A stretch of DNA of 64,000 nt, from contig CM056574.1 of assembly GCA_029721435.1 (NCBI GenBank), forward strand, positions 76,737,501-76,801,500, read 5' to 3'. The translations under genes were made by a program, and so were the position numbers. The notes below the pieces were generated by a model. The model was not told the DNA's origin, did not search any database, and worked only from the letters and a program-made list of their open reading frames with translations. Every line of letters starts with the position of its first letter. Position 1 is the stretch's first letter. Positions 1-64,000 of this stretch are shown here, one piece after another. This DNA comes from Gymnothorax reevesii. Taxonomy: Eukaryota > Chordata > Actinopteri > Anguilliformes > Muraenidae.

Positions 1-865
1 ACCATGGAGTAATCTTCGAAAAGATTCCGTTCCCCCAAGAAGAGCCAACGATGGATTTTGGGAGAACTAGGCATCGCCAGGAGCAGCGTCCAGTGGATAC
101 TGATGGATCTTGGAGCACGTTCCTACCGCATACAGATGCTCCAGACACTCCAGCCCCAGGACCCAAGGCAGCGCCTATTTTGCCACTCGAATGCTAGTGC
201 TGGCATTCCAAGAAAAACAGTTTCTCAAGAACATTTGGTGGATAGACGAATCCCACGTTTTGCTCAGCGGCCATGTGAACAAACAGAACATGCGTTTCCT
301 CGATTGGCAGAAACCCGACGAGTGTTGCAGAAACCCCTCCACTCCGAGAAGGTCACAGTGTGGTGCGCCATCTCTGGTCATGGCATCATCAGTCCCTATT
401 TCATGGAGGATCGTTGTGTTAATGCGTCACAGTCTCCGCCGACATCCACCGTGAACAAGTCATCGACAGGTTTGTTGACGACCTGAACTTGTTCTGTGAG
501 CTACACGACATTCAAATGGGGGATCAGTGGTTTCAAGAGGATGGGGTGGTTTCATCGGTCGAGGGAATCTGGCCAATCTGGAGGAGCTGTTTCCTGGTCG
601 ACTGATTTCGCGTGCCAGCGAATTCCCCTAACCACCACGCTCACTAGACCTTACTCCTCCTGACTTTTTCCAGTGGGGACATCTGAAGGAGTTTTGTTTC
701 CGTGATCCAATGCCGAGGAGAATTCAAGACCTGAAGAACAATGTCACCCGGGTGATCAGGTCTGTCAGAAAAGACACATTCACATCACTCACGCAGCATA
801 TCCGAAGACGGTTAGAAACATGCGTTGCTGCAAACAGCGAACACTTTGAGCATATTCTGGGCTAA
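1..865 (+). pseudogene. mariner-like (IS630/DDE) transposase pseudogene, DD41D-like
   Basis: Pieces of a DDE transposase are readable in different frames. An HTH-like stretch (LGIARSSVQWILMDLG, near 70-115) is followed by the first catalytic Asp in WWIDESHVLLSGHVNKQNMR (about 235-300) and EKVTVWCAISGHGIISPYF (about 345-405). The second Asp is in WFQEDG (codon 540-542), and the third in a degraded SPDLTPPDF block (codon 662-664). The tail runs to a stop near 863-865 (EHILG). The second and third Asp are about 40 residues apart, longer than in Tc1 (34) or maT (37), which suggests the DD41D group; a frame shift makes the count approximate. Frameshifts and substitutions, such as loss of the usual PHTA after QDGA, show it is dead. 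The start is outside the window. Confidence 0.75.
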
Positions 866-1034
866 AGTAAATTGTTATTTTCAAAGGGATGTTACATATT
901 GTGCTTAAATATTTAAATAAATGTTATGTAGTTTGAATGGACAAAAATTTGCGTTATTACTCAGACTAATGGGGTGAAGACTACTTCAAGCCGGAAACGT
1001 TTCTTTGGTTCGGTTTTTTATGGGCCACCCTGTA
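1..1034 (+). mobile_element. Tc1/mariner-superfamily element, left part outside the window
   Basis: The right end reads TATGGGCCACCCTG followed by TA at 1033-1034, the usual way this superfamily ends (TACAGGGTGGCCC... inverted). The transposase relic lies inside it. The left end is beyond the window edge, so the inverted repeat cannot be paired here. Confidence 0.7.
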
Positions 1035-1266
1035 CATGTCTACGGCATAGACTTAGTAGACAGCTAACGTGCCTAGCTAGGAAACGAAAAGTCATGGTAA
1101 CATTAATGCACATTTACACTTATCCCTCCAACTTTGAGGTTACACAGTTGGTTCTTAAGAGAAAAATACTTCTGAAGGCTTTTTCCTTTTCTTAACCCAT
1201 AAACTGTATAGTGTTAGCTGAGCAAATTGGCATTCATAGCATTTTTAGTTGGTGGTTTATTTCGTG
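1035..1266. other. no feature recognised
   Basis: AT-rich spacer between two transposons. The 73-residue open frame at 974-1195 starts inside the mariner end and resembles nothing, so it is not called. Confidence 0.5.
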
Positions 1267-1274
1267 TCAACGAA

Positions 1275-3085
1275 CAGTGGCGTGCACAAATAGACGCTAG
1301 GTGGTGCTACAGCACTTGTCCCTTTGCCCTTTATCAATGAAAGTGCCCTTTTGAAATGTCGTTTTTTTCATGAGTATATTTATTATTATTATTATTAACA
1401 CTTTAGTGGGGCCAATGTTGAAATGATCTTTTAGAAAAGCTGTGTGATTAAAAACTACTGAAAAAATGCCCCGAAATGGGCTACCTAGTCACGCACTTCC
1501 GACCTCTCTTCCTTTGTCACGAGAACACGCGCGCAGTGTTTATGCGCTGCAGGAGCAGATCAGCTGAGCGACTGGAAGCTACAGTCTTGTGCTCCACCAG
1601 CCAGGTAACACACAGATCAAGTGAAATCGTACAGTTTGCCCTCGAAGCCCAACCTGTATTCATTTTGTTGTGCAGTAGCATGTCTCATACATAGTGACGG
1701 TCCACCGGCAGAAACACAGGGCCAGCAATAACCTCACTTTTCACTTCTTAATGACAGACACCTCTCGCAGTTTACCTCCCCGATTAGCAACCGTTGCTTA
1801 GACTGATTGGAGGAACCTACGAGAATCGAACTTGTTTTTGAAAGCTGTGTTATATATTGCACTACGAAATTATACGGCGTTTAACTTACTTCTGCACACC
1901 AATGGCTACGGAAAAAATATCAATAGCCTACTTCTTTATAATTTCTGAATTTGCGTAAATTAATTTGCGACGTTCATTGAGCAATTAGCCATGAGAATTC
2001 GTTCTATATACTCTGAATGTGGCAGCTAAAGTGCGTAGTAGCACAGCTGAGCAAAGGCGAAAATAATTGCTGTGAAGTCCGAGAAAGTTTCTGATTTTTT
2101 GCAGATTGTCATCCTTGCGGATTCACATCAATTATATCAACATGGCCAACAGGCAATTGCTTTGTACTTCTTAATCAATATTTCTTAATCATTACGTGTG
2201 TCACGCATTGGTGGTGGCTATCCTGTTAATTAACTCTTTGATTGTTAATCAATCAAACCTGATCGCAAACAGTTTAAGAGCAATTATCCGGGAAAGCGTG
2301 ATGTTACTGAAGGCCTTCCTGGCATCTGACGGTACGCCACTGCTCATACAGCACCAAACAACTAACCGTTTTTTAGCCGACTGGTCACCTGATTAGCTAG
2401 TTTAATGCTATAGCCCAAATAATGATAGATAACGTGAGGACAACCACCACAAACAATGTCGGTCGACTTTGCAAATCTATCTGTTAAGCTGAACGTTTTC
2501 TTTTGTGCAGGTTTTGTTTGGCGACATAAATGAACACATAAAGAAGAATCAGGCAGTTCCCCATTGCCTGAGAAAAATATCCCCATAAAGCAGAGGTGGG
2601 CAATCACGGTCCTGGAGGGCCGGTGTGTATGCAGGTTTTTATTCCTATCAATTACCCTAACTAATTGAGTTAATTGATTGCATGCACAAATATAGATTTT
2701 CGCAATGATTCGATCAAAGGAAAATGTTTTATGAAGGGAGACAAAGCTAGTCTTTGTAGTTTCATGATAATTTAAAGAAATGCGCATGAAACGTCAGATT
2801 TCATAAATGGTTTGGCTAATTGAGACTATCAACTAATTAAAGACCAGACGTTGGTGTGAAAACCAGGGACAGATACGGCCCTCGCTGCCCACCTCTGCCA
2901 TAAAGGCTACCCATGTACCTTCTTGTGATGAATGACAGTAGTCATGAATTGCATTGAACATGTGCGTGTAATGTTTATTTTATTTTTTTAACCTCACACT
3001 ACAATAACATGTTCCACGTGTGCTAAAAAGTGCCCTCCCCCTCCCCCTGAGCACTTGCCCCCCATAATGTCTATGCACGCCACTG
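1275..3085. mobile_element. non-autonomous hAT-type element, 1811 bp, 8-bp target duplication
   Basis: Ends pair as CAGTGGCGTGCA...(3' end TGCACGCCACTG), each continuing with a matching AGAC after a short gap. The element is flanked on both sides by the same 8 bases, TCAACGAA (1267-1274 and 3086-3093). An 8-bp duplication and CA..TG ends are the hAT signature. No hAT transposase is readable inside; the content is AT-rich non-coding DNA, a short ATT microsatellite near 1379-1398, and a nested smaller hAT. Low-complexity GTGCCC/GGGCAC motifs lie just inside both ends. Confidence 0.8.
2591..2897. mobile_element. hAT-type MITE, 307 bp, nested in the larger hAT
   Basis: Starts CAGAGGTGGGCA and ends TGCCCACCTCTG, a perfect 12-bp terminal inverted repeat. 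It is flanked by the direct repeat CCATAAAG at 2583-2590 and 2898-2905 (8 bp). It lies wholly inside the 1275-3085 element, so it inserted later. It has no coding capacity. Confidence 0.85.
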
Positions 3086-3093
3086 TCAACGAA

Positions 3094-3339
3094 TGACGGA
3101 CCGTGGCGCTAGTTCTGCTACTGCGTTAGTGCAGCGACTGCTCTGTCCTCGCTGCAGTCCAGGTTGGAATTTCCCACTTGGGTTGAAAAGGGGGTGGACA
3201 ATAATTCAAATGTGATTATTGAAATGCAAATAAAATTTATTTATTTTGGCTTTAATTAAATATTATGCTTAATATAGTCAACAAAATATTATATAACAAT
3301 GCTGTGACTTAAAAAAAGCAGAAAAAGGGTGGGGAAAAA
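3094..3339. other. no feature recognised
   Basis: Short AT-rich spacer, ending in an A-rich run next to the mariner element. Confidence 0.4.
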
Positions 3340-4567
3340 TACAGGGTGACCCAAAAAAAAGTTTACACTCAGTTGACTGCTTTTTTAAAAGCCATTGAAG
3401 CATATCCAAATATGTTTTCATGCTTCAGTGATTCATTGAAGTCTCACAATGCAGCTGGTAATCTCTCTTCTCTCTACAATTTATGTGCTTCTGTTGAAAA
3501 TGAAGAAAACTTTAGCTGTACCTGAATTGCTGCGTGCCGGTCTGACACCTACTGAGATTGCAGCAAAGCTGGGAATATCCAGATGTGCAGTCTACAAAAT
3601 TAAAAAGAAGCTGAAAGATACTGGAACAGCCTCGCGAAAACCTGGGTCTGGTCGTCCCCTGTCTGTGCGGACCAAAAACTTGATTGACAAGGTCAAACGG
3701 GGCATCAAGACAAATTCTGTGAGGTCCATGAGAAAGATGGCACGTGAGCTTGATGTGAGCCGCTCATCAATGCAACGGCTCATCAAGAATGATCTGAACA
3801 TGAAGTCCAGGGCCAGAGTAAAGGTTCCACTGCTTACTGAGGCTCAACAAGAAGGTCGGGTCAGTCGGTCCAAGGTGTTGTTGAAAGATGTCAAGCATGC
3901 TGCAGCCGGTCGTGCGATCTTGTTCTCAGATGAAAAGATTTTTACTGTGGATGCAATCCTCAACCGCAGAAATGACCGATGGATTGGAGGTGATCCTTCA
4001 TGGTTTTTGGCCTCATCTCATCAGATGGAGAGAAGATGCCTCCAGTGTTCATTCCTTCAGGAGTGCGCATCAACACGGGCAAATATCTGGATATTATGAA
4101 TGATAAAGTCAAGCCATGGATCCTTGCCAACTACCCGGATGGGAATTATGTGTTCTAGCAGGACGGTGCACCAGCACACACCTCCTAAAGGACTCAGGAA
4201 TGGTTGGAGCCAGCTTGCAGGCATTCTGGTGCAAGGATATGTGGCCACCCCGGAGTCCAGATCTTAATCCCCTGGATTATAGCATATGGGCAACTGTGGA
4301 GGACAGTGCCTGTAAGAAGCCACACCCTTCTGTCGCAGCCTTGGAGAGGTCCATTGATCTTGGGAAAAGATGAAAGCATCCTACATAAAGAAGACCGGGA
4401 GCGCCTGGAGGCTGTTGTGACACTTAAAGGGGGACACATTGAAAAGTAGAATCTACTGTACATGCTCTTTACAATAATGTATAATTTGTGATTAAATTCT
4501 AAGCTGAATAAACATGGTATTAAAGTTGTATTATGGCAGTGTAAACTTTTTTTTGGGTCACCCTGTA
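3340..4567 (+). mobile_element. mariner/maT-type transposon with identical 30-bp inverted ends
   Basis: The left end TACAGGGTGACCC continues through an A8 run and GTTTACACT. The right end, read on the other strand, is identical for 30 bases including the TA (3340-3341 and 4566-4567). Length is about 1.23 kb, normal for a complete mariner-size element. The inside carries a broken transposase. Confidence 0.9.
3500..4449 (+). pseudogene. mariner/maT-like transposase pseudogene (DD37D)
   Basis: From the ATG at 3500 (MKKTLAVPELLRAG) the frame is open to 4099. Two helix-turn-helix units are visible (LTPTEIAAKLGISRCAVYKI and the NSVRSMRKMARELDVSRSSM region), joined by a PGSGRPLS linker. The first catalytic Asp is in FSDEKIFTVD. 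The upstream ATG at 3449 would add 17 hydrophobic residues unlike the family, so 3500 is preferred. After that the frame breaks. VFxQDGAPAHTS carries a stop just before the second Asp (codon 4162-4164), and SPDLNPLDYSIW carries the third (codon 4275-4277). Allowing one deleted base, 37 residues separate the last two Asp, the maT-type spacing. At least two frame breaks and two stops; dead, although the ends are still identical. Confidence 0.85.
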
Positions 4568-5880
4568 GTAGTTTTGCCCCCCATTTTTTCAAAGTTTGAG
4601 TTTTCTCTAACAAAGTAGGGATGATAGAGATGAGTGATCTATTTTTGTGAAATTAATATGAAAAAAGAAGTGAAATATTTTTTTTTTAATTATTCATGAG
4701 CAGTGAAGATATGCAATCCCTCTGGCCCCGCCTGCAATCTTCTAAACATTCCAAAGGAAGTCAGCAGAAGGCCGGACCCTATCCATTGGGTTCAGAAGAG
4801 AGCTTTAAATTGCTGACTGCTCCACTAAATTATCCATTGGCATTGAATTCAAACTGACACCTATGCTGACTTATGTACCGTAACAGCACGACATAGACAA
4901 GCGTATGGGATGGCCACGTCACACCTTTCAAGAATGATGGTCAAAAAGGATTAAATAGTTGAACCCCACATCATTCTTTTTGCTGCACATAGTGGACATA
5001 TAGGCCCATTAAATAAAGTAGATTTCAAAACTGATGGGGGCGCATAAAGATCTACAGCTGCAGATTACCCATATTTTTGCATTGCACCAAATTGAGCACC
5101 ACCTACAGTTCTGCACCCTCACCATCCCACTACAATTTTAAATGGAATAGCAAAAGACACTGTGATAAAATCATATCATGCATATAAAACTTTGGGTTTA
5201 TGAGGGCGCAAGCAAGAAATGCCTCAAACTTGACTGCTACTTTGGTCCAAGATGGCGTTTTCGAGCCACCCCCTATAGGTGGCGCCCTCAACAGCCCACC
5301 AAAATTTCATAATTTTCCAAAACTGCTCCTAATATAGACGTCAGTAAAAATGAAGCTGGGCTATTGAGGGTGCACTTAGATATTCCAATTCAAATCCTGT
5401 TTTTCTTAAAAGTTCAATTTTGGCCTCTGGAGGGTGACCCTTCTCGAGATCATCAAAACCAAACCGACGACTTCAGGAACCTGAAAACCTGGAACTTTCC
5501 TATTTACAAATAGATCTTACACCAAAAGAAATTTCAGGCCATTTACTATCTGCCTGACCGTTATAAATTCTGGTAGTTAAATTAAGTGGTGTTTGTGGTG
5601 CTAGGTAGCACTGCCATTGAAATAGAGGCATATTGCTTAATTAATTAAGGACATTTTAAAAAAGTTTGACAAGAAAATATGAAAAACTATCCTCTGAAAA
5701 ATAGATGCATTCAGCTGTCTAAAGAGCACAAGAATCCACCAAAATGCACCATTCAAAAAAATGTCCAAGGGAGAATACCAAAGGACCACCCAACAGGCTG
5801 AGCAAGGGTTGAGCGCCACGTGCAACTCTTGACCGGCTACTTTTTTCATTTAAATTGCTACTTTTATTTCTTGAGAACAC
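4568..5880. other. non-coding, with a repeat-like stretch near 5190-5560
   Basis: No gene seen. The 5190-5560 stretch contains GGTGGCGCCCTC and long phrases in the style of the 27.8-58 kb elements (for example CCAAGATGGCG and 'CCAAAATTTCAT'). It may be a relic of a related non-coding repeat. This is similarity of wording judged by eye, not an alignment. Confidence 0.3.
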
Positions 5881-6045
5881 TCTGTGTCTTGTAAACAAAA
5901 CTTTTCGACTCCCGAGCGGAGAGGACTGTTTCGTAGCCAAAACGTTTTAACTCACTAGCAAAGAGAACTGATTCGTAACCAAAACTTTTTGTGACACGAA
6001 AAAGTCTGCTTCAAAAGCAAAACTCTCGTGTCTGTAACCAAATCG
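5881..6045. repeat. degenerate tandem repeat, about 45-50 bp period, roughly 3 units
   Basis: Successive units carry CCAAAACTTTT or CCAAAACGTTTT after a ...CTGATTCGTAA/CTGTTTCGTAG block. Units begin near 5897, 5940 and 5979. They are strongly diverged. Confidence 0.4.
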
Positions 6046-6419
6046 ACTTTAAGTGTAGCCGATAATTTGCTTGTTTTTACTTGCAAATTCGAAATTTGGT
6101 CTCAAAACTGTTTTGGTTTTTTTTTTTTTTTTGCTTGCATGATAAAGAAACAAAAATACCTTCATACTAAACAAAATGAACATGAATTAACAGCATCAAT
6201 CATTATCTGCTGATAATAAAACAGTAAGCAACAACTATCCCTGAAATCTCTCCAGTATTGTGAAAAGAAACAAATATATGCATGTTTATTTGTTCAAGCA
6301 ATTTTGCAATTTTAAAAGTTCAAGTATGTCAGTGTGTTTTCTGTGTGTTCTTGTACTTGCTACGTGCTACGGACCAGCATGAGTTTTTAACTAACAAAGT
6401 GAAATATTTTTTTGAAAAG

Positions 6420-6545
6420 TGAGGACATTTTGGCTGGTCCTCACTTCTACAAAAGAAAATTCTGACTTATTAGTTTAGGTTAGGGGTAAGGTTAGAATTA
6501 GGGATAGGTTAAGGTTAGGGTAAGGGTTTGGGTTAGGCATACATT
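6420..6545 (+). repeat. TTAGGG-like degenerate simple repeat with a GGTCCTCAC-type flank
   Basis: 6473-6540 is a run of variants of TTAGGG (TTAGGTTAGGGG, GGTTAGGGTAAGGG). It is preceded by the short inverted pair GTGAGGAC/GTCCTCAC (6419-6447) and followed within 100 bases by a TG repeat. It is an interstitial telomere-like or low-complexity element, not a telomere, because ordinary sequence flanks both sides. Confidence 0.5.
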
Positions 6546-6632
6546 GCTTATTGTTAAGATTAGCAGAAGGTTGTAGAGACATAGGAAGAATGAATGGAAG
6601 TCAATGTAATGTCCTCACAGTACAGGGATGTC

Positions 6633-6725
6633 TGTGTGTGCGCGTGTGCGTGTGTGTGTGTTTCTGTCAGTGCGGTTATATGTTCAGTCTGTGTGCATAC
6701 ATGTGTATATTTGTGTGTGTGCATA
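6633..6725 (+). repeat. TG-rich microsatellite
   Basis: Interrupted (TG)n with GCG and TCTG variants directly left of the Tc1 element at 6741. Open frames across it on both strands are simple-repeat translations. Confidence 0.8.
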
Positions 6726-6975
6726 TGATATGTTAATATACAACCCCAATTCCAAAATAGTTGGGACAAAGTGTAAATTGTGAATAAAATCAAAGTGCAA
6801 TGACTTTAATGAGCCAATATGTTATTTACAAGAGAATATAGATAACATTTCAAATGCTGAACCTGAGACATTTTACATCCTTATCCACATAATGAGCTTA
6901 TTTCAAATTTGCTGGCTGCAAATGGTTTCAAAAAACTTGGGACACAGGCAAAAAAAGGGCTGAAAAAGCAATTAA

Positions 6976-8108
6976 AGCTGTAGCATACGATTTGAAAGTT
7001 TGATCATAACCTTATTTAGATGGTGGTTATGATCCGATAGTACAATCTACACAATGTGAAGAGATAAAAAACCGAAAAAAAAGTCAATTCACTTTAGTGG
7101 CTGCAGGGCTGCAAAGATGTTGACCAATGTAAGCCATCTGGCCGGATGGCATACATTGGTCAACGTCTCTCTCCTACTCTCATACAATCCCCTCGCTCTA
7201 GTTGACACTCCCGAGAGCCTGCTCTGGCTCCCTGTGCTCCGCGTTCTGCCTCGTCCCCGCCCCCTTCCGCATTACAAACTTTCTGCAACGAGCAACTTGC
7301 TGAGTAGCAGCTTAGCAGCTTGTGCTAGAAGAATGGAAAAGAAAGACAGCGACAGCAGCAAGCGGCCCCTGCTTGCCCCACCGGCAAAAGTTGGGAGAAA
7401 GCGTAAGTCGGCAGAGGAAAAGGCAGAGACGAAGAGGAAATGGGAGCAACGCAGGACTCAAAGCTGAGTAAACATCGGGTCATCCATTCACCACTGGAGG
7501 AAGCTCCAGGAGGATTTGGGCCTGAAAACTGATGCTGATACAGCAGACTTTTTGTTGAACAGGTAGGTCGTTTTTGACTTTTACTGTGCGAGTTGTTACA
7601 TAAATAACATAATAACTATAAGTCTATGACAATGCTGGCTTATGACAGTAAACACTGCCGGTCGTTTTCTCTGTGTTGACAGACTGCGTTGGAACGTTAG
7701 CCGTTTATTTTTAACATTGTAAACTAGCATTGTTATCATCAGTGTTGTGCCTGAATGAATTCAATGAACTCATGAATTTGTTCATATGTATTTCCGATTG
7801 GTGAACGTTATTGTGGACGTGTTCATTGTGGTGTTTGTGATCGGCGCGCTCTCTTACTGATGCAGAAACCCCAGCTAAAACACACCGCAAGCATCCCAGT
7901 GATTGAGAAAGGCAAATATTTTATTTTTTATTTTTTTGGACTTTCATGACCATCACTTCATATCACTTAATATTACATGCTCAGTGGGAAGGATCAGGGA
8001 GCACAGAGGGGAGGGGTGTGTGTCTTTGTGTGTGGGCAGGATGCTTTTTACAATTTTTCTCAACGTCTCAATCTTTCTCAACTGATTCTCAGATCGTATA
8101 CTACAGCT
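6976..8108 (+). mobile_element. TTAA-flanked Kolobok-like element nested in Tc1, 1133 bp
   Basis: AGCTGTAGCATACGAT at the left pairs with ATCGTATACTACAGCT at the right (one mismatch in 16). Both ends touch TTAA (6972-6975 and 8109-8112). A TTAA duplication fits Kolobok or piggyBac; the ends do not begin CCC as piggyBac ends usually do. It retains one coding exon but no transposase. An A-run, a TTTTTATTTT tract and a GTGTGTG stretch lie inside. Confidence 0.75.
7333..7562 (+). pseudogene. 5' coding exon relic with splice donor, inside the TTAA element
   Basis: From ATG 7333 the frame reads a basic, lysine-rich N-terminus (residues 1-44; KVGRKRKSAEEKAETKRKWE) to a TGA at 7465-7467. In the same frame after the stop it continues VNIGSSIHHWRKLQEDLGLK, then TDADTADFLLN, and meets AG|GTAGGT at 7562/7563, a good donor. 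The second half has the pattern VNIG..F..WR.L....GLKTD.E.A.FLL, which I recall as a repeated N-terminal exon of fish multi-copy transposon-encoded proteins. That family memory cannot be verified here. One base change (AGA to TGA) would account for the stop. Function unknown. Confidence 0.45.
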
Positions 8109-8234
8109 TTAATATATAAGAGAATCAGCTGAAAGAACATTTAGCAAGTAATTAAGTTATCTGCCATCACGTGTGTAACATGATTGGCTATAAAATGTAT
8201 GTCTTAGAGAGGCTGAGTCTCTCAGAAATAAAGA

Positions 8235-9240
8235 TGGCCAGATGCTCTCCAACCAGTGAAGGCTTGCATAAAAGAAATGTGGAACACTTTAAAAACAATG
8301 TTCCTCAACGTCAAATTGCAGAGGCTTTGAAGGTCTCATCATAGACAGTGCATAACATCATAAAAGATTCAGAGAAACCAGAAAAATCTCTGTGCGTGAG
8401 GGACAAGACCAAAGACCTTTACTGGATGCCCATGATCTTCGGGCCCTCAGACACCACTGCATCACTCACCGGCATAATTCTGTCATTGACATTACTAAAT
8501 GGGCCCAGGAATACTTCAAGAAACCACTGTCTGTAAACACAGTGTACCGTGCCATCCACAGATGCCACCTAAAGCTCTATCATGCAAAAAGGAAGCCATT
8601 GTTGAGTATGATCCAGAAGCGTTGTCGTGTTCTGTGGGCCAAGGTTCATTTAAAATGGACTGTAGCAAAGTGGCAAAGTGTCCTGTGGTCAGACAAGTCC
8701 AAATTGGACATTCTTGTTGGAAATTATAGGCGACGTGTCCTCCGGGCTAAAAGAGGAGAAAGACCACTCCTCCTGTTATCAGCGTTCAGTTCAAAAGCCA
8801 GGAACTCTGATGGTATGGGGATACATTAGTGCATATGGTGTGGGACACTTGCATGTTTCTAAAAGCACCCTGCTTAAAGGTATGTAAAGGTTTTAGAGCA
8901 ACATATGCTCCCCTCCAGATGACATTTATTCCAGGGAAGGCCCTGTGTATATCAGCAGGACAATGCAATACCACATACTGCAGCTATTACAGCAGCATGC
9001 CTTCATAGTGAAAGAGTTCGTGTGCTGAACTGGCCTCCCAGCAGTCCTGATCTTTCACCGATTGAGAACATTTTGCACATAACTAAACAAAAAGTCTGTC
9101 AAAGAGAACCCAAAACTCTCCAGCAGCTGGAAGCCTGTATTAAACAAGTGGGATCAAATTCCAATGGCTCAATTCAAGAAACTTGTCTCCTCAATGCCCA
9201 GACGCCTCCACTCTGTTAAAAGAAAGAGGGGATGCTACAC
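8235..9240 (+). pseudogene. Tc1-like transposase pseudogene (DD34E)
   Basis: Readable from MARCSPTSEGLHKRNVEHFK (8235) through the HTH (RQIAEALKVSS-stop-TVHNIIKD), the second DNA-binding unit (VIDITKWAQEYFKKPLSVNT, from about 8485), and WSDKSK with the first Asp (about 8690). GTLMVWGYISAYGVGHLH, YQQDNAIPHT (second Asp) and WPPSSPDLSPIENILH follow. Exactly 34 residues separate the second Asp from the final Glu, the Tc1 spacing. It is broken by an early stop, several frameshifts around 8730-8790 and 8880-8960, and a shift near the end. It lies between the inserted TTAA element and the right inverted repeat of its host transposon. Confidence 0.85.
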
Positions 9241-9496
9241 AATGGTAAACAGGCTCCTGTCCCAACTTCTTTGAGACCTGTAGCAGCCATCAAATTTGAA
9301 ATGAGCTCATTTTGTGGCTAAATTGTAAAATTTCTCAGTTTCAACATTTGCTATTTTATCTCTGTGCTATTGGGAATAAAATACTGGCTGGTGTCACTTA
9401 AAAGTCATTGCGTTTTGATTTTATTCACAATTTGCACTTTGTCCCAACTATTTCGTAATTGGGGTTGTATAAGTGTGTGTGAGTGTGTGTGTGTAC

Positions 9497-11694
9497 ACAG
9501 GGCTCTCACTGTTTTTTTTTTTTTTAAATTCAAGGGTCAGTGACTCCTGTGAGGGTCAACCCTCTGAACCCAGGGGTCATAAATGTTGATTTACAACTTT
9601 TCAGGGGTCAAATATAGGCGCACTTATCCCTCTCTCTTTATAAAGATTTCATCACTTCCATTGCAGTTTGCTTTGCTTTTGCATGTGCTTTGCTTTTTCA
9701 ATTAACCCAATATCAGCTTCAAGATCTATTCAAGAGTAGGAGTGTGACTGACCAATCTGTTTTTCACTGTTGCAGTTAAAACGGAGTTATTGACGCTGGA
9801 CTTGGGTTTAGCATTGGTTTGCATAAAGATTTAAATCACTCCGGCAACTAAGCATTACCAAAACCAGTGTTGAGTGTAAATAGACGTTGTGTTCAATTTT
9901 GGCACTTACTTCTCCTGTCCCACACAAATTAATCTTCAGATTACTGGGTGATCAGGTAATGTTAATGTCAGTGAGCTCACAGGATGAAGTGCCCAATAAC
10001 ACTCACCAATAAAGAGAGCCGAAACCCACTTTTCAAGTCCGTATAACCGAGTTGCATAATTTGATCATGAAAATTAGAAACAATGTCTCTAGCCATTTAG
10101 AAAATATGATACTCCATCATTGATGGTTGTATATTCTATTCAGTATGAGTAAATCACATTTTGAATTTATCCATTAAGAAAAGTAGAATTCAGATGTGCG
10201 TCTCTGGGTTTTAGGGCCTGTGTCCACAGAAAGCTAGAAGCCTCTATTTTCTACACGAATTCTATGAAGTTCAGCGTTGACGGTGCTCATCGTTCTTGAT
10301 GCAAAAAAAGCATTTAACTTTCAGCTTTTTTTCCCCCCCTCACTCCGCTCATGGCACTTTATGGAACAGTGCTGATATCGTCAGTTACTTCTCTCTTACC
10401 GAAAAATCTAAATCAAGGAGAGGGAGGGCCTCACAATATCAACAGCGAGGCTGTTTCAAATCAATTAGCAACAGTTAGGTTTGTGAAAGTATTCTCTATT
10501 TAGGGAACTCTAGGTTTGCTGACAAGTTTGTTAGTGAGTATTAATCTTTTCTAGAACAATGTTTACTACTCAGTGAGGTACATTGTTAGGTTCCCATTCA
10601 TTTTAACTGGGGTAGCTAGCTAGCCTCCGTTGCAGATGTCTTATGTGGTTCGCTTCGCTTCCCTTCCAGGCACCTACAAATGGAGGTGCAAATATAATTA
10701 GCTGGCTCAAGAAATTTCAGAGCTTCTCTCTGATTGTTAGAAAACGAAACTCTGTTCGAGAGCGCAAACATTGTTGTATGAGGAAAGCAGACCACATAAG
10801 ACGTCCGCGATGGAGGCTAGGTAGCAAGCTACGTTCCACGAAGCATATTTCCGAGCAATGTAGCTACCCGACTCGAACCATATGTGACTGTATACAGTTC
10901 TAGTTACGCTTTTGGGAAATTAACATTCATTGGCTCAGTTGCTGATAATACGCGATGTCTCTTAATCGTATCAGCAAACCTTGCTAAGGTGACATAACAC
11001 TATACTCAAACTTGACATTTGCAACAATGGATTGCGGAAATGTCAAAAAGACGGTTCTAACCTAGCAACAATAAGCACTGGAGGGGAGCACCCTAAAAAT
11101 GAGCTTATGGGCGCTGGCAGCTCAAAAACAGGCTGACTGGACACAGGCCCTTATGCTGCCAACTGGTGATTTCAGAATAGGAGAACCTGAAGAAGGAGAG
11201 ACAACAATGAAAACATGTAGAAATTACCAAACCCACTTTATTTAGACTCTCAAGACTAGACTTCTTTCAGACCAATGAAGAGAGTGGGTGGAGAGTGGAG
11301 GCTCGTGATTGACTGGAGTGTTGAAAAATAACCATGTGCCGGTCATGTTGCATTATGACACCAGGATTGAAAGATGCTGTAGAGGATGACTATGCTGCAT
11401 AAATTAACAATCATTTCAGCCCGTGGAATCAGGATATACTTTGTTGGCACCATTTTGCCAAGCGTCTTTTTCCCACTCCGACTGGTCAAACAATTTTGTG
11501 CATTATTTCCTGATCGCCATGCATTAAACACTGGAAAGGGTCAGAAAACTTTGCTGTGCATTATTTATTCAAGACGAGAGGTCAAAGCTCCGTATATTTT
11601 TTTGCGTCACACTGACTCTTGCAGTTTTCTACTGTGCGTCAAATCTTGATTTTGTGCGTATTTGACCCGAGACCTTGGGTCATCGAGAGGCCTG
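9497..11694. mobile_element. possible hAT-like element (weak ends) enclosing the Harbinger-type insertion
   Basis: CAGGGCTCTC at 9497 pairs approximately with GAGAGGCCTG ending at 11694, and GGGTCAAATA occurs a short way inside both ends in inverted orientation. The flanking bases are TGTACA on both sides, but the flanks are TG-rich and no clean 8-bp duplication is seen. No coding capacity was found. Confidence 0.3.
10214..11150. mobile_element. Harbinger-type non-autonomous element, 937 bp, TTA target duplication
   Basis: GGGCCTGTGTCCA at the left end and TGGACACAGGCCC at the right form a perfect 13-bp inverted repeat, flanked by TTA on both sides (10211-10213 and 11151-11153). A 3-bp TTA duplication is typical of PIF/Harbinger. 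No nuclease or MADF/Myb gene is readable inside. Confidence 0.75.
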
Positions 11695-11699
11695 TGTAC

Positions 11700-11935
11700 A
11701 GTTTGTGTGTATGTGTGTGTATAAAGTATGCAAGTATATGAGTGAGTCTGTGGGTGTGTCTGTGTGTGTATGTACAGTATGTCAGTATGTGTTACTGCGC
11801 AGGCCTGTGTACATTACATGAGTATATTCACATGTGAGTGTATGTGTGTACAGTATGTCAGCATGTGTTACTGTGCAGGCCTGTGTACATTACATGTGTA
11901 TATTTGTATGTGAGTGTATGTTTGTGTACAATGTT
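11700..11935 (+). repeat. TG-rich minisatellite, about 75-bp unit repeated twice
   Basis: A unit starting ACAGTATGTCAGTATGTG (near 11774) recurs as ACAGTATGTCAGCATGTG (near 11849). Both contain GCAGGCCTGTGTACATTACA and end in a TG-rich tail. A shorter TG tract precedes them. It lies just beyond the splice donor of the DSCAM-family exon, in the intron downstream of it in the direction of transcription. Confidence 0.7.
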
Positions 11936-11946
11936 CCTTTACTCAC

Positions 11947-12123
11947 CCCGCAGCCTCTTCAGCCTCTGCTCCCTCCTCCTCCTCCTCAGAACAAGCAGCA
12001 GGATGAAGAGCAGCACCATGCCCACCAGGATGCAGGAGACAGTAACCATCATCTTCAGGCCCTGGTTACTGCCCATGCTGACCTTACTCTCATCCACAGT
12101 CTTCAGCAGCGGCGGGATGGTGC
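11947..12123 (-). CDS. DSCAM-family transmembrane exon (internal exon)
   Basis: Read on the minus strand, an acceptor (TGCTTCTGCAG) at 12124 opens a 177-base, 59-codon phase-1 exon closing at G|GTGAGT (donor complement at 11941-11946). It encodes [20 protein letters not shown], then [26 protein letters not shown], five arginines and EQRLKRLR. That is a short extracellular stalk, a membrane helix of about 22 residues, and a strongly basic stop-transfer and start of the cytoplasmic tail. From memory of the family, the [20 protein letters not shown] arrangement is that of DSCAM/DSCAML1, homophilic neuronal adhesion and repulsion receptors. I cannot decide between the paralogues from 59 residues. 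No other exon of the gene was found; its flanking introns are evidently long. An intact frame and good splice sites suggest a functional exon. Confidence 0.75.
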
Positions 12124-12129
12124 CTGCAG

Positions 12130-12800
12130 AAGCATCAGCAATGTGTAACTTTTGCCAGCTGACCTCACAACACAGTTAAACGTCCTGGATATTTGTGGCA
12201 GCTGAACTAGCAACATGATAGCACCTCCAGGAAACTTCTGTGAGCCAACCATACAACACAATGACACCTGCCAACCTCTGCCAACTGACCAAACAATACA
12301 CATACACCTCCTGGCAACTTATTCTAACTGACCTTACAACACAATTGCACCTCCTGGATATGTCAGTGAGCTGACATTATGACACATTACGATCATCACG
12401 ACATTACAATCTCAAATTATACAAAAGTAATTGAATTGTTGAATGGTTGAATTGCTCAGGTCACATTTTAACACACTTCAAGGCCCAGATGGGAAGACAT
12501 GTTTCATAGTTACCAAAGTCGATTTCTCAATTTTCTGAAAATGGACATCTGGCGAAATAAGTGATTTTAGCATCAGGGTCTTCAATTAAAAATCCTTCCG
12601 ACTTCTGCCACCAGACCATCCAACACAATTACCTCTCCTGGTTACTTTTGCCAGCTAAATTCGCAACAAATTTACATTACAAACTATCCTGGCTACTTCT
12701 GCTTCATGACCTTACAACACAATTACACCTACGTACTTCTGCTAACTGAACTTACAAAATAATTACACCTCCTGGTTACTTCTGCTTGGTGAACAGGGGC
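12130..12800 (-). repeat. decayed minisatellite, about 45-50 bp units, next to the exon
   Basis: The block ACTTCTGCYAACTGACCTTA/CAACACAATTACACCTCCTGG recurs with drift around 12147, 12200, 12250, 12300, 12345 and again 12600-12790. The middle (about 12370-12595) is ordinary AT-rich sequence. The array begins within about 20 bases of the splice acceptor side of the DSCAM-family exon. Confidence 0.6.
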
Positions 12801-12860
12801 GGACTGGGGCAAAAAAGAGGCCCAGGAATTCGTACCTGACCGGCCCTCTCTGCAGGGGGC
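12795..12860. mobile_element. possible single hAT terminus
   Basis: CAGGGGCGGACTGG at 12795 looks like a hAT inverted-repeat end. The matching right end (CCAGTCCGCCCCTG) was not found within the next few kilobases, so this is at most a truncated copy. Confidence 0.25.
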
Positions 12861-13929
12861 AGGGATGGGTAGGTAGAAACCGGCCTAAAAAATTTAACGT
12901 TATCTGACGAAAAAATATGCATTTAAACATCATCTTGGACCATATATCCCATAAAACATTGATATTGTTATTTTTTGAGTTTATGTAACACCAATTAGCC
13001 TACAACAAATAATTGAACACATTCTCTTAGCTTTTCCGCCTCTCCATTGCTTCCTGACGTTTCCACCTGACCTTGTAGTTGTTGAAACGCATTTTTAGAC
13101 TGTTAACACAACAGGGCACAAGCAAGGCCATTAGTCAAACAAATTACCCAGCAAGCCTGCCCTCTTAAACTTTTAGGACAAACGTGGCAACATTAAATAA
13201 ACTGTACGTAGCTTAAGCCCTTGTGTCGTTTTTTATTTGCAAGAATAAAGTTTTTTGGTCATTCCTATATCATAATGCAAATATATAAAAAGATACAAAA
13301 AAAATTGCCATGACGCAAGATAACCGGAATAGTGAGGCGGAGCCATCAAAAGTGGTGGCCTGTTCCATGTCCACTGGGTACGAAAAATGAACTTTTGGAC
13401 ATTGGTGGCTTTAAATTTACTTGTCCTTTTAACTATCTCTTTAGACATATGAACATTTCCCAAAAGTCAAATATTAGGACCATCAGCAAATTCTCTAGGA
13501 TTAATGGCCTTCTAAAGTTCTACCCCTCGTGTGGCAATTTCTGACCCTGGAGTGGGGCATACCATTTCTTTCATGCAATATCTCAGCTGCTATTTATTCC
13601 ACATGGCTGAAATTTCTAGCACATAAGCCATACCCAAGTGTTTTTATCAACCAGAAGAGTGGGCCATTAACCCTTTACTTTCTGAATAATATGGCCTCAA
13701 AAGTTGCCAAAATTTAGGTTTTTTCATATATTTTGGCAATTTGCCAACCTCAAAAATCGGCAACAGGTCAGAACTTTTTAATGGTGTCTTTTTTGTTTAA
13801 TAGTGACCAAAGGGCTAGACTGATCCATTGTAAAAGAACATTTGATACCTGCTCTGATGTTTTTATAATAGGGCCCAGAGACGGTCACAACTCCAAAAGT
13901 GACCCCCCTTTCGAGGGGGCAAAAGTCAG
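12861..13929. other. non-coding; repeat-like stretch 13380-13925
   Basis: No gene is supported. 13380-13925 has long phrases in the style of the later hairpin-ended elements ('GCTGAAATTTCTAGCAC', 'CCAAAAGTGACCCCCC'), suggesting another old non-coding repeat. No ends could be defined. Confidence 0.3.
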
Positions 13930-16290
13930 GTGGGGATTATTCCAAATTTGAATTTTGCAGAGGCTTCATCTGGCAATTATTTGGTCTGTTTTGCTGATGC
14001 AAGATGGGGGAGGAAACATCTTTTGCCAGTTCGTTCCCTCTCGCAGTCGCGTGTTATTACTGCCCTGGATGGTCGCCCATTGGGTACTGGGTTGATTGCT
14101 GAGGTCACTGATTTTATGTCTATTCAGTTTGGCGGCCATTCTGAGAGAATTCGGTGCTTTTTAATTGACTCTCCTGTGTATCTTATTGAGTTGAGGGCAT
14201 GCGAGGTTAGTGAAACATAAGCCATGCATTTTTTGGGGCAATAATAATGATGCCATAATTCATTGAGGGTCCAATTGCAGGGCTCACTGCAGTCAGTCTG
14301 TTGCACTTCGCCCCAAATGCCAGCCTCTGGCAGAGATAGATGCTGATAGTGACGACGAGGGGGATGGAGGGAGAGAAATATTTTGGTGTAAGATCCTCAA
14401 TTTGATTAGCGACCGCCATTTGATGATTTATTTTCAGAGGATGTTTCAGAGTTTGACACAGATGTTGAGACTACTGATTTTGAAGAGGATTAGAGTTTGG
14501 GGGCCACCTTGAATTTCAGTTTACCTCCTAACATCCCATCTGATTATGCTGATATTGCTGAGGTTTTTAGTAAATAAAGAGCCTCTTCTCTGCCTCCACA
14601 CTACCCATACGATTGTTCAATTGATCTCTACCCTGGGACAATCCCTTCTAGGGGTTCATTATACTCTTTATCAGGTCCTGAATGCAGGGCGATGCATGAA
14701 TACATTCAGGAAGCACTAGCTTGCGGATTAATTCGACCCTTTTACATCTTCTGCAGGAGTGGGGTTCTTTTCCGTTGGTAAAAAGGATACAGGACTAAGA
14801 CCCTGCATCGATTACAGGGGACTGAACAAGATAACGATTAAGTATCATTATCCGTTGCCCTTGATGAATACAGCATTTGAACGGATCCAAGGGGCAATGT
14901 TTTTGACCAAATGGATCTCCGCAACGCCTACAACTTAGTTCGTATTAAGGAGGGGACAAATGGAAAACCGCTTTTAATACGCATGATGGTACTATGAGTA
15001 GTTAGTTATGCCATTCGGAATTGCTAACACCCTCTCAGCTGCTGCTGCAATTATCACATTAACCAAGAAGAATGCTTCCTCTAGCTTTGTGTGGACCCCT
15101 GCCGCAGAAAGTGCCTTTCTTTTGGGGTGGAAGTGGACGCTTCAGAGGTTGGGGTGGGTGCCATTTTGTCCCAACACACTCTGCAGGGAAGTTGCATCCC
15201 TGTGCCTACTTCTCTCGGTCATTGTCTGCAGCGGAAAGGAACTATAGCATTGGTGACCGGGAGTTGTTGGCTGTAAAGCTGGCGTACGAGGAGTGGCACA
15301 AGTAGCTCGAGGGAGCTGAGCACCCTTTTGTGGTATGGACGGACCACAAAAATCCAGCAGGCTAAAAGCTGTAATTCACAGCAAGCACGTTAGGTGATGT
15401 TTTTCAATGCTTTTTTTAACTATATTTCAACTTATTGCCCGGGATCAAAAAACACCAAGCCAGACGCACTGTCTCGCATTCATGATCACTCTGACAGTGA
15501 CCTTGTGCCTGAGTATCATTCCTGCAACTCAGATCGCTGCCCCCATTCTTTGGGATATTGACACCGTGGTGTGGAATGTGCTGCGTTCTGATCCTGGTGG
15601 GGAACTTTCTGGTTGTTTGTTTGTCCCCATGGCTGCTCGGTCTCAGGTCCCGCAGTGGGGTCATTCATCTCATTTGGTGGGTCATCCGGGGGTTCATCAG
15701 ACAAAGGGATTTGTGGCCCGATGCTTTTGGTGGCCTGGCATGGATAGGTACATCCAGGAGTTTGTGGCGGCTTGCTGTGTGAGTGTCCGGAATAAGGATT
15801 TTCATCACAGTCCCTCTGGTTTGCTGCGGACATTGCCCATACCCAAATGTCCTTGTAGCCATATCGCACTGGACTTAATTTCCGGCCCTCCGGCCTCTAA
15901 AATAACAACACTGTTATTTTAGTGGTGGTTGATCGCTTCTCCAAAGCCACCCACTTTATCACCTTGCCGAAACTACACAGTGCGCAAGACTGCACAACTT
16001 CTGGTCGATCATGTTTTCTGGCTGCACGGGTTGTGTTGCATTTTCTCAGAGAGGCATGTGGGTCGCGGGGTACAATTCTTAGTCGACTGGGAGGGTCATA
16101 GCCCAGAGGAGCGGTGCTGGATTTCTGCCAGGGACATTCAGGACCCGGACTTAATTTCAGAGTTTCACAAACATTTCTACTTAGGTTTCCCTTTTAGTTC
16201 ACCCGTCTTGGTGACGTTAGGGAGGTTATTCCATCCATCGGACCACCTGGACTGTAAATATCAGACCCACAACCCAACCCATGATTAAGA
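13930..16290 (+). pseudogene. Ty3/gypsy chromovirus-type pol pseudogene (sushi-like)
   Basis: Remnants appear in the standard gypsy order. A protease-like region (ALDGRPLGTGLIAEVTDF...FLIDSPVYLI) is at 14060-14200. The reverse transcriptase N-terminus ([53 protein letters not shown]) is at 14600-14870. RNase H ([31 protein letters not shown]) is at 15180-15300. The integrase zinc finger (HLVGHPGVHQTKGFVARCFW) is at 15670-15740, and the start of its core ([12 protein letters not shown]) near 15920-15960. A chromodomain ([20 protein letters not shown]) is near 16060-16180. Much of the reverse transcriptase catalytic part and the integrase core is missing, and stops and shifts are frequent. No LTRs were recognised. 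The integrase follows the reverse transcriptase, unlike the second gypsy relic at 54.9 kb. Confidence 0.8.
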
Positions 16291-17066
16291 ACAATGGATA
16301 CACAGTCTCTCACTTAAAAGTAATTAAGCCATTTATTTACAAATTTCTTCTCAAAGTAAGTTGCATTTTATTATCGGATACAGAGTGCAATGAACATGTA
16401 ATGATTAAATTCTGGTAAAAGTACAGTATGTGAACAGTATGTCCCCATACAAATGTAGGCAGGTCATTGAAAGCATAAAAAATCATTCTGAGAAATACAG
16501 ATTAAGATAACGGTATAATCTCCTATTCTTATTCTTAGTGTTGTATAAAAATGTGTCTCTGAAAAAATTGGTACGCTCACCTTTTACAGCGTCCTATAGT
16601 ACTGTTACAGATTCAAGAAATTCATGCATATGGCGGCCCCCGCCACCGCTGTAAAGGGAGACTACTCCTATAAGCACTTTTCCTGGATGCAAGTTACTTC
16701 CCTTGATTAGCCTACAACAGCTTAGTCACAGTAACACAATCACTTGGGTTACAGAGGTTAAAATGTGCCATGTCCTGAAAATTGGACAGTGGTCATAAAT
16801 TGGTTGATTGGATATCTTGCAGCCAGACTGAACCTATCTATGTGGAAGACATTTTGAGATATCAGCCATTTTAACTGTCGAACTTAAAGATCAGAATGAA
16901 CAAGTTTGAAAGAGGTCATGTAAAATCACAAACCACAATTTGATACCATTTGATATTGTCAATAATCTGTTTCAAAACCTTGTATTTGTTTTGAAAAGAA
17001 AAAAAATGTTAGTGTTAAAAAAACTACTTTGAAATGGTTAGTTTGTTATGGCTCATGCTACATATA
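16291..17066. other. no feature recognised
   Basis: AT-rich sequence between the gypsy relic and the Tc1 element. A small GC hairpin (GGCGG...CCGCC, near 16632-16645) is the only structure noticed. Confidence 0.4.
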
Positions 17067-18672
17067 CAGCGCCCTCAATAACTATTGGCACCCCTGATTA
17101 AGATGTGTTAAAGCCTTTAAATAAATTCGATTTTTATTTCAGAAGCATACTCTCACACTGAAAATTGTACAAAAATGTAACCTTCATCTCAAGTGAATTT
17201 TAAGAGGAAAAGAAAAGAATCCCTGACTTAGAAATAATTATTTTTCATAAAATCACTTGTTCCATAATTATTGGCACCCCTAACAATTCCTAGGAAGTAA
17301 ATGTAATTGAAGTATTTCTGTCATTTCTACAGTAGTTTACAAAGTTGATCAGAGTATCTAGGAACATTTAATTAGCAATTCATCACTTCCTGTTCCCCTG
17401 GGGTTTAAATATGACGTGACACAGAGGCCATTTCTCTTATCCACTCTTCAACATGGGAAAGACAAAGGAACACACCATTCAAGTAAGGCAGATGTGTGTC
17501 GACCTTCACAAGTCTGGCAATGGCTACAAGAAAATAGCCACTCGCCCGCCCATATCTACTGTCAGACGAATCATTAAGAAGTTTAAAACATCTGGAACAG
17601 TGGTAAACAAGCCTGGACAAGGATGCAGGGTTATTTTGCCACCACGCACAGTGAGGAGGATGCTGAGAGAAATAAAAAGTTCTCCAAAGCTCACTGATAA
17701 AGAATTGCAACAAATGGTAGCACCTTGGGGTCACAAAGTCTCCAAAACAACCATCAGGCGCTATCTACTTGCCAACAAGTTGTTTGGGAGGCATGCACAG
17801 AAAAAACCTTTTCTCATTCACAATCATAAAGGCAAACGTCTGGTGCACGAAGCGGTACTGGGATTTCAACTGGGACTGTGTGCTTTGGTCAGATGAGACC
17901 AAGATAGAGCTTTTTGGCAACAAACATTCTAAGTTAGTCTGGTGGAACACAAAAGATGAGTATGCAGAAAAGCACCTAATGTCCACTGTGAAGTATGGGT
18001 GAGGATCGGTGATGCTGAGGGCCTGTTTTTCTTCCAGAAGGCCTGGGCACCTTGTTAGGGTGCATGGCATCATGAATGCTTTGAAATACCAGGACATTTT
18101 AAATCAAAATCTGGTGGCCTCTGCCCGAAAGCTGAGAATGGGTCGTCACTGGGTCTTTTAGCAAGTTAATGACCCTAAACATGTGGCCAAATCTACACAG
18201 AAATGGATCACCAGACACAGAATCAAGCTCTTCCCATGGCCATCTCAGTCCCCAGACCTCGACCCCATTGAAAACCTGTGGAGCGAGCTGAAAAGGAGAG
18301 TGCCGAGGAGAGAACCCAGGTCACTGGATGATTTAGAGAGATTGTGCAAAGAGGAATGGTCGAAGATCCCTCTTTCTGTTTTCTCCCATCTTGTGGAACA
18401 TGATAGAAGATTAGGTGCTGTTTTGTTGGAAAAAGGGGTTTGTACAGAGTATTAACATCAGGGGTGCTAATAATTGTGGCACACATGATTTGATGTAGAA
18501 GAATAATTTCTTAATGTGGGATTTTTTTCCCACTGAATAAATGCACTTGAATTAAAGGTTGGATTTTCCTCTTTTTTTTCATTGTGGTCCTATATCATTT
18601 AGAAAATAAACTGAATTTAACAGATGCGAAAGAACACATCAACTATGGGTGCCAATAATAATAAGGGCAGTG
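17067..18672 (+). mobile_element. full-length Tc1 transposon, about 1.6 kb
   Basis: Left end CAGCGCCCTCAATAACTATT, then GGCACCCCTG; the right end is the inverse (...GGGTGCCAATAATAATAAGG, then GCAGTG). TA flanks it at 17065-17066 and 18673-18674. The TATTGGCACCCC block is repeated again just inside the left end (17270-17280) and right end (18460-18478), a second inner repeat as in IR/DR-type Tc1 elements. The length matches an undeleted Tc1. Confidence 0.9.
17453..18455 (+). pseudogene. Tc1 transposase pseudogene with a lost catalytic Asp
   Basis: Begins MGKTKEHTIQVRQMCVDLHK, a typical fish Tc1 start, at 17453. The paired-like HTH halves are at residues 1-110 with a GXR-type linker (PGQGCR). 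The first Asp is in VLWSDETKIELFG (about 17880-17915). Then come a stop in KYG-stop-GSVML and ...WVF-stop-QVNDPKHVAKSTQKW near 18150-18200, where the usual QQDNDPKH second Asp is Val (GTT). PWPSQSPDLDPIENLW follows, with the final Glu 34 residues from that position, and the C-terminus ends in a TAA at 18453-18455. A frameshift lies around 17840-17890. The element cannot move itself. Confidence 0.9.
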
Positions 18673-20666
18673 TATTGTAAAGCGATCCCCATGCAAGACT
18701 AGGGGCAACCTAGTATATAACTGGGCCGCCAAGTGCTATCTGAGAATGTTTACCCAAGAAAAGGGTGCTAAATGTGGCGAAACTCATGAAATTATATGAA
18801 GTAAACATTTTTATGTGTTTCCCTATTCGTTCTCACAACCGACACTGCCCTCCAATGCTTGTTAACTGTTGTATCGGATGCAAGATTGAATGGGTAAATT
18901 CAAAACACATTCCGACCATAGTTATGATTCTTTCATGCTCGATTGGTAGATGTGTTACATTCCTCTATCTCTATGGAATCTCGCAACCTGTACCAGAGAA
19001 AACAAGCATGGAGGACTGAAACAAACCGAACCAATTTAGCATGAAAGAAGATTAGCATAATAATTGTGGGATTGTGCTTGTACTGCAACAAAGTCGAATA
19101 GAACTTTTTAAAAGACCTGGATGCGCGCTAGAGAAAGTGCAGCACATGCATCCGCTATATTAATATTTAATCCACCTTTGTTGCTCATAAGAAGAATATA
19201 TATGCATTAATTTTTGTAAAATGGCGACCAATATTGCCAAGAGACATTCTTTGGCGTCAAAAATTGGAGATTGTGAACATTCTATATGTACAAAAAAATG
19301 TGATGTAATTTCACAGTGTATTTGCCTGATTATTGCAGACTATTGCTAGACTGGATTGAAATACTAGTGGTGTTAAGGTGGCGTAGTGGGTACAACAACG
19401 TAGTGGAGAAGTAGCTACCTCAATCACTGGGTGTGGAATCCAGCCTGGCGCTATCCTTTAAACTTAATATTTTCTTAAATTTATTGTTATCCAGTGTTTC
19501 CCCTACCATTCTGCTGGCGGGCCGCCAACGTGAGCCCCCACCCTGCCAATGCGCCCAAAATCTCTCCCTGTATGTCTGCGTGTGTGTGCTTTCGACATTG
19601 ATGTGCGCTGCAGGTGCGCACTTGTTTCAATGCACACTGTCAGATGCTCTTTACATTTTACAATTTTAATTCAAATAAGCTAACGTAGCTGCCACAGATG
19701 TTTATTCTCATCCATGAAACCAACATTTATCTTTCAAAATTAATCGGCTCGCGTTCTTCTACCAGGAACATGGTGAAGTTTTGACCGCAGATCACCCCAG
19801 CAGACCTGGGCTGGGCTGCTCTGCCGCTCCGCCACTTGCAGCTGATCTGAGCTTCTCCCTTAACGTTGGAGCAAATGTACACACAAGTGTTAAGCTGGCG
19901 GCACAAAGGCGAACTAAATGGCTTCTTTCTCACACAAAAAAGCTTTAAAACTTGATGTTAACCGCCGCTATAGCGGCATTTAAAACAGCTTTTCCAGCGG
20001 TTTAAAGCTAGTTATTCACCTCATTCCTGTTCTAACGATGCGAGCCGTCTTGAGAACGCCCTAAATGCAAAATTCCAAAGTCTGCACAAGCATTTACTTA
20101 ATTACAGACCAATGCAAAGACCAATGCAAAAAAACATTTAGAAGTGATCAATATCATATTCACTGAAACCATTTATGCACGGCCACTTTAAAAATGAACA
20201 AATTCATGCTTTTAAGGGTGCCTTCTTTTAAAAGCAGCACAGTAATGAAAACTCACCATCTCCAAATTTGTTCTTATTTCAGTTTTGATGTTCTGTGTAC
20301 GAAGAAGCAAAATCACACATCCTTACTCTGATTAACCCCTCCCCTGATGGCAGGGCCAGACCCATTTTTGGGTAAATTTACTTTATTTCAAAAGTTAAAA
20401 ATGGGCGTAGCCCAAACATGGGCGTGCCAGACCCGTTTTCTTGCAGAATGGAAGGTCTGAAGTAGTTCTTGATTATTGTTTAGGGACCCCTTATGAATGA
20501 TAAATATAAAAACAAATCCATGGGTATAGTACAGATATTCTGTATTTCAAAGGCTTAATTGATTGCAAATGTGGTTTTCATTTTCTTGAAAAATTGAACT
20601 TTTTCCATAGACTAGAGCACTAATGACAGCAAGACTTTAGTAATTGATAGTATTTATAAAGTGCAC
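18673..20666. other. intron-like non-coding DNA with minor repeat ends
   Basis: No coding exon is supported. A tRNA-like stretch lies at 19375-19445 and a hAT-like single terminus (CAGTGTTTCCCCTA) at 19491. Its partner GGGAAACACTG was not found nearby. The rest is AT-rich. Confidence 0.4.
19375..19445 (+). repeat. possible tRNA-derived SINE head
   Basis: TGGCGTAGTGG resembles an RNA polymerase III box A and GGTGTGGAATCC, about 45 bases later, a box B (GGTTCGANTCC). Spacing suits a tRNA-derived promoter. No cloverleaf can be closed and no SINE tail is recognised. Confidence 0.35.
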
Positions 20667-22049
20667 TCATTCTGTCTCCTTCCCTGCCTCAAAAACAAGC
20701 CTATGAATATTAAATTTCACCTCAGCTTTCTTGGCTGATGAAAGCCTTCTAAGTGAGGGAAGGAGGCTCAAAAAATAGAGTTTGTCCTCATCTGCTGAGG
20801 AGAGTGACAATGGTGGAGGGGTCTGACGAGCTGTTTGCTCCTCTAGAGATTCTATCAGCCGTTGTTCAAAGGGGCTCATCGAATGGCTGCGCCTCTTTCT
20901 CTGAGGAGCCCCAGGCATGGGAGTTTGCTGGAGCTGTTCATCAGCCCTTCCACTCTCCACTACCGGCTGCTCCAGTGGAGCTGCTCCTGACTGCAGGGTC
21001 AGCTCAGACACTGGCCCTGGCTCTGCTTCTGAAGCTGCTCCTAGCTGGTCTAGTTCCTCTGCTGCCTGGTGTTGGACTGATGCTGGGTGCTCTGGCTGTG
21101 GCTCTGGCACAGCAGGAGGGGCAGTATGCCGAATCAGGTTTGTAGATGTGGACCTGCCTTCCACAAATGGGGCCAGAAACCCCATCACGGCCATGTACTT
21201 CCAGGGCCGGTGTGATGAGGCCCCTGCCCCACTCCTGTTCCTGTCCTCATTTTTTTCCTTTTTGAAGGTGTTTCTTAAGCTCTTCCACCTAGTGCGGCAC
21301 AATTCCTCTTATAGACAGGAAAGAAATGTATAAATAACGTGCCAATTACCTTACAGTAAGCCTACTTGGTAGGCTTGGTAGCCAAAAACAAACAAAAAAT
21401 CCTGCATTAAAATGCATCAAGGAACTAATCTTTACTATCAAAAACTTAATCTTGTTTTCTGCTCTTTTCAACTCAAATAACTAACAAATAATCGGACATC
21501 TCATTTGGCCGTTGCAGACAATCTGAATGCATTATGTACATTCATCATGTAATAAAAATTGACATTCCATAACACTGATTTTGAGATAAAGGCTGTTTAA
21601 GGCACTAACCAATGGAACTAACAGGTGAATGACTCAAATGTTTGGACATCAAATTGAACAAACCACAGTGAAAAGCCCAAAGTGTAATGAAATGCACATT
21701 TTTACTTGATACGTTCACTTATACATCAAACATGGGACCTAAGGCCGATGGTCATATTATGTATCGTAAAATGGTGTAGGTAGTTTGCTAATTTTCCTAC
21801 GCAGCACTTATCTGGGCCTGAAAAAACGCGATTTTACTGAGCGCCGGGTCTCAGTAATTTGAGCAGCACAATACCGTATTTTATTTCATTTTTAACTGTG
21901 ATCAAATGCTCAAACCCACCAGAGACACCAACAATCTCTGCCACCTTCCTCCATGCGCTGTTGCGTTTCTCAGTGTCCCTGTAACAAGGCAGGGAACCGT
22001 CAAATAAAACAGGAAAAGAGGACACGACAATAATAAGCTTTTCCTCCAT
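20667..22049 (-). CDS. MADF-BESS domain protein, two exons, intact
   Basis: Exon 1 is 22049-21920 (ATG at 22047-22049) and exon 2 is 21307-20667. The donor is G|GTGGGT and the acceptor is TATAAG before AGGAATTG. Joining restores one frame of 256 codons plus stop and completes a MADF domain across the junction: LIIVVSSFPVLFDGSLPCYR, then W-RKVAEIVGVS|EE-LCRTRWKSLRNTFKKEK, then PWKYMAVMGFLAPFV, about residues 4-90. A Pro/Glu/Ala-rich low-complexity linker follows. A C-terminal BESS motif (DEDKLYFLSLLPSLRRLSSA..., residues 216-256) completes the protein. MADF domains bind DNA (Myb/SANT-like) and BESS motifs mediate protein contacts. Such proteins are either domesticated regulators or the accessory protein of PIF/Harbinger transposons. 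No Harbinger nuclease or matching terminal repeats were found within 3 kb. It lies on the same strand as the DSCAM-family exon, possibly as a nested gene. Confidence 0.75.
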
Positions 22050-22230
22050 TGTGTTCCTGAATCACTTGCAATAAGCGGAACCATTATTTCATAGCCCACG
22101 TTCCTGGAAGACAACGTACACACTGCCTTCAACCACTTGATTGGATATACGCATTCCGTTTGCCGTACTTGTTGCAATGCCCATGCCCTCTGGGTGATGT
22201 TCCCTCATGGCCCAGGAATTTTGCCGATTT

Positions 22231-22350
22231 GGGGTGCATTTCACGAAATCACAGATGCAAACTAACATATTTGGAGTCAGTGACTGTGAATGGAGGAACT
22301 GTGTAAGTTGCTAACTTAGTTAGCAACCACGCTATTGGGAAACGCACCCC
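22231..22350. mobile_element. short inverted-repeat element (MITE-like), about 120 bp
   Basis: GGGGTGCATTTCACGAAA at the left is inverted imperfectly at the right (TTGGGAAACGCACCCC). A further dyad CTAACTTAGTTAG lies inside. GGGGTGCGTTTCCC ends are common in fish Harbinger-type MITEs (recollection). No clean target duplication was seen. Confidence 0.45.
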
Positions 22351-23076
22351 TGAATAAATTTTACAACACTGTCCTAGCAGCATGTTGATTCCTAGCTGCA
22401 AATTCCAACAGCATTGCGCTGATTAGAGTTCTTAAAATCGTTCTGGCAAGTAAAAAGCCGAAAAAAGTGGAGGTTTGATACGTAATTGTTTCCCTTTCTC
22501 CGAATCCCATCTCCCATTTCAGCATTTTTAACATTTAAAACAGAAACATCTTCCTGTTGCACCCTATGAAACATCGGCGCAGAAGGACCTCACTTCGTAA
22601 GCCTAGCCATCATGTACCGTTTTATGAGCTACTCAAGGTCTGCAGTCCCAAAAATAAACAAATAATCATAAATTTGAATGAAGTAATTCATCGCATGACT
22701 TACGTTTTTTAATTCAATCAGCTATCTTTAATGAATGTACCTTGTCACTGTCGCCAAGATTAACATCCAGGCGGCAGGCTAATCCCATAAAAGGCATAAA
22801 ATAATGAGAGCCTGATAATAATCGTTCCCTTTGGACTTATCATCAGCATTCTTAAACTGCTCCGAAACTGGAGATTGTATTTTCATCTTTTACTGTGCGT
22901 ACGTGAAAGCCATTCTCAGTCTTTTGGTAACGAGTGCATTATCTCAAACATAAGCTGACGCTATACTTGTCACGATGACTGTGCCCTCTGAGCGGTATGG
23001 AGCCTTTAGGTTCAAGGACGTTAAAAAGCAAGATTTGGAGTGTGCATGCTCTTTGCAGACTATGTTGGGCAGAAGA
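22351..23076. other. non-coding; holds one copy of a short repeat
   Basis: A block near 22432-22465 (CTTAAAATCGTTCTGGCAAG, then TAAAAAGCCG) recurs with few changes near 23518-23556. The two copies bracket the THAP relic. Confidence 0.4.
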
Positions 23077-23245
23077 TGCACAAATTGTATTGAAAAGGTT
23101 GGGAATTATAGGCTCTTTCACTTTCCCCATGGCAATTTACAGCGTGGATTTGGACTATGAACAGGAATATTTTTGGTTCAGGAACATAGAGTGTGCAGCG
23201 CACATTTTGTGCCTGGATGGCGAGATAAAAAATTCTGTATTCAAC
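23077..23245 (+). pseudogene. THAP-type zinc finger relic
   Basis: In one frame: CTNCIEKVGNYRLFHFPHGN, a stop at 23158-23160, then LVQEHRVCSAHFVPGWRDKK. The C-x2-C, FHFP, and C-x2-HF spacing is that of a THAP domain (C2CH finger found in P-element and Kolobok transposases and in host THAP proteins). The AVPxYC-type start is not recognisable. One stop in a short region suggests a decayed exon. Confidence 0.4.
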
Positions 23246-25789
23246 CTACGCCTATATCAATTGATGTTTGGGTACCCAGAGAAATATTAGGATATGTAAA
23301 CACGTCAAGCATATGTCCAGTTAAGGAAATTTACAGTTTAGTTTCAAGTGCTGTTATTTGTATCAGTACCATGTCGTTAACGGCGGTTGTCATGTCACTG
23401 ATGACACACCAGATTGCAAGGGCAGGCACAGCAAATGCATTCCCGATATTAAATATTAATGTTAAATTCATAACCCCATTCTCACAGACCCCATAAAACA
23501 TATTGGCGCCCCCCTTTTAAAATCATTCTGGCAAATAAAAAGCCGGAAAAAGGTTGGATCCAAAATTCTTTTCCCCGTGATGACACAGCTAGACTAAGCT
23601 CTGTTATTTTTCTCCTACAAACTGAAAGCATTGACTTCTTCAGCGCAACAGAGACTTGAGAGACTATATCAGCAAGATACTGTCAAGGTAAGTCCTAGAC
23701 GTTATTTTCAGCACTGAAGAAAATTCGAAATCAAATGTGCTGCATTAAGTCAAACAGTAATGACATGACCTTGTATATTACATGTGTACCTGCGCACTTG
23801 TTAAGAGGAGATTAGGATCATGTGTGCTTGCCAGTTGTTTTGAACAATGCGAATTCGAATACTGTAGCCATTCGCTGACTTATGGTCTGGGACCCAATCA
23901 TAGTGCTGTTAATTACATTATTTCACGTTTGCAAAACTAACTGGCAAACAAATTCAACTTTGTTGGCTTTATATAGCATGTAATAATGAAATCAAAATCA
24001 CAAGGAGACCAAATGATTATTGCCAGCAACGAAATGAAAACCACACCTACACTTAGCTTTGAGGGGCTACGTTCTAAAATGTAAGCCCCTCAGAGCTGAC
24101 CTAGACTGTAAACATCATATGGCACAAACATTCCCCCATTGGCTTGATATTTGTTTGCGCGGAGTTTAATATCTACTTAACGTCGTATATAGCCTATAGG
24201 ATTAAACAAAGCCAGTCCCTTTTCAAAATGTGGATGCAAAAACTGCACACTGCAACAACAATAACAGCTTGAAACAACAACTGATCAAATAATTCTTATT
24301 CGATTAGTTTAATGGAGGAGACAAGCGCCTGTCAGTTTGTTAGTGAGACAGATATTTTTGTCACGGAAATATTCAGTAAAATCAGGATTTATCCATCAAG
24401 AAAGTTTTGTCAGTCAGCACTTCATACACGCTCTCTCTCGTAGTTATGGTTAAGCGGTGGGGAGTAATTATGCATTTAAAAATTTGCTACAGAAGTCGGA
24501 CCTGGAGCAAAAAAAATAAAAAATCACGCAGTACATCAGTGTTCAGTAATATTATGTTTCGTGATCATAAAAAGTTTTTAAACTACCTTGACGCTCGCAC
24601 TCCGCAACTGTTTCGAGTTTGGAGCGTCAAAAAGAGGACCAGGCTTTTTTCTGCGGCTGCTGTTGGAAAATGAATTTATCGTATCAGTGGTTAAATATCA
24701 ATATTATTTTATCATTATTTGTTCATGGTTTTTCTTTACATGATGACAGGTGAGGCTCTGCCTCCCCCATCACAGGAAAAATGCAATACATAACAGAAAT
24801 ACAAAGTGTCATGTTTCATTTTTTGTTCTTCGTATTTAACACTGTAATTTCCGAGTTTCCTTGAAGGGCTCAGCTATGTGACGTCTCGGACCGCGAGCTG
24901 CATTTCTGAAATTGTCTGTCTTTCTGTGTCCATCTTGGACATTTTAGACGGCAGTTTTTTTTAACTGTTAATACATTCAAACTTTGAGCTGGTTCATGTT
25001 TAACTCTTTTTCAATCATTCTTTAATTTTTTCTTTTTTCAGCTTTCTTTCAGTTTTTTAATAAACATTCAAGTATTCTACATAATTTAAATATCATTATA
25101 TTTTCATGGCAGCTATTCAGTGTGGTGTCAGCAAACATTCAAATCATTCAGGCTTTATTGCATTCAAGACAGCATTGCAGTGTGGCTTCAGCTTTCAGCA
25201 TTCACACCCGCAATTTCTTCAGAAATTGCTTTTCTAGTTATTCTTATTATTCTTCCATAATCCTATAGTAACTAACTACTCCTACACCGCTTGTCCCACA
25301 TACAAAAGAAATACGTCAAAACATGCAGAATAATGGGATCTCGTGTGCTATGATTTTTCGTGTCCAAAAGTCTAACGGTGTCCACACAATTCCCAAACAA
25401 GGGACAAAAATTTCCCATTGGAATGAATGGGAGAGGGTAGAGTGGGGTGATGTCACAGCTCGAGTGGGAGTTGAGAGCAGACAGAATGAAAAAGTTCTTC
25501 TCTATTGCCCTAACTTCCATTACTTTTAAATACCTCTTCATGAAATTTCACAAAAATGTCGGAAAATTTGTTCTTCATACAGCAGTATCATTTCTGTAGC
25601 AGTGAAGTACTTAGTCTTGGCTCAGGGAACAGTCAAAGAGAAGTTGAACATGCCTCCTGTCCTATCTCTTCCATTCAACAATTGCCCAAAAAATTTTGGG
25701 AAAATGGCAAACGGCCAGAGTTTTAGATTGCAGTAATTCTAAAAATATATCACTCAGAGAAATAAAACAAGCACTAACGCTGCGGGTAT
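23246..25789. other. non-coding; small hairpin and a repeat-like stretch
   Basis: TGAGGGGCT (24060-24068) and AGCCCCTCA (24084-24092) form a hairpin. 25230-25690 is written in the style of the later non-coding elements ('CATTGGAATGAATGGGAGAG', 'CATGAAATTTCACAAAAATG'). No gene is supported. Confidence 0.35.
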
Positions 25790-25920
25790 GTCTCGCCCCG
25801 GCTGCCCCCGAAAACCTTAACCAAAAACTTTAACCTTGGTTAACGTTTTTGTGGACGGACGCCGACGCCGCAGATGGAAAAAGCGGCGCCTATGTCTCGC
25901 AAATCCCTTCGGGGCGAGAC
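25790..25920. repeat. compact inverted-repeat element, GTCTCGCCCCG ... CGGGGCGAGAC
   Basis: GTCTCGCCCCG at 25790-25800 and its exact complement CGGGGCGAGAC at 25910-25920 bracket 109 bases. The inner right part can also fold alone (GTCTCGC 25894-25900 with GCGAGAC 25914-25920, CTTC in the loop). A GACGGACGCCGACGCCG phrase lies inside. Terminal layout recalls the hairpin-headed families further right. Confidence 0.55.
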
Positions 25921-26389
25921 AAAAAGACAAGTCTCGTGCCTTGATTGCTGTGGTTACATTGATGACGGGATTAACGGTTTTTTTGAGGTGTGCGCGAGAA
26001 AGAATTTCTTTGGCTGAGTGACTCAGCCATTGCCATTGTGCCACGTGTCTGTGCAAGCCTATGTTTCACTCGTAATAGGACACCAGCCCTGATTGGCTAA
26101 CTGCTCAGCTCAGTTCCCTCGGACATGTTTCGGTTAGAAGAGGGGTGTCTTCAGAAAGCGGCTTTCAAATAGCACGCGGTTTGGATGACGCTCTACGCTG
26201 GGCACGGCGCAGACTGTGCTGAGCAGCTTTCAGATTGGGCGCCGAGTAGGGTGCATGCATGCGCGTTGTGCACGTATGTGGCGCTGGTTGCTATGCGACC
26301 AATACAGATGCTAGGAAGTTGTTCGTTCTAGCGCACTTTTTCTCTGGCGGACAATACAGCAGCTTCAGATGCACGTACAGTGCATGTAC

Positions 26390-26610
26390 AGTCACAGTCA
26401 AAGGACAGCTCTTGGAATAGTTCTTCTGAGGAGGAGGAGGATAACACCAGCAGCAGCCAGAAGTGTGTGGGTACATGAAATTCTCATGGTAAGATAGCAG
26501 TTTGGGGAGTTTAATCTCATTCAGAAGCTGCAGCTCCACGACGACCGCTTCCAGGTCTATTTCAGGCTGAGCAGGGAGCAGTTTACAACTGTGGTGGTCT
26601 TTAATTGCAG
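26390..26610 (+). pseudogene. Harbinger nuclease N-terminal fragment
   Basis: The frame reads FGEFNLIQKLQLHDDRFQVY, then FRLSREQFTTVV (26503-26598). This matches the conserved start of PIF/Harbinger transposases, GEYH.L...L..D...F..YFRM....F..L. An acidic, serine-rich stretch (EEEEDNTSSSQKC) precedes it in the same region. In-frame stops interrupt it and the catalytic DDE part is absent. It faces a MADF fragment on the opposite strand, the two-gene content expected of a Harbinger transposon. Confidence 0.5.
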
Positions 26611-26702
26611 GAGAAAAGAATAAAATCGTCTATTGTGGAGATGAAAAACATATTTGTTAGCCTCATAGTCATACTTTGGCCAAATTGAGATATCTGCCTA
26701 AA

Positions 26703-26911
26703 GGGCCATCCACATCAGGAAAGATAACTACAACGATAACAAAAAAGATATAGTTTTAAAAATCGTTCCAACTCTGTAGATGGGGAAGTCCATGTACGAA
26801 TTGGGATATTTCTCTCCATGCCTGGTATTTTTTAATGAGATCCCGGTAGATGTTGAGCCTCGTGTCCCACAGCTCTGCATGCGGAGAGACCGCCACAATG
26901 ATGCTCTCCAT
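26703..26911 (-). pseudogene. MADF-domain fragment of a Harbinger accessory gene, with one element end
   Basis: ATG at 26909-26911 (minus) opens MESIIVAVSPHAELWDTRLN, then IYRDLIKKYQAWREISQF, the first half of a MADF domain. The frame then runs into non-coding sequence and stops near 26756. Just beyond is GGGCCATCCACATCAGGAAA at 26703, then GATAACTACAACGATAAC, which looks like a Harbinger-type terminus. The other terminus was not found. Confidence 0.45.
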
Positions 26912-26979
26912 TTGTGCTCTGCTTTTCTGACAAAATCCGCCAATTTTTTCAGATTCCAATATTCTCTCCTATTGGACGC

Positions 26980-27115
26980 GCCGACTTGGGCACAGCGCCC
27001 TATCCGGCGGCGGCGCCAGCCTCTCGCTGCGCCCTCTTCGGCGCAGAGCGGTTCGCCCTCGCGCCCCGCGATCAAGGCTGCGGCGGCCCAGATCTGCGGC
27101 GAGCGCGTGCTATGT
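26980..27115. other. small GC- and CpG-rich patch
   Basis: About 135 bases rich in CG dinucleotides (GGCGGCGGCGCC, GCGCCCCGCGATC) in an otherwise AT-rich region, upstream of the MADF fragment's ATG on the minus strand. It could be the remains of a CpG-rich promoter. Confidence 0.35.
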
Positions 27116-27805
27116 GAAATCGGCTGAATAACGAATAGGAACGAGCCAGAGATTTTGCGGTTAGGGCAATTATTGGAGCTTATTCTCCAGGCTGCCTATT
27201 TTTACTGGCAAGTCTAAGCTAATGCACCACTATTTTAAAGCGTTGCTTTCTGTGTCAAATGATCAAGCGCAACGAAACGTTCGCTGGAAGTGCCACGTTT
27301 AAAAGAGAAACATGCTCATGATTGTGCTAATGCATTGTTTGCATTATACCTTAAATGGAAGTGCTGTTTAGTAAATCTACTTCCTGTCTATCCGCAATGT
27401 TTATTCCCAAACTTTACGTCTTCACTGATTACAATACAGACTCGCTTTGTCAATGGCTCCAGATTGCCAGCGTTACCATTAAGATAAGCCAATATTTGAG
27501 GAATTCTCGCTCAGATAACGTTTTCCAATCGGTCTGAAAGAGCTCACTGTCCATCGACCGCCTCTGCTTGCAGAGGAGCTGTCATCGCTTTAAGCTCTTT
27601 TAGTGGCGCGTCAGCAAACGCCGACATGCATTTAGTTAAATTTAATCAAATCAATACTTGAAATATTTTCAATCATTCACAACTCTGTCTCATATTGTAT
27701 GTTCTATTATGGTTTTCATGGTGCGAGTTCGTACTTGCGAATGGCCTTTCTTCTTATTTTTTTAAACATACGTTCCGATCCGATCCGTGTGCGCAGATGT
27801 TGATG
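27116..27805. other. no feature recognised
   Basis: AT-rich spacer before the repeat array; open frames here are short and resemble nothing. Confidence 0.4.
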
Positions 27806-28394
27806 ACAGCGGAACCCGTAGGGCTGAAACCCTATTGTTTTTGCTTTTTATTATTATTATTTTTTTATTATTATTATTATTATTATTAGGGGTTCAAGCC
27901 CATAGGGCTGAAACATTATTGTTTTTGTGTTTTTTTTGGGGGGTTCAAGCCCGCAGAGCTGAAACCCTATTGTTTTTGCTTTTTATTTTTATTATTTTTT
28001 TTTACTATTATTCTTATTATTATTATTAGGGGTTCAAGCCCGTAGGGCTGAAACCCTATTGTTTTCGCTTTTTATTATTATTATTTTTATTATTAGGGGT
28101 TCAAGCCCATAGGGCTGAAACCTAATTGTTTTTGTGTTTTTTTGGGGGTTCTAGCCCGCAGAGCTGAAACCCTATTATTTTTGCTTTTTATTTTTTAAAT
28201 TTTTTTACTTTTATTCTTATTATTATTATAAGGGGTTCAAGCCCGTAGGGCTGAAACCCCATTGTTTTTGCTTTTTATTTTTATAATTATTATTATTAGG
28301 GGTTCAAGTCCGTAGGGCTTAAACCCTATTCTTTTCGCTTTTTATTAGGGGTTCAAGCCCGTAGAGCTGAAACCCTATTGTTTTCGAAACAAAA
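27806..28394 (+). repeat. array of nine solo element heads (GGTTCAAGCCC...GGGCTGAAACC)
   Basis: Nine copies of the 25-base imperfect hairpin begin near 27806 (truncated), 27891, 27942, 28031, 28097, 28147, 28233, 28301 and 28349. Each is followed by CTATTGTTTTTG, a short CTTTTTA tract and a T/TTA microsatellite of varying length, then the next head. Bodies and tails are absent between them. The same head occurs once more at 49413, directly after a tail whose inverted repeat matches it. Confidence 0.85.
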
Positions 28395-30207
28395 GGGGCC
28401 AACGGCTCCTGGCAACGAAGTTGCGAGGAACCTATTGTTTTTCTAGAGATTATTATTATACTTCCGCGGCTTTGCGACCCGCTTTGAGGCCTTTCCCGCG
28501 GTGCGAGCCCCACCACATTTGGCACAGACCTCAAGCCTGGCAAAACTCAACATTTTCTGGAGTGACTGGGCGTGGGCGTGGTCAGGGGGCTCAATAGCGC
28601 CCCCAAACGTAGGGCCGTTTTTGGGCATATTTCGTCGGAGGTGCACAAAATTCGGTGACATCATAGGTCCTCTAAGTACGATGTCATGAGATTTAAAAAC
28701 ATTTTTTTTGCCCAACAGGAAGTCAGTCGTGGACCGTTTTCTGCGGAAATTTTCAATATACGATTGCAGTTTTGAGGCCTTTAGGATGTGCAAAAACCTA
28801 CGAAACTTTGCACATATGTGTGAATCCCAATGCAATTTCATATATATCACAGCTGGCGACTTGCGTGGCAGATCAGCTCTGTAGCACCCCCTAATGCATT
28901 TTATGATATTACAGATGGAGGATAGCTTTTAGGCGCATGATACGTGGCACATATGTTGTAAGGTACGGTACTTGATTTATGAGGGGGGTTGTGGGCACGA
29001 GCGTGGTAAATTGGCTGAATGGCGCCCCCTAGGCACTGCCAATAGTGTTTCAATGAAGCAGCCCCCGTATACCGTTTCACTTACAAGTATGAAAATCGCC
29101 AGTCACCTGTAAGGGGTCAAGACGTACAAAAAGGCCTCTTGGAGCAATATCGTAAAACAAACAGGAAGTCAGCCATTTTGAATTTTATGGTCATGTTGGG
29201 GCAATTTGCAGGTGTCGTATTTTAAGAAACTCCTCCTAGACATTTAATGCGATAGACTTCAAATTCGGTTTGTGCCTTCATAAGACCTGTGCGAGCAAAA
29301 GTTTCGTAAGACGTGTACTACAGTTTTAGGGCGTGGCCGTGGGGGCGTGGCAAACTTTGATGTTTGCCATAAGACATATGTTGTTATAACTCGGCCATAC
29401 ATAATCGTATCCGCCCGAAACTTCCTACATATGATGACAGTCGCACCCTGAAGATGTCTGAATGTCAACATTTGTTAGAAGTCAAAGCGCCACCTGCTGG
29501 CGACAGGAAATGGCATGTTTTACGGCTTTGATGTGCACTTCCAAGATATGAATGCAGATTTCTTAGACGGTTCATCATATCCTCTTCAAAATTGGGGATA
29601 TTAGCCTTAAGGCCTTGCAGATGGAGTGCTGCGAATATTGTGCCCTTTTGTCAAACAGCGCGGCCGTGGCGGCCCATCAAATTTTAGGTGGCGCCGTGAT
29701 AGAGGAAGTGATAGAGGAAGTGGATGAAAAAAAATTCCCATACTGCAACCCATACTGTGTTTCGAAGTCCGTCACTCTAAATTTATCAATATATATATAT
29801 ACAGTCATAACATAATAATATTTCCAAAAGTTTAAATTCAAATTCTACCAAACTTGGTAATAATATTCCCTGTGTTGTGTTGATGAAGTGTACTAAACGG
29901 CGTTTGATCCCGTCAAATGGTTCATGAGATATGATGTAAAGATGACAGTGAGTGCTGCAGCAGCAGTCATTGTGTAATTTGAGCTGCTTGGTCTCAAGGC
30001 AGGTAGGGTAGGGGCATGTTTGGCATGTCAAAATGGTATAGCGCCCTCCAGAAAATTTTTGCACTCCCCTCAGGAAACCAAATTTTACGCAGTCCCGCAG
30101 TGTCCAATGGCTCTGAATGGACACCTGCACCCATCAAGATCTTGCCGCCACCCCAACGTACACGAGGGGTACGAGGGCCCTTTCAACGCTGCTTGCAGCT
30201 TTAATTA
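28395..30207 (+). repeat. hairpin-ended non-coding element, family C
   Basis: The head contains GCAACGAAGTTGC (28412-28424) followed by GAGGAACCTATTGTTTTT. The body (28450-30030) has CAGGAAGTCAGCCATTTTG, ACTCCTCCTAGA and GCGCCACCTGCTGG motifs. The last 170 bases are homologous to the family A tail and end in the hairpin GCTGCTTGCAGC (30188-30199) plus TTTAATTA. Head and tail do not carry the same inverted repeat, so C looks chimeric: its own head with an A-type tail. No coding frame is conserved. Confidence 0.7.
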
Positions 30208-30312
30208 GGGGGCCAAGCCTGAGGGGCTTGGGTCACGCGTATGCACACATACGCGTTTCCCAGGACCAGCGGTGCTGGAAACCCTATTGTTTTTGTTCGG
30301 ATTTTGATTATT

Positions 30313-30346
<34 letters not shown>

Positions 30347-31841
30347 AAGTTATTTTTATTTTTCCGTTGGTAAAAGTGGTGCTGCAGCCTAAACCGTGCA
30401 AGGGAGGGTGGTGCAATTTAGAGGGTTGGTCCAGAACCCTGCACTCACCTCAGACACCAAAATTCACATATGTTCGCTAGCAGGGGGCGCTGTAACTAAG
30501 GGCAACGCGTTTTGGGCTATAACTCCCAAACTGTACATCTCACATTCAAAAACTTAATATCTGCAGATTCCCTAAAAAAGCCCTGAATCACTTGGGCTTG
30601 GCCACGCCCATTTCCGCCGACAAAATTTTTTCGCAAAATCGCAAAAACTGGAAAACCTACTTTTTCGAACTCCTCCTTTGGGTTTTGTCGTATCCAAGTG
30701 AAATTTGGCAAGTACACTCTACCCTTTGACCTGATTTAAAGTTATCAAAGGAATTTTGTTCATTCAAAGTATACGCAAATTCTTAGCGAATAACATTTTC
30801 TAGCAAGTTATGCAAATGTTTGCATTGCTATATCTCGGTAAAAATAAAGGCTAACAACACCAAATCTGAGATCTTTAGTTGGAATGGGACTGTGAGGGAA
30901 TAAGCCAAATTTGGTTAATGTTGGCCACTAGGGGGCGCTGTAAAGGTGGGAAATTTATATCTCTTAAACGCCATGACTCATTTTCACCAAATTTGGTGGG
31001 TAGGATGCTGGGTCACTCCTGAGGCCAAGTTATGAAGTTCATTATGACTGGTCAAACTGGGCGTGGCTTATTACAAGATAAAAAACCAACTTTTATTTTA
31101 GCTCAAGTATTTGGCTGAGGGCTCCCAAAGTTACAGGATATATTTAGAATAGCAGACAGACCACCCATACCAAAAATTCTGTGTCACGTCCACTAGGTGG
31201 CGCTGTAACAGATGCAAATGCATTTTGGCTTGTAACTTCCACATTTTAAATCAAATCTTCATAAACTTTAAATCCACATATTCCCCAAATAGAGTCACAG
31301 CATGTGACATAGGCCCCACCCCCTCCCACCACATATTTTTTATTTTAAGTTACTAGACATTAAAAACATACTTTTGCGAACTCCTCCTAGTGTTTAAACT
31401 ATATCTGCACAAAACTTTACTGTCACAATCTTCAAACGTGCCTCATCAAAAGTTATCAAAAGAAATATGCTACTCTAAAAAATATGGTTCTTATAAATAA
31501 ACAATTTTTTTCTGCTAGCTAAAAAACACATATTGTTACATATTTGTGTCAAAGTCAAAGCTGTCAACATCAAACTCTTTTCACTCGCTGCAGAGGTCAA
31601 ACAGAGGCTCTGTGCCAAATTTGGCCCAAATTGGACGATAGGGGGCGCTATAAACAGAGAAACATCTGAAGACATGAAAGTTGATCAGATTTGCACGAAA
31701 TTTGGGGAGTATGATATTGAGTCAATCCACCGCCTGGTAACGAAATACAGCTATTTGCATTCCATGGGCTCGGCGAGACCTGGGGGCCGAGTCCCGTGGG
31801 TAGGCTTGGCCCCCTTTCATAACTGCTTGCAGTTCTAGTTA
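30208..31841 (+). repeat. hairpin-ended non-coding element, family B, copy 1 (complete)
   Basis: Starts GGGGGCCAAGCCT (30208-30220). The exact inverse AGGCTTGGCCCCC sits at 31802-31814, followed by the palindromic hairpin AACTGCTTGCAGTT (31821-31834) and CTAGTTA. The head also contains ACGCGTATG/CATACGCGT (30235-30243/30248-30256), a perfect 9-bp stem, then AAACCCTATTGTTTTTG and a TTA microsatellite (30305-30345). The body has four plus-strand AGGGGGCGCT or AGGTGGCGCT motifs and ACTCCTCCTAGTG. Confidence 0.85.
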
Positions 31842-33315
31842 CAGTTATTTTTATTTTTCCGTTGGTAAAAGTGGTGCTGCAGGCTAAACCGTGCAAGGGA
31901 GGGTGGTTCAATTTTGAGGGTTGGTCCAAAACCCTGCAGTCACCTCAGACGCCAAAATTCACATACGTTTGACAGCAGGGGGCGCTATAGCTGAGGGCAA
32001 CGCATTTTGGGCTATTACTCCCACACCGTATGTCTTACATTCGAAAACTTTATATCCACAGATTCCCTGAATAGCCATGAATCACATGGGCTAGGCCACG
32101 CCCATTTCCGCCTCAATTTTTTTTTAGCAAAACCGCAAAAACTGGAAAACCTACTTTTTCGAACTCCTCCTTGGGGTTTTGTGAAAGTGTGAAATTTGGC
32201 AGGTACACTCTACCCATTGACCTGATCTAAAGTTATCAAAAGAATTATGTTCGGTCAAATTATGTGCAAATTATTAACAAATAAATTTTTCTAGCTTGCT
32301 ATAAAAACGCTAACATTTGCATATCTCGACCAAAATAAATGGTAACAACACCAAATCTGAGATCCTTGGTTGGCATGGGACTGTGAGGGTAGGCGCCAAA
32401 TTTGGTGAATGTTGGCAACTAGGGGGCGCTGCAAAAGTGGGAAATTTATATCTCTTAAATGGCATGACCGATTTTCACCAAATTTGGTGGGTAGGATGCT
32501 GGGTCACTCCTGATGTCTTGAAGTTTATTATGACTGGCAAAAGTGGGCATGGCTTATTACAAGATAAACAAAAAAATTTTATTACAGCGCAAGTGTTTTG
32601 CTGAGAGCTCTGAAAGTTACAGGGTATTTATAGAATAGCACACAGACCACCCATACCAAAAAATGCGTGTCTCCTCTACTAGGTGGCGCTGTAACAGATG
32701 CAAATGCATTTTGGCTTGTATCTTCCACATTTTAAATCACATTTTCATAAACTTTATATCCACATGTTCCCCAAATAGAGTCACATCATATGACATAGGC
32801 ACCGCCCACTTCCTCTTTTATTTCTCTTTTAAAGTGACTAGACAACAAAAGCCAACTTTTTCAAACTCCTCCTAGTGTTTAAACTCTATCTGCACAAAAC
32901 TTTGCTATTACATTCTCCAGACATGCCTGATCAAAGGTTATCAAAATAAATTTGCTAGTCCAAAAAATATGGTACTTATAAATAAACCATTTTTTCTGCC
33001 AGCTAACAAAGACATATTGTTGCATATTTGTGTCAAAGTCAAAGCTATCAAAATCAAACTCTATTTACTCACTGGAAAGGTCAAGCAGAGGCTCTGTGCA
33101 AAATTTGGCCCAAATTGGCCGATAGGGGGCGCTATAAACCGAGAAACATGAAGTGTTATGAAAGTTGATCAGATTCACACAAAATTTGGGGAGTAAGATA
33201 AAGAGTCAATGTACCTCCTGGTAACGAAATACAGCTATTGGGCTCTGTGAGATCTGGGGGCCAAGTCGCGTGGAGAAGCTTGGCCCACTTTCATAACTGC
33301 TTGCAGTTCTAGTTA
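31842..33315 (+). repeat. family B, copy 2 (headless tandem copy)
   Basis: Repeats copy 1 from the TTTTTCCGTTGGTAAAAGTG block (offset 1495 bases) to the tail hairpin AACTGCTTGCAGTT (33295-33308, offset 1474) and CTAGTTA. The head is missing, so the copy probably arose by unequal exchange rather than a fresh insertion. Motif spacing is kept: AGGGGGCGCT/AGGTGGCGCT sites near 31975, 32420, 32680 and 33122. Confidence 0.85.
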
Positions 33316-33382
33316 TTATTAGGGCCCGAGCACCGACCAGTGCCAGGAACCTATTGTTTTTGATGGGATTTTTATTCTTCTT

Positions 33383-33413
<31 letters not shown>

Positions 33414-33607
33414 TTAGGGCCCGAGCACCGACCGGTGCCAGGGCCCGGAACGGGTCCTGGCACCGAAGGTGCAAGGAACCTATTGTTTTTGATGGGATTT
33501 TTAGGGCCCGAGCACCGACCGGTGCGAGGAACCTATTGTTTTTGATGGGATTTTTATTATTATTCTTCTTCTTCTTCTTCTTCTTCTTCTTCTTCTTCTT
33601 CTTCTTT
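33316..33607 (+). repeat. stacked family A heads with TTC microsatellites
   Basis: GGGCCCGAGCACCGACC-type heads at 33322, 33417 and 33504. Each has a small hairpin (GCACCGACCGGTGC at 33425-33438 and 33512-33525; GCACCGAAGGTGC at 33460-33472) and GGAACCTATTGTTTTTGATG, then TTC repeats (33373-33412, 33560-33605). Long open frames here are poly-Lys or poly-Phe from (TTC)n. Confidence 0.85.
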
Positions 33608-36600
33608 TTATTCTGCTGCGAGAACGCATTTTTGAGGGCTTTGCCATGCACGAAAACTCACAAAAATTTGCCCACACGTCAGTCGTCGTGAAAATTGCAA
33701 AGTATTATTATTTTTGTGCTTGGACATGCCCCGGTGGCTCTATAGCGCCACCAAACACGCGGCCATTTTGGAACGCACTTGCTCGGATTCTCACGAAATT
33801 TTATAGAGTCATAGTAGTCTTCATAAATTTTTTTGTTAATTTTTTTGAAATTTTTTTGCCTCACAGGAAGTGAGCTATGAGCCATTTCCTGCGTTTTTTC
33901 AGATTTTACGAACACATTTTTGAGGGTTTTATCATACTCGAAAACTCACCAAACTTGGCTCGTAAACTAGAAATATTACGTTCTGTGATTCGATATCTCA
34001 TTTGGCACTGAGTGTGACATGGTAGCTCTATAGCGCCCCCTAATACATAATTGCATTTTTGAGGGCCTCAGCATGCTTGAAAACTCACAAAACTTTGCGA
34101 ACATATTAAGCTGGTCTTACTTTTTACTAGGATATAGGGTTTACAGATAGATGTGGCAAAATTGCATTACAGCGCCACCTAGAAAATTTCAATGAAGCTG
34201 CCCTCGCAGCATGTTTGACCTACATGTACAAAATTCGGTGGACATGTGTACTATGCCAAGACCTAAAAAAAAGTTTCTAGGTGCCATGACCTAGACTCAA
34301 CAGGAAGTCCGCCATTTTGAATTGAATTTGCAACTTTTTTTAATTTTTTGCCATTCACAGGCGTCGTACTTGAACGAACTCCTCCTAGAGATTTTATCCG
34401 ATCAACTTAAAATTTGGCACAGGCCATCTAAAGACCTTTCTTATGTTAAATTGCGAAGCTTTTTTGGATTCATCGAAATTTGTGTCCGTGGCGTTGCGGC
34501 GAATTTTGATGTTCCGCCATGAAAATGGAAGTTGCTTTTATGAGCACTTGCTTTGTGAGATTTGCGTGAAACTTTCCAGGCTTAATAATAGTCTACTTCC
34601 AAATATACCTATATGTTGATATTGGAGTCGGTGTGGTCAGGTGGCTCCACAGCGCCCTCTTGACACGGCCTTGTTGATATAAAAGTGCTTGAATGTTCAT
34701 GAAATTTTGTCTGATCATTGCATTTGTTTTTTTGGGCTATGCTGATTTTTTTGAAATTTTTCGGCCAAACAGGAAGTGAGCTATGAGCCATTTCCTGCGT
34801 TATTCCAAATTTTACGAACACACGTTTGAAGGCCTTAGCATTCTCGAAAACTTGCAAAACTTGCAAGAATTATACTTGTCTGATTGTCTTCAATTTGAGG
34901 CAGAAATTGGCAGTCACTGTGGCATAATGGCCCTATAGCGCCCCCAATCAGATTTTCGAAAGAATTGCCCTTTTGAGGATCTCAACATGCTCAAAAACTC
35001 ACAAAATTTTGTACAATTCTAAAGACCATCATTCCTATTACACTGATAAAAAATTTACATATAGGCCTGGCAAAAATGGCATTATAGCGCCCCCTGGAAA
35101 ATTTCAAATAAGCAGCCCTTGCATCGTGGTTGACCTGCATATATGAACTTCGGTGGACATGTGGAATATCTTGAGACCTAAAAAAAAGTCTCTTGGAGCC
35201 ATGACCTAGACCCAACAGGAAGTTTGCCATTTTTAATTGAAATTTCAACTTTTTTAGATTTTTCGCCATTCGCAGGTGTCGTACTTTAACGAACTCCTCC
35301 TAGAGATTTTATCCGATCAACTTAAAATTTCGCATATGACGTCTAAAGACCTGGTCGATGTTAAATTGCGAAGCTTTTTTGTATCAACCGAACTATGTAT
35401 CTGTGGCATCGCGGCGAATTTCGATGTTCCGCCCTGAAACAGGTAGTTGGTTTTACGCGCACATGCTTTGTGAGATTTGCGCGAAACTTCAAAGGCTTGA
35501 TAAGAGTCTACTTTCAAGTATACCTATATGTTGATATTAGATTGGGTGTGGTCAGGTGGCTCCACAGCGCCCTCTTGACACGGCCATATTGAGATAAAAG
35601 TGCTTGATTGTTCATGAAATTTAGTGTGATCATTGCATGTGTCATGTCAGGGAATGATAATTTTTTAGAAATTTTTTGGCCAAACAGGAAGTGAGCTATG
35701 AGCCATTTCCTGTGTTTTTCCAAATTTTAGAAACACATGTTTGGAAGCCTTAGAATACTCGAAATCTTGCAAAAAGTTGCACAAATTTTAATTGCCTTAT
35801 TGTCTTCAATTTTATATATCAATTTACACTAAATTAGGTACAATGGCTCTTTAGCGCCCCCAATCAGATTTTTGAAAGAATTGCCCTTTTCAGGGTCTCA
35901 CCATGTTCAAAAACTCACAAAATTCTTTAAATGGATAAAGACCATCATTTGTATTACTTTGACAAGAAACTTACTTATAGGCATGGCAAAAATTTAATTA
36001 TAGCGCCCCCTGGAAAATTTCAAATAAGCAGCCCTCGCAGCCCGGTAAACCGACATCTATGAAATTTGGTATACATGTGGAATATGCCGAGACCTGAAAA
36101 AAAGTCTCTTGGTGCCATGACCTAGACTCAGCAGGAAGTCCGCCATTTTTAATTGAAATTGCAACTTTTTTGGATTTTTCGCCATTCACAAGTGTCGTAC
36201 TTTCACGAACTCCTCCGAGAGGTTTTATCCAATCAACTTACAATTTGGCAACTGATATTACGAGACATTGCCGATGTTAAATTGCGAAGCTTTTTTGGAT
36301 TCATTGAACGATGAATCCAAGGCGACGCGGCGAATTTCGATGTTCCGCCATGAAACAGGAAGTTGGTTTTACTCCAACATACTTGGTGGGATTTGCCTGA
36401 CACTTTCCAAGCTTCATAAAAGTGTCCTCCCAAATATAAATAAATGCTGATATTGGATCAGGAGGTGCCAGGTGGCTCCACAGCGCCCTCTAGATATGGC
36501 CATGTTAAGATAAACGTGCTTGAATGTTCATGAAATTTGGTGTGATCATTGCATTAGTCATTCCGGGCAAGGGTTAATTTTCTAAAAATTTTTGGCCAAA

Positions 36601-37080
36601 CATGAAGTGAGCTATGAGCTATTTCCTGCGTTTTTCCAAATTCTACGAAAACACGTTGAAAGGCCTTAGAATGCTCCAAAACTTGCAAAACCCCACAAAT
36701 TATAAATGTCTTCTTCTCTTCAAAGTCATCCATAAATTGGCACTAAATGTGGCATAATGGCTCTACAGCGCCTCCAATCAGATATATAGAAGAATTGCTC
36801 TTCTGAAGGTCTAAACATGCTGGAAAATTAACAAAAATCAACACACTCTTGGAGCTCGGTATTACGATTACTCGGTTGTAGATTGTGCACAGGCATGTCA
36901 AAATGGTACCATAGCGTCCTCTAGAAAATTTTTGCACTCCCCTCAGGATACCACATTGTATGCAGTCCAGCAGTGTCCATTGGCTGTGAATGGACACCTG
37001 CACCCATCAAGATCTTGCTACCACCCCAACGTGCACAAAGGGGGCGAGGGCCCTTTCAACGCTGCTTGCAGCTTTAATTA
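33608..37080 (+). repeat. family A element, copy A1 (long form, body and tail)
   Basis: Body from TTTATTCTGCTGCGAGAACG to the tail hairpin GCTGCTTGCAGC (37061-37072) and TTTAATTA. It is built from a module of about 920 bases: GCGCCMCCTRGAAAATTTC recurs near 34168, 35088 and 36006, with a shortened last unit near 36915. A1 has one more module than A2-A5, which explains its extra 0.9 kb. No frame is preserved between modules. Confidence 0.85.
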
Positions 37081-39714
37081 GGGCCCGAGCACCGACCGGT
37101 GCGAGGAACCTATTGTTTTTGATGGGATTTTTATTATTCTTCTTCTTCTTTTTATTCTGCTACGAGAACGCATTTTTGAGGGCTTTGCCATGCACGAAAA
37201 CTCACAAAAATTTGCAGACACGTCAGTCGTGGTGAAAATTGCAAAGTATTATTATTTTTGTGCTTGGACATGCCCCAGTGGCTCTATAGCGCCACCAAAC
37301 ACGTGGCCATTTTGGAACGCACTTGCTCGGATTCCCACAAAATTCACTAGGGTCATAGTAGTCATCATAAATTTTTTTGTCAATTTTTTTGAAATTTTTT
37401 TGCCTCACAGGAAGTGAGCTATGAGCCATTTCCTGCGTTTTTTCAGATTTTACGAACACATTTTTGAGGGCCTTATCATTCTCGAAAACACACCTATCTT
37501 GGCTCATAGATTGAAAATATGAAGTTCTTTGATTCAATATCTCATTTGGCACTAGGTGTGTTATGGTGGCTCTATAGCGCCCCCTAATACATAATTGCAT
37601 TTTTGAGGGCATCAGCATGCTCGAAAACTCACGAAACTTTGCAATCATATTAAGCTGGTCATACTTTTTACTAGAAAGTGGGGTTTACGGATGGATATGG
37701 CAAAATTGCATTACAGCGCCACCTAGAAAATTTCAATGAAGCAGCCCTCGCAGTGTGTTTAACCTGCATGTACAAAATTTGGTGGACATGTGTACTATGC
37801 CAAGACCTAAAAAAAAGTCTCTTGGTGCCATGACCTAGACTCAACAGGAAGTCCGCCATTTTTAATTGAATTTGCAATTTTTTTTTATTTTTTGCCATTC
37901 ACAGGCGTCGTACTTTAACGAACTCCTCCTAAAGATTTTATCCGATCAACTTACAATTTCGCATATGACTTTTTAAGACCTGGTCGATGTTAAATTGCGA
38001 AGCTTTTTTGGATTCATCGAACTTTGTATCCGTGGCGTCGCGGCGAATTTCGATGTTCCGCCATGAAACAGGAAGTTGGTTTTACGCGCACATGCTTTGT
38101 GAGATTTGCGCGAAACTTCACAGGCTTGATAAGAGTCTACTTCCAAGTATACCTATATGTTGATATTAGATTGGGTGTGGTCAGGTGGCGCCACAGCGCC
38201 CTCTTGACACGGCCATGTTGAGATAAAAGTGCTTGAATGTTCATGAAATTTGGCGTGACAATTGCATGTATTTTTTTGGGCTGTAATTATTTTTTTGAAA
38301 TTTTTTAACCAAACAGGAAGTGAGCTATGAGCCATTTCCTGCGTTATTCCAAATATAAAGAACACAGGTTTGGAGGTACTACCATACTCAAAAACTTGCA
38401 AAACTTTGCAAAAATTTTATTTGTCTGATTGTCTTCAATTTGAGACACAATTTGGCAGTAAATGTGACATAATGGCTGTATAGCGCCCCCAATCAGATTT
38501 TTAAAAGAATTGCCCTTTTGAGGGTCTCAGCATGCTCAAAAACTCACAAAATTTTGTACAACTCTAAAGCCTATCATTCCTATTACAATAATAAAAAATG
38601 TATATATAGGCGTGGCAAAAATGGCATTATAGCGCCCCCTGGAAAATTTCAAATAAGCAGCCCTTGCATCGTGGTTGATCAGCATGTATGAACTTCTGTG
38701 AACAAGTGGAATATCCTGAGACCTAAAAAAAAGTCTCTTGGAGCCATGACGTAGACCCAACAGGAAGTTTGCCATTTTTAATTGAAATTTCAACTTTTTT
38801 AGATTTTTCGCCATTCGCAGGTGTCGTACTTTAACGAACTCCTCCTAGAGACTTTATCCAATCAACTCAAAATTTGGCGAATAATATCTTAAGACCTTGC
38901 TGATGTTAAATTGCGAAGCTTTTTTGGATATATCGAACGATGTATACGTGGCATTGCGGCGAATTTTGGCGTCCCGCCATGAAACAGGAAGTTGGTATAA
39001 CTCCCACATACTTTCTGGGATTAGTCTAAAACTTTCCAAACTTGATAAACTTGTCTACCCAAGTATAAATATATGCTAATATTAGATCGGAAATGGCCAT
39101 GTAGCTCCACAGCGCCCTCTAGATACTACCATGTTAAGATAAAAGTGCTTGAATGTTCATAAAATGTGGTGTCATCATTGCATTCGTCATTCCGGGCAAT
39201 GCGTAATTTTTTGAAATTTTTTGGCCAAACAGGAAGTGAGCTATGAGCTATTTCCTGCGTTTTTCCAAATTTTACGAATACACGTATTAAGGCCTTAGAA
39301 AGGTCCAAAACCTGCAAAAACGTGGCAAAAATTATCATTGTCTTATTGCCTTGAATTTGATACATCAACTGGGACTAAATGTGGCATAATGGCTCTATAG
39401 CGCCCCCAGTCAGATTCTTTAAACAATTGCTTTTTTGGGGCTCGAAGCGTGCTTTAAAATTTACGAAAATCAACAAACACATGATGCCCGGTATTCCAAT
39501 AACTATGTTGTAGATTTTGCGCACAGGCATAACAAAATGGTATCATAGCGCCATCCAGAAGATTTTTGCAAACCCATCAGGAAAACACATTGTACACAGG
39601 CTAGCAGTGTCCAATGGCTGTTAATGGACAACTGCACCCATCAAGGTCTTGCTGCCACCCCACTGTGCATGAGGGGTGCGAGGGCCCTTTCAACGCTGCT
39701 TGCAGCTTTAATTA
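37081..39714 (+). repeat. family A element, copy A2 (complete)
   Basis: The head GGGCCCGAGCACC starts at 37081. The tail has GGTGCGAGGGCCC at 39675-39687, the inverse of the head with 2 mismatches in 13, then the hairpin GCTGCTTGCAGC (39695-39706) and TTTAATTA. The next copy's head follows immediately at 39715. A short TTC tract follows the head. Confidence 0.85.
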
Positions 39715-42396
39715 GGGCCCGAGCACCGACCGGTGCCAGGGCCCGGAACGGGTCCTGGCACCGAAGGTGCGAGGAACCTATTGTTTTTGATGGGATTTTT
39801 ATTATTATTCTTCTTCTTCTTCTTCTTCTTCTTCTTCTTCTTTTTATTCTGCTACGAGAACGCATTTTTGAGGGCTTTGCCATGCACGAAAACTCACAAA
39901 AATTTGCCCACATGTCAGTCGTGGTGAAAATTGCAAAGTATTATTATTTTTGTGCTTGGACATGCCCCGGTGGCTCTATAGCGCCACCAAACACGCGGCC
40001 ATTTTGGAACGCACTTGCTCGGATTCTCACGAAATTTTATAGAGTCATAGTAGTCATCATAAATTTTTTTGTAAATTTTTTTGAAATTTTTTTGCCCCAC
40101 AGGAAGTGAGCTATGAGCCATTTCCTGCGTTTTTTTAAGATTTTACGAACACATTTTTGAGGGTTTTATCATACTCGAAAACTCACCAGACGTGGCTCAT
40201 AGACTATAAATATGACGTTCTTTGATTCGATATCTCATTTGGCACTGGGTGTGATATGGTAGCTCTATAGCGCCCCCTAATACATAATTGCATTTTTGAA
40301 AGCCTCAGCATGCTTGAAAACTCACAAAACTTTGCACACATATTAAGCAGGTCTTACTTTTAACTAGGATTTAGGGTTTACAGATGGATGTGGCAAAATT
40401 GCATTACAGCGCCACCTAGAAAATTTCAATGAAGCAGCCCTCGCAGCGTGTTTGACCTACATGTACAAAATTCGGTGGACATGTGTACTATGCCAAGACC
40501 TAAAAAAAAAGTCTCTTGGTGCCATGACCTAGACTCAACAGGAAGTCCGCCATTTTTAATTGAATTTTCAAATTTTAAAAATTTTTTGCCATTCACAGGC
40601 TTCGTACTTTAACGAACTCCTCCTAGAAATTTTATCCGATCAACTTAAAATTTTGAATTTAACATCTTAAGAGCTTGTCGATGTTAAATTGCGAAGCTTT
40701 TTTGGATTCATTGAACTTTGTATCCGTGGCGTCGCGGCGAATTTCGATGTTCCGCCATGAAACAGGAAGTTGGTTTTACGCGCACATGCTTTGTAAAATT
40801 TGCGCAAAACTTTACAGGCTTTATAGGGGTCCACTTCCAAGTAGACCTATATGTTGATATTAGATTGGGTGTGGTCAGGTGGCTCCACAGCGCCCTCTTG
40901 AAACGGCCATGTTGAGATAAAAGTGCTTGAATGTTCATGAAATTTGGTGTGATCATTGCTTTGTTCATGTCGAGTTATTTTTATTTTTTTGAAATTTTTT
41001 GGCCAAACAGGAAGTGAGCTATGCGCCATTTCCTGCGTTTTTCCAAATTTTATAAACACATGTTTGGATGCTTAAGAATACTCGAAATCTTGCAAAAAGT
41101 TGCACAAATTATAATTGTCTTATTATCTTCAATTTTATATATCAATTTACACTAAATTTGGCACAATGGCTCAATAGCGCCCCCAATCAGATTTTTAAAA
41201 GAATTGCCATTTTGAGGGTCTCAGCATGTTCTAAAACTCACAAAATTTTGTAAATGTATATAGACCATCATTCGTATTACTCTGACAAAAAACTTATATA
41301 TATACATGGCAAAAATGTCACTATAGCGCCCCCTGGAAAATTTTAAATAAGCAGCCCTCGCAGCCCGGTAAACCTACATGTATGAAATTCGGTAGACATG
41401 TGGAATATGCCGAGACCTACAAAAAAGACTTTTGGTGCCATGACCTAGACTCAACAGGAAGTCCGCCATTTTTAATTGAATTTGCAACTTTTTTGGATTT
41501 TTCGCCATTCACAGGTGTCGTACTTTAACAAACTCCTCCTCGAGATTTCATCCGAACAACTTGAAATTTGGCTAATAGTATCTAAAGACGTTGCAGATGT
41601 TAAATTGCAAGCGTTTTTGGATTCATCGAATTTTGTTTCCATGGCGTTGCAGCAAATTTCGATGTCCCGCCATGAAACAGGAAGTTGGTTTTACTCCCAC
41701 AGACTTCATGGGTTTTCCCTGAAACTGTCCAAGCTTTATAAAATGGTCCTCCCAAGTATCAATATATGCTAATATTAGATCAAGTGTGCCCAGAAGGCTC
41801 CACAGCGCCCTCTAGATACGGCCATGTTAAGATAAATGTGCTTGAATGTTCATGAAATTTGGTGTGATCATTGCATTAGTCATTCCGGGTTATGGTTTAT
41901 TATTTTGGCCAAACAGGTATGAGCTATTAGCTATTTCCTGCGTTTTTCCAAATTACACAAACATACGTTTGAAGGCCTTAGAATACTCCAAAGCTTGCAG
42001 AACCTTGCACAATTTATAATTGTCTTATTCTCTTCAATGTCATCCATCAATTGGCACTAAATGTGGCATAATGGCTCGATAGCGCCCCCAATCAGATTTT
42101 TAAAAGAAATCTCTTTTGTGGGTCTAAACGTGCTGTAAAAATTACAAAAATCAACACGCTCAAGGAGCCTGGTATTACAATTACTATGCTGGAGATTTAG
42201 CGCACGGGCATGTCAAAATGATATCAAAGCACTCCTCCAGAAAATTTTTGCACTCTCCGCAGGAAACCACATTGTTCACAGTCTAGCAGTGTCCAATGGC
42301 TGTGAATGCACACCTGCACCCATCAAGATTTTGCTGCCTCCCCAACGTGCAAGAGGGGTGCGAGGGCCCTTTCAACGCTGCTTGCAGCTTTAATTA
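39715..42396 (+). repeat. family A element, copy A3 (complete)
   Basis: Head with both hairpins (GCACCGACCGGTGC 39723-39736, GCACCGAAGGTGC 39758-39770), TTC tract 39800-39842, and the same module order as A2. Tail hairpin 42377-42388. It is very close to A4 at a constant offset of 2578 bases. The 161-codon frame at 39624-40109 crosses the previous tail, the head and the microsatellite, and is not a gene. Confidence 0.85.
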
Positions 42397-44975
42397 TTAT
42401 TCTTCTTCTTCTTCTTCTTCTTTTTATTCTGCTGCGAGAACGCATTTTTGAGGGCTTTGCCATGCACGAAAACTCACAAAAATTTGCCCACACGTCAGTC
42501 GTCGTGAAAATTGCAAAGTATTATTATTTTTGTGCTTGTACATGCCCCGGTGGCTCTATAGCGCCACCAAACACACGGCCATTTTGGAACGCACTTGCTC
42601 GGATTCTCACGAAATTTTATAGAGTCATAGTAGTCATCATACATTTTTTTGTAAATTTTTTTGAAATTTTTTTTCCTCACAGGAAGTGAGCTATGAGCCA
42701 TTTCCTGCGTTTTTTAAGATTTTACGAACACATTTTTGAGGGTTTTATCATACTCGAAAACTCACCAAACTTGGCTCATAGACTACAAATATTACGTTCT
42801 TTGATTCGAAATCTCATTTGGCACTGGGTGTGACATGGTAGCTCTATAGCGCCCCCTAATACATAATTGCATTTTTGAGGGCCTCAGCATGCTTGAAAAC
42901 TCACAAAACTTTGCAAACATATTAAGCTGGTCTTAGTTATTACTAGAATTTACGATTTACAGATGGATGTGGCAAAATTGCATTACAGCGCCACCTAGAA
43001 AATTTCAATGAAGCAGCCTTCGCAGCGTGTTTGACCTACATGTACAAAATTCGGTGGACATGGGTACTATGCCAAGACCTAAAAAAAAGTCTCTAGGTGC
43101 CATTACCTAGACTCCACAGGAAGTCCGCCATTTTTAATTGAATTTGCAAATTTTTTAAATTTTTTGCCATTCACAGGCTTCGTACTTTAACGAACTCCTC
43201 CTAGAGATTTTATCCGATCAACTTAAAATTTTGAATTTAACATCTTAAGACCTTCTCGATGTTAAATTGCGAAGCTTTTTTGGATTCATCGAACTTTGTA
43301 TCCGTGGCGTCGCGGCGAATTTCGATGTTCCGCCATGAAACAGGAAGTTGGTTTTACGCGCACATGCTTTGTGAAATTTGCGCGAAACTTTACAGGCTTT
43401 ATAGGAGTCCACTTCCAAGTAGACCTATATGTTGATATTAGATTGGGTGTGGTCAGGTGGCTCCACAGCGCCCCCTTGAAACGGCCATGTTGAGATAAAA
43501 GTGCTTGAATGTTCATGAAATTTGGGGTGATCATTGCTTTGTTCATGTCGGGTTATATCAATTTTTTTGAAATTTTTTGGCTAAACGGGAAGTGAGCTAT
43601 GCGCCATTTCCTGCGTTTTTCCAAATTTTATAAACACATGTTTGGATGCTTAAGAATACTCGAAATCTTGCAAAAAGTTGCACAAATTATAATTGTCTTA
43701 TTATCTTCAATTTTATATATCAATTTACACTAAATTTGGCACAATGGCTCTATAGCGCCCCCAATCAGATTTTTAAAAGAATTGCCATTTTGAGGGTCTC
43801 AGCATGTTCTAAAACTCACAAAATTTTGTAAATGTATAAAGACCATCATTCGTATTACTTTGACAAAAAACTTATATATAGACATGGCAAAAATGTCACT
43901 ATAGCGCCCCCTGGAAAATTTTTAATAAGCAGCCCTCGCAGCCTGGTAAACCTACATGTATGAAATTCAGTAGACGTTAGGAATATGACGAGACCTACAA
44001 AAAAGACTCTTAGTGCCATGACCTAGACTCAACAGGAAGTCCGCCATTTTCAATTGAAATTGCAACTTTTTTGGATTTTTCGCCATTCACAGGTGTCGTA
44101 CTTTAACAAACTCCTCCTAGAGATTTCATCCGAACAACTTGAAATTTGGCTAATAGTATCTAAAGACATTGCCGATGTTAAATTGCAAAGCTTTTTTGGA
44201 TTCATCGAATTTTGTTTCCATGGCGTTGCAGCAAATTTCGATGTCCCGCCATGAAACAGGAAGTTGGTTTTACTCCCACAGACTTCATGGGTTTTCCCTG
44301 AAACTGTCCAAGCTTTATAAAATGGTCCTCCCAAGTATCAATATATGCTAATATTAGATCAAGTGTGGCCAGAAGGCTCCACAGCGCCCTCTAGATACGG
44401 CCATGTTAAGATAAATGTGCTTGAATGTTCATGAAATTTGGTGTGATCATTGCATTAGTCATTCCGGGTTATGGTTTATTACTTTGGCCAAACAGGTATG
44501 AGCTATTAGCTATTTCCTGCGTTTTTCCAAATTTCACGAACATACGTTCGAAGGCCTTAGAATACTCCAAAGCTTGCAGAACCTTGCACAATTTATAATT
44601 GTCTAATTCTCTTCAATGTCATCCATCAATTGGCACTAAATGTGGCGTAATGGCTCGATAGCGCCCCCAATCAGATTTTTAAAAGAAATCTCTTTTGTGG
44701 GTCTAAACGTGCTGTAAAAATTACAAAAATCAACATGCTCAAGGAGCCTGGTATTACAATTACTATGCTGGAGATTTAGCGCACGGGCATGTCAAAATGA
44801 TATCAAAGCACCCCTCCAGAAAATTTTTGCACTCTCCACAGGAAACCACATTGTTCACAGTCTAGCTGTGTCCAATGGCTGTGAATGCACACCTGCACCC
44901 ATCAAGATTTTGCTGCCTCCCCAATGTGCAAGAGGGGTGCGAGGGCCCTTTCAACGCTGCTTGCAGCTTTAATTA
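42397..44975 (+). repeat. family A element, copy A4 (headless near-duplicate of A3)
   Basis: Body and tail match A3 almost base for base, including private variants such as GAGATTTAGCGCACGGGCAT near 42190 and 44768. The head is absent; the copy starts in a TTATTATTCTTC tract. Tail hairpin 44956-44967. Confidence 0.85.
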
Positions 44976-47540
44976 TTATTATTCTGCTGCGAGAACGCAT
45001 TTTTGAAGGTTTTACCATGCACGAAAACTCACAAAAATTTGCACACACGTCAGACGTGGTGAAAATGACAAAATATTATTAATTTTGTGCTTGAACATGC
45101 CCCAGTGGCTCTATAGCGCCACCAAACACGCGGCCATTTTGGAACACACTTGCTCGTATTCTCATGAAATTCGACAGGGCCACAGCAGTCATAATAAATT
45201 TTTTTGTCAATTTTTTTGAAATTTTTTTGCCGCACAGGAAGTGAGCTATGAGCCATTTCCTGCGTTTTTTCAGATTTTACGAACACATTTTTGAGGGCCT
45301 TATTATGCTCGAAAATTCACCAAACTTGGCTCATAGACTAAAAATATTAAATACTTTGATTCAATATCTCATTTGGCACTTGGTTTGACATGGTAACTCT
45401 AAAGCGCCCCCTAATACATAATTGCATTTTTGAGGGCCTCAGCATGCTTGAAAACTCACGAAACTTTGCAGACCTTTTAAGCTGCTCATACTATTTACTA
45501 GAATATAGGGCTTGAAGAAAAATGTGGCAAAATTGCATTACAGCGCCACCTAGAAAGTTTCAATGAAGCAGCCCTCGCAGCGTGTTTAATCTACATGTTC
45601 CAAATTCGGTAGACATATGTACTATGCCAAGACCTAAAAAAAAGTCACTTGGTGCCATGACCTAGAATCAACAGGAAGTCCGCCATTTTTAATTGAATTT
45701 GCAATTTTTTTAAATTTTTTGCAATTCACAGGCATCGTACTTTAACGAACTCCTCCTAGAGATTTTATCTGATCAACTTTAAATTTGGCATACGACATTG
45801 AAAGACGTCGTCGATGTTAAATTGCGAAGATTTTTGGATTCATTGAACTTTGTATCCGTGGCGTCGCGGCGAATTTCGATGTTCCGCCATGAAAATGGAA
45901 GTTGCTTTTATGAGCATATGCTTTGGGAGATTTACGTGAAACTTTACAGGCTTAATGATAGTCTCATTCCAAATATACCTATATCTTGATATTGGAGTGG
46001 GTGTGGTCAGGTGGCTCTACAGCGCCCTCTTGACACGGCCATGTTGATATAAAAGTGCTTGAATGTTCATGAAATTTGGTCTGATCATTGCATTTGTTTT
46101 TCTGGGCTGTGCTGATTTTTTTGAAATTTTTCGGCCAAACAGGAAGTGAGCTATGAGTCATTTCCTGCGTTATTCCCAATTTTATGAACACACATTTGAA
46201 GGCCTTAGCATACTCGAAAACTTGCAAAACTTAGCTAAAATTTTATTTGTCACATTGTCTTCAATTTGAAACAAAAATTGGCAGAAAATGAGGCATCACG
46301 GCTCTATAGCGCCCCCAATACCATTTTTAAAAGAATTACCCTTTTGAGGGTTTCAGCATGCTCAAAAACTCACAAAATTTTTTACAATTTTAAAGAACAT
46401 CATTCCTATTACACTGATAAAAAATTTACAAATAGGCGTGGCAAAAATGGCATTATAGCGCCCCCTGGAAAATTTCAAATAAGCAGCCCTCGCAGCCCGG
46501 TAAACCCACATGTATGAAATTCGGTAGACATGTGGAATATGCCGAGACCTACAAAAAAGTCCCTTGGTGCCATGACCTAGACTCAACAGGAAGGTTGCCA
46601 TTTTTAATTGAAATTGCAACTTTTTTTTATTTTTTTTGCCATTCACAGGTGTCATACTTTAACGAACTCCTCCTAGAGATTTTATCCGATCAACTTATAA
46701 TTTGGCATCTAACATCTAAAAACCTTGCTGACGTTAAATTGCGAAGCTTTTTTGATTTCATCGAACGATGCATCCGTGGCGTCACGGCGAATTTTGATGT
46801 CCTGCCATGAAACAGGAAGTTGCTTTCAATTCCACATACTTTGTGGAATTTGCCTGAAACTTTCCAAGCTTGATAAAATTGTCCGCCTAAGTATAGATAT
46901 ATGCTTATTTTATATCGAGAGGTGCCAGGTGGCTCCACAGCGCCCTCTAGATATGGCCATGTTCAGATAAAAGTGCTTGAAAGTTCATGAAATTTGGTAT
47001 GATCATTGCATCAGTCATTCTCCGCAATTGTTAATTTTTTGAAATTTTTTTGCCTAACAGGAAGAGAGCTATGAGCTATTTCCTGCGTTTTTCCAAATTT
47101 TACGAACACACGTTTTAAGGCCTTAGAATGCTCCAAAACTTGCAAAACCATCCAAAAATTAGAACTGTCTTATTCTCTTCAATACATCCAACAATTGGCA
47201 CTAAATGGGGCATAATGGCTCTATAGCGCCCCCAATAATATTTATAAAAGAATTGCTCTTTTGAAAGTCTAAACATGCTGGAAAATTTACAAAAATCAAA
47301 ACACTCATGGAGCCCCGTATTACGATTACTGTGTTGTAGATTTTTTGCACAGGCAAGTCAAAATGGTATCATAGCGCCCTCCAGAAAATTTTTGCACTCC
47401 CATCAGGAAACCACATTGTACGCAGTCCAGCTGTGTCCAATGGCTCTGAATGGACAGCTGCAGCCATCAAGATCTTGCTGCCACCCCAATGTGCACAGGG
47501 GGGGCGAGGGCCCTTTCAACGCTGCTTGCAGCTTTAATTA
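44976..47540 (+). repeat. family A element, copy A5 (headless)
   Basis: Starts TTATTATTCTGCTGCGAGAA and keeps the A2-type module order. It ends with hairpin GCTGCTTGCAGC (47521-47532) and TTTAATTA. It is more diverged from A3/A4 than those are from each other. Confidence 0.85.
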
Positions 47541-49412
47541 TTTTTCTTCTTCGTCAGAAATGTTTTTAAAAATTCCCGTGACATGGTAAATGGCAGAGTC
47601 CTAAAATTTTGCAGACTGGTTGGAAGTTGTGTGAAAATGCTGACCAAGGCATTTTTAACTCAATCCGCCTTATGGTGGCGCTATAATTCAAGAAAAACAG
47701 GTTTTAATTTTAAAGGTCATAACTCCTATTTTGTAAGTCCAATTTACACAAAACTTGGTAGAGACATTCCTTGGTACATTCTCTACAACTTTTCAATAAG
47801 GACCTTGAAGATACTCCATATTTAATTTTCCCGAATTTTGAATTTTTTGAAAAGCACATTTTTGACATCTTCTCCTCGGCCGTAGATCCAATTCCTAAGA
47901 AATTTGCTGTGGATCATCAGTGGACCAACCTTATCTAAGATTGCATAAAGCTTGGTAATATCTCAATTGGTTTCCAAAATATTGACCAATGAACTTCAGC
48001 AGGGGCCTGGCTCAGCACATAAATGGAAAAAATTCAACAACCATTGGGCCAATCATCACATAACTTGTAAAATATGTCCAGATAAGTACCAGGAACATAC
48101 ACTGTCAGATTAATACAAATCGGCTAATAGGGGGCGCTATACCAGAAATCAGACTATAAATCAGCAACTGTTTGTCCTATAGCCATAAAACTCACAAAAT
48201 ATGTTGATATAAGTACCTGAAGCATAGCCAGAAAATTTCACTCAAATTGACGGATAGGGGGCGCTATAACTGCTAAACAAAGCTGCATGGCATAACACAA
48301 ATCAGACCATAAATCAGAAATTGTTCGGCCTATAGCCATAAAACTCACAGCATATATTCAATTAGTACCTGCAACATACCCAGAAAATTTCATTCAAATT
48401 GACTGATAGGGGGCGCTATATCTACTAAACAAAGCAGCATGGTATGACACAAATCAGACTATAAATCAGCAATTGTTTGGCCTATAGCCATAAAACTCAC
48501 AGGATATTTTTATATAAGTACCTGAAACATACTTTGAAAATTTCATGCAGATTGACTGATAGGGGGCGCTATAAATGCAAAACACAGCATTGTGGTATAA
48601 CACAAATCAGACTGTAAATCATAAATAGTTTTTCCAATTATTACAAAACTCACAGGATATGTCCACATAAAAACCAGAAACATAGCCTGAAAGTTTCAAT
48701 CAAATTGACCAGTAGGGGATGCCATATATGCACAAAATGGCCTAACATAACACAAATCAGACTATACATCATGTTGGTCATTACACTGGCAAAATAGGTC
48801 CACATAAATACCTGCAACACACTCAGAGTGGTTTTTGTCCCCCGCCACCATGATAGCGAGCGGAGCAGTATTCAGCTCCATCTGGCTGTCAGTCACGTCC
48901 TGTTTGTTCTGAACGCGATATCTCAAGAACGGTTTGACCGATTCCATTCATCTTTGTTGGTAAGGTATATTGGTGTGATACGCTGACCCCAGTAGATTTC
49001 CGTGACCTTGGCATAATTCTCAAGGTCATCACGATCATTTGACCACTTACAAATTCCTTGTCAACATGATATCTCAAGAACGGTTCGACCGATTCCATTC
49101 ATCTTTCGGGTCAAGGTGTATTAGGGGTGGGGGACATAGTCTTCAGCTCCATCACTCCATCTGTCCAGCTGTCCGTCCGTCACATCCCGTTTTTTGTCAA
49201 CGTGAAATCTCGAGAACACTTTGACCGGTTTTATTCATCTTTGGCTTGAATGTGTAATTTTGTGATGCGTCGACCCCAGTTGATTTCCGTCACCTGGCAG
49301 GGGACATGGCCACGTTTAGTGGCAACACTTGTTATTTAAGCTGTTAAAGCTTTCAACTACCAATGGTCTTTCTTGGCTTGAACCCCAGAATTGCCGCTTG
49401 CGGCTATATTTT
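47541..49412 (+). repeat. hairpin-ended element, family D/E, copy 1 (head missing)
   Basis: The D part (47541-48815) contains five tandem units of about 152 bases, each with ATAGGGGGCGCTATA or a decayed form. The E part (48816-49412) has about three units with ATCTCAAGAACGGTTTGACC and GATTCCATTCATCTTTG. The tail is GGCTTGAACCCC (49375-49386), then the hairpin GCCGCTTGCGGC (49393-49404) and TATATTTT. GGCTTGAACCCC is the exact inverse of the GGGGTTCAAGCC heads at 27.9-28.4 kb and of the head that follows at 49413. Confidence 0.8.
48127..48725 (+). repeat. 152-bp tandem repeat inside D, five units
   Basis: ATAGGGGGCGCTATA starts at 48127, 48254, 48406 and 48559, with the decayed fifth at 48711. 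Between them 'CACAAATCAGACTATAAATC' and 'CATAAAACTCACA' recur. The first interval is shorter (127), the rest are 152-153. Spacers are as conserved as the repeats, so it is not a CRISPR. Confidence 0.85.
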
Positions 49413-49500
49413 GGGGTTCAAGCCCGTAGGACTGAAAGCCTATTGTTTTTGCTTTTTATTAGGTCTCGTCTCCTCAACGAAGTTGAGAGAGGCCTATCGT
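49413..49500 (+). repeat. two stacked heads (GGGGTTCAAGCCC type, then CTCAACGAAGTTGAG type)
   Basis: A GGGGTTCAAGCCC...CTATTGTTTTTG head abuts the D/E tail at 49412/49413. Fifty bases later a different head follows, with CTCAACGAAGTTGAG (49473-49487), a 6-bp stem with a GAA loop, then AGAGGCCTATCGTTCTTATT. Confidence 0.75.
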
Positions 49501-50173
49501 TCTTATTCAGACTATGATTCTTATTATTTTGCACGATTTTGTGTCTCTTCTACAGGTTTCATGTTTTTATCGATTGTCGTGAAACTTGGTGAGTTGGTGC
49601 ATACCAATGGGAAGGGGTTCCAATAAGCTTTTGGGCCGGATTGGCCCGGGCCTTTTCGAGCAGTAGGACAGAAAAGTTCCAAAATTTAACATGGGAAAAA
49701 TTTTCAAAATGGTCTTAGAGTGGTGCAAATTTTTTTTAAAGATGCGTAATGAAATTCTGAACAAAAAAGTAAATGGCGATGAAGTCGTAGGTCACGTGGT
49801 TTAGCTGCCATCTTGGATTTTACGCATTTTCCCCTCCTGATGATCCTTCCATTTTCAAAAATCTTCTCTGTAAAAACTGCTCATTGAAAAATTCTGAAAA
49901 TGACATATATGAACCTAAAGACTCTCCTAAGCAAATGATCTCGAGCAGAATTTGAAAATAAATTTTACTTTTTAAACTAGAAGCTTTTGAATTTCAGTAT
50001 ATTAAAGATTTTTCAGTTTCGATCAAAAGTCTTTCACTTTCGCTGTGGCGTGAGAAAAATATTTCCCTCCACTTCCATTGAAATAAATGTGGGAAGTTTG
50101 ATGCGACACCCATTCTTTCTGTCGGTAATAAGATTACTGCTATTGGATGTGCACCGTAAACTATTACATTTTT
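49501..50173 (+). repeat. body of a further hairpin-headed element (no tail found)
   Basis: Non-coding text in the same style (GATTGTCGTGAAACTTGGTG, 'GGCCGGATTGGCCCGGGCC') follows the 49463 head. No matching tail with an inverse GAGACGAGACC and TT-loop hairpin was seen, so it is probably truncated. Confidence 0.4.
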
Positions 50174-50267
50174 ACCCCTCAGCCCTCAAGGCTGATGGGG
50201 TATGGCTATCCTTCGTGCGGTTGGGCGGGCGGGCGTCTCCAAAAACTTTGACATCGGGCTGAGGGGT
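50174..50267. repeat. compact inverted-repeat element ACCCCTCAGCCC ... GGGCTGAGGGGT
   Basis: ACCCCTCAGCCC (50174-50185) and its exact inverse GGGCTGAGGGGT (50256-50267) bracket 70 bases. The left part also folds by itself: CAGCC (50180-50184), CTCAA loop, GGCTG (50190-50194). The layout resembles the 25790-25920 element. Confidence 0.55.
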
Positions 50268-51189
50268 ATTCCGTGCATTGCACGCCAGTTTTTTAAAGCA
50301 TGCTGTGAATTTTTGTATTTTCTTTGAGCCATTTGGCAGGGCTGTCCTTTAGATGTACTTTCGATTTGCCATCATCCTCACATGTTTTTAACATCAACGT
50401 CAGTCCTATTGCAGCCTCTCAGCCTCTGTGGGCAATTAGGTAAATGTTTGCCTTTTTGTACTCAGAATTTAAATTTTTTTCAAGGCAAAAAGAGGTAGGT
50501 ACTGATGTCTATATTTCTTTTAGTTGCATGTGCACATATTTGTATTGGTGTAAGTATAACTTTTAACATGTATTACTGCATCACATTTAAGTTGTGAATC
50601 ATTTACAATTTGCTGCAATGGAAGATGCAAGGCTCTAATGCTTACCATACCTGCAGCTTTGTTTTGACAATTTAATCAGTAATTGTTGCTAGTAGAGTTT
50701 CATTAATGTGATGCATACGTAAAAAATGTTCCTTGTGTTCATATCGCAAGAATGTACATTAAAAAATTATTGCTAACCTAAATATTATGATGTGTTGAAC
50801 ATGTGTTTTAATACAGTTGTTGGAAACTGTAATAGGTGACTGCTTGAAGAGTGTAAGTTATTGAATTAACTGTTTCTTGTCATCAAACAAAAAAAAAACC
50901 CCACCACATTTACAGTGCCTTGTTGTGGCGTGGTGGCTTGTGTGTCTCTTTGACCCTGCGGGCTATGCTGTCCAGAGTTTACACTCGTGGTTGGGACACC
51001 CATGTCAGAAAGACCAATGGATGGAGACCCAACTAAATCTGTACAACTTTGAAGCAAAAACAAACTGTTTTTAAATTCTAACATTTGGAAAATTTTCGCC
51101 ATGTTGTCTCTAGTGCCCAACCGGTCATCCTCATAGGCCAAGCTACTAGGAAGAGACCACACTTTTGCCCGCGGGCAAATGTTACACTA
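50268..51189. other. no feature recognised
   Basis: AT-rich non-coding sequence without recognisable repeats or reading frames. Confidence 0.4.
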
Positions 51190-51192
51190 GTG

Positions 51193-51197
51193 ATTAA

Positions 51198-51236
<39 letters not shown>

Positions 51237-51237
51237 C
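51193..51237 (+). repeat. (ATT)n microsatellite
   Basis: About 14 uninterrupted ATT units directly left of the fold-back element. Confidence 0.95.
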
Positions 51238-51555
51238 CGATCAGTGTGTCCGTCCGTCCGTCTGTAATAAAATCGTTTCCGGACCAGAATTCGAAAACTA
51301 TACCACTTAGAAACACCAAATTTTGTATGGAGCTTCTCCTTATGGTCTTGTTGTGCCTTTTGATCCCCCCGGCTGTAGGTTGTGTAACCTACAGGTTATG
51401 TGGACAGACGGACGGACCGCAACCCCCAAAAGGCACAACTAGACCATATGGAGAAGCTCCATACCAAATTTGGTGTTTGTAAGTGATATAGTTTTCGAGT
51501 TCTGGTCCGGAAACGATTTTATTACAGACGGACGGACAGACGGACACACTGATCG
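51238..51555. repeat. long fold-back element (family G inverted pair)
   Basis: Left arm 51238-51362 and right arm 51427-51555 are inverted copies with a few mismatches (CGATCAGTGTGTCCGTCCGT at one end, ACGGACACACTGATCG at the other). The 64-base centre contains a perfect hairpin, TGTAGGTT-GTGT-AACCTACA (51374-51393). A single-orientation copy of one arm occurs at 52660-52790. On one strand the element could form a 125-bp stem. Confidence 0.85.
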
Positions 51556-52799
51556 CTATATCCCCCCACATTATATGCCGAGGGGATTATTAAATACTGA
51601 AAATCAATAAAAATCAAAAAATTAATAAATGCTTCTTCCAGGTAAATCCTAGAAAGCTGAAATTTCAGGAGCATGTTCAATGAAGAAAGAAAAAGGTTTT
51701 ATACACTGCAACTTATGGTGATTTCAGAAGTGCGTCACTCTATATTTTTCAAAAAATGAATATTCATAACATGTTAATATCTCAACAAATATTCATTCAA
51801 ATGGTACCATGCTTGGCAGTTTGTTTGTACACATGGAGCTTATAAAGTATACCAAAGGACATTTTGATACGATAAAAGGTTTGTCCACAGTAACAAATTA
51901 TATAATACTGTACAGCGTATTATGACCAAAATATTTTTAATTTCAAAAAGTCTCAAATGGATTTTCACGAAATTAGGTCACAGTACAGGGCATGGTACAG
52001 CAATGATGTGTGTTTTTTTTCAAAATTTTATGACAATGCGACAGGCCTTGGTCAAAGCAAAAGTCCCATTTTGGTGTATTTAGGTGGCGCGAGAGAGCCA
52101 TTTGTCTGTTTGGTGAAGATTTTAGACATTTAAAAAATGTTGAAATCCACTATGAATGCCCTATAAAACTGTAACTATAAAATTTGGTTTGTTTTTGAGC
52201 ATTTTTAAGGGGTCAAATGGAGGTTGGGAATTGTGTATGCATTGAAAGAAGGCAGTGAAAGTGGCTGGGGACCCCATCTTTCACGCCTCAAAAAATCCAA
52301 ACCGTTCGACTTTTGAAAAAGTTTTACAGTAATTTTCATTGACAGAGTGTGCTTTGTCATGTATTAGCATTTGGGGTCGATATGATGAACGCCGTCGAAG
52401 GAGTTCGCGCTTGTTCGAAGGCAAATTTTGGCCAAATTTAGGGAAAAAAGGAAATTTTGATATGCAAATTGCGGACTTCCTGTTCGATTTAGATAATGGG
52501 TGTTGAATGTTTATTTTTAGGCCTTGATGAGTTGAACAATATAGTGTTGGTTCCATCTCTCTACGAGTTTCCTTACGGTCGTGGTGGCCGTCTAAGTGCC
52601 AGTGAAATGTGTCTTGGTGATGCTAGAGAGCCATTTTGGCACCTAAGGGGATACTACCCCCAAAAGGCACAACTAGACCATAAGGAGAAGCTCCATACCA
52701 TTTGGTATTTGTAAGTGGTAAAGTTTTCGAGTTCTGGTCCGGTAACGATTTTATTACGGACGGACGGACGGACGGACACACTGATCGGTATAACCCCCG
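51556..52799 (+). repeat. non-coding repeat body, family G, ending in a single arm
   Basis: Same writing style ('GATTTTCACGAAATTAGGTC'), no reading frame of note. 52660-52790 repeats the right arm of the fold-back: CAAAAGGCACAACTAGACCA at the start and CGGACGGACGGACGGACACA at the end, followed by CCCCCGGTATAATAA. Confidence 0.55.
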
Positions 52800-54287
52800 G
52801 TATAATAAAAATTGGTTGACAGGTCAAGGGTGGCAAGCTCTTACATCTGATTGAGGCGCTGCCCATGAGGGCTGCGAAATGGCCCGGATAGCGCCCCCTT
52901 GAAATTTTCAAAAACCCCTCTCCATAGGGGTTTTTTTTTTGGAGTAGGAAGATGAAAATTGGTACACGTGTATTTGGCCAAGATGCACAAAAAAGTCACA
53001 GGCATCTTTTGTCTACTCCAAACAGGAAGTCGGCCATTTTGATTTTATTGCGTCATTTTTGCCTGATTTCCACACATTGTATTTTAACGCACTCCTCCTA
53101 GAGATTTCAACAAAACAACACCAGATTTATTAGTAAACATCGAGAGACCATGTAGATCAAAAGCTGTACTCCGCATGTCTGTAGGTCAGTGCGCGTGGCC
53201 GCTAACAGGAAGTGACCGGTTTTTACTTTCACTTGTACTGATGACACATAGTTGAACCCATCATCTTCATTCCCCCTCCACAACATGTAGAATAAGTTGT
53301 TGAAGCAACCTTCTGAATGCTGTGAAGCTACAAGTAATGGCGTGTGGCGACGCGGCGAAGCGGCGACTTTGGATCCCTCACCACGAAAATATGTTTGCGT
53401 TTTTGATGTTTTCACTGAAGTCATATCATCATGAAAATTGATCTGCCAGTCAAGGATGGTGAGCTCTAACATCTGATAGGGACGTTGCCCAAAAGGACAG
53501 CAAAATGCCTCGATAGCGTTTTTGAAATTTTCTAAAACCCCTCCCCGTTGGGTTTTTTTTGGAATAGGACAATGAAAATTGGTACACATGTTCAGGCTAC
53601 CAAGACAAACAAAGAGTCTCTGGCACCATTGGTCAACTCCAAACAGGAAGTCAGCCATTTTGATTTTAACATGTCATTTTGGCCTGAGTTCCACACGTTG
53701 TATTTTCCTCCAAGCGATTCTGTCCAATCAAACTCATATTTATTCAAGATTATCAAGAGACCATGCTGATCAAAAGTTGTGCTCTGCATGTCTGTAGCTC
53801 AATAGGCGTGGCCGCTATGGCGTCCCCATTTCTGATGCCTCGCCATGCATATTTGAGCAGCTCTCTCTCCCTCATACTTCATCCAAATGGATTCAAAATT
53901 CCTGTACATGATAAGAACCCCACCCTGAACGCTTCCATATGCTCGTAGGTAATCTTGGTCATGGCGCCCCCTTGTGGAAATAGGAAATGCCATATTTTAC
54001 ATTTTAATTGACCGATTTGCTTGAAACTTCATATTTGTGCTGAGGTTCTGCCCCTGAATGCACCTGCCCTCGTTTGGTTACGCTCTGAGTGCTCCCTAGT
54101 GGACGAAGTATCAACTTGTCATAACTCTTTCAGCTTTGTCCGATTCGCTCAACACAGGTTGGGGCCTGCACTAGATCTGTCAAATGGTCTTGAGTGCACA
54201 GCTGCACCCGTCAGAATATCACCACTACCCCCAACATGCGCAAGATGGCGAGGGCCCGTTCATCACTGCTTACAGCTTAAATTATTA
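52800..54287 (+). repeat. hairpin-ended non-coding element, family F
   Basis: Two internal modules about 620 bases apart. AAACAGGAAGTCGGCCATTT near 53020 and AAACAGGAAGTCAGCCATTT near 53640 are aligned copies, as are the ...GATAGCG..., 'CAAAAACCCCTCTCCATAGG' and 'CTAAAACCCCTCCCCGTTGG' blocks. Its last 90 bases resemble the A/C tail (CACCCGTCAGAATATCACCA; GCGAGGGCCCGTTCATCACT) with a decayed hairpin ACTGCTTACAGCT near 54265. Confidence 0.65.
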
Positions 54288-54920
54288 GTATTATCATCAT
54301 TTCTTTCCTTTCTTTTCTGCAAATTCCTGTGAGATGGTGAATGATAGAGACCAGAAATTTTGCACGTTGGTTGGAAGTTGTGTCTAAATGCTAACCAAGG
54401 CATTTTTAACTCAATCGGCCTGATGGTGGCACTATTATTCAAGAAAAACAGTTTTCCACTTTAAAGGCCTTAACTCCTACGCTCTAAGTCCTATTTACAC
54501 AAAACTTGGTACAGACATTCCTTGGTCCAAACTTTATGATTTAAGGACCTCTAAGGTCCGCCAAATTTGATTTTCCAGAATTAAGAATTTTTTAAAAAAC
54601 ACATTTTTGACATCTCCTTTTAGGCCGTAAGTTCGATTCCTTCAAAATTTGCCGTGGATCATTCATGGACTAAGCTTATAAAAGAATGCATAAAGCTTGT
54701 TGAAATCTCATTTCGTTTCCAAGATATTGACCATTGAACTTCAGCTTGGGTGTGGCTGAGCACATAAATGGACAAAATTCAACAACCATTGGGCCAATCA
54801 TCACAGAACTTGCAGAATATATCCATATAAGTACCAGAAACATACCTTGATAGTTTAATGCAAATTGGCCCATAGGGGGGCGCTATAAATACAAAAAATT
54901 AGCATGGCATGACACAAATC
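54288..54920 (+). repeat. family D/E copy 2, left part
   Basis: Matches the 47.56-48.6 kb element (for example GGTTGGAAGTTGTGT, AAGGCATTTTTAACTCAATC, GGGGGGCGCTATAAATAC). It breaks off after GACACAAATC at 54920, where retrotransposon sequence begins. Confidence 0.8.
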
Positions 54921-57104
54921 GATCCTGATTTGAGCTCTCCGTTTGATGCTGCTCTCCCTGAAGAGGAGTTGTCCAAGGTCTCAGTTGGATACTTCGTCAA
55001 GGATGGAGGTTTGATGAGGAAGTGGAGACCACCCGATGTCCCAGCCTCTGAGGACTGAGCAGTCATACATCAGATTGTGGTTCCCAAGACGTATCGTCTG
55101 GAGGTTCTGAGGTTGGCACACAAGGTTCCTTTTGGAGGTCATTTAGGTGAGAGCAAGACCTGCAACAAGATCATGAGGCACTTCTACTTTCCAAAGATGA
55201 GACAGGATGTGGCTTCCTTCTGTCAGACATGTCACACATGCCAGATAGTGAGAAAACTGAATCAGAGGATCCCTGTCGCACCACTGAAACCCATTCCAGC
55301 CTTTGAGGAGCCATTCAGCGGAGTCATCATTGACTGTGTCGACCCCTTGCCTAAGACGTGATCTGGCAACCACTACCTGCTGACAATTACGTGCGCATCT
55401 ACAAGTTTTCTCCGAGGCAATTCCGCTGAGGAGCATCAAAGCTCCCTAGGTTGTGAGGGCTTGGATCAACTTCACTTTGTTTGGTCTGCCGAAGGAAATC
55501 CAGTCAGATCAGGGATCCAACTTCATGTCTGGCTTGTTCCAAAGGGTGGTGTGTCAACTTGGAGCAAAGCAGATAACATCAAGTGCCTACCATCTGGAGT
55601 CCCAGGGGGCGCTAGAGGTTCCACTACACTCTAAAAAACATTATGAGGACATACTGCTTCCAGAATGAAAAGGACTGGGAAGAGGGCATCCCACTGCTCA
55701 TGTTTGCTGCTTGGGAGTGGGTGCAGGAATCCTAGGAATTCAGCCCATTTGAGCTGGTATTTTGTCACACAGTCCGAGGTCCACTGAAGCTGTTGAAAGA
55801 GAGATGGCTGCAGGAGCCCAGTGAGGATGTGAGTCTGCTGGATTATGTGTCCAGGTTCAAAGAGCGACTACGTCAAGCTTGTGAACTGGCAAAAGAAAGC
55901 GTCAAATCTGCGCAGCGAAAGATGAAATGGCTGCATGACCGAGATGCCAAGGAGTGGAGCTTCAACCTTGGAGATGAGGTGTTGGCATTTTTGCCCATTC
56001 CTGGAAGCCCTCTGCAGGCAAGGTACCATGGACCGTATGAGATCATCCATAAGGTTAGCGATGTGGACTACATCATCAGGACTCCTGATCGGAGGAAGGC
56101 CTTGCAGCTGTGCCACATCAACATGCTGAAAGAGTGTCATCAGAGATCTGATGAGGTCGCGACTGTCAGCATTTGTTCCCAGACTGGAAGGACCAAAGAA
56201 CCTCAGGCGGTGGAGCTGGTAGACGATTGTCCTGTCCGATTAAGTAACTCCGAGGTCTTGGCCAACCTTCCACAGAAGCTGAGTCGCCTACCTCGTGAGG
56301 ACCGACGGCAGGTTGCAGACCTCCTCCTGGAATATAAGGCCATATTTCCAGATGTGCCCAGCAAGACACACATCGCTAAACATGATGTGGACGTTGGCAA
56401 GGTGCCACCTATAAAACAATATCCCTACCACATCAAGGTCCGCCCGATGGAGTGTAGGAAGTGTCCTACATGCTGGAGAATGACATCATAGAACAGAGTC
56501 AGAGTGACTGGGCTTCACCTTGTGTCCTTGTTCCGAAGCCTGAAGGTTCCATCAGATTTTGTATAGATTATCGGAAGGTGATTGCCATGACCAAGACGGA
56601 CTCCTACCCAGTCCCCTGGATCGATGATTGCATCGATCAGATCGGTAAGTCCAAGTACATCACAAAGTGTGATCTACTGAAAGAATATTGCTGTGTCCCA
56701 CTGACTGAGAGAGCTAAGGAAGTATTAGCATTCGTCACAGCCAGTGGTTTGTTTCCAATACAAAGTCATGTCTTTTGGAATGAAGAACTCACCAGCGACC
56801 TTCCAGAGGATGATGAATCAGTGCCTCGCAGGTCTTGAGGGTGTTGGAGTTTAAATAGACGACATTATTGTGTATAGTGACACCTGGAATGATCGGCTGT
56901 CTCGGTTGAGGCCAGTCTGACTGTCAACTTGGCAAAAAGCGAGTTTTGTCAGGCCAATGTCATTTATCTGGGCTATGTCGTTGGTCATGGTCAGGTAGCT
57001 CCGATTGCTGAAAATGTCCAAAGCATTGTTGATTTTCCTGCCCCTGAAAACAGGCGTGGCTTGATGAGGTTCTTAGGCATGGCAGGTTATTAGAGGAAGT
57101 TCTG
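54921..57104 (+). pseudogene. Gmr1-like Ty3/gypsy pol fragment, integrase upstream of reverse transcriptase
   Basis: Order along the DNA: integrase zinc finger (HLGESKTCNKIMRHFYFPKM ... FCQTCHTCQ, 55140-55250). Next is the integrase core (GVIIDCVDPLPKT, LFGLPKEIQSDQGSNFMSGL, 55320-55560), then a GPY/F-like C-terminal region (RDAKEWSFNLGDEVLAFLPI, LQARYHGPYEI, 55940-56050). A linker follows with LLLEYKAIFPDVPSKTHIAK. Last is reverse transcriptase (SDWASPCVLVPKPEGSIRFC-IDYRKV, 56500-56580; CDLLKEYC.VPLTERAKEV near 56670; 'GVYIDDIIVYSD'-like remains near 56850). The frame at 55793-56491 spans the integrase/reverse transcriptase boundary without an LTR, so this is one element with the order INT-RT. 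That order is known from fish Gmr1-type elements. Several stops and frameshifts; no LTR, gag or RNase H; both ends are truncated. Confidence 0.8.
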
Positions 57105-58278
57105 CAACTCACAGGATATGTCCACATAAGAACTTGAAACATGGCCTGAAAGTTTCAATCAAATCGACCAGTATGGGGTGCCACAAATGCACTACATAGC
57201 CTAACATCACACAAATCAGACTATACATCATAAGTTGTTGGTCCAATCATTACACTGGCAAAATAGGTCCACATAAATACCTGCTACGTTTTTTTGTCCC
57301 CTGTGCCGCAGTAGCGAGCGGAGTGGGGGGACATCATATTCAGCTACGTCCGGCCGTCCGTCATGTCCGGTTTGTTCTGAACGCGATATCTCAAGAACGG
57401 TTTGAGCGATTCCATTCATCTTTGGTGATAAGGTATATTGGTGTGATACACCCACCTCCGTAGATTTCCGTGACCTCGGCATTATTCTCAAGGTCATTAC
57501 AACTATTTGACCACTTACAAATACCCTGTCAACATGATACCTCAAGAACGGTTTGACCGATTCCATTCATCTTTGGTCTCAAGGTGAATGAGGGGCGGGG
57601 GACATAGTATTCAGCTCTGACAGTCCATCCGTCTGGCCGTCCGTCCGTCATGTCCCGTTTGTTGTGAATGCGATATCTCAAGAACAGTTTGACTGATCCT
57701 ATTCATCTTTGGGCTCAAGGTGTTTTATGGGCAGCGGACATAGTATTTAGCTCTGTCTGTCCGTCATGTCCCTTTTGTTGTGAACGCGATATCTCAAGAA
57801 CAGCTTGACTGATTCCATTCATCTTTGGTGTCAAGTTGAATTAGGGGAGTGCTCAGAGCCTACTAGATTTACGTGACCTTGGCATTATTCTCATGGTCAT
57901 TACAACCATATTAGCACTTATAAATACCTCGTCAATGTGATATCTCAAAAACAGTTTGACCGATTCCATTCATCTTTGGTGGTAAGGTGCATTTGGCCGG
58001 GGGATATAGTATTCAGCTCCGACAGTCCATCCGTCCGGCCGTCCGTCCATCACGTCCTGTTTGTTGTGAACGCAAAATCTCAAGAACGCTTTGACCGATT
58101 TTATTCATCTTTGGCTTCAATGTGTATTTGTATGATGTGCCGACCCCAGTCGATTTGTCACCTGGCAGGGTACATAGCCACGTTTAGTGGCAACACTTGT
58201 TAATTAAGCTGTTAACGCTTTCAACTACCAATGGTCTTTCTTAGCTTGAACCCCGGAATTGCCGCTTACGGCTATATT
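57105..58278 (+). repeat. family D/E copy 2, right part with tail
   Basis: Resumes the D sequence at AACTCACAGGATATGTCCAC. E-type units with ATCTCAAGAACGGTTTGA follow near 57389, 57540, 57676, 57790, 57943 and 58078. The tail has GCTTGAACCCC (58244-58254) and the hairpin GCCGCTTACGGC (58261-58272, one mismatch), then TATATTTT. The E part here has about twice as many units as copy 1. Confidence 0.8.
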
Positions 58279-59039
58279 TTTCCCCTTGTTTTTTTTTGCC
58301 TCAGGAATTCATGGTGTTGAAATTTACAGTGGAAGGGAGTGGAAAACGTGAATGTTGATGTTTTCTGTTAATTTTACCCTGATTGGGTAAATCTTAAGGG
58401 TAGAGGGATGTGGTTTTCTGATAATGTTAAATTGCCTGAAGTACCACGCCACGCTGCATGGCGGCACTTATCAATGTATTGATTAATGGGTCCTCATTAG
58501 ATTGAACTAGAGAATAAAGATCCTGTTCAGCGTGCATTCCGTTCTTCCATGCATTTCCATGAAGTGGTTGATAAACAGTCTGTAAAATACAAAAAATCCT
58601 TTGCTCGATCAATTTAACTCGGTCAAGTTACAACTCATAACTGAGTTAACATAAACAACAAGTGATATCTTTGTAATTGCAGAACTTCTCACAAACACAG
58701 ACGGTCAGATCCATTTTCATCATCTGCTAAACAGAACAGTGTGAATATCTGCTTTGAGAATAATGGTATTGTTTAATAATAATAATAATAAAAAAAAATC
58801 TAAGCCAATGTCCATTTATTTGGAGGTTTCTTTTTCAAGTTTCATAAGCAAAGGTTTTTTTTTTTTTCAGCATACCTATTGGAGGTAGTCCCAAAGTAGC
58901 CTCTTTATTGGCTGCTCTTCCCTTCTTCCAGGCAGTTGAAAGACGACATCTTGCTTTAAGCCATGACTTCACGAACAGTGTTGGGTTGAAATGGTCCAAA
59001 GGAGGCCCGTTAATGTTAGCTCTCCCTTAAAACCCTAGT
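58279..59039. other. non-coding, with a short AAT microsatellite
   Basis: An (AAT)n tract lies near 58775-58793. No gene or element end is recognised. Confidence 0.4.
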
Positions 59040-59770
59040 CACACTAGAGGCGGAATGAGCCGCATTGCAGTCAGAATGAAGATTCTTTGCATATTCTTGG
59101 ATATTTGAAGTGCATTCTAAAAATTCTGACTGCATTTTGAGTGCATTCCAAATATTCGGGCCAGTTCTTGTGGCCAGCCCAAATGGTTTGCTCATGCTCA
59201 GAACTTTCCAGGTGCATTCGAAGTGGAGAAATATCGAACGGCATTCAAAGTGTATTCAACCTGTGCTCTGACTGCATTATAAATATTCTTACAGCATTCC
59301 AACAGCATTCAAAACATTCTGATTGCATTTGAGGGAGAATCGAAATGGCAAGCCACGTCAAATCCTGCCAGGATGCGGCTCTAATGAGCCAAAATGCACC
59401 CCGAATGCATTTTGATTGCTGCAGGAATCTATTTTGATAAGAAAACAATTCATTCATAAAGCATACCTGTTAACTCTCACGCATTCAGCGTCAGTTTTAG
59501 TGGCATATTTACGTTTCCATGCTGTAGTCAGCAATTACTCAATCAAAGCATATGGGACACTCATGTTACATTCTAAGTACATTCTGAGTATTCAAGCTGC
59601 ATTCTGTTTGAATTCTTGGACGTTCCAACCACATTCAGCAGCCATTTCAAGGCACCGTCCAATCCGACTTCGGGTGGAGTTCTGGCAGCAATTGAACCAC
59701 ACTCGTACGGCATTCGAAGTGTATTCTAAATATTCTGACTGCATTCTGACAGCATTCTAAATATTCCTAC
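59040..59770. repeat. degenerate ATTC-rich tandem repeat
   Basis: Short phrases built on GCATTCNAA and ATTCTGACTGCATTCTGA recur throughout (for example 59110-59150, 59265-59325, 59565-59610, 59705-59760), on both sides of a unique block. It is likely an old minisatellite or an element made of one. Open frames over it are repeat translations. Confidence 0.5.
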
Positions 59771-60039
59771 TTTATACCATGATCTGGGTGACTTTTTTCT
59801 GATTGGCTGGCAGGTATGCATTAAAACCGTGGAACCGCACAGGTAGTTCGGCTATGGTCGTTTCACCATTCGAAATTCATCCACTGGCCACCTTGTAACC
59901 ATAGCAATGTTAGAGCTGGTATTTGGCTGGGTACAACAGAAACCTAGCTCCTCACTTATCTCCAGTGAATTTGGCGGCATCATATAAGTTGCGTCCTGCG
60001 GGGCGGTTAAATACCCACTGAGCAAGCGACGTCTGTGGA

Positions 60040-60505
60040 CATCCAAGACAAGTTGACATCACGTCCGTCCAGGCCTTAATCTGGATGTCCATGTGATGGC
60101 CAGACTTTGTTGATAAATGACCATGACCAAGATGTTTGGCCTGGCCCGATTTGGGACGTCTACAGACAATCAGAACTAGTGGAAAATGGACATTCTTACA
60201 GGCCACAATCTGGATGTCCATATGACACTCAGAATAAGTTGATAAATGACATTGAGAAAAGAGGTCGGCCTGGCCAAATTCTGGACGTCTACCAACAACA
60301 AAAATAAGTTAAAAGGAGACGTTCTGGCAGGCCACAATCTGAACGTCTATATGACACTTGGAATTAGGTGAGAAATTAGTTGAGAATTAGGTGAGACTTG
60401 GAATAAGACGTTCAGCCTGGCCAAATTCTGGACATCTCTGAACGACCAAAATTACTTGAAAGTAGACGTTCAGACAGGCCACATTCTGAACATCTACTGA
60501 CAACA
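60040..60505. repeat. minisatellite, about 130-bp unit, just over three copies
   Basis: Units start at AGGCCTTAATCTGGATGTCC (60071), AGGCCACAATCTGGATGTCC (60200), AGGCCACAATCTGAACGTCT (60330) and AGGCCACATTCTGAACATCT (60475). Each contains GGCCTGGCC and a GGACGTCTAC-like block. The spacing is 129, 130 and 145. Confidence 0.8.
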
Positions 60506-61899
60506 GGCCAGTTGAGGAAGAGGACATCCATTTTGACCAAAAAGATCAAAGAATGTGCCAGACTGGGTGTATGCCCTACCAGAGGGACAGAGACAGGCTG
60601 ACTCACTGGTAAAATTGCCCTGTCAGCTACAGTCACTGTCTCAGCCTCAGCATGTAATGTAGGGCCTAAAACCTTTATCCTATTCACCCTCCACCCTCAA
60701 GATAACCACAGGCTTGTTCCAGTCCTTCCAAAAAATTACCAGGTCTAAATCAAGTCCTTGTCATTAAGACAACTAAGGTTGTAAGACCTAATCCAGTAAT
60801 ATCTCAAAGAAAAAATATTCCAAGCAATGTATGATAACAGAGCGTTATGACTTTGATTTTGATAATCATTTAAGGATGCTAAAGACAATGCCCAAAGACA
60901 CAGTATGTTCTCCCTGCTGGCATCTGGCAAAAAATACAGAAGGATCAGTTGCCCATACAATCAAACTACTGTGCAGAGCAGTTTTCTTGCCCCAGGCTGT
61001 GAGACTCCTCAATTCATTGCCCGCATTTCGCTCTACAAAATAGTCTGTTTTACTTATCCTAAAAGAAAAATGGCAAATAAATGAACATTCTTTAACCCTA
61101 AATTCCTAAATGTAGATTAAGTTTAACAATATTTTTTCCCTCACAGTTCAGTGTACAGTTTTCAATTAATTTGTCTTATTGACAAAGTGCAGCGTTTCCT
61201 ACCTAGGTAATTTGTTATGCAGATGAGTGAGCACTTCAACTAAAAAACAAACAAACAAGCTCTAACAGACTATTTATCTACCTTACCTTACCCTTGAGGT
61301 TGCTGCATGATTGATGTAAATTCATTTATAAGAGTCATGTGTCAATTGAACTGTTAACTGGACATTGAGAGAAAAAAATAGAATACTTTATCTTGACATA
61401 TTCCATAAAGTGTGAATTAATTAATGTACTGTAACGTTTAGATTTTGCTATTTAACCCGTTCATGCATAGCGCACGGGTGCAAGACCTCCGTCTACAGAC
61501 GGATTTAATGAATAAATGAATTCTTGGTTCCGTCAAAGTCCATTATTCAGGACTGTGCAGGTGCTCAGTGGTGGTGGAAGAAAATTATAACCTGCTCGTT
61601 CTCACGAAGTAAAGGCCATTTCTCAATATGCGTTATTCTCTGTACTTCTGTTCTTGTGAACTTGAGAAACGTCATCCGTCTGAGACCAAGTACTCTCTCA
61701 ATTCAAAGTTCGCATCTCGACGAGAACGGTTAGCAGTCAGGGAAGTGTTCCTGACATGCCCATTTTTCCGAGAATGCATCGGATGGTAACTTGTGTGAAC
61801 TTGACAGCACGCATAACCCAGTATTCTTTGCGGCATCCAAGCGCGAGCGGGGCGCAATATTTTTTTCCATACCGTTAATGCGTCGCTATTCTGGAATTC
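60506..61899. other. no gene recognised
   Basis: Includes a 70-codon frame (60831-61043) whose end, FLPQAVRLLNSLPA, vaguely resembles retroelement C-termini; this is too weak to call. The rest is AT-rich. Confidence 0.35.
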
Positions 61900-61914
61900 T
61901 GGTCCCCCTACCGT

Positions 61915-62400
61915 TTGCCTGCAGTGTTACTCGCTAGCGAGCTGTTTGGCTACCTAGCTAGTAATAGTATAGCTAGCGCACCAGTGTATTTAGCTACATA
62001 GCCAACTGGTTTGCGAGCTGAAGAAGCTGCAGTTCGCTTTCAATGACCGAAATGTTCTCCGAAATAATTGCGCCGACAAAACAAGGCTACAGTTTGCGTA
62101 CATTGTCATACTCGTTAGCGAACTAGTTGGCTTTCTAGATAGCAAGCTCCTTCGCTCCGGCTCTGAGCCGGATCAGCTGGAGTCGGCACATAGCTGGGGC
62201 AGATCTGGAGCAGAGGTGCTTGCTATCTGGGTAGTAAGTGATATTGAACTGTGTGTCATAACGAGCACGCCAATGTAGTTACATGGCCAACTGGCTAGCG
62301 AGCTAAAAAGGCGACAGTTCGCTCACAATGGAATAATCGCAAGCGAGCTATTTGGCTTGCTAGCTAGCAAGATGAAGAGACATCGATATCTATAATGTTA
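61915..62400. repeat. degenerate GCTAGC-rich repeat
   Basis: Blocks such as GCGAGCTGTTTGGCTACCTA, AGCGAGCTATTTGGCTTGCT and GCTACATAGCCAACTGG / GTTACATGGCCAACTGG recur in diverged form, with CAGTTCGCT(T/C)(T/A)CAATG after two of them. Two or three old copies of a roughly 150-300 base unit. Confidence 0.45.
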
Positions 62401-62437
62401 AAGCAAGCATGCCAATGTATTTAACATCCTACAGTCC

Positions 62438-62904
62438 CTTTCACATCGGACGCGAAACAAATTCTTTGCACGCCAGATTACATTCAAAGTCAATGCAAAA
62501 ACGCGTGTATTCGCATCTTTTCATTATTATGTCTCCCCCTTCCTGGGGGGGAGACATATTGTTTTTGCCTGAATTCCCGTTGGCGTCGGCGTTCCCATTT
62601 GTTTCCGGAGCATAACTCTGAAACTGTTCGACCGATTCTCACCAAATTTGATTTAGTGTCTCTCCATAACATGTAGATGTGCCTTTTGAGAGTTTGAACT
62701 GCTTTTGAATTTTATTTTTTCTGCTTCCATGGCAACAATTTGGACCTAGGCATATTGAAGGGTGGGACTCGTTTCCGGACCATAACTCTAAAATGTGAAA
62801 TGGGGGAAAGGGAAGACATCTGTTTTTACATGTAAAAACCATGTCTAGTTGACTTTGAATGTGACCTGTCATGCGATAAATTCGTTTCGCATCCAGTATG
62901 AAAG
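62438..62904. mobile_element. inverted-repeat element (MITE), split by a later insertion
   Basis: CTTTCACATCGGACGCGAAA at the left pairs with TTTCGCATCCAGTATGAAAG at the right (four mismatches). Further in, CATTCAAAGTCAA pairs with TTGACTTTGAATG. The middle (about 62525-62850) is unrelated to the arms and carries its own head. No clear target duplication could be fixed. Confidence 0.65.
62525..62853 (+). repeat. hairpin-headed non-coding element nested in the MITE
   Basis: The head is GTCTCCCCC/GGGGGAGAC (62531-62539/62547-62555), a perfect 9-bp stem, followed by ATATTGTTTTTGCC, the same junction as in the 27-49 kb families. The body has AACTCTGAAACTGTTCGACC and GATTCTCACCAAATTTG. Near the end GGGGGAAAGGGAAGACAT echoes the head in reverse, and a 16-base palindrome TTTTTACATGTAAAAA (62823-62838) follows. 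Confidence 0.6.
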
Positions 62905-63352
62905 CGGCTTAAGTCTTTTGTTGCAGTATTCGTTTTCTTTTTCTTGGCTGAATACTCTTCTGGTGATTTCTAGGCGAGGAACTATAATCCGAGTAACGTT
63001 ACATTTGGAATATTGCCTGCTTTATGATGTTTTATGTCGAATATGCTCCAGTGTTTTCGGAGTGGAGAAACTCTGCAACAGCCAGCGGAACGTAGCTAAG
63101 CTAAGCACCTTAAGTAGCTCACGCTCACAGACCCCTCTTCCCCCACAGATAACATTGCTGGGGGGAAAGGGGATGATTGCGTGATGGCAGAGGAAGTTGC
63201 GGTTTACTGCTTGGCGTAGGCTATTGCGTAACACTAACGAGAACACATCATCTCAAACCGTCGACAGCCTTCTGAGTGTTCCTAGCCTTGGAAGTGCACA
63301 TTGTGTTCGCATTTTATTTTAAGTAAACCAGTGAAAATAATCAGAAGTTGAA
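62905..63352. other. region upstream of the 63353 open frame
   Basis: Mixed composition with CG-containing stretches (GTCGACAG, GCGTAACACTAACG). No TATA box or recognisable promoter motif is called. No coding sequence recognised. Confidence 0.3.
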
Positions 63353-63640
63353 ATGCCGAAACCAGCGAAGACGACGACGTTGACGTCAAAGTTTGTTCCA
63401 GCTCCAATTGCAGAAAGACTGTACTCTCGTCCTCCCGTCCCCAGGGAGTTCGTTCTTTCATCTGAACTCGGCAAGTCCAGACTCATGGAGTTCACAAGTA
63501 CAAACTTGGTGTACTTGTTCTTGAGAAACGGCCAAAGTCTAACAGTGCAACCCCCCAGATTTCCCACCTTAAACACCTTAAAATCATGTGCCCGCCACTT
63601 GGGGCAGTATTTCGAGGCTAGAAGTGTTCACTCATTGTGA
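63353..63640 (+). CDS. unrecognised 95-residue open frame
   Basis: Starts GAAATGCCG at 63353 with an A at -3, a fair initiation context. It encodes MPKPAKTTTLTSKFVPAPIA, then ERLYSRPPVPREFVLSSELG, KSRLMEFTSTNLVYLFLRNG, and a C-terminus ending ARSVHSL. It is basic, proline- and serine-rich at the start, with no signal peptide or membrane helix. No family is recognised. Codon use is more balanced than in the neighbouring AT-rich DNA, and an AATAAA lies 280 bases downstream. It could be a small gene, a first coding exon, or part of an unrecognised transposon. The minus-strand frame across the same DNA (63319-63576) is treated as its shadow. Confidence 0.3.
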   Translation: MPKPAKTTTLTSKFVPAPIAERLYSRPPVPREFVLSSELGKSRLMEFTSTNLVYLFLRNGQSLTVQPPRFPTLNTLKSCARHLGQYFEARSVHSL

Positions 63641-63919
63641 ACTCTAATGGGGAAGCGGAAGAAAAGGATGTATTTCTGTCAGTGAAAATGTGCACAAGCG
63701 TGGAATATAATCACATATCACCATAACGTTTATATGTACGGGTATTTGTGATAACGCTGCAAAATTGTTGCTATGCATTGGTGTGTAGCAGTAATGTTAA
63801 CTTCACGCGAAGTGTCCGATCGAATATCTCCCCAACCGTTTATTTTTAGAAAGTTGTGCGTTTATGAAAAGCGCCCCTGTGCGTGAATTTTAGTGCTAAA
63901 ATAATATTTCACACCGAGC

Positions 63920-63925
63920 AATAAA
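63920..63925 (+). promoter_or_regulatory. possible polyadenylation signal AATAAA
   Basis: AATAAA 280 bases after the stop of the 63353 open frame, followed by a T-rich stretch and TTTGGGG within about 40 bases. It fits a 3' end, but the hexamer is common in AT-rich DNA. Confidence 0.3.
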
Positions 63926-64000
63926 ATCTTTACACTTTCCAGCCTCGCCTCTGTATCTTTGGGGCAGTTGTAACTTAGGTTCTCGGGGTGAATGTATGGA

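Follow-up and report, generated by a model that had tools for sequence, protein, structure and literature searches.

What kind of element opens with a short word and a hairpin, closes with a second hairpin behind the inverse of the same word, and comes to lie with others like it in layers stacked in each other's simple repeats, until some 30 kb are filled with non-coding elements? This is the question raised by positions 27806 to 58278 of the stretch of DNA analysed here (64,000 nucleotides, hereafter the window), and the layering is its most instructive aspect. The elements are probably HINEs, non-autonomous members of the Helitron2/Helentron type of rolling-circle transposon; they belong to at least six families, and many of them are nested. 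A sequence-only reading had proposed at least three families with one architecture; the architecture is indeed shared, but the count was too low, with F, G and H to be added to A, B and D. When the window sequence was re-read, the words named in that reading were all in place, namely the 3' words AGGCTTGGCCCCC at 31802, GGTGCGAGGGCCC at 39675 and GGCTTGAACCCC at 49375 and the head words GGGGGCCAAGCCT at 30208, GGGCCCGAGCACC for A and GGGGTTCAAGCC for D, as were the hairpins and microsatellites. Two of its generalizations hold in part: CCTATTGTTTTT, assigned to the common architecture, is present in the other families but missing from F and H, and the 3' inverse of the 5' word is exact in B (13/13) and D (12/12) but agrees at only 11 of 13 positions in A.

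Judged by the order of heads and tails, the span would consist of two outer D copies that hold other elements (Table 1). Families A and D show all of the HINE modules, being non-coding and having inverted words, a microsatellite, central tandem repeats and a 3' palindrome; F, G and H each lack one or more of them. Family F, seen by eye and also recovered by searching for exact 11-nt words that are soon followed by a 3' hairpin, starts with TACCCCTCAGCCC and a 5' hairpin; the exact inverse GGGCTGAGGGGTA, the 3' hairpin CGTGC-att-GCACG and CCAG come next, and a T run lies beyond them. At 116 bp, it may come close to the smallest set of cis sequences that such an element requires. The G element is enclosed by an inverted repeat of a different kind, whose loop it occupies. 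A possible element at 10646-10904, with a word pair of 10/12, was not counted as a family.

Table 1. Elements and parts of elements, by position in the window
Feature	Positions	Strand	Description
D head stack	27815..28388	+	truncated head at ~27815 and eight heads with the word (27889-28348)
C	28395..30204	+	A-like inner head without matching word; A-type tail
B1	30208..31838	+	GGGGGCCAAGCCT, 5' hairpin, microsatellite, exact inverse at 31802, 3' hairpin, CTAG
B2	31839..33312	+	headless B unit, 85.2% identical to B1
Head H1	33322..33416	+	bodiless A head and TTC microsatellite; proposed head of u5
Head H2	33417..33503	+	bodiless long A head; proposed head of u4; 86/87 identical to H5
A element 1	33504..37077	+	complete (H3 + u1); internal repeats ~915 bp
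A element 2	37081..39711	+	complete (H4 + u2)
A element 3	39715..42393	+	complete (H5, long head, + u3)
u4	42394..44972	+	headless A unit, 96.9% identical to u3
u5	44973..47537	+	headless A unit
D1 body and tail	47538..49408	+	153-bp internal repeats, inverse word at 49375, hairpin, TATA
H inside D1	48836..49331	+	TGTCCCCCGCCA ... TGGCAGGGGACA, hairpin, CTTG; word pair 11/12
D head	49413..49461	+	proposed 5' end of D2
E-type head	49462..49505	+	GGTCTCGTCTCC...GAGGCCTATCG, read from sequence
F	50173..50288	+	complete mini-element, 116 bp
C/A-type tail	54178..54281	+	second, diverged tail of this type
D2 body and tail	54282..58276	+	broken by gypsy-like fragment at ~54920-57105
H inside D2	57295..58199	+	more diverged; word pair 8/12
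G	62530..62848	+	dispersed; TGTCTCCCCCTT, 5' hairpin, TATTGTTTTT, GGGAAGACA, 3' hairpin, CTAG

The words match their own ends in a family-specific manner. For A, B, D, F, G and H (the copy in D2), the 12-nt word at the 5' end was compared with the 48 nt that follow it and with a 50-nt tail ending where the 3' hairpin ends, and the pairing score was the best ungapped inverse match. In that order of families, the words match their own tails at 10, 12, 12, 12, 10 and 8 of 12 positions and their own heads at 8, 9, 9, 9, 10 and 7; for tails and for heads alike, the true assignment of words alone attains its sum (1/720 for six families). The tail matches of B, D and F were reached in none of 2000 shuffles and those of A and G in 17 and 9, and the head matches were reached in 71 (A), 63 (B), 3 (D), 165 (F) and 2 (G). 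The H copy in D2 is weak, its tail match of 8/12 being equalled in 215 of 2000 shuffles and its head match of 7/12 in 1361. With H represented by its D1 copy, the word pairs of the six families agree at 10-12 of 12 positions, as against a cross-family mean of 7.5 and a largest cross-family value of 10; in these same families the 5' word lies at the very end, and the 3' word sits 19-31 nt from the 3' end. Perfect 3' stems of at least 5 bp stand directly behind the 3' word in B, F, H and A, and the stems differ between families on both sides (GCTGC/GCAGC in A, ACTGC/GCAGT in B, GCCGC/GCGGC in D).

DNA folding of the first 60 nt gave z scores of -4.7 for A, -4.8 for B, -2.3 for F, -3.9 for G and -2.0 for C, and values near those of shuffles for the D2 head (-0.96) and the head of H in D1 (-1.32). 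Over the last 40 nt, G reached -4.0 and the others lay between -0.1 and -1.5, mostly near the shuffled mean, so that the short 3' hairpins are unremarkable as energies. A strict scan, which required a 12/12 word, a T-rich 5' flank, TT after the 3' hairpin and a separation of at most 4.5 kb, returned four rows in the window and none in any of eight dinucleotide shuffles; two of the rows are B and F, and the other two come from a palindromic repeat near 51.3 kb and were not counted as elements. With at most one mismatch allowed, seven rows were obtained against 0-2 in dinucleotide shuffles, and with at most two, 35 against 10-20, which makes the latter scan weakly selective. A wider scan (exact 11-nt words up to 32 kb apart, no flank rule) gave 45 rows, many of which stem from repeats inside bodies, against a mean of 4.85 in 20 shuffles.

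The flanks are rich in T. The last three bases before the 21 heads are TTA in 13 cases, TTT in four and other triplets in four; TT follows the tail in 15 of 15 cases, the ends having been placed to abut TT (window TT frequency 0.109). None of the 21 heads starts with 5'-TC, and CTAG ends B and G alone, the end words of the remaining families being TTAA, TATA, CCAG and CTTG. Direct repeats were sought within the window, where there are no true empty sites, by sliding both ends by up to 3 nt and taking the longest possible repeat, which is 2 nt in G, 4 nt in both H copies and 3 nt in B1; the longer values for F (6), D2 (9) and A elements 2 and 3 (12 and 6) come from T runs or abutting copies and are uninformative. 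The constant target duplication that the sequence-only reading expected of an ordinary DNA transposon is thus not seen in G and H, the families that allow a look, and a TTA duplication is possible for A, B and F given their T runs and microsatellites. Rival readings would be a DNA transposon of the cut-and-paste type, a retroposon, or a plain satellite whose ends are alike by chance. The TTA on either side of the A elements could be a target duplication, and the tandem order is satellite-like, but G leaves room for no more than 2 bp of duplication and H for no more than 4 bp, the inverted words are asymmetric, and six families with unrelated words follow one pairing rule; we regard an origin of this sort as very improbable.

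A Pfam scan covered 30 of the 85 stop-to-stop open reading frames of at least 90 aa in the window and found no Rep, Pif1-type helicase or Helentron endonuclease among them; the element frames that were scanned hold no known domain apart from the gypsy fragment. This gypsy-like element in D2 has integrase-type domains at 55059-56491, above the curated cut-offs, and a reverse transcriptase match at 56458-56838, just under its cut-off. Elsewhere in the window, the cut-offs were passed by HTH domains (3440-4099), integrase and chromo domains (15398-16288), a Tc1/Sleeping Beauty-type transposase fragment (17420-17896) and MADF/BESS domains (20667-21308). The Tc1/Sleeping Beauty-type, gypsy and MADF/BESS domains suggest that the DNA comes from a fish. 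The rows for SR-25, Pox_EPC_I2-L1 and ASFV_P17 (E 0.012-0.1, under the curated cut-offs) were taken as chance. No matches to Rfam were obtained at the gathering threshold, and none in viral contigs for five patterns that represent the tails, the heads and the bodies. Bacterial genome contigs gave three single matches, all taken as chance. In one (L003) neither the inverse nor the head word was seen in the 110 nt around the motif; in two (L001, L002) the motif is on the other strand.

How the elements came to be stacked is best followed in family A. Its head word stands at 33322, 33417, 33504, 37081 and 39715, and the A-type tail end CAACGCTGCTTGCAGCTTTAATTA occurs exactly at 30184, 37057, 39691, 42373, 44952 and 47517, and with four mismatches at 54261; A, B and D tails are absent from the minus strand of the window even with up to five mismatches allowed. 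The cluster has five heads and five tails, two bodies without heads (u4 and u5) and two heads without bodies (H1 and H2). Among the five bodies, all with an internal repeat period of ~915 bp, u3 and u4 are 96.9% identical and the remaining nine pairs 85.9-89.3%, and 97 sites (two-state columns of the A-body alignment) are private to u3 and u4. A head longer by 34 nt is found only in H2 and H5, which agree at 86 of 87 positions. The edge of H2, GATGGGATTTTTA, joined to TTATTATTCTTC behind tail 3, restores the junction that is seen intact in H3 and H5, and the repeat behind tail 3 begins TTATTATTC, like the intact microsatellites of those two heads. The microsatellite of H4 has one TTA fewer, and the H2/u4 junction therefore cannot settle whether TTA was duplicated.

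Taken together, these features of the A cluster are best read as the result of nesting, in which copies inserted into the microsatellite that follows the head of a resident one. If H2 is the head of u4, the order would be H1[ H2[ (H3 u1)(H4 u2)(H5 u3) ]u4 ]u5, and the sisterhood of the bodies u3 and u4 is then mirrored by that of the heads H5 and H2. Because two heads are spare and two bodies lack one, the H2-u4 match taken alone has even odds of arising by accident; the weight is carried by count, order and junction jointly. Nesting also fits the head-to-tail array better than concatemers do. A single concatemer was dropped for the A cluster, given the unit identities and the head variants.

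Outside family A, the picture is less regular. Family B has a head at 30208 and tails at 31818 and 33292, with a weak internal-repeat signal of ~712 bp in B1; no spare head for the headless B2 was found in the window, and this unit is at odds with simple nesting. The final 190 bp of C are 87-90% identical to A tails, its head looks by eye like the inner half of the long A head, and its word test failed (8/12 match of head to tail). No head partner of the C/A-type tail ending at 54281, and no tail partner of the E head at 49462, was identified in the window. The D head word, with at most one mismatch, stands at 27889, 27940, 28029, 28096, 28145, 28232, 28299, 28348 and 49413, and D tails lie at 49388 and, with one mismatch, at 58256. 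By order alone, the stacked heads would form the 5' side of an outer D1 closed at 49408, and the head at 49413 would open an outer D2 closed at 58276. Eight stacked heads, a truncated one and that at 49413 are set against two tails, and eight or nine stacked heads do not fit simple nesting. Because the stack is largely a 203-bp tandem unit in 2.6 copies, local duplication or 3'-truncated tandem copies are likelier there; the latter are known for Helitrons, according to the cited part of PMC7492417.

The D stack would also suit an origin of the arrays as tandem products of one rolling-circle event that missed termination, with stacked heads as 3'-truncated inner copies, and tandem arrays have been ascribed to a bypassed terminator in the relevant passage of PMC4067079. 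Such an event, however, would not produce the headless u4, u5 and B2, and the abutting A units (u1/u2 87.3% and u2/u3 86.8% identity) have diverged too far to stem from a single event, unless an old one, so that we consider it improbable.

A further alternative accepts the element type as stated and lets the cluster grow by unequal exchange between head-side and tail-side microsatellites, which would duplicate headless bodies and leave stacked heads. It would account for u4 adjoining u3 at 96.9% identity, for the 203-bp tandem unit that makes up most of the D stack and for a headless B2 with no spare B head in the window. However, H2, the one long head without a body, occupies the place that nesting predicts for the head of u4, the sister relation of the heads (H2/H5, 86/87) parallels that of the bodies (u4/u3), tail 3 is followed by a repeat that opens with TTATTATTC like the microsatellites of H3 and H5, and A has as many heads as tails. 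Growth of this kind seems to us rather unlikely.

Nested insertion could proceed as follows. The 5' word would have two alternative partners: the next 15-50 nt, with which it folds into the 5' hairpin, and its inverse, which lies close to the 3' end. A Rep-helicase made elsewhere might, after the Helitron2 model, nick the ends and copy one strand; at the end of a round the two words would pair, undoing the 5' hairpin and setting the stop, and the single-strand copy would join a T-rich site without target duplication. New copies would often land in the TTA/TTC microsatellite behind the head of another copy, so that heads would accumulate on the left-hand side and bodies without heads on the right-hand side. 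What the window shows directly of this scheme is the words with their family-specific matching, the T-rich surroundings of the elements, and signs of nesting.

A more tentative suggestion, which we put forward as a possibility, is that the microsatellite is a self-made landing pad, in that families without common words or bodies may repeatedly insert at a TTA next to the head of a resident copy, leave intact the ends on which each depends and so build satellite-like blocks. If it is true, stacked heads and headless bodies would mark a targeting habit and not recombination. Nesting is in any case a possible route from transposons to a satellite-like block. The 5' word, its inverse in the head and its inverse at the 3' end form a natural set with which to probe the published proposal that word pairing ends rolling-circle copying, and at least six Helitron2-type non-autonomous families, apparently of a fish, with unrelated words and a single pairing rule are gathered in one window.

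The anatomy agrees, as the sequence-only reading had proposed, with published descriptions of Helitron2, Helentrons and HINEs in the passages cited here. Its suggestion of an undescribed or unclassified vertebrate group, in contrast, is not supported by the literature: the cited part of PMC3627910 defines Helitron2 by the same architecture and includes zebrafish Helitron-1_DR, many fish have Helentron proteins according to the relevant section of PMC4067079, and icefish Helitron2 (Helinoto) appears in the reference list of PMC7599744. The group itself is therefore already known, and these particular families may or may not be new. No description of them was found among the matches listed for the Helentron, Helitron2, Helitron-like and fish Helitron literature, which is not proof of absence; in the platyfish Helitron paper, six terminal-structure terms are absent (PMC4021074), and the element words and body motifs recovered unrelated papers only from literature text.

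In the defining passages, Helitron2 has asymmetric inverted words of 8-15 bp, the 5' word lying 0-2 bp from the end and pairing with its downstream neighbours and the 3' word lying 20-30 bp inside, right before a hairpin, and it inserts between TTTT and T/C without duplication (Bao & Jurka 2013, PMC3627910); the same source suggests that replication ends where the two words pair with each other and thereby break up the 5' hairpin. The elements described here share the asymmetric words and the 3' word before a hairpin; their flanks are T-rich, and a 5' hairpin that includes the word is suggested by the family-specific inverse in the six heads and by the folding of A, B, G and, moderately, F. 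It is this match to the published Helitron2/Helentron end structure that leads us to read them as non-autonomous and HINE-type. Autonomous Helitron2 members, as described there, encode RepHel, whereas none was seen here among the 30 of 85 window frames scanned; F, G and H start with T like Helitron2, and A, B and D start with G by the end placement used. Canonical Helitrons (Helitron1), as characterized in PMC3627910 and PMC5148889, have a 3' hairpin too, and the CTAG followed by T in B and G fits CTRR; they differ in having 5'-TC and no 5' hairpin, whereas in the six families here 5'-TC is absent, inverted words are present and a 5' hairpin is predicted for A, B, F and G, so that the Helitron1 combination of 5'-TC, CTRR-3' and no 5' hairpin does not describe these elements.

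The likeness to Helentrons, HINEs and DINE-1 extends to the subterminal inverted words, the 3' palindrome, the microsatellite, the T-rich targets, the clusters and the non-coding nature, and Helentrons and HINEs are described as having the same parts and T-rich targets with no target modification (Thomas et al. 2014, PMC4067079, in the sections cited); the same grouping is also used in the Fusarium paper (PMC5148889). In the mite, the distances given in PMC4067079 are 2-4 nt between word and 5' end and 38-60 nt between word and 3' end, as opposed to 0 and 19-31 nt here by the end placement used. Finally, Cg_HINE of the Pacific oyster, which differs in host, in sequence and in having microsatellites mostly of 4-nt units instead of TTA/TTC, has in its published outline the same order of modules, with a word of 11-12 bp, a complementary repeat, a microsatellite, central tandem repeats, the 3' word and a palindrome (PMC7492417).

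The stretch 10646-10904 holds what is possibly a further 3' end of the B type, the family comprising element B1 and the headless B2. An exact second copy of CAGTTCTAGTTA occurs at 10895 (expected 0.20, allowing up to one mismatch), where it is preceded by a hairpin and by an inverse word that matches a word 250 nt upstream at 10 of 12 positions. An inverted repeat with the arms ACATTCAAAGTCAA and TTGACTTTGAATGT (62430-62910) carries the dispersed element G in its loop, and this repeat is a host element for which the assembly could offer a true empty site.

The unrelated non-coding bodies of different families also have recurring short motifs in common (28596-53644). AACTCCTCCT, for example, is present in 15 exact plus-strand copies spread over the bodies of A, B and C; another such motif, AGCGCCCCC, occurs in 24 copies and its inverse GGGGGCGCT in 12.

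Transposon domains and other repeats in the window
Feature	Position	Basis or detail
Possible B-type 3' end	10646-10904	exact CAGTTCTAGTTA, hairpin, 10/12 inverse
Integrase zinc-binding and chromo domains, then Tc1/Sleeping Beauty-type transposase fragment	15398-17896	
Palindromic repeat, copy 1	51233-51566	arms GTCCGTCCGTCC
Palindromic repeat, copy 2	52656-52798	arms GTCCGTCCGTCC
Gypsy-like retrotransposon fragment	54920-57105	within D2; integrase domains

The gypsy-like fragment within D2, the second outer D element, is interrupted by in-frame stops, and its reverse transcriptase match scores just under the cut-off. The palindromic repeat, found twice in 51233-52798, is of a different kind from the Helentron-like elements.
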